A DNA stretch of 52,385 nucleotides from Candidatus Bathyarchaeota archaeon (GTDB lineage: Archaea > Thermoproteota > Bathyarchaeia > Bathyarchaeales > DTEX01): the NCBI GenBank assembly GCA_018397065.1, contig JAGTRI010000008.1:1-52385 (forward strand). The letters run 5' to 3'. The notes below the pieces were generated by a model that saw nothing but the letters and a program-made list of their open reading frames with translations, was not told the origin of the DNA and did not search any database. The translations under genes and the position numbers were made by a program. Positions 1 to 52,385 of this stretch are shown piece after piece (positions within the stretch are counted from its first letter, which is position 1; each line of letters opens with the position of its first letter).

Positions 1-2
1 AA

Positions 3-218
3 ATTCCAGAAGTTGACGATGCTGCAGCTTTAGGTGCAGCCTTACTTGCAGGAACAGGCGTAAAACAATATCAAACCCTCAAAAAAGCAGTCGAAAAGAC
101 AGTTAAAACAAAAAAGGTCTTTAAACCAAATCCTGAGCAACAAAAAATCTACACTATGATATATAGGAACTATAAAACGGTATATTCGAAGGCCGAAAAA
201 GGATTCATAATATATTAG
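3..218 (+). CDS. FGGY-family carbohydrate kinase, C-terminal fragment
   Basis: Only the last 71 codons are in the window. The reading frame enters from the left edge and stops at TAG (216-218). The translation begins IPEVDDAAALGAALLAGTGV and continues with a helical tail rich in Lys and Tyr. The GALGAALLAG segment followed by a PNPEQQKIYTMIYRNYKTVY-type tail is the signature C-terminus of FGGY kinases such as xylulokinase and glycerol kinase, which phosphorylate sugars or polyols with ATP in the cytoplasm. The substrate cannot be told from this fragment. An alpha-xylosidase lies 7.5 kb downstream, so xylulose is a reasonable guess and no more than that. The stop is TAG; read through, the frame would stay open for about 30 codons that look non-coding. 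Confidence 0.8.
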   Translation: MPEVDDAAALGAALLAGTGVKQYQTLKKAVEKTVKTKKVFKPNPEQQKIYTMIYRNYKTVYSKAEKGFIIY

Positions 219-620
219 GCGGTGTTTGCAGGCATTTACATCCTCTATGTCAAGAAAGCGATACTAAAGACACGTATCTAATTAAATTAAAGAAATATTC
301 TATCTATTAAAATAAAGATGGCTCTTAGAATTTAAGTACTTTAGTCATTTAATAAAAGCTTGAATGGGTAAAGCTTAAAACTAGTAGGCAAATCATGTAG
401 ATGGCGCAAGTTTTTTTGGATTTAGTATCGTGCTTTAAAAATATGCATAAGCCATCTTCTTTTTCTTTCATGAATTTATCCGTTATATGACTTGAATAAA
501 ATGTTATTTTTGCAATTCCTAATTTCAATTTAGACATACAGCATTTTCAGTTGAACTATAATTTTAATGTATTTTCGTTTATTTAGTATGATAAAAGTTT
601 GCAAATTGCCTTTCTAATGA
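219..620. other. Intergenic spacer, AT-rich, no supported gene
   Basis: This stretch of about 400 bases separates the kinase tail from the next gene. A 62-codon minus-strand frame (349-537) exists but has no ribosome binding site and no family resemblance. TATA-like AT runs near 575-590 could serve the gene starting at 621. I see no RNA gene or repeat. Confidence 0.5.
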
Positions 621-1163
621 ATGTCTTCATTTAAAAACAATTTTATAGGGCTTTTAAACAACATATTGTGGGGAAGTAAAATGTTTTTTTCTGAGCGGAA
701 AAAAGAAGCGGCTGTCAAAATTAAAGAGCGACTTTTGAATGAGCTTGGAGAAGAAGAGTTCAAGCGATTATTTGAGGAAGCTCGAAGAAACTGGATACGC
801 GAAGTCGGAGCTTGGCCTTCTCCATCTGAAGACGACATAATTCTAACATTGGACTACAATCTTAACGAACAAAAACGGAAAAAGGCGCTAGAAAAATTAA
901 TCATGCCAAAACTTGATTTTGAAGGAACAAAAGTGGACGTTAGTCATGATGGAAAAAATTGGAAAATCTATTATTTTCCAATAGATTTTTTCGAACTTGA
1001 CCTTCAGAAATTTGGCAGATTCCTAGAGTTGATCGTAGAAAAAGGTGAAAATGTTGAGACGATCATTCCCAATATGGGCTGGGTTCCAGTAAGCTGGATT
1101 TTTGGTGCTGAATACCAAGGAATTAAGGGCTTTGCTGTTGTAACTAAGAAATGCTCAGTTTGA
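621..1163 (+). CDS. Hypothetical protein, charged, about 160-180 aa
   Basis: I do not recognise the family. The protein is soluble and mixed charged, with a Lys/Glu-rich helical N-terminal half and a more hydrophobic, aromatic C-terminal half (IYYFPIDFFELDL and NMGWVPVSWIFGAEYQG). It has no signal peptide, membrane segment or metal-binding cysteine cluster. Two starts are possible: ATG 621, or ATG 681, which follows a purine-rich GGGGAAG and gives a 160-residue protein beginning MFFSERKKEA. I slightly favour 681 on the ribosome-binding evidence but report the longer frame. It is convergent with the hydrogenase operon (stops 47 bases apart). It is not an obvious hydrogenase maturation factor or endopeptidase. 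Confidence 0.6.
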   Translation: MSSFKNNFIGLLNNILWGSKMFFSERKKEAAVKIKERLLNELGEEEFKRLFEEARRNWIREVGAWPSPSEDDIILTLDYNLNEQKRKKALEKLIMPKLDFEGTKVDVSHDGKNWKIYYFPIDFFELDLQKFGRFLELIVEKGENVETIIPNMGWVPVSWIFGAEYQGIKGFAVVTKKCSV

Positions 1164-1209
1164 TCTTTTCTTTTATCCTTATGAATGAAAGAATATTTTA
1201 AAATAGTAT

Positions 1210-2634
1210 TCAACGAACCAATCTGTCTACCATTTTTCCTTCTGAATCAAAAAGTTGCATGTCAAGAGCCATTTTTCCCAAAGAATGCGTTGCGCAACTT
1301 AAGCATGGATCAAAAGCGCGAATGACAGCCTCAACTCTGTTCAGAAGTCCTTCACTTAAGTGTTTTTTGGTTATGTATTTCTTTGCAACTTGCGTAATAG
1401 CCTTGTTGTATGCAAGATTGTTGTTTTCTGTGGCAATAATCATGTTAACCCATGTTACTAAGCCTTCTTTGTTAACCCTGTAATGGTGAATTAATGTTCC
1501 TCTTGGCGCTTCTGCCACTCCAACGCCTTCGCCTCTGTTAACTGAGGCTTTAGACCACACGTTATTACCATAAGTCTCTGGATCTTCAAGAATCTCTTTT
1601 GTCTTCTCGATACAGAAAAGAACCTCTATTAGCCGTGCATAATGATAAAGAAAAGTGCTTTGGACAATGCCATCTGTGCCGAATTTTTTGAAATCTTTTA
1701 ACTCTTTATCAGCAAACTCTGTGCCACAGTGTGATACAATATTAAGTCTTGCTAAGGGACCAACTCTGTAGACGCCATGTGGATATCCCAAGGGCTTATA
1801 ATAAGGGAACTTCATGTAGCTCCATGGTTCAACAGCTTCACCAATATACTCATAATATTTCTTAGGATCTAGGTTGTCTGCTACAATTTTGCCTTTTGGA
1901 TTGACCACTCTTATTTTTCCGTCATAGTGCTCAAGTCCACCGTCGGATGTTACTAGACCTAAATAATAGCTTGGAAAATTGCCAAAATTATTTATCTCTT
2001 CTTTAAAATTATCCATTTTATCTTTGAATATATCTAAAGTCTCAAGAGTAATGTTTAATGCTTCTGGCAAGTTTGCCATGATTTTCTCTGACTTGTCTTT
2101 TGATAAGGGGTTTTTTACTCCACCAGGAACAAGCCAATCACTTGAATGGATTCTCTTACCCGATAAGCACTCGATTATTTCTTGCCCAAATTTTCTTAGC
2201 ATAATGCCTTTTTTAGCAATTTCAGGGTATTTTTCAATCAAACCGAAAACATTTCTCACACTTGGATCAGCATCCATACCTAAAAGCAGGTCAGGCGATG
2301 AAAGGTGGAAAAAGCTAAGCGCATGAGACTGTATCAGCTGCCCCATATGCATTAAACGCCGCAACAGTTCAGCGGATCTTGAAATATTAACCGCGACTAT
2401 GTCATCGCAAGCTTTAATCGATGCAAGCAAGTGGCTGACAGGGCAAATCCCGCATGTCCTCGATGTTATACTGGGCATCTCGTAGAACGGACGGCCTTCA
2501 CAGAACTTTTCAAACCCTCTAAAATCGGTAACTTGAAATCTAGCTGTGTTAACTGAACCGTCTTTATTCAGAAATATAGATACTTTAGCGTGTCCCTCAA
2601 TTCTCGTTATAGGGCTTATTACAATTTTGTCCAT
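1210..2634 (-). CDS. hoxH: NAD(P)-linked [NiFe] hydrogenase large subunit (HoxH-like, group 3)
   Basis: This is the catalytic subunit that carries the Ni-Fe(CN)2CO centre of a cytoplasmic, reversible H2:NAD(P) oxidoreductase. The N-terminal nickel motif RTCGICPVSH and the C-terminal DPCLSCATH supply all four metal-binding cysteines. A 24-residue tail follows the final His, so the precursor should need C-terminal cleavage by a HoxW/HyaD-type endopeptidase; neither that protease nor any hyp maturation gene is in the window. The length of 474 aa is normal for HoxH. It is the last gene of a five-gene operon and lies 16 bases after hoxY. The N-terminus (MDKIVISPITRIEGHAKVSIF) is the usual start of the family, so the start is secure. 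Grouping as 3d rests on the partner genes. The other option would be a 3c-like enzyme, but the neighbours do not fit that. Confidence 0.93.
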   Translation of the reverse strand: MDKIVISPITRIEGHAKVSIFLNKDGSVNTARFQVTDFRGFEKFCEGRPFYEMPSITSRTCGICPVSHLLASIKACDDIVAVNISRSAELLRRLMHMGQLIQSHALSFFHLSSPDLLLGMDADPSVRNVFGLIEKYPEIAKKGIMLRKFGQEIIECLSGKRIHSSDWLVPGGVKNPLSKDKSEKIMANLPEALNITLETLDIFKDKMDNFKEEINNFGNFPSYYLGLVTSDGGLEHYDGKIRVVNPKGKIVADNLDPKKYYEYIGEAVEPWSYMKFPYYKPLGYPHGVYRVGPLARLNIVSHCGTEFADKELKDFKKFGTDGIVQSTFLYHYARLIEVLFCIEKTKEILEDPETYGNNVWSKASVNRGEGVGVAEAPRGTLIHHYRVNKEGLVTWVNMIIATENNNLAYNKAITQVAKKYITKKHLSEGLLNRVEAVIRAFDPCLSCATHSLGKMALDMQLFDSEGKMVDRLVR

Positions 2635-2650
2635 TATTTAGTCATCACCT

Positions 2651-3193
2651 TTACCCATATTTCGACCTGTTTTCCATGTTAGGCGTCCTTCCTGCTAACA
2701 ATTCGGTTAGAACATAGTTTATAGTATCTGCTGATGGAGGACAACCAGGAATATAATAGTCTACCTTAACAATTTCATGCAAAGGTACCGTTTGTTTTAA
2801 AATCTTTGGAACTTCATTAGGAATCTGCCCATTAACATCAGCAGTTTCAATAAAGGCTTTTTTAAGTGTTGATTCAACACTGTTTTGGACAGTGTTCCTT
2901 AAACCAGTTACATTCCCCGTAACCGCACAATCGCCTAACGATATAAGAATTTTTGTTCGTTCTCTAACCTGTTTTAGTAATTCCAGCTGTTCCTCATTTG
3001 CAACTGCTCCTTCAACAAGAGTGACATCTACATTTTCTGGAAAAACTTTAACATCCATTATTGGGCTATAAACAAATTGAACTTTTGCGGCTATATTTAT
3101 AAGGCGTTCATCTTGGTCTAAAAAAGACATATGGCAACCTGAGCATCCGCTAAGCCAAACTGTTGCAACACGTGGTTTATTTTCCAAATTCAT
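2651..3193 (-). CDS. hoxY: [NiFe] hydrogenase small subunit (HoxY-like)
   Basis: This is the electron-transfer subunit that pairs with HoxH and carries the proximal [4Fe-4S] cluster. The ligands are visible in WLSGCSGCHMSFLD near residue 15, SLGDCAVTGN in the middle, and YIPGCPPSAD near the C-terminus. At 180 aa it is the short form typical of HoxY/MvhG-like subunits. It has no medial or distal cluster domain and no Tat signal, so the enzyme is cytoplasmic. The start ATG directly abuts the stop of hoxU, consistent with translational coupling. Residues such as CHMSFLD and PGCPPSAD are typical of soluble group 3 hydrogenases rather than membrane-bound group 1 enzymes. Confidence 0.93.
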   Translation of the reverse strand: MNLENKPRVATVWLSGCSGCHMSFLDQDERLINIAAKVQFVYSPIMDVKVFPENVDVTLVEGAVANEEQLELLKQVRERTKILISLGDCAVTGNVTGLRNTVQNSVESTLKKAFIETADVNGQIPNEVPKILKQTVPLHEIVKVDYYIPGCPPSADTINYVLTELLAGRTPNMENRSKYG

Positions 3194-3898
3194 TTAACTC
3201 TGTCTCCTTGTAAGTACAAATTCTGCTATCTTCTTGTCTCTAGTTTGCGAAATAGGTTGGCCTTCGACATAAATAGCTCCAACCGGGCAAACTTTGGCGC
3301 ATTTTCTGCACGATGTACAGATTTTTGAGACGCCCCATTGGTCGTCTAGGTCAATAATTACTTCCGTATCTTTTCCCCTATTTTTAAGGTCAAGAACATG
3401 GACGCCCTCGACTTCATCGCAAACTCTGATACATCTAGTGCATAATATGCATCTATTTCTGTCGATGACAAGAAACTCATGTGTAGTATCCAAATCGTGT
3501 GTATTCCAATCACGTTTAAAATTAACGTGATCTACTCCTAATTTGTTAGCAAGATCTTGTAACTCACAATTATTATTAGCCACACATACCGAACAAACAT
3601 GAATTCTTTCAGACAAAATAAGCTCTATAGCCATTTTACGATATTTCTTAAGCCTTTCTGAGTCTGTTATAACTTCCATTCCATTACTAACTGGTGTTGT
3701 ACATGCTGGAAAAAGCTTAGGTGAGCCCTTAACTTCGACAAGGCATAATCTACAACCACCGAAATTCGATAGACCATCAAGGTCACATAAAGTAGGAATG
3801 GTTATTCCATGTTCCTTTGCAGCTTTTAGTATTGTGTCACCTTCACGAGAAATAACTTCTTGCTCATTAATCTTCAGCTTTATTACTCCAATACCCAT
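3194..3898 (-). CDS. hoxU: Hydrogenase/NADH dehydrogenase iron-sulfur subunit (HoxU-like)
   Basis: This diaphorase iron-sulfur subunit, related to the N-terminus of NuoG, wires the flavin subunit to the hydrogenase module. In order it shows a plant-type [2Fe-2S] domain (CDLDGLSNFGGCRLC and a later Cys, residues about 38-65), the His-Cys3 [4Fe-4S] motif HVCSVCVANNNC (about 100-111), and two ferredoxin-type [4Fe-4S] motifs, CILCTRCIRVCDE and CTSCRKCAKVCPVGA. The length of 234 aa matches HoxU rather than full NuoG. There is no molybdopterin domain, so a formate dehydrogenase is unlikely. It sits 6 bases after hoxF and its stop touches the hoxY start. Confidence 0.92.
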   Translation of the reverse strand: MGIGVIKLKINEQEVISREGDTILKAAKEHGITIPTLCDLDGLSNFGGCRLCLVEVKGSPKLFPACTTPVSNGMEVITDSERLKKYRKMAIELILSERIHVCSVCVANNNCELQDLANKLGVDHVNFKRDWNTHDLDTTHEFLVIDRNRCILCTRCIRVCDEVEGVHVLDLKNRGKDTEVIIDLDDQWGVSKICTSCRKCAKVCPVGAIYVEGQPISQTRDKKIAEFVLTRRQS

Positions 3899-3904
3899 AG
3901 ATCA

Positions 3905-5548
3905 TTAGCCCTCTTCATTTTTTTGAAAACATTTTCCTGCTGAACACTTCTTTTGAGATATGTGTTCAACATACTCATTCTTAAAGTAACGTAATGTCGT
4001 TAAAACAGGATTTGGAGCTGTCTGACCAAGTCCACAAAGACTAGCTTCACGGATATAGTTGCCCAGTTCCTCCAATAAGTTCATGTCCTCCATTCTACCT
4101 TCTCCTCTCATTATTCTTTCAAAAATCTCCTTGATTTTGGTAAGCCCTACCCTACATGGAACACATTTCCCGCACGATTCATCAACACAAAAGTCTGTGA
4201 AAAACTTGGCAGTATCAACCATACACGACTGGTCGTCAATAACAACTATGCCTCCAGAACCCATTATTGCTCCAACCTTAGTTAGGGATTCATAATCAAT
4301 TGGCAGGTCTATTTGTTCTTCTGGTAGACATCCACCAGAGGGTCCACCAACAAGAACGGCTTTGAATTTTCTGTTGTTTGGAATACCATTACCTATTTCG
4401 TATACAACCTCCCTTAGAGTGGTGCCCATCGGCACTTCAATTAATCCAGGACTGTTAATCTTTCCAGTTAACGAAAAACACTTTGTGCCGCTGCATTTGG
4501 GTGTACCAATTCCAGCAAACCAAGCTCCACCGTTATTAATTATTATAGGAATGTTGGCTAAGGTTTCGACATTTTGTATGAGAGTTGGTTTTCCCCACAA
4601 ACCAGAAGTTGCAGGATAGGGTGGCCTTGGACGAGGCGTTGCCCTTTGTCCTTCAATTGAGGCTAAAATTGCTGTTTCTTCTCCTGCTACGAAAGCTCCG
4701 GCTCCAAGTCTCAAATCGATACTGAAATTAAAAGATGTTTCAAGAATATTTTCGCCAACGAGATTCAATGAATTGGCTTGGTCTAGTGCCTTCTTAAGGG
4801 TCGTGATCGCAAGTGGATATTCCGCTCTGATATAAATGTAGCCTTTCTCTGCCCCTATTGCGTATGCTGCAATAAGCATTCCTTCTATAATTGCATGCGG
4901 ATCAGCTTCCGCGAGCGTTCTGTTGGCAAAAACTCCTGGATCACCCTCATCTAAATTGGCTATTATGTATTTTGGGTTTCCAGATGCTCTTGCCACAAAG
5001 GTCCATTTTTGGCCGGTTAAGAAACCTGCACCTCCTCTGCCTCTTAACCCGCTTGCCATTACTTCGTCAATTACTGCTTTTGGCGTCATACTGGTCAAGC
5101 ACTTCATCAGCGCTGAATATCCGCCCATTGCTATGTAATCTTCAATATTGTACGGGTCGATCTTTCCAGCATTTCTTAAAATCAGTCTGCGTTGTTTTTT
5201 GAAAAACGACTCATTCCTATATAACATGCTTTTTATCGGTGTTCCTTTTATGATGTGTTCCTTCACTATTTCTCGAGCATTTTCAGGAGTTACGCTTTGA
5301 TAAAGATAGTCTCCAGGCTCCACGACAACTGCTGGGCCAACGCTGCATGTGCCGACACAGCCTGTTCTGGCAACCTTACAGTCTTTTTCAACGCCGTATT
5401 CCTTTATAGCTTGCTCAAAAGCCTTCAATACGTCTTCTGCGCCAAATGGGAGACATCCACTGGAACAGCAAACATTTATTCTATATTTGTATGATCTTCG
5501 TAAGTCAAGGTCTCTTTCTGCGAGCTTAACTAGGTCAATTGGCTTCAA
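3905..5548 (-). CDS. hoxF: NAD(P)H-oxidising flavin subunit (HoxF/NuoF-like)
   Basis: This subunit transfers electrons between NAD(H) or NADP(H) and the Fe-S chain through FMN. The N-terminal thioredoxin-like [2Fe-2S] domain has cysteines at about 27/28, 32, 64 and 68 (RTGCVGTCSVGP). The FMN/NAD Rossmann part shows GRGGAGFLTGQKW, NLDEGDPGVF and GAGAFVAGEETA. The C-terminal [4Fe-4S] motif is ESCGKCVPCRVG with CGLGQTAPNP. The protein ends with a KKCSAGKC tail. In electron-bifurcating homologues this linker leads into a two-cluster ferredoxin domain, which is absent here because a stop follows and hoxU starts 6 bases later. The start overlaps the end of hoxE by 14 bases. At 547 aa the length fits HoxF. 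Confidence 0.92.
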   Translation of the reverse strand: MKPIDLVKLAERDLDLRRSYKYRINVCCSSGCLPFGAEDVLKAFEQAIKEYGVEKDCKVARTGCVGTCSVGPAVVVEPGDYLYQSVTPENAREIVKEHIIKGTPIKSMLYRNESFFKKQRRLILRNAGKIDPYNIEDYIAMGGYSALMKCLTSMTPKAVIDEVMASGLRGRGGAGFLTGQKWTFVARASGNPKYIIANLDEGDPGVFANRTLAEADPHAIIEGMLIAAYAIGAEKGYIYIRAEYPLAITTLKKALDQANSLNLVGENILETSFNFSIDLRLGAGAFVAGEETAILASIEGQRATPRPRPPYPATSGLWGKPTLIQNVETLANIPIIINNGGAWFAGIGTPKCSGTKCFSLTGKINSPGLIEVPMGTTLREVVYEIGNGIPNNRKFKAVLVGGPSGGCLPEEQIDLPIDYESLTKVGAIMGSGGIVVIDDQSCMVDTAKFFTDFCVDESCGKCVPCRVGLTKIKEIFERIMRGEGRMEDMNLLEELGNYIREASLCGLGQTAPNPVLTTLRYFKNEYVEHISQKKCSAGKCFQKNEEG

Positions 5549-5999
5549 CTTTTTCTTCTCCTAGCACAGATCTAATTTTATCGATTACTATCTCTGGAGT
5601 GGCTTTACCTATGACAACGTTATCAACAATGGCATTTGGAGCCATGGCGCAGGCGCCTATACAACGTGTAATGAAAACAGAAAGTTTTCCATCTGCCCGC
5701 GTTTCTCCACGCTTTACGTTGAATTCATTTTCTACTGCGGTGATAATTTCTTCGACGCCTTTAACAAAACATGCTGTTCCAAGACAGAAAGTAACTATGT
5801 GACTCCCTGGCTTTTTTAGTTTAAAGAAATTATAGAACGTGGCCACTCCATAAACATGACTTGTTGGAAGATTTAAGGAATTCGAGATATGGGTTAGGAT
5901 GTCCTTGTCAAGATATCCATATATTTCTTGGGCGTAGTGTAGAATCTCAAGAAGAGCGTCTTTCCGATGTCCATGTTGCATCACAAACTTGTCAAGCAT
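5535..5999 (-). CDS. hoxE: Diaphorase [2Fe-2S] subunit (HoxE/NuoE-like)
   Basis: First gene of the hydrogenase operon. At 154 aa it is a complete NuoE/HoxE protein: a small helical N-terminal domain (IYGYLDKDILTHIS, HVYGVATFYNFF) and a thioredoxin-like [2Fe-2S] domain with cysteines in FCLGTACF and RCIGACAMAP. It works as the peripheral electron entry or exit subunit beside HoxF. An in-frame TGA lies about 12 codons upstream of the ATG and no other start codon lies between them, so ATG at 5997-5999 is fixed. No strong Shine-Dalgarno sequence precedes it; an AT-rich TATA-like stretch lies about 80 bases upstream (around 6080-6095). Confidence 0.92.
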   Translation of the reverse strand: MLDKFVMQHGHRKDALLEILHYAQEIYGYLDKDILTHISNSLNLPTSHVYGVATFYNFFKLKKPGSHIVTFCLGTACFVKGVEEIITAVENEFNVKRGETRADGKLSVFITRCIGACAMAPNAIVDNVVIGKATPEIVIDKIRSVLGEEKVEAN

Positions 6000-6463
6000 A
6001 AGTAGGCGTCTGTCAGTATTTACCGGCGTATGTCAGCCTCCTATCTTGAAACTTGTTTTAGCAGAAAACGTATCCGAATATTTAAGAATTACTTAAAATA
6101 GCCTTTTGGAATCATTTTTTCGAAATTTCAGGATTGTTAGAAACCTGATTCTTATAGACTTGTTTACAATCTTAGATTATGATAAATTCCGTTTTCAAAA
6201 CAAATTGACTATTAAATTAGGTAGTCTAGGAGTTAATTCCTAGACCTTTATACAAAATATTTTTCCGTTCATTCAAGGATGAAGTCTAGTATCTCGTCTG
6301 AACCGATATTTTTTCATTCTTGAGACAATCGTTTTAAGACCATTTTGATAGAGTTCATTTTAGCACTGTGGCTTAGCGTTTCTCTTTGCTGGGTTAAGAA
6401 TATCCAGATGCAGCCATACTACATAACCGTTCCGATAAGATAGAAACCTATCATTTTTTCGTC
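6000..6463. other. Spacer between the hydrogenase operon and surface-protein gene
   Basis: No reading frame here looks coding. The left end should hold the minus-strand hydrogenase promoter; an AT-rich candidate is at about 6078-6100. The right end leads into the repeated TGAGCAATATAT elements described next. Confidence 0.45.
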
Positions 6464-6611
6464 TGAGCAATATATAAGCGATTTTTAATAATCGGTATGA
6501 CTGTTTCTTATGTTTTCGATGTTGAGCAATATATGATTTTTTTATTAATTTTTTCTTCGTTTTTCATGAAAAAAATTAGGTAAGTTTATAAACTGTTGTA
6601 CGATGATTTAT
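6464..6611 (+). promoter_or_regulatory. Promoter region with repeated TGAGCAATATAT element and TATA box
   Basis: TGAGCAATATAT occurs at 6464 and 6533, each time followed by a T-rich tract. ATTAGGTAAGTTTATAAA (6575-6592) ends in a perfect archaeal TATA box (6585-6592). The identical 18-mer lies at 10610-10627 before the paralogue, where a variant TGAACAATATA also occurs (10560). In both copies an ATG lies exactly 19 bases after the TATA box, the distance expected for a leaderless transcript. This is direct sequence evidence for a duplicated promoter; the role of the upstream element is unknown. Confidence 0.7.
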
Positions 6612-7100
6612 ATGACAGAGAATAAAGAAAAAGGAAAAACGTTAGTGATAGTTATTGGAGTTCTAGTTGCTGCGCTTATTGGTTCAAATGTTTTCGTTTA
6701 TATGAGTATGCAGGCACAAGTAAGCGCTCTTTCAGCTGAAAAAACAAGTCTTCAGACACAGTATAATGCATTGAGTACAGAATATCAAGTTTACACATCA
6801 ACCCATACCTACACTAATACACAATATAACACATTGGATACAGAATATCAAGATTATAAGTCAACGCATACGCACACTGACGCAGCATACAATGATTTAG
6901 TAAGTGAACGTGACGAATATTATGACATGTACGTCTACTATTTAGACCAGTATAATATATATTATAACATAGCTAATTTGAACTACCATCAAACTTTTGT
7001 TAGTTTTGAAACTGTAACTGTACCTTACGGATACACCTATTACTATTGGACATATGAATTCTACTATGCAGGTTACCTCAACGTCATTGTTCACTACTAG
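6612..7100 (+). CDS. Membrane-anchored coiled-coil surface protein, frame interrupted by TAG
   Basis: The protein starts MTENKEKGKTLVIVIGVLVA. It has a short Lys-rich cytoplasmic N-terminus and one membrane segment (residues about 9-30). A Gln/Thr/Tyr-rich coiled coil with internal repeats follows (TEYQVYTSTHTYTNTQYNTLD, then TEYQDYKSTHTHTDAAYNDL), and then a Tyr-rich beta region. The frame meets TAG at 7098-7100. The paralogue at 10647 continues through the equivalent place, and the DNA after this TAG stays aligned to it in frame for 63 more codons. ATG 6612 is chosen because it lies 19 bases from the TATA box and aligns with the paralogue; ATG 6603 is 9 bases upstream. It is likely an extracellular stalk-type protein of unknown function. 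It is either a recent nonsense allele or a readthrough/recoded gene. Confidence 0.75.
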   Translation: MTENKEKGKTLVIVIGVLVAALIGSNVFVYMSMQAQVSALSAEKTSLQTQYNALSTEYQVYTSTHTYTNTQYNTLDTEYQDYKSTHTHTDAAYNDLVSERDEYYDMYVYYLDQYNIYYNIANLNYHQTFVSFETVTVPYGYTYYYWTYEFYYAGYLNVIVHY

Positions 7101-7292
7101 AGCGTAGCAAACACTTATGTTCGGGTAATCTACGGTGCCTATGGAGTTACTTTCGATCAGACGATATATGTTGACGGAACAGGAACTGTATCATTCCCTA
7201 TATTACCTTGCGACTATGTTGAAGTTAGAGTTGGAAACTATCATAATATTGCTCCTGCGACATACACTATCTCAATTGCCTTATACTATTAA
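7101..7292 (+). pseudogene. In-frame continuation of the surface protein after TAG
   Basis: Codons 7101-7289, then TAA at 7290-7292, encode SVANTYVRVIYGAYGVTFDQ and onward to PATYTISIALYY. The paralogue has SVSGTYIRVIWSAYGVNFDQ ... PATYTVSTVLYY. There is no indel, and many differences are synonymous third-position changes (GTA/GTG, ACT/ACA, TAT/TAC, TTC/TTT, CCT/CCA). The part after TAG therefore still looks like protein-coding sequence, and a T-rich terminator follows only after the TAA. With readthrough the product would be 226 residues plus whatever is inserted at TAG; the paralogue has Thr there. Confidence 0.7.
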
Positions 7293-7307
7293 GGCAACAC
7301 TGATACC

Positions 7308-7320
7308 TTTTCTTTTTTTT
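7308..7320 (+). terminator. T-rich archaeal terminator
   Basis: CCTTTTCTTTTTTTT follows the TAA at 7290-7292. Archaeal RNA polymerase terminates at oligo-T tracts. Its position argues that the transcription unit runs past the TAG at 7098. Confidence 0.5.
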
Positions 7321-7736
7321 AATTACTAAAAGACTTCAATGTCAAGTGTGCCTTTTCAACTTAAGTCTTGTTGGTTATTATATTTACATGATCTGTTTAC
7401 TAAGAAAACTCTTAAAAACACAAACATTACCCGAATATTGAGTAAAAACATTCAAGAGAATAAAACAATTAGCGAAAATATGAAACTAGACCTTGGGCTT
7501 TAAATCCAAAGCACTTAGCCTTCTCTAATTCTCTAAATTTTTTAACAGTTTTTAGGTATGCTTAGATCTAATCAACAATAGCCTCTGGATTTGGCGAGTG
7601 AATGTCCTATTTGCAAGTTTTTACCATACAGACAGCAATACTTTAAACTTATCACTTCGTATTTTCAAAGTATACTTCATAATTCGATATGTTTATAGTT
7701 AAATTTAGTCAAATTATGAGACATGGAGGAAGTATC
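7321..7736. other. Spacer upstream of alpha-xylosidase, no gene seen
   Basis: AT-rich sequence with no supported frame. TATA-like stretches around 7640-7685 may belong to the xylosidase promoter. Confidence 0.4.
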
Positions 7737-10064
7737 TTGAAATTTTCAAGTGGTCGCTGGCTTATGCGACCAGGTGTTACACCATTTTTTCCCGTTCATG
7801 TGTACGATGTGAACGTTGAACCGGATGCTTTGACAATTTATGGTCCAACAAGAAGAGTATCACACCGCGGAGATACCATTGATCTTGCAATGTTAACTGT
7901 TCGTTTTTCATCGCCGATGCCTAATGTTATTCGAGTGCAGATTTACCACCATAAAGGAGGACGACCTAGAAAACCTGAATTCCAGATTAATATGCACTTA
8001 GGACATAATGTGGAGATTCATAATGATTCTCAAGCAGCAACATTGACAAGTGGTCGCCTAACAGTACGTGCCGAAAAGGATGGAAATTGGAATATTATAT
8101 TCAAAGATGATGACAAAATTATTACGAGTAGCGGTTGGCAAGCTATGGGCATAATGGATACAAATAATGGCCGGTTCATTCGTGAGCAATTAACGTTAGG
8201 CGTAGGAGAATGCGTATATGGTTTAGGTGAAAGATTTACTGCTTTTGTAAAAAATGGTCAGACTGTAGATATTTGGAACGAGGATGGTGGCACAAGTAGC
8301 GAACAATCATACAAAAACGTTCCTTTTTATTTGACCAACAGAGGATACGGCGTATTTGTTAACCATCCAGAGAAAGTTTCCTTCGAGGTTGCATCTGAGA
8401 ACGTTGAACGCGTGCAATTTAGCGTTCCAGGAGAATATCTAGAATATTTCTTAATTTATGGTCCATCACCTAAGGAAGTTCTAACTCGTTACACAGCGCT
8501 TACCGGTAGACCAGCACTGCCGCCAGTGTGGTCTTTTGGCCTTTGGCTGAGCACATCTTTCACGACTTCCTATGATGAAGAAACTGTCACAAGCTTTATT
8601 CAAGGCATGGCTAACCGCGACTTACCGTTGCATGTGTTTCATTTCGACTGTTTCTGGATGAAGGAATTTCATTGGTGTAATTTTGAGTGGGATGAACGTG
8701 TTTTTCCTAATCCACAAGAGATGCTTAAAAGGCTAAAGGCTCGAGGCTTACACATTTGTGTGTGGATAAACCCATATATTGCCCAACGTTCAGCGCTTTT
8801 CGACGAAGGTGCTAAAAATGGATATTTACTCAAGCGACCAAATGGAGATGTTTGGCAGTGGGACAGATGGCAAGCAGGAATGGGCATTGTGGATTTTACC
8901 AATCCTGACGCCTGCAAATGGTTTAGCGAAAAACTTCGTTCATTAATTGATATGGGCGTCGATTGCTTTAAAACCGATTTTGGAGAACGTATCCCAACAG
9001 ATGTAGTTTATTTTGATGGATCAGACCCTGAAAAAATGCACAATTATTACACATACCTTTACAACAAAACGGTTTTTGAAACTTTAGAAGACAAATTGGG
9101 AAAAGGAGAAGCAATAGTATTTGCGCGTTCCGCAACCGTTGGATGCCAAAAATTCCCAGTCCATTGGGGCGGTGACTGTACAGCAACATTTGAGTCTATG
9201 GCTGAAAGCTTGCGAGGAGGACTTTCGTTATGCCTTTCAGGTTTTGGGTTTTGGAGTCACGACATTGGTGGATTTGAGCAAACTGCTTCAGCGGATGTGT
9301 ACAAGCGCTGGTGTGCCTTTGGACTGTTATCTTCGCATAGTCGACTGCATGGTAGCAGCTCGTACCGTGTACCTTGGCTCTTTGACGAAGAAGCGGTTGA
9401 TGTACTACGCTTTTTTACTAAGCTCAAATGTCGACTGATGCCTTATTTGTATGGCATAGCCTGCGAAGTTCATGAAAAAGGAGTTCCAATGATGCGGGCC
9501 ATGATGCTTGAATTCCCAGATGACCCTGCATGTGATTACCTTGACCGTCAATATATGCTGGGTGATTCTCTTCTAGTAGCGCCAATTTTCTCATCTGATG
9601 GAACGGTTGACTATTATTTGCCAGAAGGACATTGGACAAACTTCATAACAAATAAAGTAATAGATGGTGGACGTTGGATTCATGAGAAGCATGACTATTT
9701 GAGCCTGCCATTGATGGTTCGACCGAACACAATTATTCCAGTTGGAAGGAATGAAATGCGACCTGACTATGAATACAGCGATGGTGTAGTTTTTCACGTC
9801 TTTGAATTGAACGATAATACAATAGCTTCAAGGCATGTGCCGACGGTGAAGGGCGACATTGCTATGACAGTTAAGGTTAACCGTAAAGAAGAAGACATTC
9901 ATGTGCAAGTTGAAGGCGCCACTAAACCTTGGTCAGTCCTTTTAAGAAGAGTAGGTTCTATTCTATCAATCAAGGGAGGTACTACTAGGGCAGATGCATT
10001 AGGAACACTGTTAATTCCAAAGAAGGGTGTAAATCGACTCAACATCCGTTTGCCAAAAAAATAA
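7737..10064 (+). CDS. xylS: GH31 alpha-xylosidase (YicI/XylS type)
   Basis: This enzyme releases alpha-linked xylose from the non-reducing end of xyloglucan-type oligosaccharides or isoprimeverose. I choose TTG 7737 because a GGAGG sits 7 bases before it, and the product then begins KFSSGRWLMRPG, as YicI-type enzymes do. With this start the nucleophile Asp in CFKTDFGERIP is residue 414 and the acid/base Asp in HWGGDC is residue 480, within two of Asp416 and Asp482 of E. coli YicI. ATG 7689 or 7716 would add an unsupported extension. The 775-aa length is normal: N-terminal beta-sandwich, TIM barrel, C-terminal beta domains. There is no signal peptide, so it acts in the cytoplasm on imported oligosaccharides. 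It is monocistronic and flanked by two surface-protein paralogues. A general alpha-glucosidase is less likely given the close YicI match. Confidence 0.92.
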   Translation: MKFSSGRWLMRPGVTPFFPVHVYDVNVEPDALTIYGPTRRVSHRGDTIDLAMLTVRFSSPMPNVIRVQIYHHKGGRPRKPEFQINMHLGHNVEIHNDSQAATLTSGRLTVRAEKDGNWNIIFKDDDKIITSSGWQAMGIMDTNNGRFIREQLTLGVGECVYGLGERFTAFVKNGQTVDIWNEDGGTSSEQSYKNVPFYLTNRGYGVFVNHPEKVSFEVASENVERVQFSVPGEYLEYFLIYGPSPKEVLTRYTALTGRPALPPVWSFGLWLSTSFTTSYDEETVTSFIQGMANRDLPLHVFHFDCFWMKEFHWCNFEWDERVFPNPQEMLKRLKARGLHICVWINPYIAQRSALFDEGAKNGYLLKRPNGDVWQWDRWQAGMGIVDFTNPDACKWFSEKLRSLIDMGVDCFKTDFGERIPTDVVYFDGSDPEKMHNYYTYLYNKTVFETLEDKLGKGEAIVFARSATVGCQKFPVHWGGDCTATFESMAESLRGGLSLCLSGFGFWSHDIGGFEQTASADVYKRWCAFGLLSSHSRLHGSSSYRVPWLFDEEAVDVLRFFTKLKCRLMPYLYGIACEVHEKGVPMMRAMMLEFPDDPACDYLDRQYMLGDSLLVAPIFSSDGTVDYYLPEGHWTNFITNKVIDGGRWIHEKHDYLSLPLMVRPNTIIPVGRNEMRPDYEYSDGVVFHVFELNDNTIASRHVPTVKGDIAMTVKVNRKEEDIHVQVEGATKPWSVLLRRVGSILSIKGGTTRADALGTLLIPKKGVNRLNIRLPKK

Positions 10065-10558
10065 CAACAACTTTTTCATTCGATTTAACTCTACTTTTCC
10101 AAGTTCCAGCTACATTTTATGGCTTTCCACTTACAAGCCAACACACATGGCGTTTATTACTTTCGGGTTTGCAAGACGAACAAGTATATTTAAAATTATT
10201 GCTATGCTTTTCGTTCACCATTGCTAAGGAGTTGTCTTCAAGATGGATCGTCAAAGTAATCAATTTTAAGGCTCTCTATGAAAACATTTCACGATTTACC
10301 GCATCAATTATATTTTTTAGTATCAACAATGATAAAGCATTCACTTGAACCATCTTTGTATCCGTAATAGGTGATCATATAAACCATCCCTTACATTCTT
10401 AGACCGCTCGCGATTTTTCGTATAATATCGTTGCGAAATGGGCAGCTTCTATAGATCTCGTGACATAAGTTCGCATCCACTTTTCTTCAATTTGCCATAA
10501 GAAGACGTTTAGTACCTACTATGTTTTCTATCCTAGTTACGATGTCGATGCTTTTGCG
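10065..10558. other. Spacer after alpha-xylosidase, no gene seen
   Basis: About 500 bases with no convincing frame on either strand. The distal part (from about 10500) loosely resembles the region upstream of the first surface-protein copy, suggesting that the duplicated unit included several hundred bases of 5' flank. Confidence 0.4.
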
Positions 10559-10646
10559 TTGAACAATATAAGAATTTTTTATTATTTTTTCATAAGTTTT
10601 TATTAATAGATTAGGTAAGTTTATAAAGGTGTGGAACAGCTGTTGC
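10559..10646 (+). promoter_or_regulatory. Duplicated promoter of the second surface protein
   Basis: TTGAACAATATAAGAATTTT (10559) matches the element before the first copy. ATTAGGTAAGTTTATAAA at 10610-10627 is identical to 6575-6592 and includes TATA box TTTATAAA at 10620-10627. ATG 10647 lies 19 bases further on. Confidence 0.7.
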
Positions 10647-11300
10647 ATGTTGGTTCATATGACTGAGAATAAAGAAAAAGGAAAAACGTTAGTGATAGTT
10701 ATTGGAGTTCTAGTTGTTGCGCTTATTGGCTCAAATTTTGTCACTTATATGAATATGCAAGGACAGATAAGCACGCTTACTGCTGAAAAAGCAAACCTTC
10801 AACAACAAATAACAGCATTGAATACCCAATATCAGAATTATGTGTCAACGCACGCACACAGCAACAGTGAGTATGATGATCTGCAGGATGATCTTAACTT
10901 CTATTACGACTTATATCTTCAATGGCGGGATTATGCTTACGATCTAGAGGATGAGGTAAACTTTTGGAATGACATCGCTAATTTGAATTTCAACCAAGTC
11001 CTTATTGACCACCAGACTGTAATTGTGTCTTATGGGTATACTTATTGGCACTGGTACGATATTCAAATCTACTATGCTAGCTATATCACGGTCACACTTC
11101 ACTCTACGAGCGTGTCAGGGACATACATTCGGGTAATCTGGAGTGCCTATGGAGTCAACTTTGATCAGACAGTATATCTTAATGCGGGACAATCAGCCTC
11201 ATTCCCTCTACTGCCATGCAGCAACCTTGATATCAGAGTCGGAAACTACTACGACATCGCTCCAGCAACATACACAGTTTCAACTGTACTATACTACTAA
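10647..11300 (+). CDS. Membrane-anchored coiled-coil surface protein (intact paralogue)
   Basis: This is the full-length paralogue of the 6612 gene. After MLVHMTENKEKGKTLVIVIG it has one membrane helix (ending near GSNFVTYM), a Gln/Asn-rich coiled coil (LTAEKANLQQQITALNTQYQ), a Tyr/Asp-rich segment, and a beta-rich C-terminal domain of about 100 residues ending PATYTVSTVLYY. No enzymatic motif is visible. The topology should be N-in with the bulk outside, as for a surface stalk or adhesin-like protein. ATG 10647 is 19 bases after the TATA box; ATG 10659 matches the MTEN start of the first copy exactly; GTG 10629 overlaps the promoter and is unlikely. The two paralogues are nearly identical over the first 25 codons and diverge in the coiled coil. 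Confidence 0.8.
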   Translation: MLVHMTENKEKGKTLVIVIGVLVVALIGSNFVTYMNMQGQISTLTAEKANLQQQITALNTQYQNYVSTHAHSNSEYDDLQDDLNFYYDLYLQWRDYAYDLEDEVNFWNDIANLNFNQVLIDHQTVIVSYGYTYWHWYDIQIYYASYITVTLHSTSVSGTYIRVIWSAYGVNFDQTVYLNAGQSASFPLLPCSNLDIRVGNYYDIAPATYTVSTVLYY

Positions 11301-11330
11301 AGAGAACTTACAAGTTCAATTATCTACTCT

Positions 11331-11339
11331 CCTTTTTTA
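11331..11339 (+). terminator. T-rich terminator after the surface protein
   Basis: CCTTTTTTA lies about 30 bases after the stop of the intact paralogue, the same arrangement as after the first copy. Confidence 0.45.
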
Positions 11340-11401
11340 TTTTTGTAATCACTAAACGAACGAAGTTTTAGTCATCATTATGTTTTATAAATAAAATCTG
11401 G

Positions 11402-12265
11402 TCAGCGATTACATTTATTAGACTTATTAACTAGGAAAACTCCCAAGAGCACAAGCATAGATCCGAGCAATGATTCAGCACTTATATTTTCTTTCAAGAA
11501 AACCCAGCCTGAAAACATAGCAATTAGCGGAATTAGAAAACTAGAGCTCGAGACGACTGTAACGTCTTCTCTGCTAAGAAGATATAACCATATCGTCCAT
11601 CCTATAGTGGCACTTCCAATAGATGTGTAAAGAACCATCCAAAGGTACATTGGTTCTTGCGGGAAAAAGTGTCTTCCTAAAAATAAGTTGAGTGCTCCTA
11701 AAGGGATTATGCCAAATGCCCATTGAAAAAAGTTTGTAACGAAAGAATCAACGTAACTTAAAAATCGCTTGTAATAGACTACTGTTACGGCCCAAAGGAA
11801 TGCGCCAAGAATTAAAAGCAACGGAGAAATCAAAGTTATTAAGTGGATTTTTCCGAGAAAAAGAAGAATTACCCCTATAAACCCTAGTATTGTTCCTATG
11901 AGTTTAATGAAGTTTATCTTTTCACCTAGAAACGGTACAGCTAGACAAGATACAAAAAGAGGCTGAGTGTATGTAAGTACTGCCCCAATGCCTGAGCTTT
12001 CTCCCTCTAGACCAGTGTTTGTAACCATAACTCCGAAGGTATTTATCGCACAAAGCAGTAAAAGTCTCTTCAAGGTCTTTGTATCGCCTTGAACCCTTTT
12101 TCGTATCGCTAGAAAAACCGGCGACATAGTAATTGTGGAAAAAATAAACCTGTGCAACATAAAAACAGGTGAAGGAACATAACTTAAGGCTATTTTGGTT
12201 GCAGACCACCCTGTCCCCCACAGTATGGCAAGCAATAGAAAGAGTAGAAGATTTATAGATTTCAT
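11402..12265 (-). CDS. EamA/DMT-family membrane transporter
   Basis: The product is a ten-helix permease with two EamA repeats. The first repeat begins with INLLLFLLLAILWGTGWSATK and the second has LLLILGAFLWAVTVVYYKRF; WGTGW and GAFLWA are usual EamA signatures. Such drug/metabolite transporters move amino acids, sugars or other small metabolites, often as exporters. The substrate is not predictable. The start ATG at 12263-12265 gives MKSINLL and a 287-aa protein, normal for the family. The frame is open for 72 more codons upstream, but that part is hydrophilic, not conserved in type, and runs into the divergent hsp20 promoter. It is divergent from hsp20 and is probably a single-gene unit. 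Confidence 0.85.
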   Translation of the reverse strand: MKSINLLLFLLLAILWGTGWSATKIALSYVPSPVFMLHRFIFSTITMSPVFLAIRKRVQGDTKTLKRLLLLCAINTFGVMVTNTGLEGESSGIGAVLTYTQPLFVSCLAVPFLGEKINFIKLIGTILGFIGVILLFLGKIHLITLISPLLLILGAFLWAVTVVYYKRFLSYVDSFVTNFFQWAFGIIPLGALNLFLGRHFFPQEPMYLWMVLYTSIGSATIGWTIWLYLLSREDVTVVSSSSFLIPLIAMFSGWVFLKENISAESLLGSMLVLLGVFLVNKSNKCNR

Positions 12266-12341
12266 GTTTTTCGCCGTTTGTTTTACAGTGATATGTGACG
12301 TTATAGAAAGGGTTTGTATATTAGGTTGTTCCTTCCCATTT

Positions 12342-12381
12342 ATTACCTTTGAGTAATATTTATATATTACCATTTGGTAAT
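12342..12381 (+). promoter_or_regulatory. hsp20 promoter: TATA box between two ATTACC/GGTAAT palindromes
   Basis: A perfect TATA box TTTATATA lies at 12359-12366. A palindrome with arms ATTACCA/TGGTAAT and spacer TT spans 12366-12381. A weaker copy, ATTAC...GTAAT, spans 12342-12357. Their centres are 24 bases apart, about two helical turns. A repressor on these sites would mask the TATA box and initiation region. The position before a heat-shock gene suggests a heat-shock regulator, in the way Phr acts in Pyrococcus; the identity of the regulator is inference. Confidence 0.6.
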
Positions 12382-12426
12382 TATTTCTTTGTAAACAAAA
12401 AAATAACCATGACGGAGGTGAGTTGC

Positions 12427-13029
12427 ATGCCAGACGAATACTGGGATGATTGGTTTGAAGGAAGGAGAAGGTGGTGGCCATTCTTTAGAGGAGGATTTTT
12501 CGACATGGATAGAATGATTCGCGAAATGGAAGAATTCATGGAGAGGCAATTCGAGGAACTCTCAAGAATAACGCCCAAAGATCTAGTCAGAGAAAGAACA
12601 ATGCCTGATGGTTCTAAAGTACGAGAATTTGGTCCATTTGTCTACGGATACAGCATGAAGATCGGGCCAGATGGAAAACCTGAAGTACGAGAATTCGGCA
12701 ACTTCAAACCTGAAGCTAGGTTTGGTCGGCCTCACATGAGCATCAGCGAGGAACGTGAACCACTTGTTGATATAACAGAAACGGACAACGAAATCCATGT
12801 TATAGCGGAGCTGCCAGGTGTCGAGAAGGAAGATATTAAAATGCATGGAACAGAAACTTCGTTGTCGATCGATGTCGACACAGCTGAACGTAAGTACCAC
12901 AAAATCGTTGATCTTCCAGCAAAAGTCGACGTTAAGAAGGCAAAAGCCTCATACAAAAACGGCGTTCTAGAAGTGAGATTACAAAAGAAGACAGAGAAGG
13001 AACCAAAAGGTGAACCAATATTACTCTAA
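12427..13029 (+). CDS. hsp20: Small heat shock protein Hsp20/alpha-crystallin
   Basis: ATP-independent holdase chaperone of the cytoplasm. ATG 12427 is preceded 6 bases upstream by a strong GGAGGTG (12414-12420), which fixes the start; earlier in-frame starts lie inside or next to the promoter. The protein is 200 aa. It has an N-terminal region rich in Trp, Arg and Phe (RRRWWPFFRGGFFDMDRM), a middle Gly/Pro segment with two VREFG motifs, and an alpha-crystallin domain from PLVDITETDNEIHVIAELPG to the signature GVLEVRLQKK. The middle segment is typical of a longer archaeal Hsp20 type. It is probably monocistronic, with a T-rich tract about 15 bases after the stop, and its promoter is flanked by palindromes. 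Confidence 0.93.
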   Translation: MPDEYWDDWFEGRRRWWPFFRGGFFDMDRMIREMEEFMERQFEELSRITPKDLVRERTMPDGSKVREFGPFVYGYSMKIGPDGKPEVREFGNFKPEARFGRPHMSISEEREPLVDITETDNEIHVIAELPGVEKEDIKMHGTETSLSIDVDTAERKYHKIVDLPAKVDVKKAKASYKNGVLEVRLQKKTEKEPKGEPILL

Positions 13030-13043
13030 CCCCTCTTCTCCCT

Positions 13044-13054
13044 CCTTTTTAATA
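13044..13054 (+). terminator. T-rich terminator of hsp20
   Basis: CCTCCTTTTTAATA follows the hsp20 stop by about 15 bases; an oligo-T archaeal terminator is likely. Confidence 0.4.
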
Positions 13055-13106
13055 AAAGAACAAAAAATGTATAGTATTTTTAAACATTGACAGGTTGGTA
13101 GACGTA

Positions 13107-14411
13107 TCAGTCAACTTTAAAAATGTATCTGAAATTGTCAGGTACAACGATGGTTTGTGCATCTTCGCCTTGTTTAATATAGGCCTTTCTTAAAGCTTCT
13201 TCGAGGTTCACAGCGTGATCTACACCGTATTTTCTTAGTTTTTCAGGTGAAACAACATGTGAAACTATTATAACGTGCCTTTTTTCAATTGTCAACTTCA
13301 TACCATAGGGTACATTCATATTTCGGACCGGATCGAACTCTCGTTTTTGAGCCTTCCAAACGATTTCACTTGCTGTTAGCTGCATTAGTTCTTCCGAAGG
13401 GAACGACTTATACCAGTTTTTTTCTAAAGCAGGAATTTCTTCTTTACCCCAACCTTTTGTGCAAGGGGCTACAACAATGATTGTACCATTCTCGGTGGTA
13501 ATGTTATATCCTTTCATAGCTGTAATAATGGCCTCAGAGATATACTCTGTCTGCCCAGAACCTAAAACTACTATTTCAGCTCGTCTAGGCAACCTGTAGA
13601 CGAAACTTTTCTTGGAAATTTCGAGACCTTTTTGCCATGCTTTATGCGGGTCACCAGCTACAACCCCACAAATTTGGCCGCTTCTATTCCAGACAACATT
13701 AAGAATGAAATCTAATCCAGCCATGTCACCTATTTCCTCAATATCTCGCCTAACTGGAGTGTCTTCTACACCCTCTGAAGTAACTTTGTCTCCAGCCATG
13801 ACCTTTGTATGAGTGAAATTAATGGTTTCCCAACCTGAAATGCCTGGCATAACGATTTTACAGCCTCCGCTCCATCCAGGGGAGAAATTAGGCCTTATAC
13901 CTCCAATACCGATTATGAAGTTTGCACGTTCTATAGCTTTATTTACCCAAACAGGTGTTCCACTTGATGTGAAGCCAAGAAAGACGAGGTCATCGAAAGC
14001 CTTAGGATTGTGGACAACAATTTCGAACCTGTCTGCAAGGTCTTTACCAATTTTTTCTTTTGCAAGCTCTATATTTGCAGGATGCTGACCTGTTGCATAA
14101 ACGAAGAAAACATTTCTTTCTTTAACACCAGCTGCAATAAGCTCCTCAATGATTAGTGGTGCTAACCTTTGTGCAGGCGTTGGTCTAGTATAATCATCAA
14201 CTAGAATGGCAACTTTTGAATGGAAGCTAACGCGTTTAGATATTGGCTTTGACCCAATTGTGTGTAAAAGGGCACTTCTAGCCTCAACTTCCAAATTATC
14301 AATAGGAGGAAGGTCTAGTTTATTATTAACTACTGCTAAAAGTTTATGACTTTCTATTTCCGCTTCAAATATCTGATCTTGATATGGAACAATTATTTTT
14401 CGATAACTCAT
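13107..14411 (-). CDS. LarA-family (nickel-pincer racemase) homologue
   Basis: LarA enzymes racemise or epimerise 2-hydroxyacids with a nickel-pincer nucleotide cofactor. Visible motifs are VDDYTRPTP (Asp72/73 and Arg76), ATGQHP (His110) and GWSGGCKIVMPGISG, with Lys185 as the cofactor attachment site, and His201. By spacing these equal the Lactobacillus LarA residues Asp72, Arg75, His108, Lys184 and His200. The position of the third histidine, His174, is Asn175 here (RPNFSPGWSGG). The family membership is clear, but the exact substrate is open and lactate should not be assumed. At 434 aa the length is normal. No larB, larC or larE cofactor-synthesis genes are nearby. It is a single gene. Confidence 0.85.
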   Translation of the reverse strand: MSYRKIIVPYQDQIFEAEIESHKLLAVVNNKLDLPPIDNLEVEARSALLHTIGSKPISKRVSFHSKVAILVDDYTRPTPAQRLAPLIIEELIAAGVKERNVFFVYATGQHPANIELAKEKIGKDLADRFEIVVHNPKAFDDLVFLGFTSSGTPVWVNKAIERANFIIGIGGIRPNFSPGWSGGCKIVMPGISGWETINFTHTKVMAGDKVTSEGVEDTPVRRDIEEIGDMAGLDFILNVVWNRSGQICGVVAGDPHKAWQKGLEISKKSFVYRLPRRAEIVVLGSGQTEYISEAIITAMKGYNITTENGTIIVVAPCTKGWGKEEIPALEKNWYKSFPSEELMQLTASEIVWKAQKREFDPVRNMNVPYGMKLTIEKRHVIIVSHVVSPEKLRKYGVDHAVNLEEALRKAYIKQGEDAQTIVVPDNFRYIFKVD

Positions 14412-15113
14412 ATATTAACACCAAAGTATTGACATTATATGCTTATCCATGTAATAACTCTTATTTGATGACAATAGTAACATCGACAAAAATTGCTAAT
14501 CTACAAGGCAACCTTCATTTTCATGTATGCAAAATAATTATTATTCATAATTGAAAATATTTATCAAATAAATCTCAATTTCAATTTTTACAATTACTAT
14601 TCAAAGGCAATTTCTTATTGTCAAAAAATACTGTCCTCGAATGGCAAATGCGAACTCAAAATCACTGAATTGTATATTAATTTGGAAGGTAGCTTCTCTA
14701 TCTTGATTCTGGGTTGGTTGGATGGCACGTATTTTATTAACGCGTTAAACCAAGGTAGAGAAGCTCCTTTTCCAGCGTCTCTTTGTCTGGAACTTTGCAG
14801 ATATACTTGTTATAGCGATTATTGGTTGGAAGTAATTTATTATAGGAGTAATTTAGACTATCATTGGCTGTGATTTTTATCACCATTATTTTTTAATTAA
14901 AAGCGTTATTTTTATTAAGATCTTTTTTTAACTGATTTATTCTTACTTAATTTTAATATATATGTTTTTTGTTTAATTACGCAATTTTTTTTAAAAATTT
15001 CATTTTTATTTTATTTTATAAGAAAAATTTATATGAAACTTGCATAATTTTAGTTCAATTAATGAATGATATTTTTAATAAAATATTTAAAATAATGAGG
15101 AAGTGTAAGAAAA
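14412..15113. other. 700-base AT-rich spacer with a long inverted repeat
   Basis: No convincing gene. The sequence is strongly AT-rich, especially 14880-15110, where several TATA-like stretches precede the 15114 operon. An inverted repeat at 14691-14765 is listed separately. The frame at 14670-14873 runs across the hairpin and looks accidental. Confidence 0.5.
14691..14765. repeat. Inverted repeat, 15-base arms, 45-base loop
   Basis: Left arm AGCTTCTCTATCTTG (14691-14705) pairs with right arm CAAGGTAGAGAAGCT (14751-14765) with one mismatch that can form a G-U pair in RNA. Flanking GGAAGG and CCTTTTCC could extend the stem. The loop contains GGTTGGTTGGATGG and a perfect palindrome TTAACGCGTTAA (14737-14748). 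It could be a structured RNA, a remnant of a small transposable element, or a regulatory hairpin. Confidence 0.6.
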
Positions 15114-15398
15114 ATGATTGTGAAATTGCAAGGAAAGGTTTTGAATGTAGAAAAAACGGGAGATATAATCAGAAAAGATGGTGAAAGATGGGAAAAGTGC
15201 ATATTTACTATTGAAATAACAAGATTTTCAAAACGCACTTCCGTAGAAGTTATACCTGAAAAATTTAAGGGTAAAAAAATTAAAATTATTCGATATTGCT
15301 GTTTTGATTGGCATTATAGAACTAACGTGTTAACAACACTTGGTGTGAATGAAACTGATATTGTTTTAAAGGATAAAGTGAACGGCATAGTCTATTAA
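15114..15398 (+). CDS. Small hypothetical protein upstream of corrinoid protein
   Basis: 94 aa, unrecognised. It is basic and beta-rich (MIVKLQGKVLNVEKTGDI, then RYCCFDWHYRTNVLTTLG), with two adjacent cysteines followed by FDWHY in a conserved-looking motif. The pattern of alternating hydrophobic and charged residues suggests a small beta-barrel, possibly OB-like, but this is a guess from composition. It lies 22 bases before the corrinoid-protein start on the same strand, so the two are probably cotranscribed, and it may be an accessory to corrinoid or methyl transfer. GAGG at about 15097 is a weak ribosome-binding candidate. Confidence 0.65.
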   Translation: MIVKLQGKVLNVEKTGDIIRKDGERWEKCIFTIEITRFSKRTSVEVIPEKFKGKKIKIIRYCCFDWHYRTNVLTTLGVNETDIVLKDKVNGIVY

Positions 15399-15420
15399 TA
15401 AACTAAAAAACGTGATAAAC

Positions 15421-16083
15421 ATGTTAAGTGAACATGAAATTCTAACTAATCTCAAAGACTCTATCGTAAATTTTGATATAGAAGGCATAAAAAAGGCAGC
15501 GGAAAAGGCTTTTCAGATAGGAATACCTGCTTATAAAGCAATAATTGACGGCATGGCGAAGGGCATGGAAATTGTTGGTCAAAAATACGAGAAGGGTGAG
15601 TACTTTCTCGCTGAACTCATTATGGCAAGTGAAACTATGAAGGAGGGCATGAACGTTCTTGAACCGCATATGAGAGCAGGCGATATTAAATCAACGGGGA
15701 AAGTCATAATCGGAACAGTTAAAGGTGACTTGCATGACATAGGAAAAAATGTTGTTGCAACACTTTTGAAGGCAGCAAACTTCGAAGTAATCGACCTTGG
15801 AGTAGATGTTTCAGCGGAAAAATTTATCGAGGCAATAAAACAAAATCAACCGGATATTGTTGCAATGTCAGCCCTTCTTACAATAACAATGATTGAAATG
15901 GAAAATACGGTTAAAGCACTTCAAAAAGCTAGGCTAAGGCAAAAAGTCAAAATAATAATTGGAGGTGCTCCAATAACGCCTGATTTTGCAAAGAAAATAG
16001 GTGCAGACGCAGCTGCAAAAGATGCTGTTGAAGGCGTTCGAATCTGCAACCAATTGATGAAAGAGAAGAGAATATTAATTTAG
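15421..16083 (+). CDS. Methyltransferase corrinoid (cobalamin-binding) protein, MtbC/MttC type
   Basis: Corrinoid shuttle protein that carries a methyl group between a substrate-specific methyltransferase and an acceptor methyltransferase. The N-terminal helical cap (residues about 1-90, ending near EGMNVLEPHM) is followed by a Rossmann B12 domain. That domain holds the cobalt-ligating DxHxxG motif GDLHDIGKNVV and the later SALLTITM and IIGGAPIT segments. At 220 aa it is the standard size for MtmC/MtbC/MttC-like proteins. ATG 15421 is preceded by GTGAT with 4-base spacing. It stops at TAG (16081-16083), with TAA one codon later, so readthrough would change it little. No dedicated mtmB, mtbB or mttB gene is visible. 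The URO-D-like proteins further on are candidate partners. Confidence 0.92.
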   Translation: MLSEHEILTNLKDSIVNFDIEGIKKAAEKAFQIGIPAYKAIIDGMAKGMEIVGQKYEKGEYFLAELIMASETMKEGMNVLEPHMRAGDIKSTGKVIIGTVKGDLHDIGKNVVATLLKAANFEVIDLGVDVSAEKFIEAIKQNQPDIVAMSALLTITMIEMENTVKALQKARLRQKVKIIIGGAPITPDFAKKIGADAAAKDAVEGVRICNQLMKEKRILI

Positions 16084-16117
16084 AATTAAGATACAAAAAT
16101 TAAAGAAGTGATATTAT

Positions 16118-16933
16118 ATGTTGGCATCTATCAAAGGCACATACACAATTGAGAAACATTTTATTGGAGAAAATAAAGTTCCAACATTATGGTTTTATCA
16201 CAAAACAAAGAAAGCAAAACCTGTAATAATATTGCTCCATGGATGGACTGGAACAAAGGAAGGAATGCTGGTAAATTGTTTAAGAATTGCAGATAAAGGT
16301 TTTTATTCAATTTCAGTTGATGCCCGAATGCATGGAGATCGTTTAGATCCAGAATTTTGGGGGAAATTCGCTGAAAATTTTCCTCGAACATTCTTCACAA
16401 TAGTTGTTGAGACCGCTAAAGACATTAAACATATTATAGATTTTCTGGAAACAAGAGACGACATAGACTCCACCAGAATAGGAATAATGGGTGTCTCGAT
16501 GGGAGGTTTTATCACCTTAGTGGCTACTTTCTTAGAAAAAAGAATAAAAGCTTCAGCATCCGTAATTGGAACAGCAAATTTTCCGCTTTTTGTTGAGAGA
16601 ATGTTGTCTTTAAAGGTTTTACCTTTCAAGGAAAAACCAATGTGCGAGCCTGATGAAGAAACAAGAAAGTTATATCGAGATTTCGACCCACTAAATAATC
16701 TTGAAAAGTTTCCTCCAACTGCCTTACTACTTACTGGCGGTTTACTAGATATGTTCATTCCCAAAGAGGGCATTCAAGGGTTATACGATGCTTTGAAACC
16801 TTATTATCAAAACTATACAAACCGGTTAAAATTAAAATTCTTCAACGTTGGACATGAATACCCCCCAGAAATGGAAGCAGAAGTTATTAAGTGGTTTAGA
16901 AACCATCTACATAAAATGAAAGTTAAAAGTTAA
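16118..16933 (+). CDS. Alpha/beta hydrolase (esterase/peptidase-like)
   Basis: Serine hydrolase of the dienelactone hydrolase/prolyl-oligopeptidase-like group. It shows an oxyanion HGWTGTKEGM loop, the nucleophile elbow GVSMGGF, an acidic residue in LTGGLLDMFIP and the catalytic His in VGHEYPPEM near the C-terminus. 271 aa, no signal peptide, cytoplasmic. It lies 34 bases after the corrinoid gene with an AAGTGAT ribosome-binding site, so it is likely in the same operon. The substrate is unknown. Within this island it may deacylate or demethylesterify an imported compound. Confidence 0.85.
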   Translation: MLASIKGTYTIEKHFIGENKVPTLWFYHKTKKAKPVIILLHGWTGTKEGMLVNCLRIADKGFYSISVDARMHGDRLDPEFWGKFAENFPRTFFTIVVETAKDIKHIIDFLETRDDIDSTRIGIMGVSMGGFITLVATFLEKRIKASASVIGTANFPLFVERMLSLKVLPFKEKPMCEPDEETRKLYRDFDPLNNLEKFPPTALLLTGGLLDMFIPKEGIQGLYDALKPYYQNYTNRLKLKFFNVGHEYPPEMEAEVIKWFRNHLHKMKVKS

Positions 16934-17030
16934 TTGAGATTCATATTACCATGAAAATCCTTCAAAATCAGATAAATATAAAAATATATAGTGGTGAGTT
17001 GATCGACATCAAGTCTCAAGGGCTTATTAA

Positions 17031-17047
17031 AAATAAATTAATTTTTC
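17031..17047 (+). promoter_or_regulatory. Weak dyad upstream of the Lrp-fusion regulator
   Basis: AAATAAATT directly followed by AATTTTTC resembles the two stronger dyads at 24800 and 24857, but without the central base and with a poorer right arm. It lies about 100 bases before the regulator start and could be an autoregulatory site. The region is very AT-rich, so chance is a real alternative. Confidence 0.3.
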
Positions 17048-17142
17048 AATAAATTAATACATATTGTAAAATTATTATGTTTTGTTACGAAATTCTTAAT
17101 AGTGAGACTGAAAAAATAAAACCAAAAAGCATCGTGATTAAT

Positions 17143-18459
17143 ATGGATGAAATTGATAAAAGAATTCTTTCTTTTTTATTTAAAGATGGTAGAATCTCTC
17201 TTATTGATATATCAAATAATCTTCTAAGATATGGAATAAAAATTTCTACACCTTCAATAAAAAGAAGAATCTCTCAATTAGTAGAATCGGGAATCATTAG
17301 AAAATTCGGTATTATTTTAAACTATGATCAATTAGATCTAGCAAGTCTAGCATTCATAAATTTAAAAGTGGAGCCATCTGTTATTTTACGAGTAGCAAAA
17401 AATATATCGCTTTTACCTGAAGTTCAAGATGTCTACATTGTTCAAGATGATTATAATCTTCTCGTAAATGTTCGATGCAAAGACTATAAAGAGGTTAGTG
17501 CACTAATTGAGCGTTTTTCATCGTCACGATATGTAAAAGATGTTAAAACATGCGTTGTTCTCGACTCTTATTCTAAATCGAATCTAGCCTCTCAAATCTT
17601 GAAAGAAGCTGACATTTTGACTGTAGATATCGATAGAGATGGAAAAGAGGAAATTATACTTGACAATCCAATTCTTTCTACAATCATAAAACCGCATTTA
17701 GGAGGAAGAGTTTCTGAAATTATCTTCAAAGAAACGGGAAACAACCAAGTAAAAACTGATAATGGTTTTCTACTCGATAATTTTGCAGAGGAAGGCTGGG
17801 GTAGCTTAGCCAATTTATCATATGAATATGAAGTTCTCGAGGCTAATAAAAAATTAGTAACAGTAAAATTATCCAGACTTTTTAATGGATCAAAACTTAA
17901 AAACATTTTACTTGAGAAAAAAATCACATCATACTCAAATAATTCAATGCTACGTATTGATTATAAGATCCTAAATAAATCTGAAACGGATCAAAAAGTT
18001 ACGTTCTGGATATCTAACTATGTGGCTGTTGGAGGAGACATTGATGAAGAAGATTGTTTCTTTTTGCCAATTGAAGGAAAAATGGAGTCTGAAATGTATA
18101 AACGCCAAAGTTATCACGTTATGTGGCCAGTGGAAAATCCAGAAGTCTTAGGAGAGGAGGCTAGTCATTACATTAAAATTGAACAACCCGAAATTCGAGA
18201 ACAGAAGATAAGTGATGGCTGGGCAGCATGGATGGACACTCGTTCAGAAGAAATTGTAAGTTTCTTCTGGAACAAAAAAGAAGTTGTATACATAAAAAGG
18301 TGTTTTCTGTTAAATTCCTATTCTTTCGAAATAATATTCAAGACAATTGAGTTAAAACCAAATCAATCGAAGGATTACTCTTTTTTCGTAATGATCGCAA
18401 AAGGAGGCCAAGACCTCGTCTGGCAACAAAATGAAAAATTAAGCAAAGAGTTCAAATAA
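17143..18459 (+). CDS. Lrp/AsnC-type regulator fused to a mutarotase-like domain
   Basis: Probable sugar-responsive transcription factor. Residues 1-60 form a winged helix of Lrp type (MDEIDKRILSFLFKDGRISL, then STPSIKRRISQLVESGIIRKFG). Residues about 60-150 look like an Lrp/RAM ligand or dimer domain. From about 160 to the end (438 aa) there is a large all-beta domain with LDNPILSTIIKPHLGGRVSE and later MLRIDYKILNKSE and WAAWMDTRSEE, which resembles galactose mutarotase-like sugar-binding folds. Ordinary Lrp proteins are about 150 aa, so this is a fusion. ATG 17143 has GTGAT 4 bases upstream, like the corrinoid gene; the open frame extends 22 codons upstream without support. Its tail converges on a permease gene (stops 33 bases apart). 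Confidence 0.75.
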   Translation: MDEIDKRILSFLFKDGRISLIDISNNLLRYGIKISTPSIKRRISQLVESGIIRKFGIILNYDQLDLASLAFINLKVEPSVILRVAKNISLLPEVQDVYIVQDDYNLLVNVRCKDYKEVSALIERFSSSRYVKDVKTCVVLDSYSKSNLASQILKEADILTVDIDRDGKEEIILDNPILSTIIKPHLGGRVSEIIFKETGNNQVKTDNGFLLDNFAEEGWGSLANLSYEYEVLEANKKLVTVKLSRLFNGSKLKNILLEKKITSYSNNSMLRIDYKILNKSETDQKVTFWISNYVAVGGDIDEEDCFFLPIEGKMESEMYKRQSYHVMWPVENPEVLGEEASHYIKIEQPEIREQKISDGWAAWMDTRSEEIVSFFWNKKEVVYIKRCFLLNSYSFEIIFKTIELKPNQSKDYSFFVMIAKGGQDLVWQQNEKLSKEFK

Positions 18460-18492
18460 GATATACTTTCCATACTTTAAGTAACATTTTCG

Positions 18493-20352
18493 TTAATATG
18501 GCATTGCCCAGCGAGCTTCAAAAATCATTGCTAAAGCTGCGCTTAAGCCAACAATTAGACTTTCACCTGCAAACAAACCAGCAACAAAAGTCATTTTTTC
18601 TTCTTGGTATCGATCTTTAAGTACGTATTTTTTAATAAACTCTCCTAGGATCAAACCAACTAGGAATCCAAAAGGATTTGAAATGGGTGAAGCTGCGCCC
18701 GCAGCAAATCCTATGACTGAAAATGGTATTTTCATAAACATTGTAATAAACTGCAAAGCTGTCCCGAAAATAAAAAAGATTATGATGTAAAACGGGTTGA
18801 ATGTAGCTATAGATCTTGTAACGAAAAGAGAAGTCATCAATACCTGGGAAGGCCAATAAGGAGATGGATATATTTCTGAAGGGACTTGGGCAATTTTCCA
18901 AAAAACATATACAAAAAAATATCCGCCAATTATTGCAAAAGGCAATGCTAATAGGGATGTTTTCACCAAGCTCTTAGGACTTGTTCCCACTAGTTCAGCT
19001 GTTTTAAATGTTGCACACCAACCAGCACCACCAGAGCCACTTGCATTAATTGGCGCAAACCAGATTGCATATCTTGTATATCCGCTAGCAATTATTATTC
19101 CTTCCCTAACGTATGGTATATCCATACTAACTCCTGTTAGTCCGAGAGACCGTGAAACGATTAGGTTATTAATGAAATACCATCCAACTGACATCATAAG
19201 AAAAATCCATAGTGGAAAATCAGGAACCAGAATCCAAGACAATATTGCTGATCCAATCGATCCTGCGGAAAAAAGTATTACGATAAGTTTTAAAGAAATA
19301 ACTTCTTGAGATTCTTTTAGAGAAGCTTTCCTGAGACTTTTAAATATGTCAATGAAAAATTTTGGCTGAAAAAGAATAGGCAGAAGACCTGCTGAAAGTG
19401 CCAATCCAACAAGCGGGCTAGCCCAAAAATTTAGAATAGATCTTGTCCAAGTATCCTGTAAACTCATACCAACTTTCCAATCGGTAAATAATCCAAAATT
19501 AACTAAAATTGGATTACCTATAAAATAAAATGCAACGCTTCCTACAAGCATACTGAAGATTACACCCTTCGGAAGCATCATGCCAATTGCTATAATAATT
19601 AAGTCAGTAGCTATCCCAAGAGAAGCACCTGGAAGAATTCTTTCAATAGTTGAATTCAAATCGATCCAAGGTAATGGAATGAAAGATGCAGGAACCTTAA
19701 ATGCAGATTTTGAGACCATTGGAATTGCGTATAGAAAAACTCCATATATGAAACCCACAAGCCCAGATAACAAGAAGACTTTCTCTTTTCTAGTCTTTAC
19801 TTCGCTTAACGATATACATAACTCAGCATTCACTTGCGACATAGGAAACGGCAGTCTTTCACCCTCAACAAATAATTGACGAGTTAAAAAACCCAGAGAA
19901 ATATCCGTTAATATAGAAAAAACTGTTGAAACTAGCATAATTGCGACAATTGGAAGCAAGTTAGGATCTAAAAGATCTCTGTGATAATAAACTTGCACGG
20001 GCGGTGCAAACCATGAAGGCAATGCGTCTGTAAGTTTAAAGCTTGCTGTTATTTCTGAAGCCTTAAAATAGCATCTGAACAATAAGTTTATTGCAAAGCC
20101 TCCACTAGTAGCTGTACCACACCCAACCATTAATGTAAGAATTTCATTCTTTGTTAGTGGTTTGTCAAGTAATTTTGCAATCAACTCTAACATCATTACT
20201 GTTGCGAATTGTGCTGCCCAACCAAGAGGGCTTCCAGTAACTAAGAAAAGCCAAATTGCAGCAGGTTGAAGAACTATGCCAGAGTAGATTATTCCCAAAA
20301 TTACTCTAGTTGTCAATCCAGTTTCATTTTTCTTATCTTTCGTCATCATCAT
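18493..20352 (-). CDS. OPT-like multi-spanning membrane transporter
   Basis: 619 aa with about 14-16 hydrophobic segments, no signal peptide and a short charged N-terminus (MMMTKDKKNETG). Segments such as GERLPFPMSQVNAEL and SPLVGLALSAGLLP resemble the oligopeptide-transporter (OPT/YSL) superfamily and related archaeal DUF6784/DUF6785 permeases. OPT proteins take up peptides, metal chelates or other small organic solutes with protons. The substrate here is not known. It overlaps the end of the M28-FtsX gene by 20 bases on the same strand, so the two are one operon. Three consecutive ATG codons leave the start uncertain by two residues. A second OPT-like protein is encoded divergently at 24882. 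Confidence 0.75.
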   Translation of the reverse strand: MMMTKDKKNETGLTTRVILGIIYSGIVLQPAAIWLFLVTGSPLGWAAQFATVMMLELIAKLLDKPLTKNEILTLMVGCGTATSGGFAINLLFRCYFKASEITASFKLTDALPSWFAPPVQVYYHRDLLDPNLLPIVAIMLVSTVFSILTDISLGFLTRQLFVEGERLPFPMSQVNAELCISLSEVKTRKEKVFLLSGLVGFIYGVFLYAIPMVSKSAFKVPASFIPLPWIDLNSTIERILPGASLGIATDLIIIAIGMMLPKGVIFSMLVGSVAFYFIGNPILVNFGLFTDWKVGMSLQDTWTRSILNFWASPLVGLALSAGLLPILFQPKFFIDIFKSLRKASLKESQEVISLKLIVILFSAGSIGSAILSWILVPDFPLWIFLMMSVGWYFINNLIVSRSLGLTGVSMDIPYVREGIIIASGYTRYAIWFAPINASGSGGAGWCATFKTAELVGTSPKSLVKTSLLALPFAIIGGYFFVYVFWKIAQVPSEIYPSPYWPSQVLMTSLFVTRSIATFNPFYIIIFFIFGTALQFITMFMKIPFSVIGFAAGAASPISNPFGFLVGLILGEFIKKYVLKDRYQEEKMTFVAGLFAGESLIVGLSAALAMIFEARWAMPY

Positions 20353-23300
20353 AATCTACCTTTATTGTGTTCAGCTCATTTTGTCGACTTTGATAATTTT
20401 TCTTTTCACTATCCGAAAGAGATTGCCAATTAAGCAATTGTCTTCTTAATTCGTTCACGAATGAGCGGTTTGCGGTCTTCCAAACAGAAAGAATTCCATC
20501 CAAACGTTCAATGAAAATGTTTGTATGATATTTTTTTTCAGATTTATTAAAAACCAGTCTAAGACTTACTCTCTGTCTGATACCAGCTTCATAGGGAGAC
20601 AGTCTTGCAATAAATGTTATAGATTTCTCTTCATCTTTCTCACTGTAACTAATATCACTTGTAGAAAATAAAGAGACTCTTTCGGTTGGAAATGATTCAA
20701 GAAATTCTTTCATATAACATAATAATCCTTCCTTGACACTTTCTTCAACCACAAAAGGCAGAGGGATTAACCATTCGTTGCCTTTGGGTTTTGTAGGCAT
20801 CTTCCACTTTCTTTCAAGAGATGGCGTAACCATCTTTGACGCCTTATAAAAGGGGTAAGCCACGGACGTTAGAATCGCTAACATTGTTAGTTCCACAGAG
20901 TTAATTACCATTGAAGAAGAATAGTTTGGAACAAGACCTGCTTCTATTCCTAACACTCTGGTGATTTGTATGCCTAGAATGCCAATAGTATAACCTAAAA
21001 CAGAACTTAAAACACTGTAAAGTACGGCTTGAGAAAGAAACATCCCGACGATATGTAATGGCGATAAACCAATTGAACTGTATATACCAATCTCCTTGGT
21101 TCGTTCATGGACCATGCCTAACATTAGGTTAAAGATCGAAAAAAACACCATTATGAAAGGCACTATCAGAGACTCTGTTCCTATTAAAAATTGTTTGGAT
21201 TGTTGTAACAAACATATTTTTCCATCAATGCCAGAATAAACATTAATTTTAGCAAATTTTGTTGAAAGAATCTGAAATACATTTGTAATAACGGTAGAAT
21301 CTTGAAATTGCGTTGCTAAAGTATAAGTATGTGCCCCGAATTGAATTGCAAATTCATATGGAATTATTATTATGAATCTTGATTCTAAGTGGCCACCAAC
21401 TCCTCCAATTCCACCAACTCCAGTTCCTCCACCACCTGGAGTCGGGATTATTGAGTTTTGATCTAAATCAACTATTTCGTCAATCTCGCTTTCATTAAAA
21501 ATTCCACAAACTGTTATTTGAATATTGGATAATCTTATCTGGTCACCAATTGAAATATTTAAAACGTTTGCAGCTTCACTTGGAATAATACATTTATATC
21601 TATCAGATGAAGTAAACCAGCCTCCATATATTGCTCTTTGTATTTTAACGGGTTCATCAAACTTTAATCCCAAAATGCCGTGAATTGTATAATTCTTTCC
21701 TAGGGATCCGTATAGGATTTTACTGCCGCCGATAAATGTCCTTGGAACTAATGTTCCATTAAACTTGCGCACTATTTCATTGATTATCGATATAGCTTCA
21801 TTACTAAGGGGTGCATAGTTTCGGTCTCTTATTAGCAAACCGTTGTATTCTGTTTTTCCAACATATTCGCCAATCACCTGTCTTGAGATTTCTGGAAATG
21901 ACGAGAGAGATACAAGTGCAAAAGTAATTAATGTTAGTGAAATTATTGCTAACGCCGTTCTCATTTTTCTTCTACGCATATTTGAAATACCCATGGAAAA
22001 TGCAAGTATCATAGCGCTTGCTTTACTGATTTCGGTAAAATGTTTTCCTAAAAATTTTACACGAAATTCTTTCGCATAACCCCAAGATTTCCAAAATAGG
22101 ATTACCAAGGCTGGAAGGATTAGGCAGGCTATCGTGAACCCCATTAGAACTAATGAGGAGTTTGGTGAAACTTTAAAGCCAGGGTGACTTAAGCTTAAAA
22201 TAAGCAGAAATATAATAATGATGGCCCCCACAGCCATACTTCTTTTTAGAGTGTTGCGGTATTCGAATAAAAGTCTCTCTAATAAAATGGAAAACGGAAT
22301 TAACATAATCGTGAAAAAAACAATGGTGTTCGAGGAATCTTGGATAAGTGTTCTTACATCTCCATATATTGAGAATTCGTAAGCCCATACAGCGAAGGCA
22401 TTAGCATAGCTTGCGTCGTAGTTTTTTGCATTTTTTGCTCTAGTAATTTCGAGAAAATTAAGTTGATTTTGTATTTGTTGAGTTTCATTTAATGAAAGGG
22501 TAATGCCAAAAGATGAAGTTATTCTTATACGTTCTTCGTTAAGTAAGTGCATATCATTGGCGATCTGAATTGGAGTAAGATGAAGGCATTCACCAGTTTT
22601 TACTCTGAATCCCGAACCAAAAGGATTCATTTTTGTTGCATTTATTAGCCATCCCGTTGGATAGACCCTTACTGCAGAATGAATTATAATTTCGGAGGCG
22701 CTTTCAGAAGGTACAAAAATCATTGTCACTGGTGAAGCTATGTGTGTATAGATTCTCGATACATACCCGAAATGGTCAAAGGCAAAATGCGTTGTGAAAT
22801 CATTAACTTCAAAGAATAATCCTGGGAGTGGAGTAAGAGAAGATGGATAAAGGATATCATATAATGCTATTTTTCCACATTTAAAGACAATTGGATAAAT
22901 CACTTCTTTTTCTGACAAAACCAATGTTTTCTTAGGAAGAGTAGCATACTTCCCATAGTCTGGAGCGTATATCAAGGATCCATCTGATGAATTTTCCACA
23001 TACGCCTCAAAAATATAGCTAAAATCACCCAAAGGATTTACGTACACAGATCTAGGAACTACGCCATGAACAACAAATCTACCTTGGGAATCGGCTCTAA
23101 CAAAGAATTCATGTCCGTATAGGGGAAGATTATTCCCATACATGTCTTGACCGCAAACGTAAGGCTCAGCCGGGTATCCTTGAATATAAACTAACGCATG
23201 TGGTACTGGTGTAAACCAGCCAGTCGTATAATTGTATTCTATCACTTGCCCTTCTAGAGAGGCAAATCCTCCCATTCTGTCATCATACTTTGTAGGTAAC

Positions 23301-24754
23301 GTTGATGGGAGGACAAGGGACTCATCGTTTGAAAGAGCAAAAATGGTACATATAGCAGCTTCAGCTTGAGGTTTTAGGTTATCAAAAATTAGGTAATCTA
23401 AAGAATCGTGTGGCGTATTTTGATGAGATTTCAGAGTTTGTATGGTTGCAAATGTTACGCCTATTCCTCCTGCTAAAGTGAAAGGCTCGCTGTCAAACAT
23501 ATATTTTGTATACATTGTTCCTGGATTGAGAGTCATTAGAAGACAGTTTATAATGTTGAGGGTTTGACCAGTTTTTTGCTGATAATCTGGAATATACGAG
23601 TTGAAAATTACTTTGATAGTCTCAAATCTAGAGATTACTTTTTGAAAAGTGTAGAAGTAACCCCAGAAGAAAACTCCGAAAACACTATTTTCACTGCTAA
23701 AGTCAAGATTGATCAAAAGCTTATACTTCCAACTATTGCCCGTTGCCGTTGAAATGATGTCGGAAAAATGATCATTCACAAAGGATCTTATTCCGGCAAG
23801 GGCTTGATTATGCCCAGATAATGCCAAAAAGAGTAAAGTTCTTTTAGGTGGATTTTTGCTGAAAAACCTGGCCATTTCTAAGAGGACTGAGATTCCCGTG
23901 CTCTCTTCTGCTCCTGGAGCTAATGAAGGTATTATTGAATATGAATCATAATAAGCAGAAATAATAATGACATCGGACCTTAATTGAGGATCTGTACCAT
24001 TTATGTAACAAATTATATTTTTTCCAATCTTGTTTTCGAATTTCATTTCAACTTTAAGTCTTACATAAATTGAATTTTGAGATAATAAAGAGAATAAACT
24101 TTGAAAATTATTTTTCCGAATCAGAACTCGCGGAAAGTCGAGAGGGACATTAAGATATTTTTGAGACGATTCGGTGTTTGTAAATTCATTGGGTTCTAAA
24201 AATACAACAGCCTTGGCGCCAAGCTTTGCAGCGTTGATCCAGTTTGCTTGGCTATCAAAGTCCATAACTATTATGCTGCCTTCAACTTCCTTTCCATTAA
24301 AATCAGATAGCGTACCTTTACCTACATAAAATATTTTCCCCGTTATTCCATCCGAAGGAGTTGTACAAGTCTCAACCAAATTTGGGCGAAGCGGATATAC
24401 TGTGAAGTTTGTAAGTAAAATTCCATTTTCCGAATAGACTTCTAAGAATGCTCCATAGTCAATCGGGACGGTTTCATTAAAATATTCATATTGAGGGTTT
24501 AAGCCAAAATTTTGTAAGGTTTCAAAAATAAATGATGCCGCTTCATCGCATTCTTTATAACCTGTTGCGCGAGTACCATATGACGTTAATGTTCTGATAT
24601 AAGACTCTATATTAGTCATGTTTATTGATTTTAAAACATGTAGATAATCCAAACCTTCAAGTGAAATGTTTGTTGAATTTGAAGAGCTGCTTACATTGAT
24701 ATGACAGCAAAAAATTATTAGAGCAACTATTGCCAAAAAGCAGTTCTTCTTCAT
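20333..24754 (-). CDS. Giant M28-peptidase-like / FtsX permease fusion protein
   Basis: 1473 aa. In order it has a signal peptide or first helix (residues 5-22), a PA-like insert (about 100-230), and an M28 aminopeptidase-like domain (about 255-480). A carboxypeptidase-regulatory-like beta domain follows (about 495-570), then beta-rich extracellular parts, three membrane helices near 840-910, and an FtsX/MacB-type permease region with MRRRKMRTALAIISLTL, a periplasmic-type domain and the terminal helices around RTKEIGIYSSIGLSPLHI. A soluble tail ends the protein. The M28 metal ligands are lost: AHYDS is SAYYDS (Tyr268), the DDNASG site is GAEESTG, and GEE is GHN (315-316). It is probably a binding, not cleaving, ectodomain on a transport or mechanotransmission permease. 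No ABC ATPase is nearby. First gene of an operon with the OPT-like permease. Confidence 0.82.
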   Translation of the reverse strand: MKKNCFLAIVALIIFCCHINVSSSSNSTNISLEGLDYLHVLKSINMTNIESYIRTLTSYGTRATGYKECDEAASFIFETLQNFGLNPQYEYFNETVPIDYGAFLEVYSENGILLTNFTVYPLRPNLVETCTTPSDGITGKIFYVGKGTLSDFNGKEVEGSIIVMDFDSQANWINAAKLGAKAVVFLEPNEFTNTESSQKYLNVPLDFPRVLIRKNNFQSLFSLLSQNSIYVRLKVEMKFENKIGKNIICYINGTDPQLRSDVIIISAYYDSYSIIPSLAPGAEESTGISVLLEMARFFSKNPPKRTLLFLALSGHNQALAGIRSFVNDHFSDIISTATGNSWKYKLLINLDFSSENSVFGVFFWGYFYTFQKVISRFETIKVIFNSYIPDYQQKTGQTLNIINCLLMTLNPGTMYTKYMFDSEPFTLAGGIGVTFATIQTLKSHQNTPHDSLDYLIFDNLKPQAEAAICTIFALSNDESLVLPSTLPTKYDDRMGGFASLEGQVIEYNYTTGWFTPVPHALVYIQGYPAEPYVCGQDMYGNNLPLYGHEFFVRADSQGRFVVHGVVPRSVYVNPLGDFSYIFEAYVENSSDGSLIYAPDYGKYATLPKKTLVLSEKEVIYPIVFKCGKIALYDILYPSSLTPLPGLFFEVNDFTTHFAFDHFGYVSRIYTHIASPVTMIFVPSESASEIIIHSAVRVYPTGWLINATKMNPFGSGFRVKTGECLHLTPIQIANDMHLLNEERIRITSSFGITLSLNETQQIQNQLNFLEITRAKNAKNYDASYANAFAVWAYEFSIYGDVRTLIQDSSNTIVFFTIMLIPFSILLERLLFEYRNTLKRSMAVGAIIIIFLLILSLSHPGFKVSPNSSLVLMGFTIACLILPALVILFWKSWGYAKEFRVKFLGKHFTEISKASAMILAFSMGISNMRRRKMRTALAIISLTLITFALVSLSSFPEISRQVIGEYVGKTEYNGLLIRDRNYAPLSNEAISIINEIVRKFNGTLVPRTFIGGSKILYGSLGKNYTIHGILGLKFDEPVKIQRAIYGGWFTSSDRYKCIIPSEAANVLNISIGDQIRLSNIQITVCGIFNESEIDEIVDLDQNSIIPTPGGGGTGVGGIGGVGGHLESRFIIIIPYEFAIQFGAHTYTLATQFQDSTVITNVFQILSTKFAKINVYSGIDGKICLLQQSKQFLIGTESLIVPFIMVFFSIFNLMLGMVHERTKEIGIYSSIGLSPLHIVGMFLSQAVLYSVLSSVLGYTIGILGIQITRVLGIEAGLVPNYSSSMVINSVELTMLAILTSVAYPFYKASKMVTPSLERKWKMPTKPKGNEWLIPLPFVVEESVKEGLLCYMKEFLESFPTERVSLFSTSDISYSEKDEEKSITFIARLSPYEAGIRQRVSLRLVFNKSEKKYHTNIFIERLDGILSVWKTANRSFVNELRRQLLNWQSLSDSEKKNYQSRQNELNTIKVDYDDDER

Positions 24755-24799
24755 ATTTTATTGGTAGGTTGTATTTGCATATAAAAGTTTCTAAAATTA

Positions 24800-24877
24800 A
24801 AATAAAATTTAATTTTTTAAATATTTGATATAAGTAACCAAAAGTGATATATATTAAAATAAAGTTCAATTTTATTT
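24800..24877. promoter_or_regulatory. Two matching 21-base dyads in the divergent promoter
   Basis: Dyad 1 (24800-24820): AAATAAAATT, centre T, AATTTTTTAA. Dyad 2 (24857-24877): AAATAAAGTT, centre C, AATTTTATTT. Both start within ATTAAAATAAA. Centres are 57 bases apart. Dyad 2 lies between the TATA-like ATATATATTA (24847-24856) and the start of the 24882 permease. Dyad 1 lies 46 bases upstream of the M28-FtsX start. The arrangement suits one dimeric regulator controlling both transcripts; the Lrp-fusion protein encoded at 17143 is the nearest candidate. Assignment is inference. Confidence 0.55.
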
Positions 24878-24881
24878 AGGG

Positions 24882-26918
24882 ATGAAAATGACGAAAGAAA
24901 AAGAATCTTTGACAAGCGGTTTGACTGCAAAATCTTTAACCGTAGGCACAATATTAGTAGTGTTCTGGGCACTCTATTATGTCATTGTAACTGGGTTTTC
25001 AAAAACAGTTATGGCACAACTTCCAGCAATCTTAGTCTCTTTCTTCATATTAACGATTGTCAGTCAGCTGCTACCAAGAATTGGTCTAAACCCTCATGAA
25101 CTCACTGTAGTTTACTCAATGATAGCATCAACTATGGGTATAGCTTTATGGTGGACAGCTCCTAACCTTTACTCCTCACTCTATCACTTGACATTATCAC
25201 CGTATGCAGCAATTGCACCAAAATATCAGCCACCATTTTGGTGTCCTACTGACACAGGTTTATTAACTCCAGCAATAACTGGAAACTCGGTTGTTCCGTG
25301 GGGAGCTTGGACAATACCAATGCTCTGGTGGTTTTCATTTACTTTGATGATGGTTCTATATACACACTTTTTTGCGTTAATAATGAGAAAGCAAATTATC
25401 GAAATAGAAAAATTGCCTTTTCCAATAGCAACTGCTGCACATATGTTGATTGGCGGTGAGAACTCGGAAGAAACTAAAAAGAGCTTATTTTCAAGTTCAA
25501 GACTTCGATTAGCATTCGTTGGAATTATTCTTGGTTTGATTATTCCAGGATTCTTTGGGCCCTTTAACAAGTTTGTACCTACTATTCCTGCCCTAAATGA
25601 TGAACTTAACCTTAACCCATACCTCATAGAGACATTACCGAACGCTTTACTCGGAGCCTCCTTTTTTGGAGGGTTAACAGTAGCTATTCTTTTCTTATGG
25701 CCCACTGATTTGCTGTTATCCTCTTTTGTTTTCTACATAATCTTCGGTATCGTAATACCAGTAGTACAGGTCATGATGGGCATTCTTCCCTATATTCCAG
25801 GACAGGTACCTTTGATGTATTACTACATCAACATTGTTCCGGGGTTAGGAGGTATTTTTGTTCCTCCCGCGCAAGCAGCTAATGCTGTACAAATCGCAAC
25901 AATTACTCACATAGGAGCCCCCATGGGAATAGCGGTTTTCTCATTAATATTAGCAAAGGATCACCTAATCAAAACAATCAAAGCCATAAAGAATCCAGAG
26001 GTCGAAGAAGAACCATACCGAATTTACTGGATAGGTTTGATTGCATCTTTCCTTGGATTTCTTGGTTTATTGGTTATCTGCGAAATGCCAGTGTTATTCG
26101 CAATTCTAAGCCTTGTTGTCTTTCAATTCTACAACTTGCTTAACATCAGAATTCGAGGCGAAGCAGGTTATGTAGGGAACGCCAGCTTAAACTATGGGCC
26201 TGGATTTGGCGCTTATCATTATGCTCCCGCAGCTTACGCAATGGTATACTTTCCTGTAACTGCTGAGGCAAGGTCAACTAGGGCTTTCTGGGTCTCCGAA
26301 ATGTTTCATGGGTGGAGTCTAACTGGATCGTTAACTGGATCGGCAACACCCACCCCATCTGTTAGAGGAATGGAGAGCTTCAAGCTTGCTGAGTTAACGA
26401 AGACAAGAATCAAGGGAATGATAGTAACTCAGATTTTTGCTTTCTGCATTGCCATTATCATTGGCATGGTGGTATCTCTCTGGGGTGCATACACGTATGG
26501 ACTTAGCGCAAGATGGCCAAGCAGATTCATGCCAGACATGAGTAATTGGGTTGTTGATGGAATTGATGGCGACACATCTGGTAGTACATTCTCAATGTAC
26601 ATCTTTGGTCCGCCACCAAGACTACAAGAATTTCTTGTGGGATTCATACTGACTGGCGTCTTAACTTTTCTCCGACTTAGGTTCGTTTGGTTTCCGCTAC
26701 ATCCATTGGGTGTGGTCTTAAGTTTCTCGGATCTAACGTTCTCTTGGTGTCTATTCTACGGAATCGTATGGGTTCTCAAAGTTCTTGTCATAAAGATAGG
26801 AAGCGTAAAGCTATACGAGGAAAAAGTGGTGCCATTATGCCTAGGATACATTGTTGGCTGGGCCATTCTATGGTTCATTACGCTAACGTATGTAGCCTAC
26901 CTGGGAGCAGTGGTGTAA
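24882..26918 (+). CDS. OPT-like permease (DUF6785-type), second copy
   Basis: 678 aa, about 14-16 membrane segments. The N-terminus is GLTAKSLTVGTILVVFWALY. A middle segment, KLPFPIATAAHMLIGGE, parallels the LPFPMSQVNAEL of the other permease. The C-terminal region has RLRFVWFPLHPLGVVLSFSD and YEEKVVPLCLGYIVGWAI, a pattern I associate with DUF6784/DUF6785 proteins related to OPT transporters. The start ATG is about 26 bases after the TATA-like box, so the transcript is leaderless or nearly so; ATG 24888 is the alternative. Transcribed divergently from the M28-FtsX operon. A T-rich tract (26948-26957) follows the stop. Substrate unknown; probably the same class of solute as its partner. Confidence 0.78.
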   Translation: MKMTKEKESLTSGLTAKSLTVGTILVVFWALYYVIVTGFSKTVMAQLPAILVSFFILTIVSQLLPRIGLNPHELTVVYSMIASTMGIALWWTAPNLYSSLYHLTLSPYAAIAPKYQPPFWCPTDTGLLTPAITGNSVVPWGAWTIPMLWWFSFTLMMVLYTHFFALIMRKQIIEIEKLPFPIATAAHMLIGGENSEETKKSLFSSSRLRLAFVGIILGLIIPGFFGPFNKFVPTIPALNDELNLNPYLIETLPNALLGASFFGGLTVAILFLWPTDLLLSSFVFYIIFGIVIPVVQVMMGILPYIPGQVPLMYYYINIVPGLGGIFVPPAQAANAVQIATITHIGAPMGIAVFSLILAKDHLIKTIKAIKNPEVEEEPYRIYWIGLIASFLGFLGLLVICEMPVLFAILSLVVFQFYNLLNIRIRGEAGYVGNASLNYGPGFGAYHYAPAAYAMVYFPVTAEARSTRAFWVSEMFHGWSLTGSLTGSATPTPSVRGMESFKLAELTKTRIKGMIVTQIFAFCIAIIIGMVVSLWGAYTYGLSARWPSRFMPDMSNWVVDGIDGDTSGSTFSMYIFGPPPRLQEFLVGFILTGVLTFLRLRFVWFPLHPLGVVLSFSDLTFSWCLFYGIVWVLKVLVIKIGSVKLYEEKVVPLCLGYIVGWAILWFITLTYVAYLGAVV

Positions 26919-26964
26919 AATGGAAACGCCGATTTGCCAAATTTGCCCCTTTTTTTATAAATTA

Positions 26965-26995
26965 ATTCAAATTTATTTATTTCATTCAAATTTAT
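26965..26995 (+). promoter_or_regulatory. Direct repeat ATTCAAATTTAT upstream of the dehydrogenase
   Basis: ATTCAAATTTAT occurs at 26965-26976 and 26984-26995, 19 bases apart, 33 bases before the first gene of the dehydrogenase/isomerase/URO-D operon. It partly resembles the right half of the dyads at 24800-24877. It may be a tandem regulatory site or the promoter; AT-rich background limits confidence. Confidence 0.35.
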
Positions 26996-27027
26996 AATTT
27001 TATCAAAATTAAAGGAAAGAGAGAATA

Positions 27028-28164
27028 TTGTTTGGAGCTGCAGTAATAGGTTGTGGACTTGTTTCAAAAGTTCACTTGGATGCTTTGAAAAGATTAGAAT
27101 CCGATGGTCACGTAAGCCTAGAATTTACTTGCGACGTGATAGAGGAGAGAGCTAAGCAATCGATGAAAAAATATGGCTTCAAGCATTATACTACGCATTA
27201 TGAAGACGTGAGTCGCTCTAAAAATGTGGATTTGGCGTTTGTGTTGTTGCCTGTTAGTTCTCACCATAAAGTTTCCATTGACCTAATGAATAGTGGAAAA
27301 AATGTATTGGTTGAAAAACCAATGGCTTTAAACACACATGAATGTCAAGAAATGATTGAATCGATGAAAAAAAATAAAATTGTTCTATACGTTGGGCATG
27401 TAAAAAGAAAAAATGAGGCTTACCGTCTTGCAAAAGTATATGTAGACAAACATATTTCACCAGTTTATTTAATTAAATCTTGCGAAAGATGGTATGGCGC
27501 TAACCATTTTCTAATGAACCTGTGGAGAGCTAATCCATCCTTAAGTGGAGGTGGTATTTGGATGGATATTGGATGTCATTATATTGACATTTTCAGATAC
27601 ATTGTTGGAGAAATGAAAAACATTTATTTGATGTGCAACATGTTCCCAGAAGACATCTTAAAACAAATCAAACGTTATGAAAAAGAGTGGCAACAAAAAG
27701 TAAAGGACTCTTACAGAAATATGGAAGAATTTGAAAGCTACATAAAAAAAATAAGGCTAGAAGGAAACTCTCTATCAAGCATCGAATTTTGTAACGGTGC
27801 GCTTGGCGGAATTGATGTTGGATGGTGCACTAAATCTCCTGAAATGTACTATGAAAGAACGGAAATTTTTGGACATGGCGGCATCATCATCATTGAGTCT
27901 CATCCGTTTTATCAACCTATCTCGCCAAGAATAAAAATTTACCTAGAAAATAATGGTGGCAAGTGGAATGAATCGTTTAATTTACCATTTGTAGTTGATG
28001 CGTTTTATCAGCAAGCAAAAGATTTTATCAAAGCAGTTGAGAACAGAGACTGTAGTTCAGCTTTTGATGGAAAAAGAGCGATAGACATAGTTCAGGCCGG
28101 ATATCTGTCGTTTGCAAAAAAGCAACCTATTGAAATCGAAAACAATGGAGATGATACATTTTGA
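27028..28164 (+). CDS. Gfo/Idh/MocA-family NAD(P)-dependent oxidoreductase
   Basis: Predicted sugar or inositol dehydrogenase, cytoplasmic. The Rossmann motif GAAVIGCGLVSKVH is at the N-terminus. The family signature NVLVEKPMALN is near residue 95, and GGIWMDIGCHYIDIFRY carries the usual catalytic-side Asp/His. 378 aa, within family range. The start is TTG 27028, since the Rossmann motif begins at once and no other start fits; AAGGAAAGAGAG upstream may act as ribosome binding site. It opens a tight five-gene operon and ends with a TTGA overlap with the next gene. The pairing with an isomerase-type TIM barrel suggests successive oxidation and isomerisation of a sugar or polyol. Confidence 0.88.
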   Translation: MFGAAVIGCGLVSKVHLDALKRLESDGHVSLEFTCDVIEERAKQSMKKYGFKHYTTHYEDVSRSKNVDLAFVLLPVSSHHKVSIDLMNSGKNVLVEKPMALNTHECQEMIESMKKNKIVLYVGHVKRKNEAYRLAKVYVDKHISPVYLIKSCERWYGANHFLMNLWRANPSLSGGGIWMDIGCHYIDIFRYIVGEMKNIYLMCNMFPEDILKQIKRYEKEWQQKVKDSYRNMEEFESYIKKIRLEGNSLSSIEFCNGALGGIDVGWCTKSPEMYYERTEIFGHGGIIIIESHPFYQPISPRIKIYLENNGGKWNESFNLPFVVDAFYQQAKDFIKAVENRDCSSAFDGKRAIDIVQAGYLSFAKKQPIEIENNGDDTF

Positions 28165-28961
28165 AGGAATGCAGTTGTACAATCGGGTTTAGAGAACTTA
28201 GCTGGGAAAAAACGCTTAAAATTTTAAACAGTATCGGATTTAAATTCATTGAAGGGTCTGCAGAGATCCCGAATTGTCACCTTAATTATTTTTTTAACAA
28301 TCCTGATAAACTTTCAACCTTATTTGAATTACTAAAAAGTTACAACCTTAAAGTCGTAAGTGTTATGGGTATAAATGATTTTGCGGTATGTAAAGAAAAA
28401 ATAAAAGGTGAACTTAAAAAAGTAAATAAACAACTAGAATTTGCCTATGAAATAAATGCTGAGATTTTAAGGGTTTTCGCTTCTCACATTCCAGATTATT
28501 ACATCTGGGAAGAAATGTATACACAAGTTGTAGATTGTTTAAAATGGCTGGGAAAAAAAGCGGAAAATTTTGGCATAAAAATTGCGATGGAAAATCACGG
28601 AGGAATAACGGCGACATCCAGTCAAGTTAAAAAGATTTTGGCGCAAGTCAATAAAGAGAACGTGGGATTAAATCTCGATCCAGCTAATTTTCAAGTTTCG
28701 GGGCAAGACCCTGTTAAGGCAACAATGGAACTTTCTGATTTCATAATCCATACCCACATAAAAGATTGCATAATGACTGATAAAGGATATAGGTTTTGTG
28801 AAATTGGAGCCGGACTAATAAATTATAATAAAATACTCAAAATTCTTAAAGAAAAAGGATATTCCGGGTACCTTTCTTTGGAATATGAGGATACCTCGGA
28901 TCCTGAAAGAGGAACGCGTCAAAGCCTCTTGAATCTAAGAAAAATAATAAAAGAAATATAA
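28161..28961 (+). CDS. Sugar phosphate isomerase/epimerase-like TIM-barrel protein
   Basis: Xylose isomerase-like/AP endonuclease 2-fold protein of 266 aa. Metal-site segments are visible in order: KIAMENHGG (Glu), LNLDPANF (Asp), IIHTHIKDC (His and Asp) and LSLEYED (Glu). Members isomerise, epimerise or dehydrate keto-sugars and inosose. Start TTG 28161 overlaps the previous stop as TTGA, showing translational coupling. It acts in the cytoplasm, probably on the product of the upstream dehydrogenase. The exact reaction is not readable from the sequence. The next gene starts 16 bases later. Confidence 0.85.
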   Translation: MKECSCTIGFRELSWEKTLKILNSIGFKFIEGSAEIPNCHLNYFFNNPDKLSTLFELLKSYNLKVVSVMGINDFAVCKEKIKGELKKVNKQLEFAYEINAEILRVFASHIPDYYIWEEMYTQVVDCLKWLGKKAENFGIKIAMENHGGITATSSQVKKILAQVNKENVGLNLDPANFQVSGQDPVKATMELSDFIIHTHIKDCIMTDKGYRFCEIGAGLINYNKILKILKEKGYSGYLSLEYEDTSDPERGTRQSLLNLRKIIKEI

Positions 28962-28977
28962 TATGAGGGAAGGACAA

Positions 28978-30045
28978 ATGGATTCTAGAGACCGAGTTCT
29001 ATCTGCCATTTTTTTGGAGGAACCTGATAAAGTTCCAACGCTTGAAGTAGGAGTAAGCAATATCGTTCTTAAAAAGATCTTTCCTTCTATGTCTGAACAG
29101 AGGAAACCTGTTATTTTATCAAAGCTTGGACTAGATTCGTTAGTTATATGGCCTTTTCTTAATGACAAAAACAATAAGCAGGTAAACAACAATCAATATC
29201 TGGATGAGTTTGGAAGATTATTCACTAAGAAAATATCTTTTTCTATGTCAGACTTCTATTTGCAGGGAACTTTGAATTCTCCTGAAAGGTATGAGTCGTT
29301 TCCAAGACCTGATCCGTATGACCCTTGGAGAGTTGAATACTTCAAAAAATACGTCAAATATTCTAAGGGAAAAATTTTCCTAATTCCATGTTGCGGAAGT
29401 GTCTTTGAAGTTGCAATGGAAGCAGTAGGTTTCGTTGACTTTTTCAAGTATATGCAAAGTAACCCAAGCTTCGTAAGAAGGGTAATCAAAGACCATGCAG
29501 ATTACACCATTGCATGCGGCAATGCTTTGGTAGATGCAGGGGCTGAGGCTGTTTTAGACGCTGATGATTTCGCCTACAAGACAGGACCATTCATTTCTCC
29601 TAAGTGTTGGATGGAGTTTGTCTTTCCAGAACTGCGAAGAGTGGTTGAGAATTTTCATAAAAAAGGAATACCCGTATTGCTTCATACAGACGGAAATATA
29701 AGGCTACTTATGGATGGAATAATAAAAGCCAAGATCGACGCGGTACAACCTCTAGAGCCCACAGCCGGGATGAAACTAAGTGAAGTAAAAGAGATGTATG
29801 GTGATAAAATTTGTCCAATTGGAAACATTGATGTTGCGTATACTCTCGCAAGTGGAACCCAAAACAATGTTATCGAAGAAGTTAAAGACGCTATTAAAAA
29901 TGCGGCTTATGGGGGAGGCTACATTCTTGGTTCAGGGCACACTATACATGATTCTGTTTTGCCACAAAATTTTTTGACAATGTTGAATGCTGCGAAAAAA
30001 TATGGGAAATATCCAATTAAAATGGCTGAAATATATGAAAAATGA
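28978..30045 (+). CDS. URO-D superfamily protein (MtaA/URO-D-like)
   Basis: TIM-barrel protein of the uroporphyrinogen decarboxylase superfamily, which includes cobalamin-dependent methyltransferases such as MtaA and CmuA. The typical start MDSRDRVLSAIFLEEPDKVP supports ATG 28978, which has GGAAGG just upstream; ATG 28963 would add five residues. Other family segments are KTGPFISPKCWMEFVFPELR, PVLLHTDGN, PLEPTAGM, CPIGNIDV and GGYILGSGHTIHD. The zinc-binding His-x-Cys of true MtaA is not present; the place reads HTDGN. Haem synthesis is unlikely in this context. A methyl-transfer or other role on the imported substrate is more plausible, possibly with the corrinoid protein at 15421. 355 aa. 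Confidence 0.82.
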   Translation: MDSRDRVLSAIFLEEPDKVPTLEVGVSNIVLKKIFPSMSEQRKPVILSKLGLDSLVIWPFLNDKNNKQVNNNQYLDEFGRLFTKKISFSMSDFYLQGTLNSPERYESFPRPDPYDPWRVEYFKKYVKYSKGKIFLIPCCGSVFEVAMEAVGFVDFFKYMQSNPSFVRRVIKDHADYTIACGNALVDAGAEAVLDADDFAYKTGPFISPKCWMEFVFPELRRVVENFHKKGIPVLLHTDGNIRLLMDGIIKAKIDAVQPLEPTAGMKLSEVKEMYGDKICPIGNIDVAYTLASGTQNNVIEEVKDAIKNAAYGGGYILGSGHTIHDSVLPQNFLTMLNAAKKYGKYPIKMAEIYEK

Positions 30046-31057
30046 TTTTATGTTCGGAATATACTGCGACAATACCGACATCCAAAGAAAAAGTGCAATA
30101 AAACAGATGCACGAAGCAGGAATTGAGTGGATCAGAACGCAAATTCCGGGATTTCCATTTAGGAAACCGGAAAAACTCGAATTTACCGATAGTTTTCTTG
30201 CCTTTACAAAAATGATTAAAAATCTTCGAACAAACGGATTCAAAATTCTTCTAATTACATTTTTTCCCTCTCAAATTCCAGAATCATTTGGCACTTATGG
30301 TTCAAGAAAATATTATCAAAACTGTGAAAACGTATGTCGATTTCTCGCTCAATATTTTGAAAGGGATGTTCAGTACTGGAAAATAGCGAATGAGATGAAT
30401 CTGGAGATGTTTAGAAAGCCTTTGACAATTGATGAGGCTATTCGTTTTCTAAAAGTTTGTGGAAGAGGAATTAAAAAAGGGAATCCGTCTGCCAAGGTTT
30501 GTGTGAACATGGCTGACTTCGATGAAACCGCATTATATATGTATAAAAAGGTTTACTGTGGCAAAAAAGTGATTTTCGATTATGTAGGAGCAAATGGATA
30601 TTTTGGAAGCTGGCATCCTGGCGGACCACACAGTTGGGCTACAGTGTTAGAAGAGTTGTATAAACTTACAAAAAAACCGATTGTCATACAGGAATGGGGA
30701 TACTCTTCTAAAGGTGATTTCACGACAGAGGAAGAAAGGTCAACCGGCGTCTATCCGTGCAAACTCAAGAAATGGTGGTACAAATGGAAAGATGGACACT
30801 CTGAAAAAGAACAAGCAAAATACATAGTCGAAGCAATGAACGTCTTCTTATCTAAACACTACGTTATTGGTGCTTTCTATTTTATGTGGAGCGACCGTGA
30901 AAGATGCTGGCAATGCGGTTCACCTGATTGCCCAGTTGAGACAGGATGGGGGCTTGTTGACACAAAAGGAAACCCTAAACCGTCTTATTACGCCTATCAA
31001 AATGTTATTCAATCTTTTGAACAAACAAGTTCGAGGAGGAACTGTTTCAAAGATTAA
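30038..31057 (+). CDS. Clan GH-A glycoside hydrolase-like protein
   Basis: A (beta/alpha)8 retaining glycosidase fold. The acid/base Glu is in WKIANEMN (residue 120) and the nucleophile Glu in IVIQEWGYSS (residue 220). The 100-residue spacing and the NE and QEWG motifs are typical of clan A families such as GH5, GH39 and relatives; I cannot place the exact family. 339 aa from ATG 30038, which overlaps the upstream stop by 8 bases; the frame remains open further back into the URO-D gene. No signal peptide, so it would cleave an imported glycoside in the cytoplasm. A Cys-rich stretch (CWQCGSPDCPV) near the C-terminus is unusual and could be structural. Confidence 0.78.
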   Translation, partial: KNDFMFGIYCDNTDIQRKSAIKQMHEAGIEWIRTQIPGFPFRKPEKLEFTDSFLAFTKMIKNLRTNGFKILLITFFPSQIPESFGTYGSRKYYQNCENVCRFLAQYFERDVQYWKIANEMNLEMFRKPLTIDEAIRFLKVCGRGIKKGNPSAKVCVNMADFDETALYMYKKVYCGKKVIFDYVGANGYFGSWHPGGPHSWATVLEELYKLTKKPIVIQEWGYSSKGDFTTEEERSTGVYPCKLKKWWYKWKDGHSEKEQAKYIVEAMNVFLSKHYVIGAFYFMWSDRERCWQCGSPDCPVETGWGLVDTKGNPKPSYYAYQNVIQSFEQTSSRRNCFKD

Positions 31058-31069
31058 GGGATGTTCTGA

Positions 31070-32137
31070 ATGATAAATAAGGAAGATTGGGATGAAACCA
31101 AAAAGGCATTTAGAGATTGGTGGGAAAAAAGTTTAGATAAACCTTTGTTACAGATTTTTGCGCCAAAAAATAACTATTGGAAACAACCAGTAGACATTTG
31201 GGTTTTTCTTAGATATTATCCTAACATCAACAAGGCAATAAATGTCTTGTTATCACAATTTAATGATGTCTCTTTCTTTGGAGAATCCTATCCTAACGCT
31301 TGGATAAACCTTGGACCTGGGATACTGTCTGCTTGTCTCGGGGCAAATGTGAATTTTAACCCTAAAATTGACACAGCATGGTTTGAAGGAAATATGAACC
31401 TAGAATATCTTAGAAATGTCAATTTTGATCCAGAAAATGAATGGTGGAAATATCTTATAAAATGCACAAATACAGCATTAGAAAAATGTGACGACAATGC
31501 AGTTGTTGGCTTAACGGACCTTCTTGATCCAGTCACCGTCGCTGGGCAACTTAGAGGAAACTTTCCGACAAACATACTAAGAGACATTTTTCTTGATAGA
31601 AAAAGACTGGTTGAATCTATAGGAAGAATTCAAGAAATTTGGTTTCGATGTTTCAATGAACTTTGCAGATTCTTTGATTCTTCGGATAACGGGTTTTCCA
31701 CATGGGCAGGTCTTTGGAGCGACAAAAGATACTATGTGCTACAATGCGACACTATTGTTTATCTATCTCCAAAAATTTTCGAGGAGCTAGTTTACCCTTA
31801 CATAATTGAAGAATGCAATTTTGTTGAAAGAACTATATGGCACTTAGATGGCCCACTGGAGCTAAAACATCTGGATAAGCTACTTGAAATCCCAGAATTA
31901 GATGGAATACAATGGATTCCAGGTGCAGGCAATCCAGATGGCGGAGAAGACGTATGGGTGCCATTGTATAGGAAAGTGCAGGAAAAGGGAAAATTGCTTC
32001 AAATATTTGTTCAACCCCAAAGAGTAATGCATATACTAGGTAAAATTTCTAAAAAAGGTGTAGCGATACAAACAACATGCGAATCACTAAAAGAGGCAAA
32101 AAATCTAATGAAGCAGTTTGATGCTGAATTTGGTTAA
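31070..32137 (+). CDS. URO-D superfamily protein, 'trimethylamine corrinoid protein 2'-like
   Basis: 355 aa. The middle and C-terminal sequence (YLSPKIFEELVYPYIIEEC, IWHLDGPLELKHLDKLLEIP, GIQWIPGAGNPDG) matches the kind of protein often labelled trimethylamine corrinoid protein 2. That label is misleading: the protein has no DxHxxG cobalamin motif and belongs to the URO-D TIM-barrel superfamily. ATG 31070 lies 12 bases after the previous stop, so it closes the five-gene operon. The true function is unknown. Its recurrence next to Gfo/Idh and isomerase genes points to a role in sugar or polyol breakdown or methyl transfer. Confidence 0.78.
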   Translation: MINKEDWDETKKAFRDWWEKSLDKPLLQIFAPKNNYWKQPVDIWVFLRYYPNINKAINVLLSQFNDVSFFGESYPNAWINLGPGILSACLGANVNFNPKIDTAWFEGNMNLEYLRNVNFDPENEWWKYLIKCTNTALEKCDDNAVVGLTDLLDPVTVAGQLRGNFPTNILRDIFLDRKRLVESIGRIQEIWFRCFNELCRFFDSSDNGFSTWAGLWSDKRYYVLQCDTIVYLSPKIFEELVYPYIIEECNFVERTIWHLDGPLELKHLDKLLEIPELDGIQWIPGAGNPDGGEDVWVPLYRKVQEKGKLLQIFVQPQRVMHILGKISKKGVAIQTTCESLKEAKNLMKQFDAEFG

Positions 32138-32245
32138 GCAATTTTTGGGGTTATAGTCGTATTAGAGGATCCGCTTTATGAATGAATATGATGTTGAAGC
32201 TTATGTAATGCCTATTTCCAATAACCTAAATTTTTCTAATTTTTA

Positions 32246-33313
32246 TTAGCTAAAAGTTGGGTATTGTCCATATTTTTGGATTGCCTTAACAAGCGTAATG
32301 ATGTTTGCTACTGGTACATCTGGCGGAACACTATGTGTTGGGGATAGTATTAAGCCGCCGTTATGTCCGCATGTTTCCATTCTGGTTATGATTTCTTTTT
32401 CAACATCTCTTGATGTTCCAAAAGGTAATGTTCTTTGGATATCGATTGTCCCAAATAGGCAAAGTTCATCACCAAAATTTTCTTTAACATATTTAGGATC
32501 TATTGCAAGGGGTTGAACGGGGTTCAGTATCGTTATTCCTATTTCTATTAAATCGTTCAGAATGTCAGTTGGATTCCCATCGCAATGTAGAAAAACTGGA
32601 ATACCTTTTTTTCTTGGAATATCTACAATTTTTGCTAATCTCGGTTTGATGAATTTCCTCCAGATGCTGGGCGACATCAACATGCCTTTTTGGTCTGAGT
32701 AATCGTCTCCGATCCAGAAAATGTCAAGAGGCTTTTCAACTATAAGCTTTGTTAATTCAATATCATATGTCGTTATTTTATCTAACATTTTTTCCATGAA
32801 TGGCGGATTGATGTAAAAGTCTTTTAAACTTTGAGTAAAACCTCGAAGTGTCCAAGCTCTCTCAAAAAGTGTATATCCAAAACCCGACATTATAGCATAC
32901 ATGTCTCCGTATTTGTTTATGCAGCTATCCACTGAATCAAGTAACATAATTTCAGGATTAGGAAACTCGTAGTTTTCAAGGTCTTCGACGTTAAAGTTCA
33001 TCAATGGATGCTTGATTGGTCGCTCAGAATATCCATTAAAGTTCATGTAAGTTACGCCAAAATGGTCTTGATATGAGCCGTCTGGCAACAGTTTAGGAAA
33101 CCCTATGGGAGATCTTGGATTTGAAATTATGATGTCAAAATTGAGTTTCTTGTATAATTCTGGAAAGTCGTTATCTACCAAGTGCACTCGAACTCCAAAA
33201 TGCGCACATAATTTCTTATACAATGAAGGAGCAAAACCGAAATATGCGCACCATGGAACCCTATCTGGCTCTTCCATATTAATGGATGCTATGACTCTCT
33301 CTTTATGATTCAA
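32246..33313 (-). CDS. URO-D superfamily protein (MtaA-like), minus strand
   Basis: Third URO-D-type protein of the island, 355 aa. TTG at 33311-33313 is chosen because AAAGGAG lies 7 bases upstream and the product then begins MNHKERVIASINMEEPDRVP, the standard family start; ATG 33337 would add 8 residues and cover the ribosome binding site. Family segments are WIGDDYSDQKGMLMSPSIW, PVFLHCDGNPTDIL, PVQPLAIDPKYV, LCLFGTIDIQ and GGLILSPTHSVPPDVP. Here the motif is HCDGN, so a His and an adjacent Cys are present but not in the His-x-Cys spacing of MtaA. Transcribed convergently with the previous operon. Confidence 0.82.
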   Translation of the reverse strand: MNHKERVIASINMEEPDRVPWCAYFGFAPSLYKKLCAHFGVRVHLVDNDFPELYKKLNFDIIISNPRSPIGFPKLLPDGSYQDHFGVTYMNFNGYSERPIKHPLMNFNVEDLENYEFPNPEIMLLDSVDSCINKYGDMYAIMSGFGYTLFERAWTLRGFTQSLKDFYINPPFMEKMLDKITTYDIELTKLIVEKPLDIFWIGDDYSDQKGMLMSPSIWRKFIKPRLAKIVDIPRKKGIPVFLHCDGNPTDILNDLIEIGITILNPVQPLAIDPKYVKENFGDELCLFGTIDIQRTLPFGTSRDVEKEIITRMETCGHNGGLILSPTHSVPPDVPVANIITLVKAIQKYGQYPTFS

Positions 33314-33466
33314 TTTGAGGCTCCTTTTAAAATACATTATATTATTCGAATTCGATTTTAGGTTTTTTCATAAATTCATCATTAAAGCGGTAGCGTGTAA
33401 AAACGTCTTCCCGCTATGTATAAGTACTTTACCTGTTTAAAGACCTTTAATGAGAGGTGAAAGTTT

Positions 33467-34528
33467 TTGGCAAATACAGTTGATGCCCCGCAAATAACAG
33501 ACAACTTCATCAAAAAACTATATGAGAAGACGAAGCCTTCATTAAGTTTTCAGTCGACCGTCTCCATTGATTTCATATCATGGAAGGAAACACTAAAAGC
33601 TAAAGTCAAGGAGCTGTTGGGTGAGTTTCCTCAACCAGCCTCACTAGACCCTCAGCTTCTTTCAAGAGAAGAAACGGAACGTTATATTAGGGAAAAATGG
33701 CTAATTCAGTCCGAAGAAGATTGTTGGGTTCCATTATATCTTCTTATCCCAAATAATATTGATAAACGAAGAAGACCAGCTATACTTTGTGCTCATGGCC
33801 ACGGACCCTACGGAAAAGATTCAGTTGCGGGAGTACACTTCAATGATCCCAATAGAAAAGCAGAGATAGCGCAACACAATTATAACTACGCTGAGCAGAT
33901 GTGCGAAGCGGGTTATGTAACAGCAGCTCCTGATTGGAGAAGTTTTGGAGAAAGAATTGCATATCAGAATCCCTTTGTTGACAGAGATATCTGTAACATC
34001 CATTTTCTGCAACATCTTATTCTGGGTAGGACTCTTTTAGGCTCAAACATTTTTGATGGGATGCGCGTGGTAGACTTTCTTTTGACTAGAAGTGAGGTTG
34101 ACCCTGAAAGGATAGGTTGCATGGGGCTGTCGTTTGGAGGGACAATGAGCACTTATCTTGCGCTGCTAGATGACAGAATCAAAGCGGTTGACATAATTTG
34201 TTATGCTACAACAACCGAGCATTACGCTATTTCTAGACCTAATTTCTGCGGCTCTCAAATCGTTCCCTTTCTATACAAGTACGCTGATGTGCCTGACGTA
34301 ATCGCAGCCATCGCACCCAAGCCCCTTCTGATCGAAAGCGGCGCCTCTGACACTTGTTTCTGGATTCACTCGGCACTCAAAGCTCACCAAATAATCAAAA
34401 AAGCATACGAAGCAAGTGGACATCCTGAAAATCTCTGGATTGATGTGTTCCCCGGAGAGCATGGTTTTTCTGGGCGAATGGCATTCGATTTTTTCAACAA
34501 TTTTCTCAGGCAATCAACTCATAACTAA
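33467..34528 (+). CDS. Alpha/beta hydrolase, acetyl xylan esterase/dienelactone hydrolase-like
   Basis: 353 aa serine hydrolase with AILCAHGHGPYGKD (oxyanion loop), the nucleophile elbow CMGLSFGGTMS, an Asp in ESGASDTCFW and a His in PGEHGFSG. The long N-terminal region (about 100 residues before the core) resembles that of cytoplasmic acetyl-ester or glucuronoyl-type esterases in sugar-degradation loci. Start TTG 33467 has GAGGTGA 6 bases upstream. No signal peptide. It is divergent from the third URO-D gene with about 150 bases between them. Probable role: removing ester groups from the imported carbohydrate. Confidence 0.85.
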   Translation: MANTVDAPQITDNFIKKLYEKTKPSLSFQSTVSIDFISWKETLKAKVKELLGEFPQPASLDPQLLSREETERYIREKWLIQSEEDCWVPLYLLIPNNIDKRRRPAILCAHGHGPYGKDSVAGVHFNDPNRKAEIAQHNYNYAEQMCEAGYVTAAPDWRSFGERIAYQNPFVDRDICNIHFLQHLILGRTLLGSNIFDGMRVVDFLLTRSEVDPERIGCMGLSFGGTMSTYLALLDDRIKAVDIICYATTTEHYAISRPNFCGSQIVPFLYKYADVPDVIAAIAPKPLLIESGASDTCFWIHSALKAHQIIKKAYEASGHPENLWIDVFPGEHGFSGRMAFDFFNNFLRQSTHN

Positions 34529-34820
34529 CCAACGCTATAAAACCGGCATGTTCGCCAATCACCATAGATTTGGCATACAAAAAAGAAAAGTTGGAAATAG
34601 TCAGCTTGTCAAAACGCTGAAATTTCAAAATGCAGCCCCCACTTTATCAAACTTGCCAGAAAAGTCAAAGAACATTTTTCGCCAGAAAGATGAACATTAA
34701 TAGCATGGATTGTAGATTAACAGTGGCATCAAAAGAACAGTCAATGTCGTAAGAGAGCTTTTAGCCAGAATAGCAAAAATTGTTCTACTGCACAACTACT
34801 TCGGTGGGGTCCCATTTCAG
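34529..34820. other. Spacer between the hydrolase and tRNA-Leu
   Basis: About 290 bases. An open frame overlaps the hydrolase end (34416-34700) but reads as a shadow. No structured element seen. Confidence 0.4.
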
Positions 34821-34905
34821 TGCGGGGGGTGGGATTTGAACCCACGAACCCCTATGGGACAGGCGCCTCAGGCCTGCGCCTTTGACCTAGCTTGGCAACC
34901 CCCGC
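34821..34905 (-). tRNA. tRNA-Leu (anticodon GAG)
   Basis: Minus-strand class II tRNA, 84 nt plus discriminator A. The acceptor GCGGGGG pairs with CCCCCGC. The anticodon stem CAGGC/GCCTG frames loop CTGAGGC with anticodon GAG. The variable arm has a CCC/GGG stem, and T-stem GTGGG/CCCAC holds TTCAAAT. No intron and no encoded CCA. A TATA-like TTAAAATATAG (34932-34942, read on the minus strand) lies about 27-30 bases upstream of the 5' end. Confidence 0.95.
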
Positions 34906-35026
34906 TTTTGTGTGTTGTATTATTTGTGTGTCTATATTTTAATTTTTTTGAAGCTAATTTGTCTGCTTTGTTCAATCATTATATATACCTTAGCTTACCA
35001 ATTTTAAGCAAATCAAATATTTAGAA

Positions 35027-36025
35027 GTGTCGAGAGAGTTGCTTAACGAAACGTTGATTTTCGCTTCTGGATTCGCAGTGACTCTTAGTTCGATGCCCTT
35101 TGTTATAAGAACGATGAGAAAAAAGGGAATAGGCGGCATAGACGTTCACAAAAAAGACAAGCCATTTGTCCCTGAAATGGGTGGCATAGCGGTTCTTGCT
35201 GGAACAGCTGTCAGCGTTGTAACAGCAATTCTTTTATTTCCAGAATCAACGAATGCGGCTTTAAGTTTTCTTGCCTGCGTCTTCATAGCAGGGTTAGTTG
35301 GAGCCGTAGATGATTTTAAAAATTTAAACGCAAAAGCAAAGCCGTTCCTCACATTATTCGCAAGTTTGCCTATTCTTATAATGCATACCTATAATCCTCG
35401 CGGAGTTGTTTTCCCATTTATAGGCCAGACTCGTATGACCATCGTTTATCCTTTTCTTATTCCTTTAGCGATTGCTGTGACCTCTAACGCGACGAACATG
35501 ATGGACCCATTTAACGGAACAATGTCCGGATCGTGCACGTTAATAACAATCTTTTTGTTGCTGTCAGCCGTTATCCTAGGTCGATCCTCAGCGTTACTGT
35601 TATGCCTTTGTCTGCTAGGTCCGCTGCTCGTATTCTTTTATTATAACAAGTACCCATCGAAAATTTTTTCCGGTGATGTTGGAAGCCTTAGCATCGGCGC
35701 AGCGCTAGGTGCTATATCCGTTATAGGTGGACTTGAAGTAGTGGCTTTGGTCGCTTTTGCCCCTCAAATAATGAACGCCTTCTATGGACTCTCATCCATT
35801 GGTAGGCTCTATGAACGAAGAGACGTTTCACGTCCAGTCATGATGCTGGAGGACGGAAGACTGATGGCAACAAAAGACCCAAAAGCACCTATTACCCTTG
35901 CCCGCATGATTCTAGCTAGAGGACCCCTATACGAAAGAGAGGCAGCGTTATTGTTCCTAGTAGTTTCAGCGATTTCGGGATTTCTGGCATTAGCAACTGC
36001 ATATTTAATTGTGGTGACAACATGA
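35027..36025 (+). CDS. GlcNAc-1-phosphate transferase-like (GT4, MraY/Alg7/AglH family)
   Basis: Polytopic membrane enzyme that transfers a phospho-sugar (usually GlcNAc-1-P) from UDP-sugar to dolichyl phosphate, the first step of archaeal N-glycan assembly. 332 aa, about 10 helices. Motifs are KPFVPEMGGIAVL (loop 1), AVDDFKNLNAKAKP (Asp-Asp), ATNMMDPFNGTMSG (active-site Asp/Asn) and IFSGDVGSLSIGA. Start GTG 35027; AT-rich TATA-like sequence near 34980 upstream. The 4-base overlap with the small membrane protein shows coupling. It begins the agl gene cluster that includes AglB. The sugar specificity is assumed, not shown. Confidence 0.88.
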   Translation: MSRELLNETLIFASGFAVTLSSMPFVIRTMRKKGIGGIDVHKKDKPFVPEMGGIAVLAGTAVSVVTAILLFPESTNAALSFLACVFIAGLVGAVDDFKNLNAKAKPFLTLFASLPILIMHTYNPRGVVFPFIGQTRMTIVYPFLIPLAIAVTSNATNMMDPFNGTMSGSCTLITIFLLLSAVILGRSSALLLCLCLLGPLLVFFYYNKYPSKIFSGDVGSLSIGAALGAISVIGGLEVVALVAFAPQIMNAFYGLSSIGRLYERRDVSRPVMMLEDGRLMATKDPKAPITLARMILARGPLYEREAALLFLVVSAISGFLALATAYLIVVTT

Positions 36026-36267
36026 TCCGCAGAATTATAGATTTCATTATAATCCTTCTTTTCGTTTGGGTGTGCATGATTCTGGGATTATGGATAATCG
36101 ACCGTGTAATAGTGCCCATGAACCTTGCGGGAGTAACAAACAATCTTTTGTCAGCAATATTTAAAGTCGGCATAAGCGCATTCTTGGTTCTAATATGGCT
36201 GTGGATTTGGAGAGAAATCGTAAAACGGTCATTTTGGCACGCAATAAAGAAACAACAAGACTATTAA
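36022..36267 (+). CDS. Small two-helix membrane protein
   Basis: 81 aa with two hydrophobic segments (FIIILLFVWVCMILGLWII and VGISAFLVLIWLWIW) and a basic C-terminus (KRSFWHAIKKQQDY). ATG overlaps the upstream stop as ATGA, so it is translationally coupled to the phospho-sugar transferase. Family not recognised. It may be a small accessory subunit of that enzyme. Confidence 0.75.
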   Translation: MIRRIIDFIIILLFVWVCMILGLWIIDRVIVPMNLAGVTNNLLSAIFKVGISAFLVLIWLWIWREIVKRSFWHAIKKQQDY

Positions 36268-36334
36268 ACAACCCAACACAAAGATGAAAAACAAAAAAAG
36301 TAAAACATCCTAAACCGCTGTCAAGTGATGAATA

Positions 36335-37414
36335 ATGAAGATTGCCCTGGACATTTTAACTCCAAAACAATGCATGTTTTCCATAAAACTTTCTGAACAG
36401 CTCGAAAAAAGGGGCCACAAAGTTCTAAAGACAACTCGAAAATATCGGGAAGTTAATCAACTATTAGAACTTAAAAGTGTAAAAGCGGAGGTTGTCGGAG
36501 AACACGGTGGAGGAAATTTAGCAAATAAATTAAGAACAAGCGCTCAGAGAATCCTTGAATTATCAGAAGTTATAGAAGATTTTGGTCCTAATGTAACTAT
36601 TTCTTTTTCTTCTCCAGAAATGGCTCGCGTCTCCTTCGGTTTGGGAATTCCGCACATCAGCATAAATGATTCTCCTCATGCAGCAGCTGTTGCGAGGCTT
36701 ACGATCCCATTATCAAAAAAGCTTATGACCCCAAAAATGATTCCAAAAAAAGCTTGGACAAAATATGGAATCCAGTTAGGCGACATTGTTCAATATAATG
36801 CATTGGATCCTTGGGTTTGGCTTAAAGATTTTAAACCTAACCGTCAAATCTTAAGCACTCTTATGTTGGATGATTCAAAGCCTATTGTAACCTTCAGAAC
36901 TGAAGAGTCTTTTGCGTCATATTTATTACACAAAGATTTACCTGAAACCACAACGGTTCCGTTGATAAAACAGGTCCTAGAAAAAAATAAAAATGTACAA
37001 GTTGTCGTTGTACCAAGATATGAAGAACAAAAACAGGTTCTTCAAAAAATTTTCAAAGACAAAATTACTATATGCAATACCGCAATTGACGGCCCAAGTT
37101 TGTTGTATTACACATCGATCTTTATAGGTGGGGGAGGGACCATGACTTCAGAATCTGTACTTTTAGGTGTTCCAACTTTCTCATGCTACCCAAACAAACC
37201 TTTTGAGATTCTGAAATACTTGGTCAAGAACGAGATGGTAACTCTAATTAAGAATCCGAGGCAGTTATTTAGGAAAATCGCTTACACTTTAGACAACTTG
37301 GAAACTGTAAAGAAAGTGCAAAATGAAAGAATCCAAACCATAATCAAAAATTTTGAAGACCCCGTAGAGAAAATTGTTTCAGAAGTCGAAAAATTAGGTT
37401 TTCAGATAAACTGA
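36335..37414 (+). CDS. DUF354-family glycosyltransferase-like protein
   Basis: 359 aa GT-B fold protein related to UDP-GlcNAc 2-epimerases/GT28 enzymes. The N-terminus MKIALDILTPKQCMFSIKLS, then EQLEKRGHKVLKTTRKYREV and VTISFSSPEMARVSFGLGIP, and later FIGGGGTMTSESVLLGVPTF with SCYPNKP, are the family pattern. No membrane segment. Probably a nucleotide-sugar-using enzyme of N-glycan biosynthesis, as it lies between the phospho-sugar transferase and the nucleotide-sugar dehydrogenase. The reaction is not known from sequence. Confidence 0.82.
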   Translation: MKIALDILTPKQCMFSIKLSEQLEKRGHKVLKTTRKYREVNQLLELKSVKAEVVGEHGGGNLANKLRTSAQRILELSEVIEDFGPNVTISFSSPEMARVSFGLGIPHISINDSPHAAAVARLTIPLSKKLMTPKMIPKKAWTKYGIQLGDIVQYNALDPWVWLKDFKPNRQILSTLMLDDSKPIVTFRTEESFASYLLHKDLPETTTVPLIKQVLEKNKNVQVVVVPRYEEQKQVLQKIFKDKITICNTAIDGPSLLYYTSIFIGGGGTMTSESVLLGVPTFSCYPNKPFEILKYLVKNEMVTLIKNPRQLFRKIAYTLDNLETVKKVQNERIQTIIKNFEDPVEKIVSEVEKLGFQIN

Positions 37415-37489
37415 GTTAAGGTAAATAGTTAAATAAAAAAACGTTTACCTTCAAATACTTATCAACGCTGACTTTAACGGTGAATAAGA

Positions 37490-38866
37490 ATGACTGAAGC
37501 GATGATGCTCAAGGAAAACGAGTTACAAAGTTTTGAAGAACGGAAAAAATATACCATCACAGTTGTTGGATGCGGAAGAATGGGGCTGTCAACCGCATGC
37601 TTACTTTCAAACGCAGGTTTCAACGTAATATGTCTTGACTCTGATCCATACATAATTTCACATATAATTAAAGGAACAAGTCCCTTTGCAGAACATGGAT
37701 TGAGCCAAGTTTTAAAGCAGAGCCTAAAAGAGAACCGTATTTCAGCTACTACGGAATTTAAAGAATCCATCTCTAAAAGTGACATAATTATTGTGGCTGT
37801 AAACATATCGGTTAATGAAAAAAAGCATCCTGACTACACAAACATTGAGGTTTCCTGTAAGAATATTGGAATAAACATGAAACGTGGATCATTGATTATT
37901 ATCGAAAGCACATTAGGTCCAACAATTACCGAAACCTTGATTAAAGAAACTTTAGAATCATCTTCGGGGCTTAAAGCAGGCTTGGATTTTGGTTTGGCAT
38001 ATAGTCCTATACGTGCAACGGTTGGGAGAACACTAAGAGACATGACTGAATATTCCCGAGTTGTCGCTGGAATTAACAAACAAAGCGCAAAAGCGGCGAA
38101 AGCTGTGCTTAAAACAATTGTTAAAGGCGAGCTGGTTGAGGTGACTAATTTTCGAACAGCTGAAGCCACAAAAATTTTTGAGAACATCTATCGCGACGTC
38201 AACATTTCCTTGGCCAACGAGTTTGCAATTTACTGTGAGATGGCGGGAATCGATTATTTTCAAGCTCAAAAGGCCGCCAATACTCAGCCTTTTTGCCATT
38301 TACTTAAACCCGGAATTGTTAGCGGGCACATGCCCAAAGATTCGTTTCTTCTTATAGACGAAGCCATGGACATCGGCTTAAAACTTAGGATGCCTCTATT
38401 GGCCCGCAGCATTAACGATAATATGGTAAAGCATGCCTTTAATCTTGTAAAAAGTGCCCTTCGAAGCTGTGATAAACCTGTGAGAAGATCGCGGATTTCA
38501 GTTATGGGGATCTCATACCGTCCAAATGTAAAAGAAATGAGAGATTCACTTGTACCTGAGCTGATTAATATTCTCAAAAGGATGGGCGCAAAAGTCAATG
38601 TTTTCGATCCATACTTCACATATAAGGAGCTACGAAACTTAGGATATGACGCTGAACCTTCATTTGACAAAACAGTTGAGGGCGCAGATTGTATTCTCAT
38701 CGCAGTTGGACACAACAAGTTTAAGCGGCTATCTTTGGCAAGAATAAGCGCAGTCATGAAGAAACCATCTGCTATAGTTGATTTAGCCCACATTGTCAAC
38801 CCCGCAAGAGCAATGAAGGAAGGTTTTATTTATCGCGGTCTCGGAAGAGGAGTGTGGAAAAAATGA
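37490..38866 (+). CDS. UDP-sugar 6-dehydrogenase family protein, catalytic Cys absent
   Basis: 458 aa with all three domains of UDP-glucose/UDP-ManNAc dehydrogenases: NAD domain (TVVGCGRMGLSTACLLSNAGF), central domain (YSPIRATVGRTLRDM; KIFENIYRDVNISLANEFAI) and C-terminal UDP-sugar domain (SVMGISYRPNVKEMRDS). Family enzymes oxidise the sugar C6 twice through a Cys in GGHCIPKD. Here the segment reads GIVSGHMPKDS (residues 275-285) with no Cys, only His or Met depending on alignment; the nearest Cys is at 269. It may do a different or single oxidation, or act with the half-length homologue at 42581, which keeps GGHC. It overlaps the Gfo/Idh gene by ATGA. Confidence 0.85.
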   Translation: MTEAMMLKENELQSFEERKKYTITVVGCGRMGLSTACLLSNAGFNVICLDSDPYIISHIIKGTSPFAEHGLSQVLKQSLKENRISATTEFKESISKSDIIIVAVNISVNEKKHPDYTNIEVSCKNIGINMKRGSLIIIESTLGPTITETLIKETLESSSGLKAGLDFGLAYSPIRATVGRTLRDMTEYSRVVAGINKQSAKAAKAVLKTIVKGELVEVTNFRTAEATKIFENIYRDVNISLANEFAIYCEMAGIDYFQAQKAANTQPFCHLLKPGIVSGHMPKDSFLLIDEAMDIGLKLRMPLLARSINDNMVKHAFNLVKSALRSCDKPVRRSRISVMGISYRPNVKEMRDSLVPELINILKRMGAKVNVFDPYFTYKELRNLGYDAEPSFDKTVEGADCILIAVGHNKFKRLSLARISAVMKKPSAIVDLAHIVNPARAMKEGFIYRGLGRGVWKK

Positions 38867-39813
38867 AGAAACTAAGAGTCGCAGTTGTTGGAGTAGGGTT
38901 TTGGGGAAGAAATCATGTAAGAGTCTTAAGCGAATTACCCAATGTCGAGCTGAGGGCTATCTGCGATGTTGACCAGCAAAAGACTAAAATGATTGCTGAA
39001 AAGTACGGTCTTAACGCTTATACCGACAGTTCAAAACTTTATAAAAACGAGGACATTGACGCAGTTACTCTCTGTGTTTGGTCCACTCGACTTTCAAAAG
39101 AAGCATTAATAGCGCTTAGAGCTGGAAAACACGTTCTTGTTGAAAAGCCGATGGCGAAATCTTCAGTCGAAGCCAAAAAAATTATTGAATTGGCCAATTC
39201 CAAGAATCTGCTTTTAACAGTCGGTTTTATTGAAAGGTTTAACCCTGCTGTCAGACGGCTTAAGGAGGCAATTGCAGAAGGTAAAATTGGCACTCCAGTT
39301 TCTGTAACGATAAGGCGGGTTACAAAGTGGCCTGAAAGAATCGGAGATGTTGGTGTAGTTAAGGACACTGCTATACATGACATAGACATGGCTCGTTTCA
39401 TCTTTGACGAGGATCCAATATCTGTTTATGCAAGAGCAGGCAACCTTAGACACACAAAATTCGAGGACTATGCGCAAATCATGCTTTCCTTTTCTAACGG
39501 AAAATCAGCGTTTCTAGAGGCAAACTGGCTTACGCCATATAAAATTAGAAAGTTGACGATCACCGGAAGCGAGGCGATAATAAACTTGGATTATATTACG
39601 CAGGAGATGACGATTGAAACGCTTGGACAAACATTGACTCCAAGGTACGAAGTTGAGGAGCCACTTAAATTGGAACTAAAACACTTCGTTGAATGCGTTC
39701 AAAACGAAAAAAAACCTTTAGTAACAGGCATAGATGGGTTTAAAGCAATAAAAATTGCAGAGGCAGCCTTGAAATCTGCAATTAGTGGACGTTTAATAAA
39801 AATTAGATATTAG
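38863..39813 (+). CDS. Gfo/Idh/MocA oxidoreductase, probable UDP-sugar 3-dehydrogenase
   Basis: 316 aa. Rossmann motif RVAVVGVGFWGRNHVR at the N-terminus, HVLVEKPMAKS near residue 90 and TVGFIERFNPAVRRLK after it. The ERFNP motif occurs in WlbA-like enzymes that oxidise C3 of UDP-GlcNAcA-type sugars. ATG 38863 overlaps the upstream stop (ATGA); an ATG 9 bases earlier would be less tight. Coupling to a nucleotide-sugar dehydrogenase fits a route to a 3-keto or 2,3-diamino uronic acid for N-glycans, though no aminotransferase is in the window. The stop is TAG (39811-39813); a TGA lies three codons on. Confidence 0.86.
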   Translation: MKKLRVAVVGVGFWGRNHVRVLSELPNVELRAICDVDQQKTKMIAEKYGLNAYTDSSKLYKNEDIDAVTLCVWSTRLSKEALIALRAGKHVLVEKPMAKSSVEAKKIIELANSKNLLLTVGFIERFNPAVRRLKEAIAEGKIGTPVSVTIRRVTKWPERIGDVGVVKDTAIHDIDMARFIFDEDPISVYARAGNLRHTKFEDYAQIMLSFSNGKSAFLEANWLTPYKIRKLTITGSEAIINLDYITQEMTIETLGQTLTPRYEVEEPLKLELKHFVECVQNEKKPLVTGIDGFKAIKIAEAALKSAISGRLIKIRY

Positions 39814-39826
39814 GAAAAAGCTTGAA

Positions 39827-40099
39827 TCAACTTTTTAAGTTAAATGGTTTGCCTTCATTTAATATTTTTTCTGGGATTTTATCTTTCCATTTTTGTAGAA
39901 AAGGTTTTTCGTCTTTTTCTTCTCTAAGTTCGTCTGGGAGCATTTCAGGTATTTCTTCCCGAATTGGGTACCAGCGTAAACATTTTGGGCAAACAATCAT
40001 GCCTTCGACAATTTCGTCTTTTTCTTCGAAAACATAGAGATCTAAAGGGTAAAACTTGTCAATTGGGCAAGCAAGAATATCCATCAATTTTTTCTTCAA
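39827..40099 (-). CDS. Trm112-family zinc protein
   Basis: 90 aa. LACPIDK at residues 8-14 and VCPKCLRWYPIREEIPEMLP at about 36-55 match the Trm112/UPF0434 zinc-ribbon family. One zinc-site cysteine is C10 and the other two are C37 and C40; a fourth cysteine is missing (Asp13 may replace it). In eukaryotes and some archaea Trm112 is the obligate partner of several methyltransferases acting on tRNA, rRNA and release factor. It lies 21 bases after trm5 in the same operon, with the flippase first. Partnership with this Trm5 would be unusual; it may serve another methyltransferase elsewhere. Confidence 0.85.
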   Translation of the reverse strand: MKKKLMDILACPIDKFYPLDLYVFEEKDEIVEGMIVCPKCLRWYPIREEIPEMLPDELREEKDEKPFLQKWKDKIPEKILNEGKPFNLKS

Positions 40100-40120
40100 T
40101 TCTTGTCCTCCATAACAATA

Positions 40121-41008
40121 TCAATTATTAAGATATTGATAAGCCCTATTATCTTTTTTGTAGATGTCTATGTCAAGGACGACTTGGTACCATCTTGGGC
40201 CAACAGTTCGAACAATCCTTCCAAATGTGAATCTAAAAGAAACTTTTGCATCTTGAAGTCTCTCGGAGACCCTCCTTTGTACTTCTTCAATTGGGTCTTT
40301 ACCTTTTTCTGCGCGTATAAAATCATAATAGTGAATTTTTCCACCGTTCGTTTTTAACGTGAACAGCGCGTAATTCAGGTATTCCAAAGCTTTCTCAGGT
40401 AAGGGCATAAGCACTCTATCAGCCAAATTTTGTAGTCTGCTCATGATGACTTCTTTAGCATCTCCCTTAATGGATTCTACGACATAATTAACCTTATTTA
40501 ATGTGATGTTTTCCTCTAAGTATCTTATTGCTTCAGGGTTAATGTCAATTGAATATACCTTTCTAGGCTTGGCATATTTGGCGATTAGAATGGAAAAACA
40601 CCCTACTCCTGCAAACATGTTGACTATTATCTCGTTTGGCATGACTTGTTTGGCAACTCTCATTCTTTCAAAGGATAGTCTTGGAGAAAAATAGCATTTC
40701 TCTAGGTCAACTTTAAAAATGCAACCTGACTCTTTATGCAATGTTTCAGTCTTCTTTTCTCCTGCTAGCCACTTGAGATTTCTTAAGCGAAGTTCGCCTT
40801 TGACTGGACCTATCTGCTGAAGAACTGTTTTAATATGCTGGTTAACTTGCATTATCGCCCTTGCTATTTCGTCTGACTTATGCTCTATTTTTTTAGGAAT
40901 TTTTATGACTGCTATATCTCCAATGACATCGTAAGAACGAATAATTTGGCTAAATATTGAATGGCTTGAAATCTCAAGTTTTTCTCTTAAGTTCATTCTT
41001 TTAAGCAC
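40121..41008 (-). CDS. trm5: tRNA (guanine37-N1)-methyltransferase, Trm5 family
   Basis: 295 aa class I SAM methyltransferase. The SAM-binding motif is VNMFAGVGCFSILIAKY, followed by YSIDINPEAIRYLEENI and DRVLMPLPEKALEYL. This order and the MPLP motif fit Trm5 rather than the wybutosine enzyme Taw2. It methylates G37 next to the anticodon to prevent frameshifting. The N-terminal D1-like region is present (VIKIPKK, LRNLKWLAGEKK). The frame overlaps the end of the flippase gene by 8 bases; MNLREKL at 40996 is an alternative start that would not overlap. Confidence 0.87.
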   Translation of the reverse strand: MLKRMNLREKLEISSHSIFSQIIRSYDVIGDIAVIKIPKKIEHKSDEIARAIMQVNQHIKTVLQQIGPVKGELRLRNLKWLAGEKKTETLHKESGCIFKVDLEKCYFSPRLSFERMRVAKQVMPNEIIVNMFAGVGCFSILIAKYAKPRKVYSIDINPEAIRYLEENITLNKVNYVVESIKGDAKEVIMSRLQNLADRVLMPLPEKALEYLNYALFTLKTNGGKIHYYDFIRAEKGKDPIEEVQRRVSERLQDAKVSFRFTFGRIVRTVGPRWYQVVLDIDIYKKDNRAYQYLNN

Positions 41009-42524
41009 TCCCTTGAATTTCGAAAATTCTTTGAAGTTCGTTAGTTACTTTTTTAAGAATCGTTCGACTCTCGTTGTCAACAACTAATAGTATAATGAAG
41101 TATACGCATGCTCCAAGTAAGGTTAATGCGGCAGTTAGTGAAAGTCTTGTGGGATGTGGAATAATGTATAACAACGAAGCCATGGCAATTGATGCAAAAA
41201 CATATTTTGCTATGTGTTTTATGGGCATCTTGAATTGAAGGCTTCTGTTGGCAATGAAATAACGAATGCTGACTAAGGCAAAATCTATTATAAGGGTTGC
41301 AAGGCCAACATAAAGAGCTGCATCTAAAGCATCTACAACCAAAAAATTCAAAATATAATAAATTGTTGGTAAAATAAATAAAGCCTTGATATAAGGTAAT
41401 GCCAAGGAAATAAATAAGTTACTTTTAGCTAATTTTTTCCACGATATCGCTGCTTCTGCATCTAGTTTTTCTGCACCAGTTATTACGGTCTCGAAAATGG
41501 ATGAGAAACACAGTAGCAATAGGTCAAGGGAAAGTAATGTTAAAACTGGTTTTGCTATTGCATATTCACTTCTTAAAATTACGAGGAAAGAGTCACCCAT
41601 AACAACGGCGCCAAACGCCATAGGTATTGCGAACATAGAAACCAGTTTTATTGAAAAGGTCACGTCCTCAGGTTTGCTCTTTGATAAAAGTCGAGGGTAA
41701 AGGGCATATCCAATAGATGAGGAATAGCCAACTACACTGGCAATAGTTAAGGCTGCTCCATAGTAACCTCTGGCAATTTTCCCCCCATAAAGAAAAAGAA
41801 AGAAAAGAACTAAATCCGCCAATTTTTGTCCAACTGTACCAAATAAGTTAAACGGAGAGGCTTTAGCCCATTCTTTAACATATTTAAAATTTATTTTTTC
41901 ACTGAAGATAGGTGCTGTTAACTTTAGATAATAAAAGATCTGAAAGGAAAGTGCAATGATTACGGAAAGAACTGCTCCTGCTAACCCCATATTAAGTAAA
42001 AATATTAAGGCGTATCCTAAGCAAACTTTGGATACTTCAAAAATTATTATGCCAATGCCAATGCTTTGAGGCTTTTTTGCATAAAGTGTGGCCTCAAGGC
42101 CTGATTGTAAGTAGATTTCAAGTATTTGTACACTTATGATTGCATAAACGAACGTAAACTCTGAGGTAACGTGAAATAATGACATAACAACTGGCAATAA
42201 TAGAATATAAATTACTGTAAATGGTACCGCAACTAGAAGATTAGAAAATACAACAGTAACAGAGGAACCAGCATGGTTTCTTGCAATAAACCTTGTTGCC
42301 CAAAAAGGAAAAATGCCGGATGCTAGAATGAAATAACTTAAGATGTCCGAGACGTTACCATAGACACCAAAAGCCTCGGCTGTAATACTACGCGTTATCA
42401 TTAAAGTAAAAGCAAGACCCGTTCCAATACTGAGTAATCTAGATGAAAACATTATTAGTCCAGAAATTCCAAGTCGAATTTCACCATTAACCATATAATT
42501 CTCAAGTAAGATAGATTTTCGCAT
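41001..42524 (-). CDS. Polysaccharide/oligosaccharide flippase (Wzx/MOP superfamily)
   Basis: 507 aa with about 13-14 membrane segments. The N-terminal LGISGLIMFSSRLLSIGTGLAF and later AFGVYGNVSDILSYF are typical of the Wzx/RfbX flippases of the MOP superfamily. Expected job: flipping the dolichol-linked N-glycan across the membrane before AglB transfers it. It is on the opposite strand to the rest of the agl genes and heads an operon with trm5 and the Trm112-like gene. MVNGEIRLG (42494) is a possible shorter start. Confidence 0.85.
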   Translation of the reverse strand: MRKSILLENYMVNGEIRLGISGLIMFSSRLLSIGTGLAFTLMITRSITAEAFGVYGNVSDILSYFILASGIFPFWATRFIARNHAGSSVTVVFSNLLVAVPFTVIYILLLPVVMSLFHVTSEFTFVYAIISVQILEIYLQSGLEATLYAKKPQSIGIGIIIFEVSKVCLGYALIFLLNMGLAGAVLSVIIALSFQIFYYLKLTAPIFSEKINFKYVKEWAKASPFNLFGTVGQKLADLVLFFLFLYGGKIARGYYGAALTIASVVGYSSSIGYALYPRLLSKSKPEDVTFSIKLVSMFAIPMAFGAVVMGDSFLVILRSEYAIAKPVLTLLSLDLLLLCFSSIFETVITGAEKLDAEAAISWKKLAKSNLFISLALPYIKALFILPTIYYILNFLVVDALDAALYVGLATLIIDFALVSIRYFIANRSLQFKMPIKHIAKYVFASIAMASLLYIIPHPTRLSLTAALTLLGACVYFIILLVVDNESRTILKKVTNELQRIFEIQGSA

Positions 42525-42580
42525 TTAAAAAGATAACAATATAAAAAAGGGAACCATCAAAAACAAGAGGTTAATGTAAA

Positions 42581-43432
42581 TTGGAAAAAGAAAACGTTCT
42601 TGTTATAGGCTTGGGAGAAGTAGGCCGCCCACTTTTCGAGCTGCTGAAAGAAAACACAAACTTTAATGTCTATGGTTTCGATCTGGATGAAAAAAAGATG
42701 AACGAAATTGGACAGTACAAGTCTGATTTTCCTTCGAAGTTCAGTGTCATGCATATTTGTATTCCATGTTCTGAAAAAAATGCGTATGTGAACGCTGTTG
42801 TTGCATATGTTACGCGGTTTAGCCCAAGGCTTGTGGTGATCAATAGCACTGTTGAACCAGGTGTTACATTGGAAGTTCATAAACGTTGCCACAACTCTCT
42901 TGTAGTTCACTCACCTGTTCGAGGAGTACACAAGAACACAGAATATATGAAGAAGGAGCTTAAGCGATGGACTAAATATATTGGTGGAGCAACACCTGAA
43001 GCTGCAGAGTTAGCTGAAGAGCATTTTAGAAAATTAGGTTTAAAGACTAAGGTCGTAAAAAGTTGTGTTGAGACAGAGATTGCAAAAATTTTTGAGACCA
43101 CTTACCGTGCTTGGATGATTGCATGTTTTCAAGAAATGCATCGAATTAGCCGATACTTCGGTGCATGCTTCGATGATGTGGCAGATTTTATAGAAGACAC
43201 GCACCGCTTAAGACATGATAGACCCTTAATGTTTCCAGGTGTTATTGGCGGTCATTGTCAAATTCCAAATATTGAGCTTCTACTGAGGATATACGAGTCA
43301 AAGTTTTTGAGGATTGTTCTGGAGTCAAACGAAAAACGAAAAGACGAAATAAAGGATCCAGAAATTGTGAAGGAAATTGAGAAAATTAAAAAAAGAGTCG
43401 AAGCAAACGAAAAACTAATTGAGGCCACGTAA
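42581..43432 (+). CDS. Half-length UDP-sugar dehydrogenase-like protein with catalytic Cys
   Basis: 283 aa with only the NAD domain (VLVIGLGEVGRPLFELL) and the central domain (VVINSTVEPGV; HSPVRGVHKN; EIAKIFETTYRA). It keeps the active-site motif FPGVIGGHCQIPN with Cys226. It lacks the C-terminal UDP-binding domain and ends in a charged coiled helix (EIVKEIEKIKKRVEANEK). TTG 42581 is the start; AGAGG lies about 10 bases upstream. There is no frameshift, so it looks like an evolved short form, not a fragment. It could act alone on an unusual substrate or complement the Cys-less full-length enzyme at 37490. It precedes aglB. Confidence 0.82.
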   Translation: MEKENVLVIGLGEVGRPLFELLKENTNFNVYGFDLDEKKMNEIGQYKSDFPSKFSVMHICIPCSEKNAYVNAVVAYVTRFSPRLVVINSTVEPGVTLEVHKRCHNSLVVHSPVRGVHKNTEYMKKELKRWTKYIGGATPEAAELAEEHFRKLGLKTKVVKSCVETEIAKIFETTYRAWMIACFQEMHRISRYFGACFDDVADFIEDTHRLRHDRPLMFPGVIGGHCQIPNIELLLRIYESKFLRIVLESNEKRKDEIKDPEIVKEIEKIKKRVEANEKLIEAT

Positions 43433-43519
43433 AAAGAATTACTTGTCTACATCGAACCATAAGCTAAATATAAACGGTTTTTGTAAGTAACAAGGAAAAT
43501 TGGATGCGAGCGTCAGAAA

Positions 43520-45814
43520 GTGTCAAGAATACTTAAAGATATCTCTAAGTTGAGCAAAATTTCGTCCATTCGCCCAAAAGTATCGCATAAAGCGATGATT
43601 AAAAGTACAGTATTGGTACTTATTCTCGTAATCGCGTTTCTCGTAAGAGTTTTACCTGTAAGGTGGGGATACTACTTAAACGAGTTCGACCCATACGTCC
43701 AGTACAGGCAGACAAAATACATCCTCGAGAACGGATTGTGGGGGCCAAACGGCTGGGTTTCGTGGCACGATTACAAGAGTTGGTATCCGTGGGGAACCAA
43801 AATGTCAATTACTTATTATCCAGGCTTACCAGTTCTCGGAGCTGTTCTATATACATGTTTATCTGTGCTTGGAATTCCGTTAGTCGGCTCTCCCACTCTT
43901 GACCCTTTACTGTCAGATCCCGTATACATCTTATGCGTCATCTTTCCTCCAATAATGGCAACATTAGCATGCCTTGCAATATATTTTCTTGGAAAAGACT
44001 TAGGTGGCGAAACAGTTGGACTGTTTGCTGCCTTCTTTTTGGCTTTGGATGCCTCGTACATTAGTAGAACAGCCCTCGGATTCTACGATGACGAAAGCGT
44101 AGGAGTATTAACTCTGATTCTTGTATGCCTCTTCTTTTTAAGGTCACTAGAAAAAGAAAAACCGCTAAAAATAAGCGTCATATACGCTGTTGCAGCTGGA
44201 TTGTCTCTGGGGTATCTTTGTGCAACATGGGGAGCAGCTAGATATCCAATAAACATGATTGCTCTGTTTACTCTCTGCCTTATCTTAATTAAAAGGTACT
44301 CGGCACGTTTGTTCTTGTCATATGGGATATTGTTTGCAATTGCACTATCTATAGCCATGAATGTTCCGCGTCTAGGATCTACATACATTTTCCAAACAGA
44401 AGTTTTACCTGTTTACGGGGTTTTCTTTTTATTAATTGTTTCTGAAATAAGTAGGAGAACTCAAAGGATCAGTAGAAAAGCATTATACTTTTTGGTATTT
44501 GCCTGTCTTATCTCAGTTTTCTTCATTTTTCTCTGGTATACTGGGTTAATTGGAAGTATTGGCACAAAGTTTCTGGCTGTTTTGATTCCGTCCACTCGTT
44601 TTGAAAGCACAATTTTTGAGTCTGTTGCAGAGCATAGGCCTTCAGCTTGGGGCACTTTCTATTATAACTGGGGAATTGGCACAATTTTTCTGCCAGTGGG
44701 CCTTTACTTTGCCATAATGTCCGCAACTAATGTAGGCATATTCGTGGCGATTTTTGGAATAACGGCAATCTATTTCGCAAGCTCCATGATACGAATCACG
44801 ATTCTTGTTTCGCCAGTCATCAGCCTACTTTGGGCTTTGGCAATAGTACGGCTCTTAAAACCCTTTATACTTTTCATGAAAGAGCAGCCAGAAAAAACCA
44901 AGAAAAAATTCAAGTTTAGAGGTTACATCAGCAAGGAAGCATCCACGGGAGTTGTAGCGTTAATGTTCATTTTCCTTATTCTTACATACGTTGTTGGAAC
45001 CGACTTCATGTTACCTCCCTCCGTAAGACAGGGACCAAGGGTTTTCACTCAAGCTTATACTCCTACAACAATTGCAGCTGCAGGAATGTCGGTATCAAGC
45101 GCTGCTCAAGACTGGATTAACGCATTAACGTGGATGCGTGAAAACCTTCCTCCTTCCCCTTCAAGGCCTGGAGAGCCTGTTTATTACAATGGCGAGATCA
45201 TCAATGGAACTGTGGTTGCTAGCTGGTGGGATTACGGGTACTGGATAACGGCAATCGCTAACAGAACGTCTCTAGCGGACAACGGCAGCTGGAACATGAC
45301 CCAGATCCAACAAATTGGACTAATGTTCATGTCAAACGAAACTGAGGCAGTCAAAATATTAAGAAAGTTTAACGTAACACATGTAGTTGTCTTCGTGACA
45401 TTTACGGTGAGCGGTTCCAGCTCTGGATACTATTATCCAGTGTTCGTGTCTCTGGGAGGCGACAACGCAAAATGGCAGTGGATGGCAAGAATCCCAGGGC
45501 TAAACGACGCAGACTTCGGAAACCTCACCGGATACCTAGGATACGACTGGCACGATCTTAACGGAGACGGCTCAGCATTTGACTCAAGCGGTAATCCCCA
45601 GTCAGGAGAAATTTTCGCCAACAGCCGAGGCCAAAACACAACACTCTATAAGCTTATGCGTTACGGTGCGGAAATGACAACGTGGTCGTACTCAACGATC
45701 ACATTACAATATTTCGAGGAAGCATACTTCTCAAGAACACATGGAAGCGCAACATCAGGAAAAGGCTACATACCATTAGTATGCGTCTATAAGGTCAAAT
45801 ATCCCACTGATTAA
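43520..45814 (+). CDS. aglB: Oligosaccharyltransferase AglB/STT3
   Basis: Membrane enzyme that moves the lipid-linked glycan onto Asn in N-x-S/T sequons outside the cell. 764 aa: about 13 N-terminal helices, then a soluble C-terminal domain. Catalytic and binding motifs are YYLNEFDPYVQYRQT (Asp57, metal), ALGFYDDESVGVL, and the hallmark WWDYG at residues 569-573 followed by ANRTSLADNGSWN. Start GTG 43520; the nearby ATG at 43504 is out of frame. Central gene of the glycosylation cluster; flanked by the half-length dehydrogenase and a GT2 enzyme. Confidence 0.95.
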   Translation: MSRILKDISKLSKISSIRPKVSHKAMIKSTVLVLILVIAFLVRVLPVRWGYYLNEFDPYVQYRQTKYILENGLWGPNGWVSWHDYKSWYPWGTKMSITYYPGLPVLGAVLYTCLSVLGIPLVGSPTLDPLLSDPVYILCVIFPPIMATLACLAIYFLGKDLGGETVGLFAAFFLALDASYISRTALGFYDDESVGVLTLILVCLFFLRSLEKEKPLKISVIYAVAAGLSLGYLCATWGAARYPINMIALFTLCLILIKRYSARLFLSYGILFAIALSIAMNVPRLGSTYIFQTEVLPVYGVFFLLIVSEISRRTQRISRKALYFLVFACLISVFFIFLWYTGLIGSIGTKFLAVLIPSTRFESTIFESVAEHRPSAWGTFYYNWGIGTIFLPVGLYFAIMSATNVGIFVAIFGITAIYFASSMIRITILVSPVISLLWALAIVRLLKPFILFMKEQPEKTKKKFKFRGYISKEASTGVVALMFIFLILTYVVGTDFMLPPSVRQGPRVFTQAYTPTTIAAAGMSVSSAAQDWINALTWMRENLPPSPSRPGEPVYYNGEIINGTVVASWWDYGYWITAIANRTSLADNGSWNMTQIQQIGLMFMSNETEAVKILRKFNVTHVVVFVTFTVSGSSSGYYYPVFVSLGGDNAKWQWMARIPGLNDADFGNLTGYLGYDWHDLNGDGSAFDSSGNPQSGEIFANSRGQNTTLYKLMRYGAEMTTWSYSTITLQYFEEAYFSRTHGSATSGKGYIPLVCVYKVKYPTD

Positions 45815-45934
45815 GTAAATCCTCTACAGTTATCCGCTATGAGAATCAGTTCCCTATCTTCATATCAGAAGGACTACTAAATCATTATCCAGTCTCCCCA
45901 CAAATACTCACGACTGTCAGATAGATTGATAAAA

Positions 45935-45959
45935 AGTATTGTTAAAACTTTTCAATACT
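45935..45959 (+). promoter_or_regulatory. Inverted repeat before the GT2 gene
   Basis: AGTATTG (45935-45941) and CAATACT (45953-45959) form perfect 7-base arms around an 11-base spacer, 13 bases before the ATG of the glycosyltransferase. It may be an operator or an RNA hairpin near the start codon. Confidence 0.4.
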
Positions 45960-45972
45960 GAAAGACATAACA

Positions 45973-46842
45973 ATGTTGGTGAGACTTCAAGTGGCATTCG
46001 CTAAAGATTCAGCTGCTAAAAAGCATGGGATAAGGATTATGGCTGTGATATCCGCAAGGAACGAGGTTGAGCATCTGGCTAATACAATAATCTCACTTAG
46101 ACGACAGACTATGCCAATAGAGAAAATCATTGTCATAAACGACGGCTCAGAAGACGGTACCGGAATCTTAGCGAGAAATCATGGTTGCACCGTCGTTGAT
46201 CTGCCTTTTCACAAAGATAGCTATATCGGACGACCTGAGCTTGCTGAATGCTTCAATGCTGGACTTAAAATTGCGCGTGAAGAGAATGCAGATTACGTAT
46301 TAATCGTAGGTGCTGACCACCCATTACCTTCTGACTACGTCGAAAAGTTAGTTGTTCGAATGGAAAGAAATTCGAAACTCATGGTAGCAAGCGGCTGCAT
46401 AAAGGGGGAGCCAATTACTGAATCTGCGCCAAGGGGCTCAGGAAGACTTATTAGGGGTTCTTTCTGGAGGGATTTAAATGGTATGCAATATCCCGTGGTT
46501 TGGGGGTGGGAGAGCTGGTTGTGTTTAAAAGCGCAGCAGATGGGATACGAAACAATATGCTATAGAGATATTGTAACTGAGGTCTCAAGACCCACTGGAT
46601 TGAAAAAAAGCAACAATCTTGGGAAAGCAATGTACGCATTAGGCTATCATTGGGCATATGTCTTAGGAAGATCCTTCTTGACCTTCTTGAAGTCTCCTAA
46701 AGCTGGTATGAGCATGTTCTGGGGATGGTTTAGACACAACGACATTGAACGGCTGGATATAGCTGAGTGGGTTAATCAGATGCAAAAGAGAAAAATCTTC
46801 GAAAGATTTTTGCAGATAATTAGGCATGGCGGAAGAACTTGA
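45973..46842 (+). CDS. Family 2 glycosyltransferase (GT-A)
   Basis: 289 aa. GT-A fold with MAVISARNEVEHLANTIIS, then IEKIIVINDGSEDGTG and the DxD-like YVLIVGADHPLP. A later WGWESWLCLKAQQMGYETIC segment resembles the acceptor side of the family. No clear membrane helix. It should add a sugar to the lipid-linked N-glycan. ATG 45973 gives a 22-residue extension before the core; ATG 46039 would start at the core, so the true start is uncertain. Its end overlaps a decayed frame that looks like the beginning of another glycosyltransferase. Confidence 0.85.
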   Translation: MLVRLQVAFAKDSAAKKHGIRIMAVISARNEVEHLANTIISLRRQTMPIEKIIVINDGSEDGTGILARNHGCTVVDLPFHKDSYIGRPELAECFNAGLKIAREENADYVLIVGADHPLPSDYVEKLVVRMERNSKLMVASGCIKGEPITESAPRGSGRLIRGSFWRDLNGMQYPVVWGWESWLCLKAQQMGYETICYRDIVTEVSRPTGLKKSNNLGKAMYALGYHWAYVLGRSFLTFLKSPKAGMSMFWGWFRHNDIERLDIAEWVNQMQKRKIFERFLQIIRHGGRT

Positions 46843-46964
46843 TTCAAATAGAATGTGATGTCTGCATCCCTAATCCTAAATTGGATGGACGCGTTCGTAC
46901 TTGCGCTTATACTTTAGAGAGTTCTTACCATATTGTTAGAGAATTTAAAGGTTCTAGACATTGA
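46839..46964 (+). pseudogene. Probable remnant of a glycosyltransferase N-terminus
   Basis: TTG 46839 overlaps the GT2 stop as TTGA, like other coupled starts in this window. The 41-codon frame includes CIPNPKLDGRVRTCAYTLES and SYHIVREFKG, reminiscent of the N-terminal DxRVxxxAxxL...yxV pattern of GT4 glycosyltransferases. It then meets TGA and no long frame follows. This may be the stump of a lost gene of the agl cluster. Resemblance only; short and unverified. Confidence 0.35.
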
Positions 46965-47238
46965 GGGAAGCATCATTATTACAATCAAAGGTGTGTTGGA
47001 AGAAGACAAATACTTGCACGTGCAAAAGTAAAGAGAGTGATACAGCCAGAATCAGAAACGGACAAAAAACAAGAATGTGGTGTATATGAATTTGGTTTCT
47101 TAAGCAAGTAGTTACCCTAGAATGGATAGATAGGCATAAATGCGAAAAACTATAACTATACTTCTTAACACACAAGATTCTTCCTCATCCGCTGCACTTT
47201 AAGCATATGGTATTCAACGCAAAACATGGGTAAGCAAA
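46965..47238. other. Spacer with possible gene debris
   Basis: Several short frames follow the remnant above, for example a +1-shifted one reading LKVLDIEGSIIITIKGVLEE (about 46945-47030). No intact gene. Consistent with decay of a coding region, but not proof. Confidence 0.3.
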
Positions 47239-48081
47239 ATGGCACGAATTGGGTATCCTGAACGGGACGAGTGGTTACATGATTTTGATCCGGCGAGACT
47301 TGAATCGCAAAGCTATAAACGTATATTAAAGCAGCGTTACGACATTTTTTCATTTTGGCAAAGGTTCCCAGATACTGTCCCGCGTTACGGATACTTTATG
47401 GAATGGGATAATGTTGCTGTACTGGAAATAAGAACTTTCCAAGACTGGTGGCAGAGCATAGACAGAAAAACAAGAAACATGGTCCGAAAAGCGGAAAAAT
47501 CAGGCGTAGTCGTCAGAGAAGTTGTTCCAGATGACAAATTTTGGAGTGGTATCGTAGAAATTTACAATGAGACTCCAATTAGGCAAGGAAAACCCTTTAG
47601 GCACTTTGGTAAGAATTTTGCTGATGTTAAGGCAAAATTTGAACCTTGGATCCCACAAAGTACTTTTATTGGCGCATACTATGGGCATGAGCTAATTGGC
47701 TTTATACAGATGCTCCACTGTGATAAATATACGCTTATGTCGCAGATTCTCTCCAAAATAAAATATCTTAGTAAGGCTCCGAACAATGCTATGATTGCTA
47801 AGGCAGTCGAGATATGCTCGAATAGGGGCGTAAAATACTTGATATATGCAAAAATGAGTGGGGGGTCACTTGGTCAATTCAAAAGGAATAATGGGTTCAT
47901 CGAAAGGCATGTGCCACGCTACTACATTCCATTGACTTTGAAAGGAAAAATCATCTTATTTTTGCATCTTCACCACGGGATTAGAGGTATTATCCCTAAG
48001 CAAATAAAAGACAAATTGAGACTAATTCGCAAAAGGTACTTCGAGACAGTTTTGAAGAGTTCGAAACAATCACACTCTTAA
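47239..48081 (+). CDS. FemAB/GNAT-like acyltransferase-fold protein
   Basis: 280 aa soluble protein. The core from IDRKTRNMVRKAEKSGVVV through IVEIYNETPIRQGKPFRHFG to STFIGAYYGHELIGFIQML and YLIYAKMSGGSLGQFKRNNG has the layout of GNAT/FemAB-type (BioF2-like) N-acyltransferases, which add aminoacyl or acyl groups to amino-sugars or peptides. The Arg/Lys-rich C-terminus could contact membrane lipid. It sits in the glycan cluster and may decorate an amino-sugar. The start ATG 47239 follows GGTAAGCAAA, a weak ribosome-binding site. Confidence 0.75.
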   Translation: MARIGYPERDEWLHDFDPARLESQSYKRILKQRYDIFSFWQRFPDTVPRYGYFMEWDNVAVLEIRTFQDWWQSIDRKTRNMVRKAEKSGVVVREVVPDDKFWSGIVEIYNETPIRQGKPFRHFGKNFADVKAKFEPWIPQSTFIGAYYGHELIGFIQMLHCDKYTLMSQILSKIKYLSKAPNNAMIAKAVEICSNRGVKYLIYAKMSGGSLGQFKRNNGFIERHVPRYYIPLTLKGKIILFLHLHHGIRGIIPKQIKDKLRLIRKRYFETVLKSSKQSHS

Positions 48082-48204
48082 CTATTTATCCATAAATGAT
48101 ATTTAATAGAACAAGAACCTATCAATACATTGAGAAGGACAAACAGAGAGTGGTAAGAATTTGAATTTCAGAAAGTCGGACTGCGAAAAAATCCATGTCG
48201 ATGT

Positions 48205-48975
48205 TTGATAAACCAATGGCCAGTCCTTATCTATTCAAAGAGGGTGCGATTTTTGATCGGGCTTCGCCATGATGTAGACAACATTTACGGGCTAAGAGAT
48301 GGGTTACCAAAACTCATAAGAATAGAGGAAAAGTTCGGCATAAGATCAACAATATTTGTGAGAACAAATATCATGCCTGAAAAGTCTGATAAAGAATACA
48401 TCAAGCAACTAGAAGACAAAGGATGGGAAATTGGATTACATCTAACTAACACAATTAACACTTCAGAGTTTCCCTCTCCTAAAGATGAATTACGGTTTCT
48501 GCGAAACATTGGCTTAAACATACAAGGCGTAACTCCCTGTGGCCAAACAATAGGTTGGAAGGGGGAGGTTACATGGAAAACAATGGATTCCCTAGGTCTA
48601 CAATATATGGAAGGCTACGGTATACCGGATTTTGAGACAAAGACGTTCGTTATGCCAACGCATTTAACGCTTGATCATGGCTATGTGAAAAAATTTGGAG
48701 AAAATAAAGGCTATCAACTTTTTACTCAGGATCTAGACGTAATCTTACAACAAAGAGGTCATGCCACAGTTCTTTCTCATCCAGAATGGTTTGTGAGAAG
48801 CTTAGGGTACAATTCGAAACACAGAACGGTGATAAGACTAACGAGAGTAATTTTCACGGCTCTGAGTAAGAGGCTTATGAGCAACGTATACAACCAATTT
48901 TTGACTGACTATAACGAGAAAACAAAATTTATGAGATATATAGATCTAATGAAATATTTAATGCGTGACATTTGA
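48205..48975 (+). CDS. Polysaccharide deacetylase-like (NodB/CE4-type) protein
   Basis: 256 aa. GLRHDVDN near the N-terminus supplies the Asp of the NodB metal site, and GWEIGLHLTNT has a His of the HxxxH zone; the second His of that motif is not clear. Such enzymes remove acetyl groups from N-acetylated sugars or handle related substrates. No signal peptide. TTG 48205 is the first possible start after an in-frame stop at 48154. It lies 120 bases after the acyltransferase gene. De-acetylation followed by re-acylation by the neighbouring FemAB-like protein is an attractive but untested idea. Confidence 0.75.
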   Translation: MINQWPVLIYSKRVRFLIGLRHDVDNIYGLRDGLPKLIRIEEKFGIRSTIFVRTNIMPEKSDKEYIKQLEDKGWEIGLHLTNTINTSEFPSPKDELRFLRNIGLNIQGVTPCGQTIGWKGEVTWKTMDSLGLQYMEGYGIPDFETKTFVMPTHLTLDHGYVKKFGENKGYQLFTQDLDVILQQRGHATVLSHPEWFVRSLGYNSKHRTVIRLTRVIFTALSKRLMSNVYNQFLTDYNEKTKFMRYIDLMKYLMRDI

Positions 48976-49135
48976 AATCTTTTTGGATGCTTTTCCAAAA
49001 AACACTGAAAGATGCAATCCTAAATATTTTGGTATTTAATGGTTAAAATTAAAAATTAGCCCTCTCCATTTAGTTTAAATACATCCTCGATTTTTCTTAT
49101 AAAGAAAGAGCAGAATCTTTGAGTGAAGACCAGTC

Positions 49136-49318
49136 TTGGAGGTGTCCGAATTAGCTGAACCTGAGCAGAAGCAGTCCACGATTCTTTATCAGTGCATGAA
49201 GTGCGGTGCAACTGTGAAGTCCACTGATCTTGACCTTGGTGTGAGGTGTCCTTTTTGTCGTTACCGTGTTCTCATGAAGGTTAGGCCCCCAATAGTAAAG
49301 AGAATCAAAGCGCGGTAA
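49136..49318 (+). CDS. rpoP: DNA-directed RNA polymerase subunit P (Rpb12-like)
   Basis: 60 aa zinc-ribbon protein with YQCMKCGATV and RCPFCRYRVLMKVRPP, the four zinc-binding cysteines, and the VKRIKAR tail typical of archaeal RpoP/eukaryotic Rpb12. It helps assemble the RNA polymerase. Start TTG 49136 or GTG 49142 (VSELAEPE...). It is a standalone housekeeping gene between the glycan cluster and tRNA-Arg. Confidence 0.93.
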   Translation: MEVSELAEPEQKQSTILYQCMKCGATVKSTDLDLGVRCPFCRYRVLMKVRPPIVKRIKAR

Positions 49319-49437
49319 CGATGATTCTTGCCGGAAACTATTAATGCCTTTCAAGATTAGTTTTCTCCATAAACGAATACCGTTCTATAAGTGCTTTTCT
49401 CTTTGATCTGCAAGAAACATATTCCAATGATGGATAG

Positions 49438-49513
49438 CGGGTCCGCTGGGATTTGAACCCAGGACCTCCAGCTCCGCAGGCTGACGTCCTGATCCGGGCT
49501 AGACTACGGACCC
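49438..49513 (-). tRNA. tRNA-Arg (anticodon GCG)
   Basis: Minus strand, 75 nt plus discriminator G. Acceptor GGGTCCG/CGGACCC, D-arm GTC...GAC, anticodon stem TCAGC/GCTGG with loop CTGCGGA (anticodon GCG), T-arm CTGGG TTCAAAT CCCAG. No intron and no encoded CCA. It reads CGC/CGU codons. Confidence 0.95.
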
Positions 49514-50386
49514 TTTGGGCGGGATTACTCTTAGTTTGGGTTAATCATTAAATGCGTGATTCTTGTGGCACGGTTTAAAGTTATCTATGTGTATAGCATG
49601 TTTAAATAATGCTTCAAGAGATTTTTGCTTTTTTATTTCGTCTGCCGTAGTTATTTCGAATATAATTTTTTGACGTTCTGAAAGTTTGCCAGTTGGGTAT
49701 ACTGAAGAGTGTATTTGACTCTTTTGTATCTAAGCAGTTGTTGTACGTACTCTTCTGTTTAGGCGTACTATATGTTGCTTTCCAAGTTGAACGTGTATGT
49801 AGTTATTCGTCGAATTTGGGTTTTTCAAGCTTCAGGCAACCTTCTTTTTTGGTCGTCCGAAGCGTTTCACGAGGTTCCAGGCGCTACTGCGGATACAGTC
49901 TTGACTGCTTATTTCAGATAAACCCTTTAAAAATATCCATCACCTTCTCTAACACGTCGAAGATTCTGGCGTGGCTGAATTCCTAAGTGGAATATAAACA
50001 GTTTTTGTAACCAAGATATGTCTGTTCACTTCAAATTGAGAATTTCTCCCCTAGGATATCTCGTCTCTTTCAGGATCTGTAGAAAAGTGCTTATATGTTT
50101 AATGCAGGATGCTACAGGCAAGTCTAATTCAGCCTCTATTGCAACGAAAGGCAATTTCTCAATTGGTTTGCATTTTGTTTTATTCCGCGTTTTACCTTTC
50201 ATTTTGAGAAAAGAAGTTGTGAAGCGAAATGAGATGTAGAAGCGCAGGGGCTGAATTATTTTGCTTTATGGTGTACAAAGTCAAGTAGATTTATTTATAT
50301 AGAACACAGACTATGTAGCGTCATGTTGATTGTTATTCGGCTAAGAAGAAGAAAATGTAGATACAATCTCTTGATTGGCTAACATA
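49514..50386. other. 870-base spacer, no supported gene
   Basis: Two plus-strand frames (49693-49986 and 50018-50239) are open but Cys/Ser/Phe-rich, lack ribosome binding sites and resemble no family. A TATA-like TTTATTTATATAG lies at about 50289-50302. Nothing else seen. Confidence 0.45.
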
Positions 50387-50995
50387 CTATTCTAAGCCTC
50401 CTATTATCTTTGCTGGCGCTCCAACCGCCACACAAAAAGCTGGGATGTCGTGCGTCACGATTGAGCCTGCCCCAACCACGGCCCCATCTCCTATAGAAGC
50501 ACCTAAAACCTGCACGCCAGTTCCTAACCAACAATTTTTCCCTATCTCGACATATTGAACCATTATTTCCTGATATTTGAGTGGACGAGACCCATCATGC
50601 AAATGTTTATGTGTATGAACGTAACATCGGCTGCTCAGAACTGACCCAGCTCCTATTTTCACGTTGCCAGTTAAGTCTATCATACAATTTTCCCCTACAG
50701 TGGCGTTTACGTCAAGGAAAAAAGTAGAGCTGCAAAGTGAATGCTGCGCTTTAACTACACATCCGCTTCCAATACTTGCATACTTTCTTATATGAACGGT
50801 AACTCCGTCTTCAGCGTATATTTTGCTTTGTTCTCCAACTTCCACATTGTCTTCCAGCGCAATCAATCCTTTTTTGGTTGTAGAGATTACTGCGCCGCAG
50901 CCTATATGCACGTTTCTCCCTGTATAAACATTGCCTTTCGCAACATAGCCAGTAACCAACGCGAGGTGACGCAGCAAAAGACGCAGCCTTTTCAT
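50387..50995 (-). CDS. Hexapeptide-repeat (left-handed beta-helix) acyltransferase
   Basis: 202 aa with repeated [LIV]G-x4 turns throughout: VHIGCGAVIST, YASIGSGCVVK, ATVGENCMIDL, VKIGAGSVLSS, VEIGKNCWLGTG and ASIGDGAVVGAGSIVTHDIP, ending in the usual AVGAPAKIIGGL. The family (WbbJ/LacA-like) uses acetyl-CoA to O-acetylate sugars; His in YVHTHKHLHDG is the likely catalytic region. Probably modifies a glycan sugar from the neighbouring cluster. ATG 50995, preceded by A-rich sequence. The stop is TAG; readthrough would add 16 codons before TAA. Confidence 0.88.
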   Translation of the reverse strand: MKRLRLLLRHLALVTGYVAKGNVYTGRNVHIGCGAVISTTKKGLIALEDNVEVGEQSKIYAEDGVTVHIRKYASIGSGCVVKAQHSLCSSTFFLDVNATVGENCMIDLTGNVKIGAGSVLSSRCYVHTHKHLHDGSRPLKYQEIMVQYVEIGKNCWLGTGVQVLGASIGDGAVVGAGSIVTHDIPAFCVAVGAPAKIIGGLE

Positions 50996-51864
50996 ATTTT
51001 AAACCTCATTTTTTATGTTTTCGCCATTTTTTGCTTCTTAAACTGGAAGTTGTCTAATCAACTTCTGTTTTGTCTCATTAATTCTCAAACATTCTCTGCA
51101 GACAATCTGGTCATACTGCTCGCCTGCGTTGCATAATAAGATGAACTTCATTTTCTAGTCGACTTGTTCTCGTTTATTTTTACTTTTTCCTGATATATTT
51201 TCTTTAGGGTTCTGAATTAATTCAAAAAGTAACGCGTAAACAAGCCCTGATTTACCTCATGTTTTTGATTGTACTTTACGGTTTTTTTATGCTATCTTCA
51301 GACTACGCTTTTACATCAATCTCAAAGTTGTGCCGTCCAATTTAAATTCAAATTTTCAACCATGACACCTCTAAGCAACATAAAGAGATGAAACTCAGGA
51401 AAAGCGAAGATATCGCCAGCGCAGAGTCTCACTAGGTTTTTATATAAAAACTAGAGCCTTTCTAAATTTGAAGAATTTCTCCGCATAACCACGTAGCACA
51501 ACTTTAATTAGGAAAAGTCTCGAAGAAAAAACAGTAAGAGATAGATTACTTTGAACATAGTATCTTTAAGAAACATATAGTCCGCAATAAAAGCAATTCT
51601 CAAGAGATTTTTTTAGACGTTCTGTAATGGATGTTCATCATAAAGAGAAGCAGCAACCTAAAGCCAAAAACATTTATGCTTCACACAATTTATAGAATAA
51701 AAAATCTGACTTGACTATATTGACCCTTCCATCTCAGCAACTTGCACCTGAACTTTGGTACTAATATAAGAAAAAATATTGAAATAACATTTATGCTTCT
51801 TTGATATCTTAGGTAAAGATATATATCTGAAGATGACAAATTAATAATTAAGGTGAAAGATTTA
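50996..51864. other. 870-base spacer before the last gene
   Basis: AT-rich, with no convincing frame. Contains a perfect 16-base palindrome GTTTTTATATAAAAAC (51436-51451). The promoter of the final gene probably lies near AAAGATATATATCTG (51815-51830). Confidence 0.45.
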
Positions 51865-52385
51865 ATGGAGCAAAAAAGTTATGTTGCCGCAATAGTTGTG
51901 TTAATGGTCTTTTCAGGGGGAGTGTTCGCACTTTACGTACAACTTCAGGGAAGATACGCCGAATTAAGTGGCAAATATAACGCCCTTAGGAACGCTTACT
52001 CTGATCTTCAAAGCGACTATTCAGAACTGTATGATGCCTATGATGAACTGGAACTCGATTATTCCCTTTTAAGTACCAGATATGACTCGCTTCAGGAAGA
52101 GTACGACGAACTGTGGAGTGAATATTTGGACCTTGACTTTGAATATACTTTGGCACTTGAAGACTATGAAGAACTTATGAGTGAATACGACAGTCTCTGG
52201 GAAGACTATGAAACTGAGGCAACTTTAAGAATGGGCAGCAGCCTAGCGCTATATTACGATGTTCTGAGGACTCAATATGGCCCTCAAAGATGGTGGACTA
52301 AAACCCAAGACATGCAGTTTGCCGCAAACCTGGCTTTGCATAGTTTAGGCCTTATTCAATGGACTTCGCTTGAAAACAGTTTCTA
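51865..52385 (+). CDS. Membrane-anchored coiled-coil protein, truncated by the window edge
   Basis: 173 codons are visible and the frame runs off the right edge. The start is MEQKSYVAAIVVLMVFSGGV, with GGTGA 8 bases upstream. One membrane helix or signal (residues 7-25) is followed by a long acidic coiled coil with Tyr/Leu heptads (YSDLQSDYSELYDAYDEL, YDSLQEEYDELWSEY). Then comes a globular start, LYYDVLRTQYGPQRWW and MQFAANLALHSLGLIQW, which resembles the beginning of a transglutaminase-like/cysteine-protease-type domain in archaeal surface proteins. That identification is tentative. Overall layout is like the 6612 and 10647 proteins, but the sequence differs. Confidence 0.75.
   Translation, partial: MEQKSYVAAIVVLMVFSGGVFALYVQLQGRYAELSGKYNALRNAYSDLQSDYSELYDAYDELELDYSLLSTRYDSLQEEYDELWSEYLDLDFEYTLALEDYEELMSEYDSLWEDYETEATLRMGSSLALYYDVLRTQYGPQRWWTKTQDMQFAANLALHSLGLIQWTSLENSF

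Follow-up and report, generated by a model that had tools for sequence, protein, structure and literature searches.

Background

The carriers of the OPT family canonically transport peptides, glutathione and metal chelates, and those of the barley YS1 type work alone, to our knowledge, as secondary carriers. The M28 aminopeptidase fold normally binds peptide N-termini, and the type VII ABC proteins characterized to date move material outward from the membrane or the periplasm. The zinc motifs of vanillate O-demethylase have the spacings E-x14-E-x20-H and D-x27-C-x39-C. In the URO-D-fold metal site of O-demethylases a carboxylate takes the place of Cys (PMC10418091), and the MtgB O-demethylase of Bathyarchaeia is an MT1 specific to that class, ~300 aa long, that shows no homology to MT1 proteins known before (PMC10989822). 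The uptake of large plant-derived molecules in Bathyarchaeia and their relatives is poorly known. A literature search found no paper on DUF6785 and none on an M28-FtsX pseudopeptidase/MacB-type protein or its Armatimonad counterpart, nor was there a relevant paper on a link between archaeal OPT proteins and polysaccharides among the matches listed; a transport cassette of two OPT-like permeases and such an M28-FtsX protein has apparently not been described so far.

Gene content of the locus

The window analyzed here is a 52,385-nt stretch of contig JAGTRI010000008.1 from a Candidatus Bathyarchaeota archaeon, in which 14 genes were counted over positions 15114 to 34528. The first-pass annotation had put these 19 kb forward as a candidate undescribed catabolic island of about 15 genes, suggestive of a pathway for the import, deglycosylation, de-esterification, oxidation and possible demethylation of a methylated sugar or glycoconjugate, to be judged by the co-occurrence of the genes in relatives. 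Its individual features stand: Pfam/NCBIfam matches back the corrinoid protein, the two alpha/beta hydrolases, the Gfo/Idh dehydrogenase, the isomerase-like barrel, the clan-A hydrolase, the fusion of pseudo-peptidase and FtsX within one protein and the Lrp/AsnC regulator with a sugar domain, as well as two of the three URO-D-superfamily proteins and one of the two OPT-like permeases, the remaining one of each kind being recognized by structure. In relatives the genes fail to occur together, and none has the full set; conservation of the entire island is rejected by the annotation's own test, and the 19 kb are not confirmed as a single unit. The permeases and the pseudo-peptidase were named in that annotation, which did not recognize in them the system that is conserved.

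The conserved membrane cassette

The conserved unit is the cassette of OPT-B (18493..20352, minus strand, 619 aa), the M28-FtsX protein M (20333..24754, minus strand, 1473 aa) and OPT-A (24882..26918, plus strand), not the 19-kb set. OPT-B overlaps M by 20 bp, and M and OPT-A are divergent across 127 bp. Where the flanks of M extend for 3 kb or more on both sides (36 loci), an OPT-A or OPT-B gene adjoins M in 33 cases (18/18 in archaea, 15/18 in bacteria), and the adjacency is found in Bathyarchaeota, Thermofilaceae, Brockarchaeota, Armatimonadota, Planctomycetota and others. In the home family, OPT-B lies within 3 kb of M for 21 of the 24 M genes against an expectation of 0.4, and the cassette is present in many copies per genome.

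OPT-A is assigned by DUF6785/DUF6784 (PF20581, 1.2e-39; PF20580, 2.2e-12), scoring above the DUF6785 cut-off, and its match to PF03169 (0.0025; 17 bits) falls below the cut-off of 25.8. OPT-B matches OPT-A in profile-profile comparison (P=100%, E=1.8e-40) and has no match in Pfam, including PF03169. Because neither OPT-B nor the URO-D-like family discussed below has a match in the PDB sequence search, their folds were predicted instead. The AF2 model of OPT-B (pLDDT 88.6) matches barley YS1 in Foldseek (7wst; E 6.2e-12, TM 0.68/0.70), which points to an OPT/YSL fold. M carries PF04389 and an FtsX domain (PF02687, 44.7 bits, cut-off 25.5), and its sequence matches the 2ek8 aminopeptidase, the transferrin receptor and nicalin in the M28 part and MacB in the permease part. 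The catalytic Glu pair of M28 is absent in alignment from M here and from all relatives examined, EE being replaced by SGH/SAH-type residues, and the zinc-ligand HxD is mostly YxD in the aligned M proteins; the M28 domain of M is thus predicted to be catalytically dead.

In Armatimonadota the genes for M, OPT-B, an unknown protein, PqqD, a short FtsX protein and a LolD-type ATPase form a tight run with small gaps. The Bathyarchaeia ATPase (60-67% identical) is in one case (L281) encoded immediately ahead of OPT-A and M, and elsewhere with a short FtsX protein; no LolD/MacB-type ATPase was found in the window or in the parts searched of this 72%-complete genome. The bacterial copies of the cassette sit among housekeeping genes, together with genes of TPR and PqqD proteins, and a search for glycan neighbours saw none in these mostly housekeeping flanks. 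The ancestral role may therefore not be sugar uptake, and these settings, together with the outward direction of the known type VII ABC proteins, would suit a cassette that serves envelope or secretion biology, handling lipoproteins or glycoconjugates in the manner of MacB or Lol, instead of nutrition. We regard such a role as decidedly unlikely, given the multi-copy expansion of the cassette in archaea amid varied catabolic neighbours and the fact that OPT-fold permeases import where characterized.

Sugar genes and neighbours of the cassette

OPT-A heads a co-directional run on the plus strand that continues with a Gfo/Idh/MocA dehydrogenase (27028..28164; PF01408, PF02894, PF22725), a xylose-isomerase-like TIM barrel (AP_endonuc_2, 28161..28961; PF01261, 1.3e-34; IolE-like, below cut-off), the URO-D-superfamily protein UROD1 (28963..30045; PF01208, 6.9e-33), a clan GH-A glycoside hydrolase (GH53/GH39-like, 29987..31057; PF07745, 3.2e-8, 33.4 bits, cut-off 24) and the URO-D-like protein (31070..32137), at gaps of 109, -4, 1, -59 and 12 bp. 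In the family, 6 cases of a Gfo/Idh gene no more than 3 kb from a URO-D gene were counted, with 1.5 expected. The candidate catalytic residues of the GH-A hydrolase, Glu136 (ANE) and Glu236 (QEWG), stand in the expected contexts when the translation is read by eye; its true start may be later, with start codons at 30002, 30035 and 30050. Two further plus-strand genes encode alpha/beta hydrolases, one of the S9/DLH/AXE1-like esterase type (16118..16933; Pfam/NCBIfam) in whose sequence the nucleophile motif GVSMGG can be read, and one of the Abhydrolase_7, carbohydrate-esterase-like type (33467..34528; PF12715, 1.4e-32) with a GLSFGG motif.

The listed neighbours of archaeal cassettes include GH30, pectate lyase, oligogalacturonate lyase, GH42, GH10, fucosidase, two apiosidases, GH127, GH78, GH29, GH130, GH2, three AP_endonuc_2 proteins and two Gfo/Idh proteins; among these listed neighbours, the archaeal cassette often lies amid genes of plant-sugar breakdown. 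The canonical OPT substrates and the peptide-binding habit of the M28 fold count against a sugar cargo, and the cassette might instead import peptides, glycopeptides or metal chelates; the dead M28 domain would then act as a peptide receptor, and the sugar genes would be incidental. The resemblance of OPT-B to YS1, an Fe-phytosiderophore transporter, would fit this, as would the M28 fold of M and an M20 peptidase gene close to OPT-B on contig G000:C44 of the same genome; the many glycan enzymes among the archaeal neighbours tell against it, and we think it unlikely.

A similarly improbable account is that chance has placed the cassette, the sugar run and the corrinoid gene side by side, each independent of the others. 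The absence of the whole set from every relative accords with chance, and the linkage statistics are weak (M to Gfo/Idh, 2 observed versus 0.6 expected). Chance is at odds with the tightness and common direction of the run from OPT-A to the URO-D-like gene, with a second island on G000:C44 that holds a GH-A paralogue (36%) adjoining a URO-D gene together with GH4 and OPT-B, and with G168:C19, a second case in which OPT-A, Gfo/Idh, URO-D, M and OPT-B are joined. What survives of the import and sugar catabolism originally proposed is the recurring cassette, its plant-glycan neighbours and the tight co-directional run, without the single pathway of 15 genes. On balance we lean toward reading the locus as a substrate-uptake-and-breakdown region of Bathyarchaeia built round a conserved membrane cassette, with a plant-type oligosaccharide as the cargo in archaea.

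An Lrp/AsnC regulator is fused to a DUF1926/mutarotase-like sugar domain (17077..18459, plus strand; PF13412, PF01037, PF09095). Lrp structures match its N-terminal half, and the 4-alpha-glucanotransferase 1k1w weakly matches residues 181-220. Across 257 genomes, the C-terminal sugar part occurs only in this genome and as a weak match in one other (G146); a conserved Lrp-mutarotase fusion is rejected, the relatives having the Lrp half only.

URO-D proteins and the corrinoid protein

The corrinoid (methyl-carrier) protein (15412..16083, plus strand; PF02607, PF02310) is Mto/Mtg/Mtb-like, with TIGR02370/MtgC-like matches below cut-offs. It is 80% identical to a paralogue in the same genome that adjoins a GH78 rhamnosidase and 66% identical to the corrinoid protein of an MtrH-corrinoid-RACo-URO-D-URO-D cluster (G166:C184). 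A 94-aa ORF of no family (15114..15398, plus strand; no Pfam/NCBIfam match) is separated by 13 bp from the start of the corrinoid gene that follows it, and a 52% relative is encoded on a contig (G169:C37) that also has a corrinoid-URO-D cluster. UROD1 aligns to MtaA (4ay7) with H-x-D (H241-x-D243) in place of H-x-C. The URO-D-like protein, of a divergent subfamily without a Pfam match, aligns to URO-D in hhalign (96.3%, E 1.9e-9), and its AF2 model (pLDDT 90.9) matches MtaA 4ay8 in Foldseek (E 9e-9, TM 0.62; MtaA/URO-D range 0.62-0.65). With the HLDG motif of this protein and the HCDG motif of UROD3 (32246..33337, minus strand; PF01208, 4.5e-24), all three URO-D proteins have HxDG where thiol-type MtaA has HxC. 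A URO-D fold with His and a carboxylate instead of His-Cys-Cys is thus found in the window, two ligand positions being covered by the comparison; the vanillate O-demethylase spacings are absent from all three proteins.

These motifs, with the carboxylate-for-Cys exchange of O-demethylases (PMC10418091), would be expected of a dedicated pathway for O-methylated sugars or glycoconjugates in which a demethylase, made up of the corrinoid protein and all three URO-D proteins, feeds methyl groups to tetrahydromethanopterin. Gene order in relatives is also favourable: HSDG-type URO-D genes lie directly behind corrinoid genes, as do the closest relatives of UROD3 (35-37%) in G170, G176 and G169; a corrinoid-URO-D pair is near an OPT/M cassette on G169:C62; and RACo and two MtrH genes are present in this genome on other contigs. 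Against such a pathway, the set is unconserved, the corrinoid gene is separated from UROD1 by ~13 kb in which other transcription units lie, MT2 and activator are absent from the window, and the Mto/Odm-style clustering of corrinoid protein, MtrH-type MT2 and RACo does not occur here. Around the relatives of the URO-D-like protein within the class, only the pair of UROD1 and URO-D-like genes stays together, in 2 genomes; in G168 a 77% orthologue of UROD1 adjoins the URO-D-like orthologue. This genome has 14 URO-D genes in 1.2 Mb, so closeness to the cassette is cheap; 3 URO-D genes were observed near the cassette or M versus 1.2 expected, and strong linkage is rejected in favour of a weak excess over background. 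O-demethylation by the URO-D proteins, and with it the suggested methyl transfer, is chemically plausible but unproven, given the HxDG metal site of these proteins, the Mto-like character of the corrinoid protein and the presence of RACo and MtrH genes; a dedicated O-methyl pathway we consider rather doubtful.

Proposed mechanism

For the uptake-and-breakdown reading we infer a physical complex, its ligand and its direction of transport as follows. As OPT/YSL-fold permeases, OPT-A and OPT-B would carry the substrate through the membrane. M would be a MacB/LolC-like type VII ABC permease whose very large extracellular part derives from a dead M28 aminopeptidase; the most likely task of this dead domain is ligand binding or docking onto the OPT subunits. 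The LolD-type ATPase, linked to a short FtsX protein in relatives, would hydrolyze ATP to move the ectodomain of M. The archaeal cargo is most likely a plant-type (pectin- or hemicellulose-like) oligosaccharide, and the enzymes that could process it here are the esterases, the GH-A hydrolase, the Gfo/Idh dehydrogenase (by oxidation) and the isomerase-like barrel. In the weakest step, the URO-D proteins may strip off O-methyl groups and hand them to the corrinoid protein; RACo and MtrH are encoded elsewhere in the genome. A bolder reading, which we think less likely than not, is that the cassette represents a new class of transporter complex in which an OPT pair is energized or gated by a LolD/FtsX mechanotransmission motor whose receptor is a dead peptidase. 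This class would be of ancient origin and common to archaea and bacteria, and its expansion in Bathyarchaeia and Thermofilaceae would have supplied archaeal polysaccharide-utilization loci with their uptake system. If true, the combination of an OPT carrier pair, an ABC mechanotransmission motor and a dead-peptidase receptor would join two normally separate transport principles. A conserved multi-copy system would make glycan use testable for each lineage, the Armatimonadota copies are a possible experimental route in cultivable organisms, and the locus supplies defined corrinoid/URO-D protein pairs for assay on O-methyl sugars.

Comparison with known systems

With the MtoABCD/Odm systems of Methermicoccus and Archaeoglobus (PMC8630106, PMC8359953) the locus shares a corrinoid protein and candidate methyltransferases of the URO-D type, the genome also having RACo and MtrH; unlike them, the locus has scattered components and a setting of sugar genes instead of aromatics. 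MtgB (PMC10989822) is described as a Bathyarchaeia-specific MT1, and the candidates of the window have a URO-D fold. The polysaccharide-utilization loci of Bacteroidetes (SusCD type), in which a transport pair stands beside degradative enzymes, are alike at locus level in archaea by analogy only; here OPT/ABC proteins are in the place of SusC and SusD, which the locus lacks. M shares by sequence the fold of the M28 aminopeptidases and of their dead relatives (transferrin receptor, nicalin), and differs from them in being fused to an FtsX permease and in having lost the catalytic Glu pair throughout. With the MacB/LolCDE type VII ABC proteins M shares the FtsX domain and a MacB-like segment, the bacterial operon adding a short FtsX protein and a LolD-type ATPase; unlike those proteins, M has ~800 N-terminal residues that include an M28 pseudo-peptidase, a conserved C-terminal domain after FtsX, and OPT partners. 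Within the OPT/YSL family (barley YS1, 7wst/7wsr), OPT-B is predicted to share the fold and OPT-A matches PF03169 weakly and DUF6785 strongly; unlike YS1, the cassette has two divergent OPT-like subunits that are encoded with an ABC permease.

Gene content and layout

The genome carrying contig C45, to which the region belongs, is 1.2 Mb in size and 72% complete; it was compared with a class of 257 genomes, 21 of which constitute its home family. The domains named by the first-pass annotation are present in 14 genes between 15114 and 34528, according to matches to Pfam and other profiles. Two proteins without a Pfam match have AlphaFold models: that of OPT-B (18493-20352, minus strand; pLDDT 88.6) finds strong PDB matches only in the two entries for barley Yellow Stripe 1 (E 6e-12, TM 0.68), and that of the third URO-D-like protein (31070-32137, plus strand; pLDDT 90.9) matches MtaA (methylcobalamin:CoM methyltransferase) and URO-D structures, in agreement with profile comparison to other URO-D proteins (96.3%).

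On the minus strand, the gene of the M28 pseudo-peptidase/FtsX permease fusion, called M here (20333-24754), overlaps OPT-B by 20 bp, and 127 bp separate it from the divergent OPT-A (24882-26918, DUF6785 type). OPT-A begins a plus-strand run that continues with the Gfo/Idh, isomerase, UROD1 (28963-30045), GH-A (29987-31057) and URO-D-like genes, with gaps of 109, -4, 1, -59 and 12 bp. The corrinoid gene (15412-16083, plus strand) lies on the opposite side, flanked by a 94-aa ORF (13 bp) and an esterase gene (34 bp); UROD3 (32246-33337, minus strand) and the second esterase are single genes on opposite strands. The 94-aa ORF (15114-15398) has no assigned family, and its 52% relative (L311:10477-10770) shares a contig with another corrinoid-URO-D-Gfo/Idh cluster. 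Immediately to the left, a nickel-pincer LarA-family racemase gene (13107-14411; LarAH6-like, below cut-off) could be part of sugar-acid metabolism. To the right, tRNA-Leu(GAG) followed by GT4/MraY-like, DUF354 and nucleotide-sugar dehydrogenase genes (34820-39813) is a separate glycan-biosynthesis region that borders the island.

Conservation of the island

The proposal that about 15 genes form one undescribed island of methyl transfer and sugar catabolism fails because the genes do not co-occur in relatives, the very finding that its authors had named as contrary to it. When the URO-D-like protein was searched against the whole class, 14 of 257 genomes, its own included, had a match, nearly all of them in the home family; in the neighbourhoods read around these relatives UROD1 and URO-D-like are the only pair kept together (77% and 72% identity in genome G168; damaged in G169). 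The sugar-domain half of the regulator was found only in its own genome and as one weak match in one other.

In support of a recurring theme, contig C19 of G168 holds OPT-A, Gfo/Idh, URO-D, OPT-A, M and OPT-B, and contig C44 of the window's genome holds a GH-A paralogue (36%), URO-D, GH4, a transaldolase-family gene and OPT-B. This second catabolic island (C44:36000-53533) also contains a TPP enzyme and an M20 peptidase, and its OPT-B is broken off at the contig end.

Possible methyl transfer

Demethylation is chemically reasonable, because the three URO-D proteins have HTDG, HCDG and HLDG at the position of HICG in MtaA, because UROD3 relatives immediately follow corrinoid genes in three genomes and the window's corrinoid protein has 66% identity to its counterpart in an MtrH-corrinoid-RACo-URO-D-URO-D cluster of genome G166, and because the window's genome encodes one RACo and two MtrH. 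By a published criterion, O-demethylases have one or both Cys ligands exchanged for carboxylates or non-coordinating residues (PMC10418091). However, URO-D genes are plentiful in this genome (14); linkage to URO-D was observed three times for M (1.2 expected) and six times for Gfo/Idh (1.5 expected). The G166 cluster (C184) is itself clear, and is a candidate Mto-like O-demethylase in Bathyarchaeia. A corrinoid paralogue (80% identical) adjoins a GH78 alpha-L-rhamnosidase gene on contig C42 of the window's genome (L301:8851-12864), and another corrinoid gene, at L313, has a lipoate-ligase and ADH pair upstream.

A conserved transport cassette

OPT-A, M and OPT-B occur together again and again in the home family, in variable order and orientation and often in several copies per genome; OPT-B is listed within 3 kb of 21 of the 24 M genes listed there, compared to 0.4 expected by chance. 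Applied to one genome of each bacterial and archaeal species, the M alignment retrieved 80 loci, which are spread over Bathyarchaeota, Thermoprotei/Thermofilaceae, Brockarchaeota, Armatimonadota, Planctomycetota, Omnitrophota, Latescibacterota, Caldisericota and others. Of the 36 loci in which a full-length M gene has flanks of 3 kb or more on each side, 33 have OPT-A or OPT-B within 3 kb (archaea 18/18, bacteria 15/18). Archaeal and bacterial M proteins separate with SH-aLRT of 99% on both sides of the split, in a tree made by a quick method, with a midpoint root and long branches. The cassette of Brockarchaeota DRTY-6 (L387) is very like that of L352/L270 (G168:C19, Bathyarchaeota JZ-2_2), with short M branches, a likeness across two assigned phyla that may stem from a recent transfer or from a binning error.

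By profile comparison, OPT-A and OPT-B are relatives of each other (hhalign P 100%, E 1.8e-40). M has matches to aminopeptidase 2ek8, transferrin receptor and nicalin in its N-terminal part and to MacB/LolC permeases in its C-terminal part. None of the aligned M proteins, archaeal or bacterial, keeps the M28 catalytic Glu pair, which is mostly exchanged for S/A-G/A-H; the peptidase is thus dead, yet conserved. In Armatimonadota, M and OPT-B are followed at small gaps by genes for a ~310-aa protein of no Pfam family, a PqqD-domain protein (L322:17484-17900, with relatives), a short FtsX permease and a LolD-type ABC ATPase (L322:18595-19335). ATPases 60-67% identical to the latter occur in Bathyarchaeia, once directly before OPT-A and M (L281:6720-7424) and otherwise beside a short FtsX (L448:9124-9816, L450:8287-8979, L452:1582-2316), whereas the M proteins of the two groups share only ~30% identity; the high ATPase identity points to gene transfer across domains or to constraint of unusual strength. 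The cassette probably comprises a type VII ABC motor, the ectodomain of which would be a pseudo-peptidase receptor, working with the OPT carriers in a putative complex.

Genomic neighbours and comparison with known systems

Neighbours of home-family cassettes include GH30, pectate lyase, oligogalacturonate lyase, GH5-like, GHL10, GH42, GH10 and alpha-L-fucosidase; among those in other archaea are apiosidase (2), GH127 beta-arabinofuranosidase, GH78 rhamnosidase, GH29 fucosidase, GH130 and GH2, along with AP_endonuc_2 (3) and Gfo/Idh (2). The 25 top families listed for random control regions are tRNA synthetases, nitroreductases and similar, with no CAZymes among them; because the control covers these 25, CAZyme enrichment beside archaeal cassettes is an impression. 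Bacterial cassettes are surrounded by housekeeping genes. From this pattern as a whole we read the cassette as a general transport machine that was multiplied in archaea and joined there to plant-glycan degradation.

No paper on DUF6785 or on an M28-FtsX permease was found in the open-access papers searched. That the cassette is a categorically new class of transporter is a tentative idea that we consider somewhat doubtful. Its parts belong to known families, and it is their union as an operon conserved across domains that appears to be undescribed.
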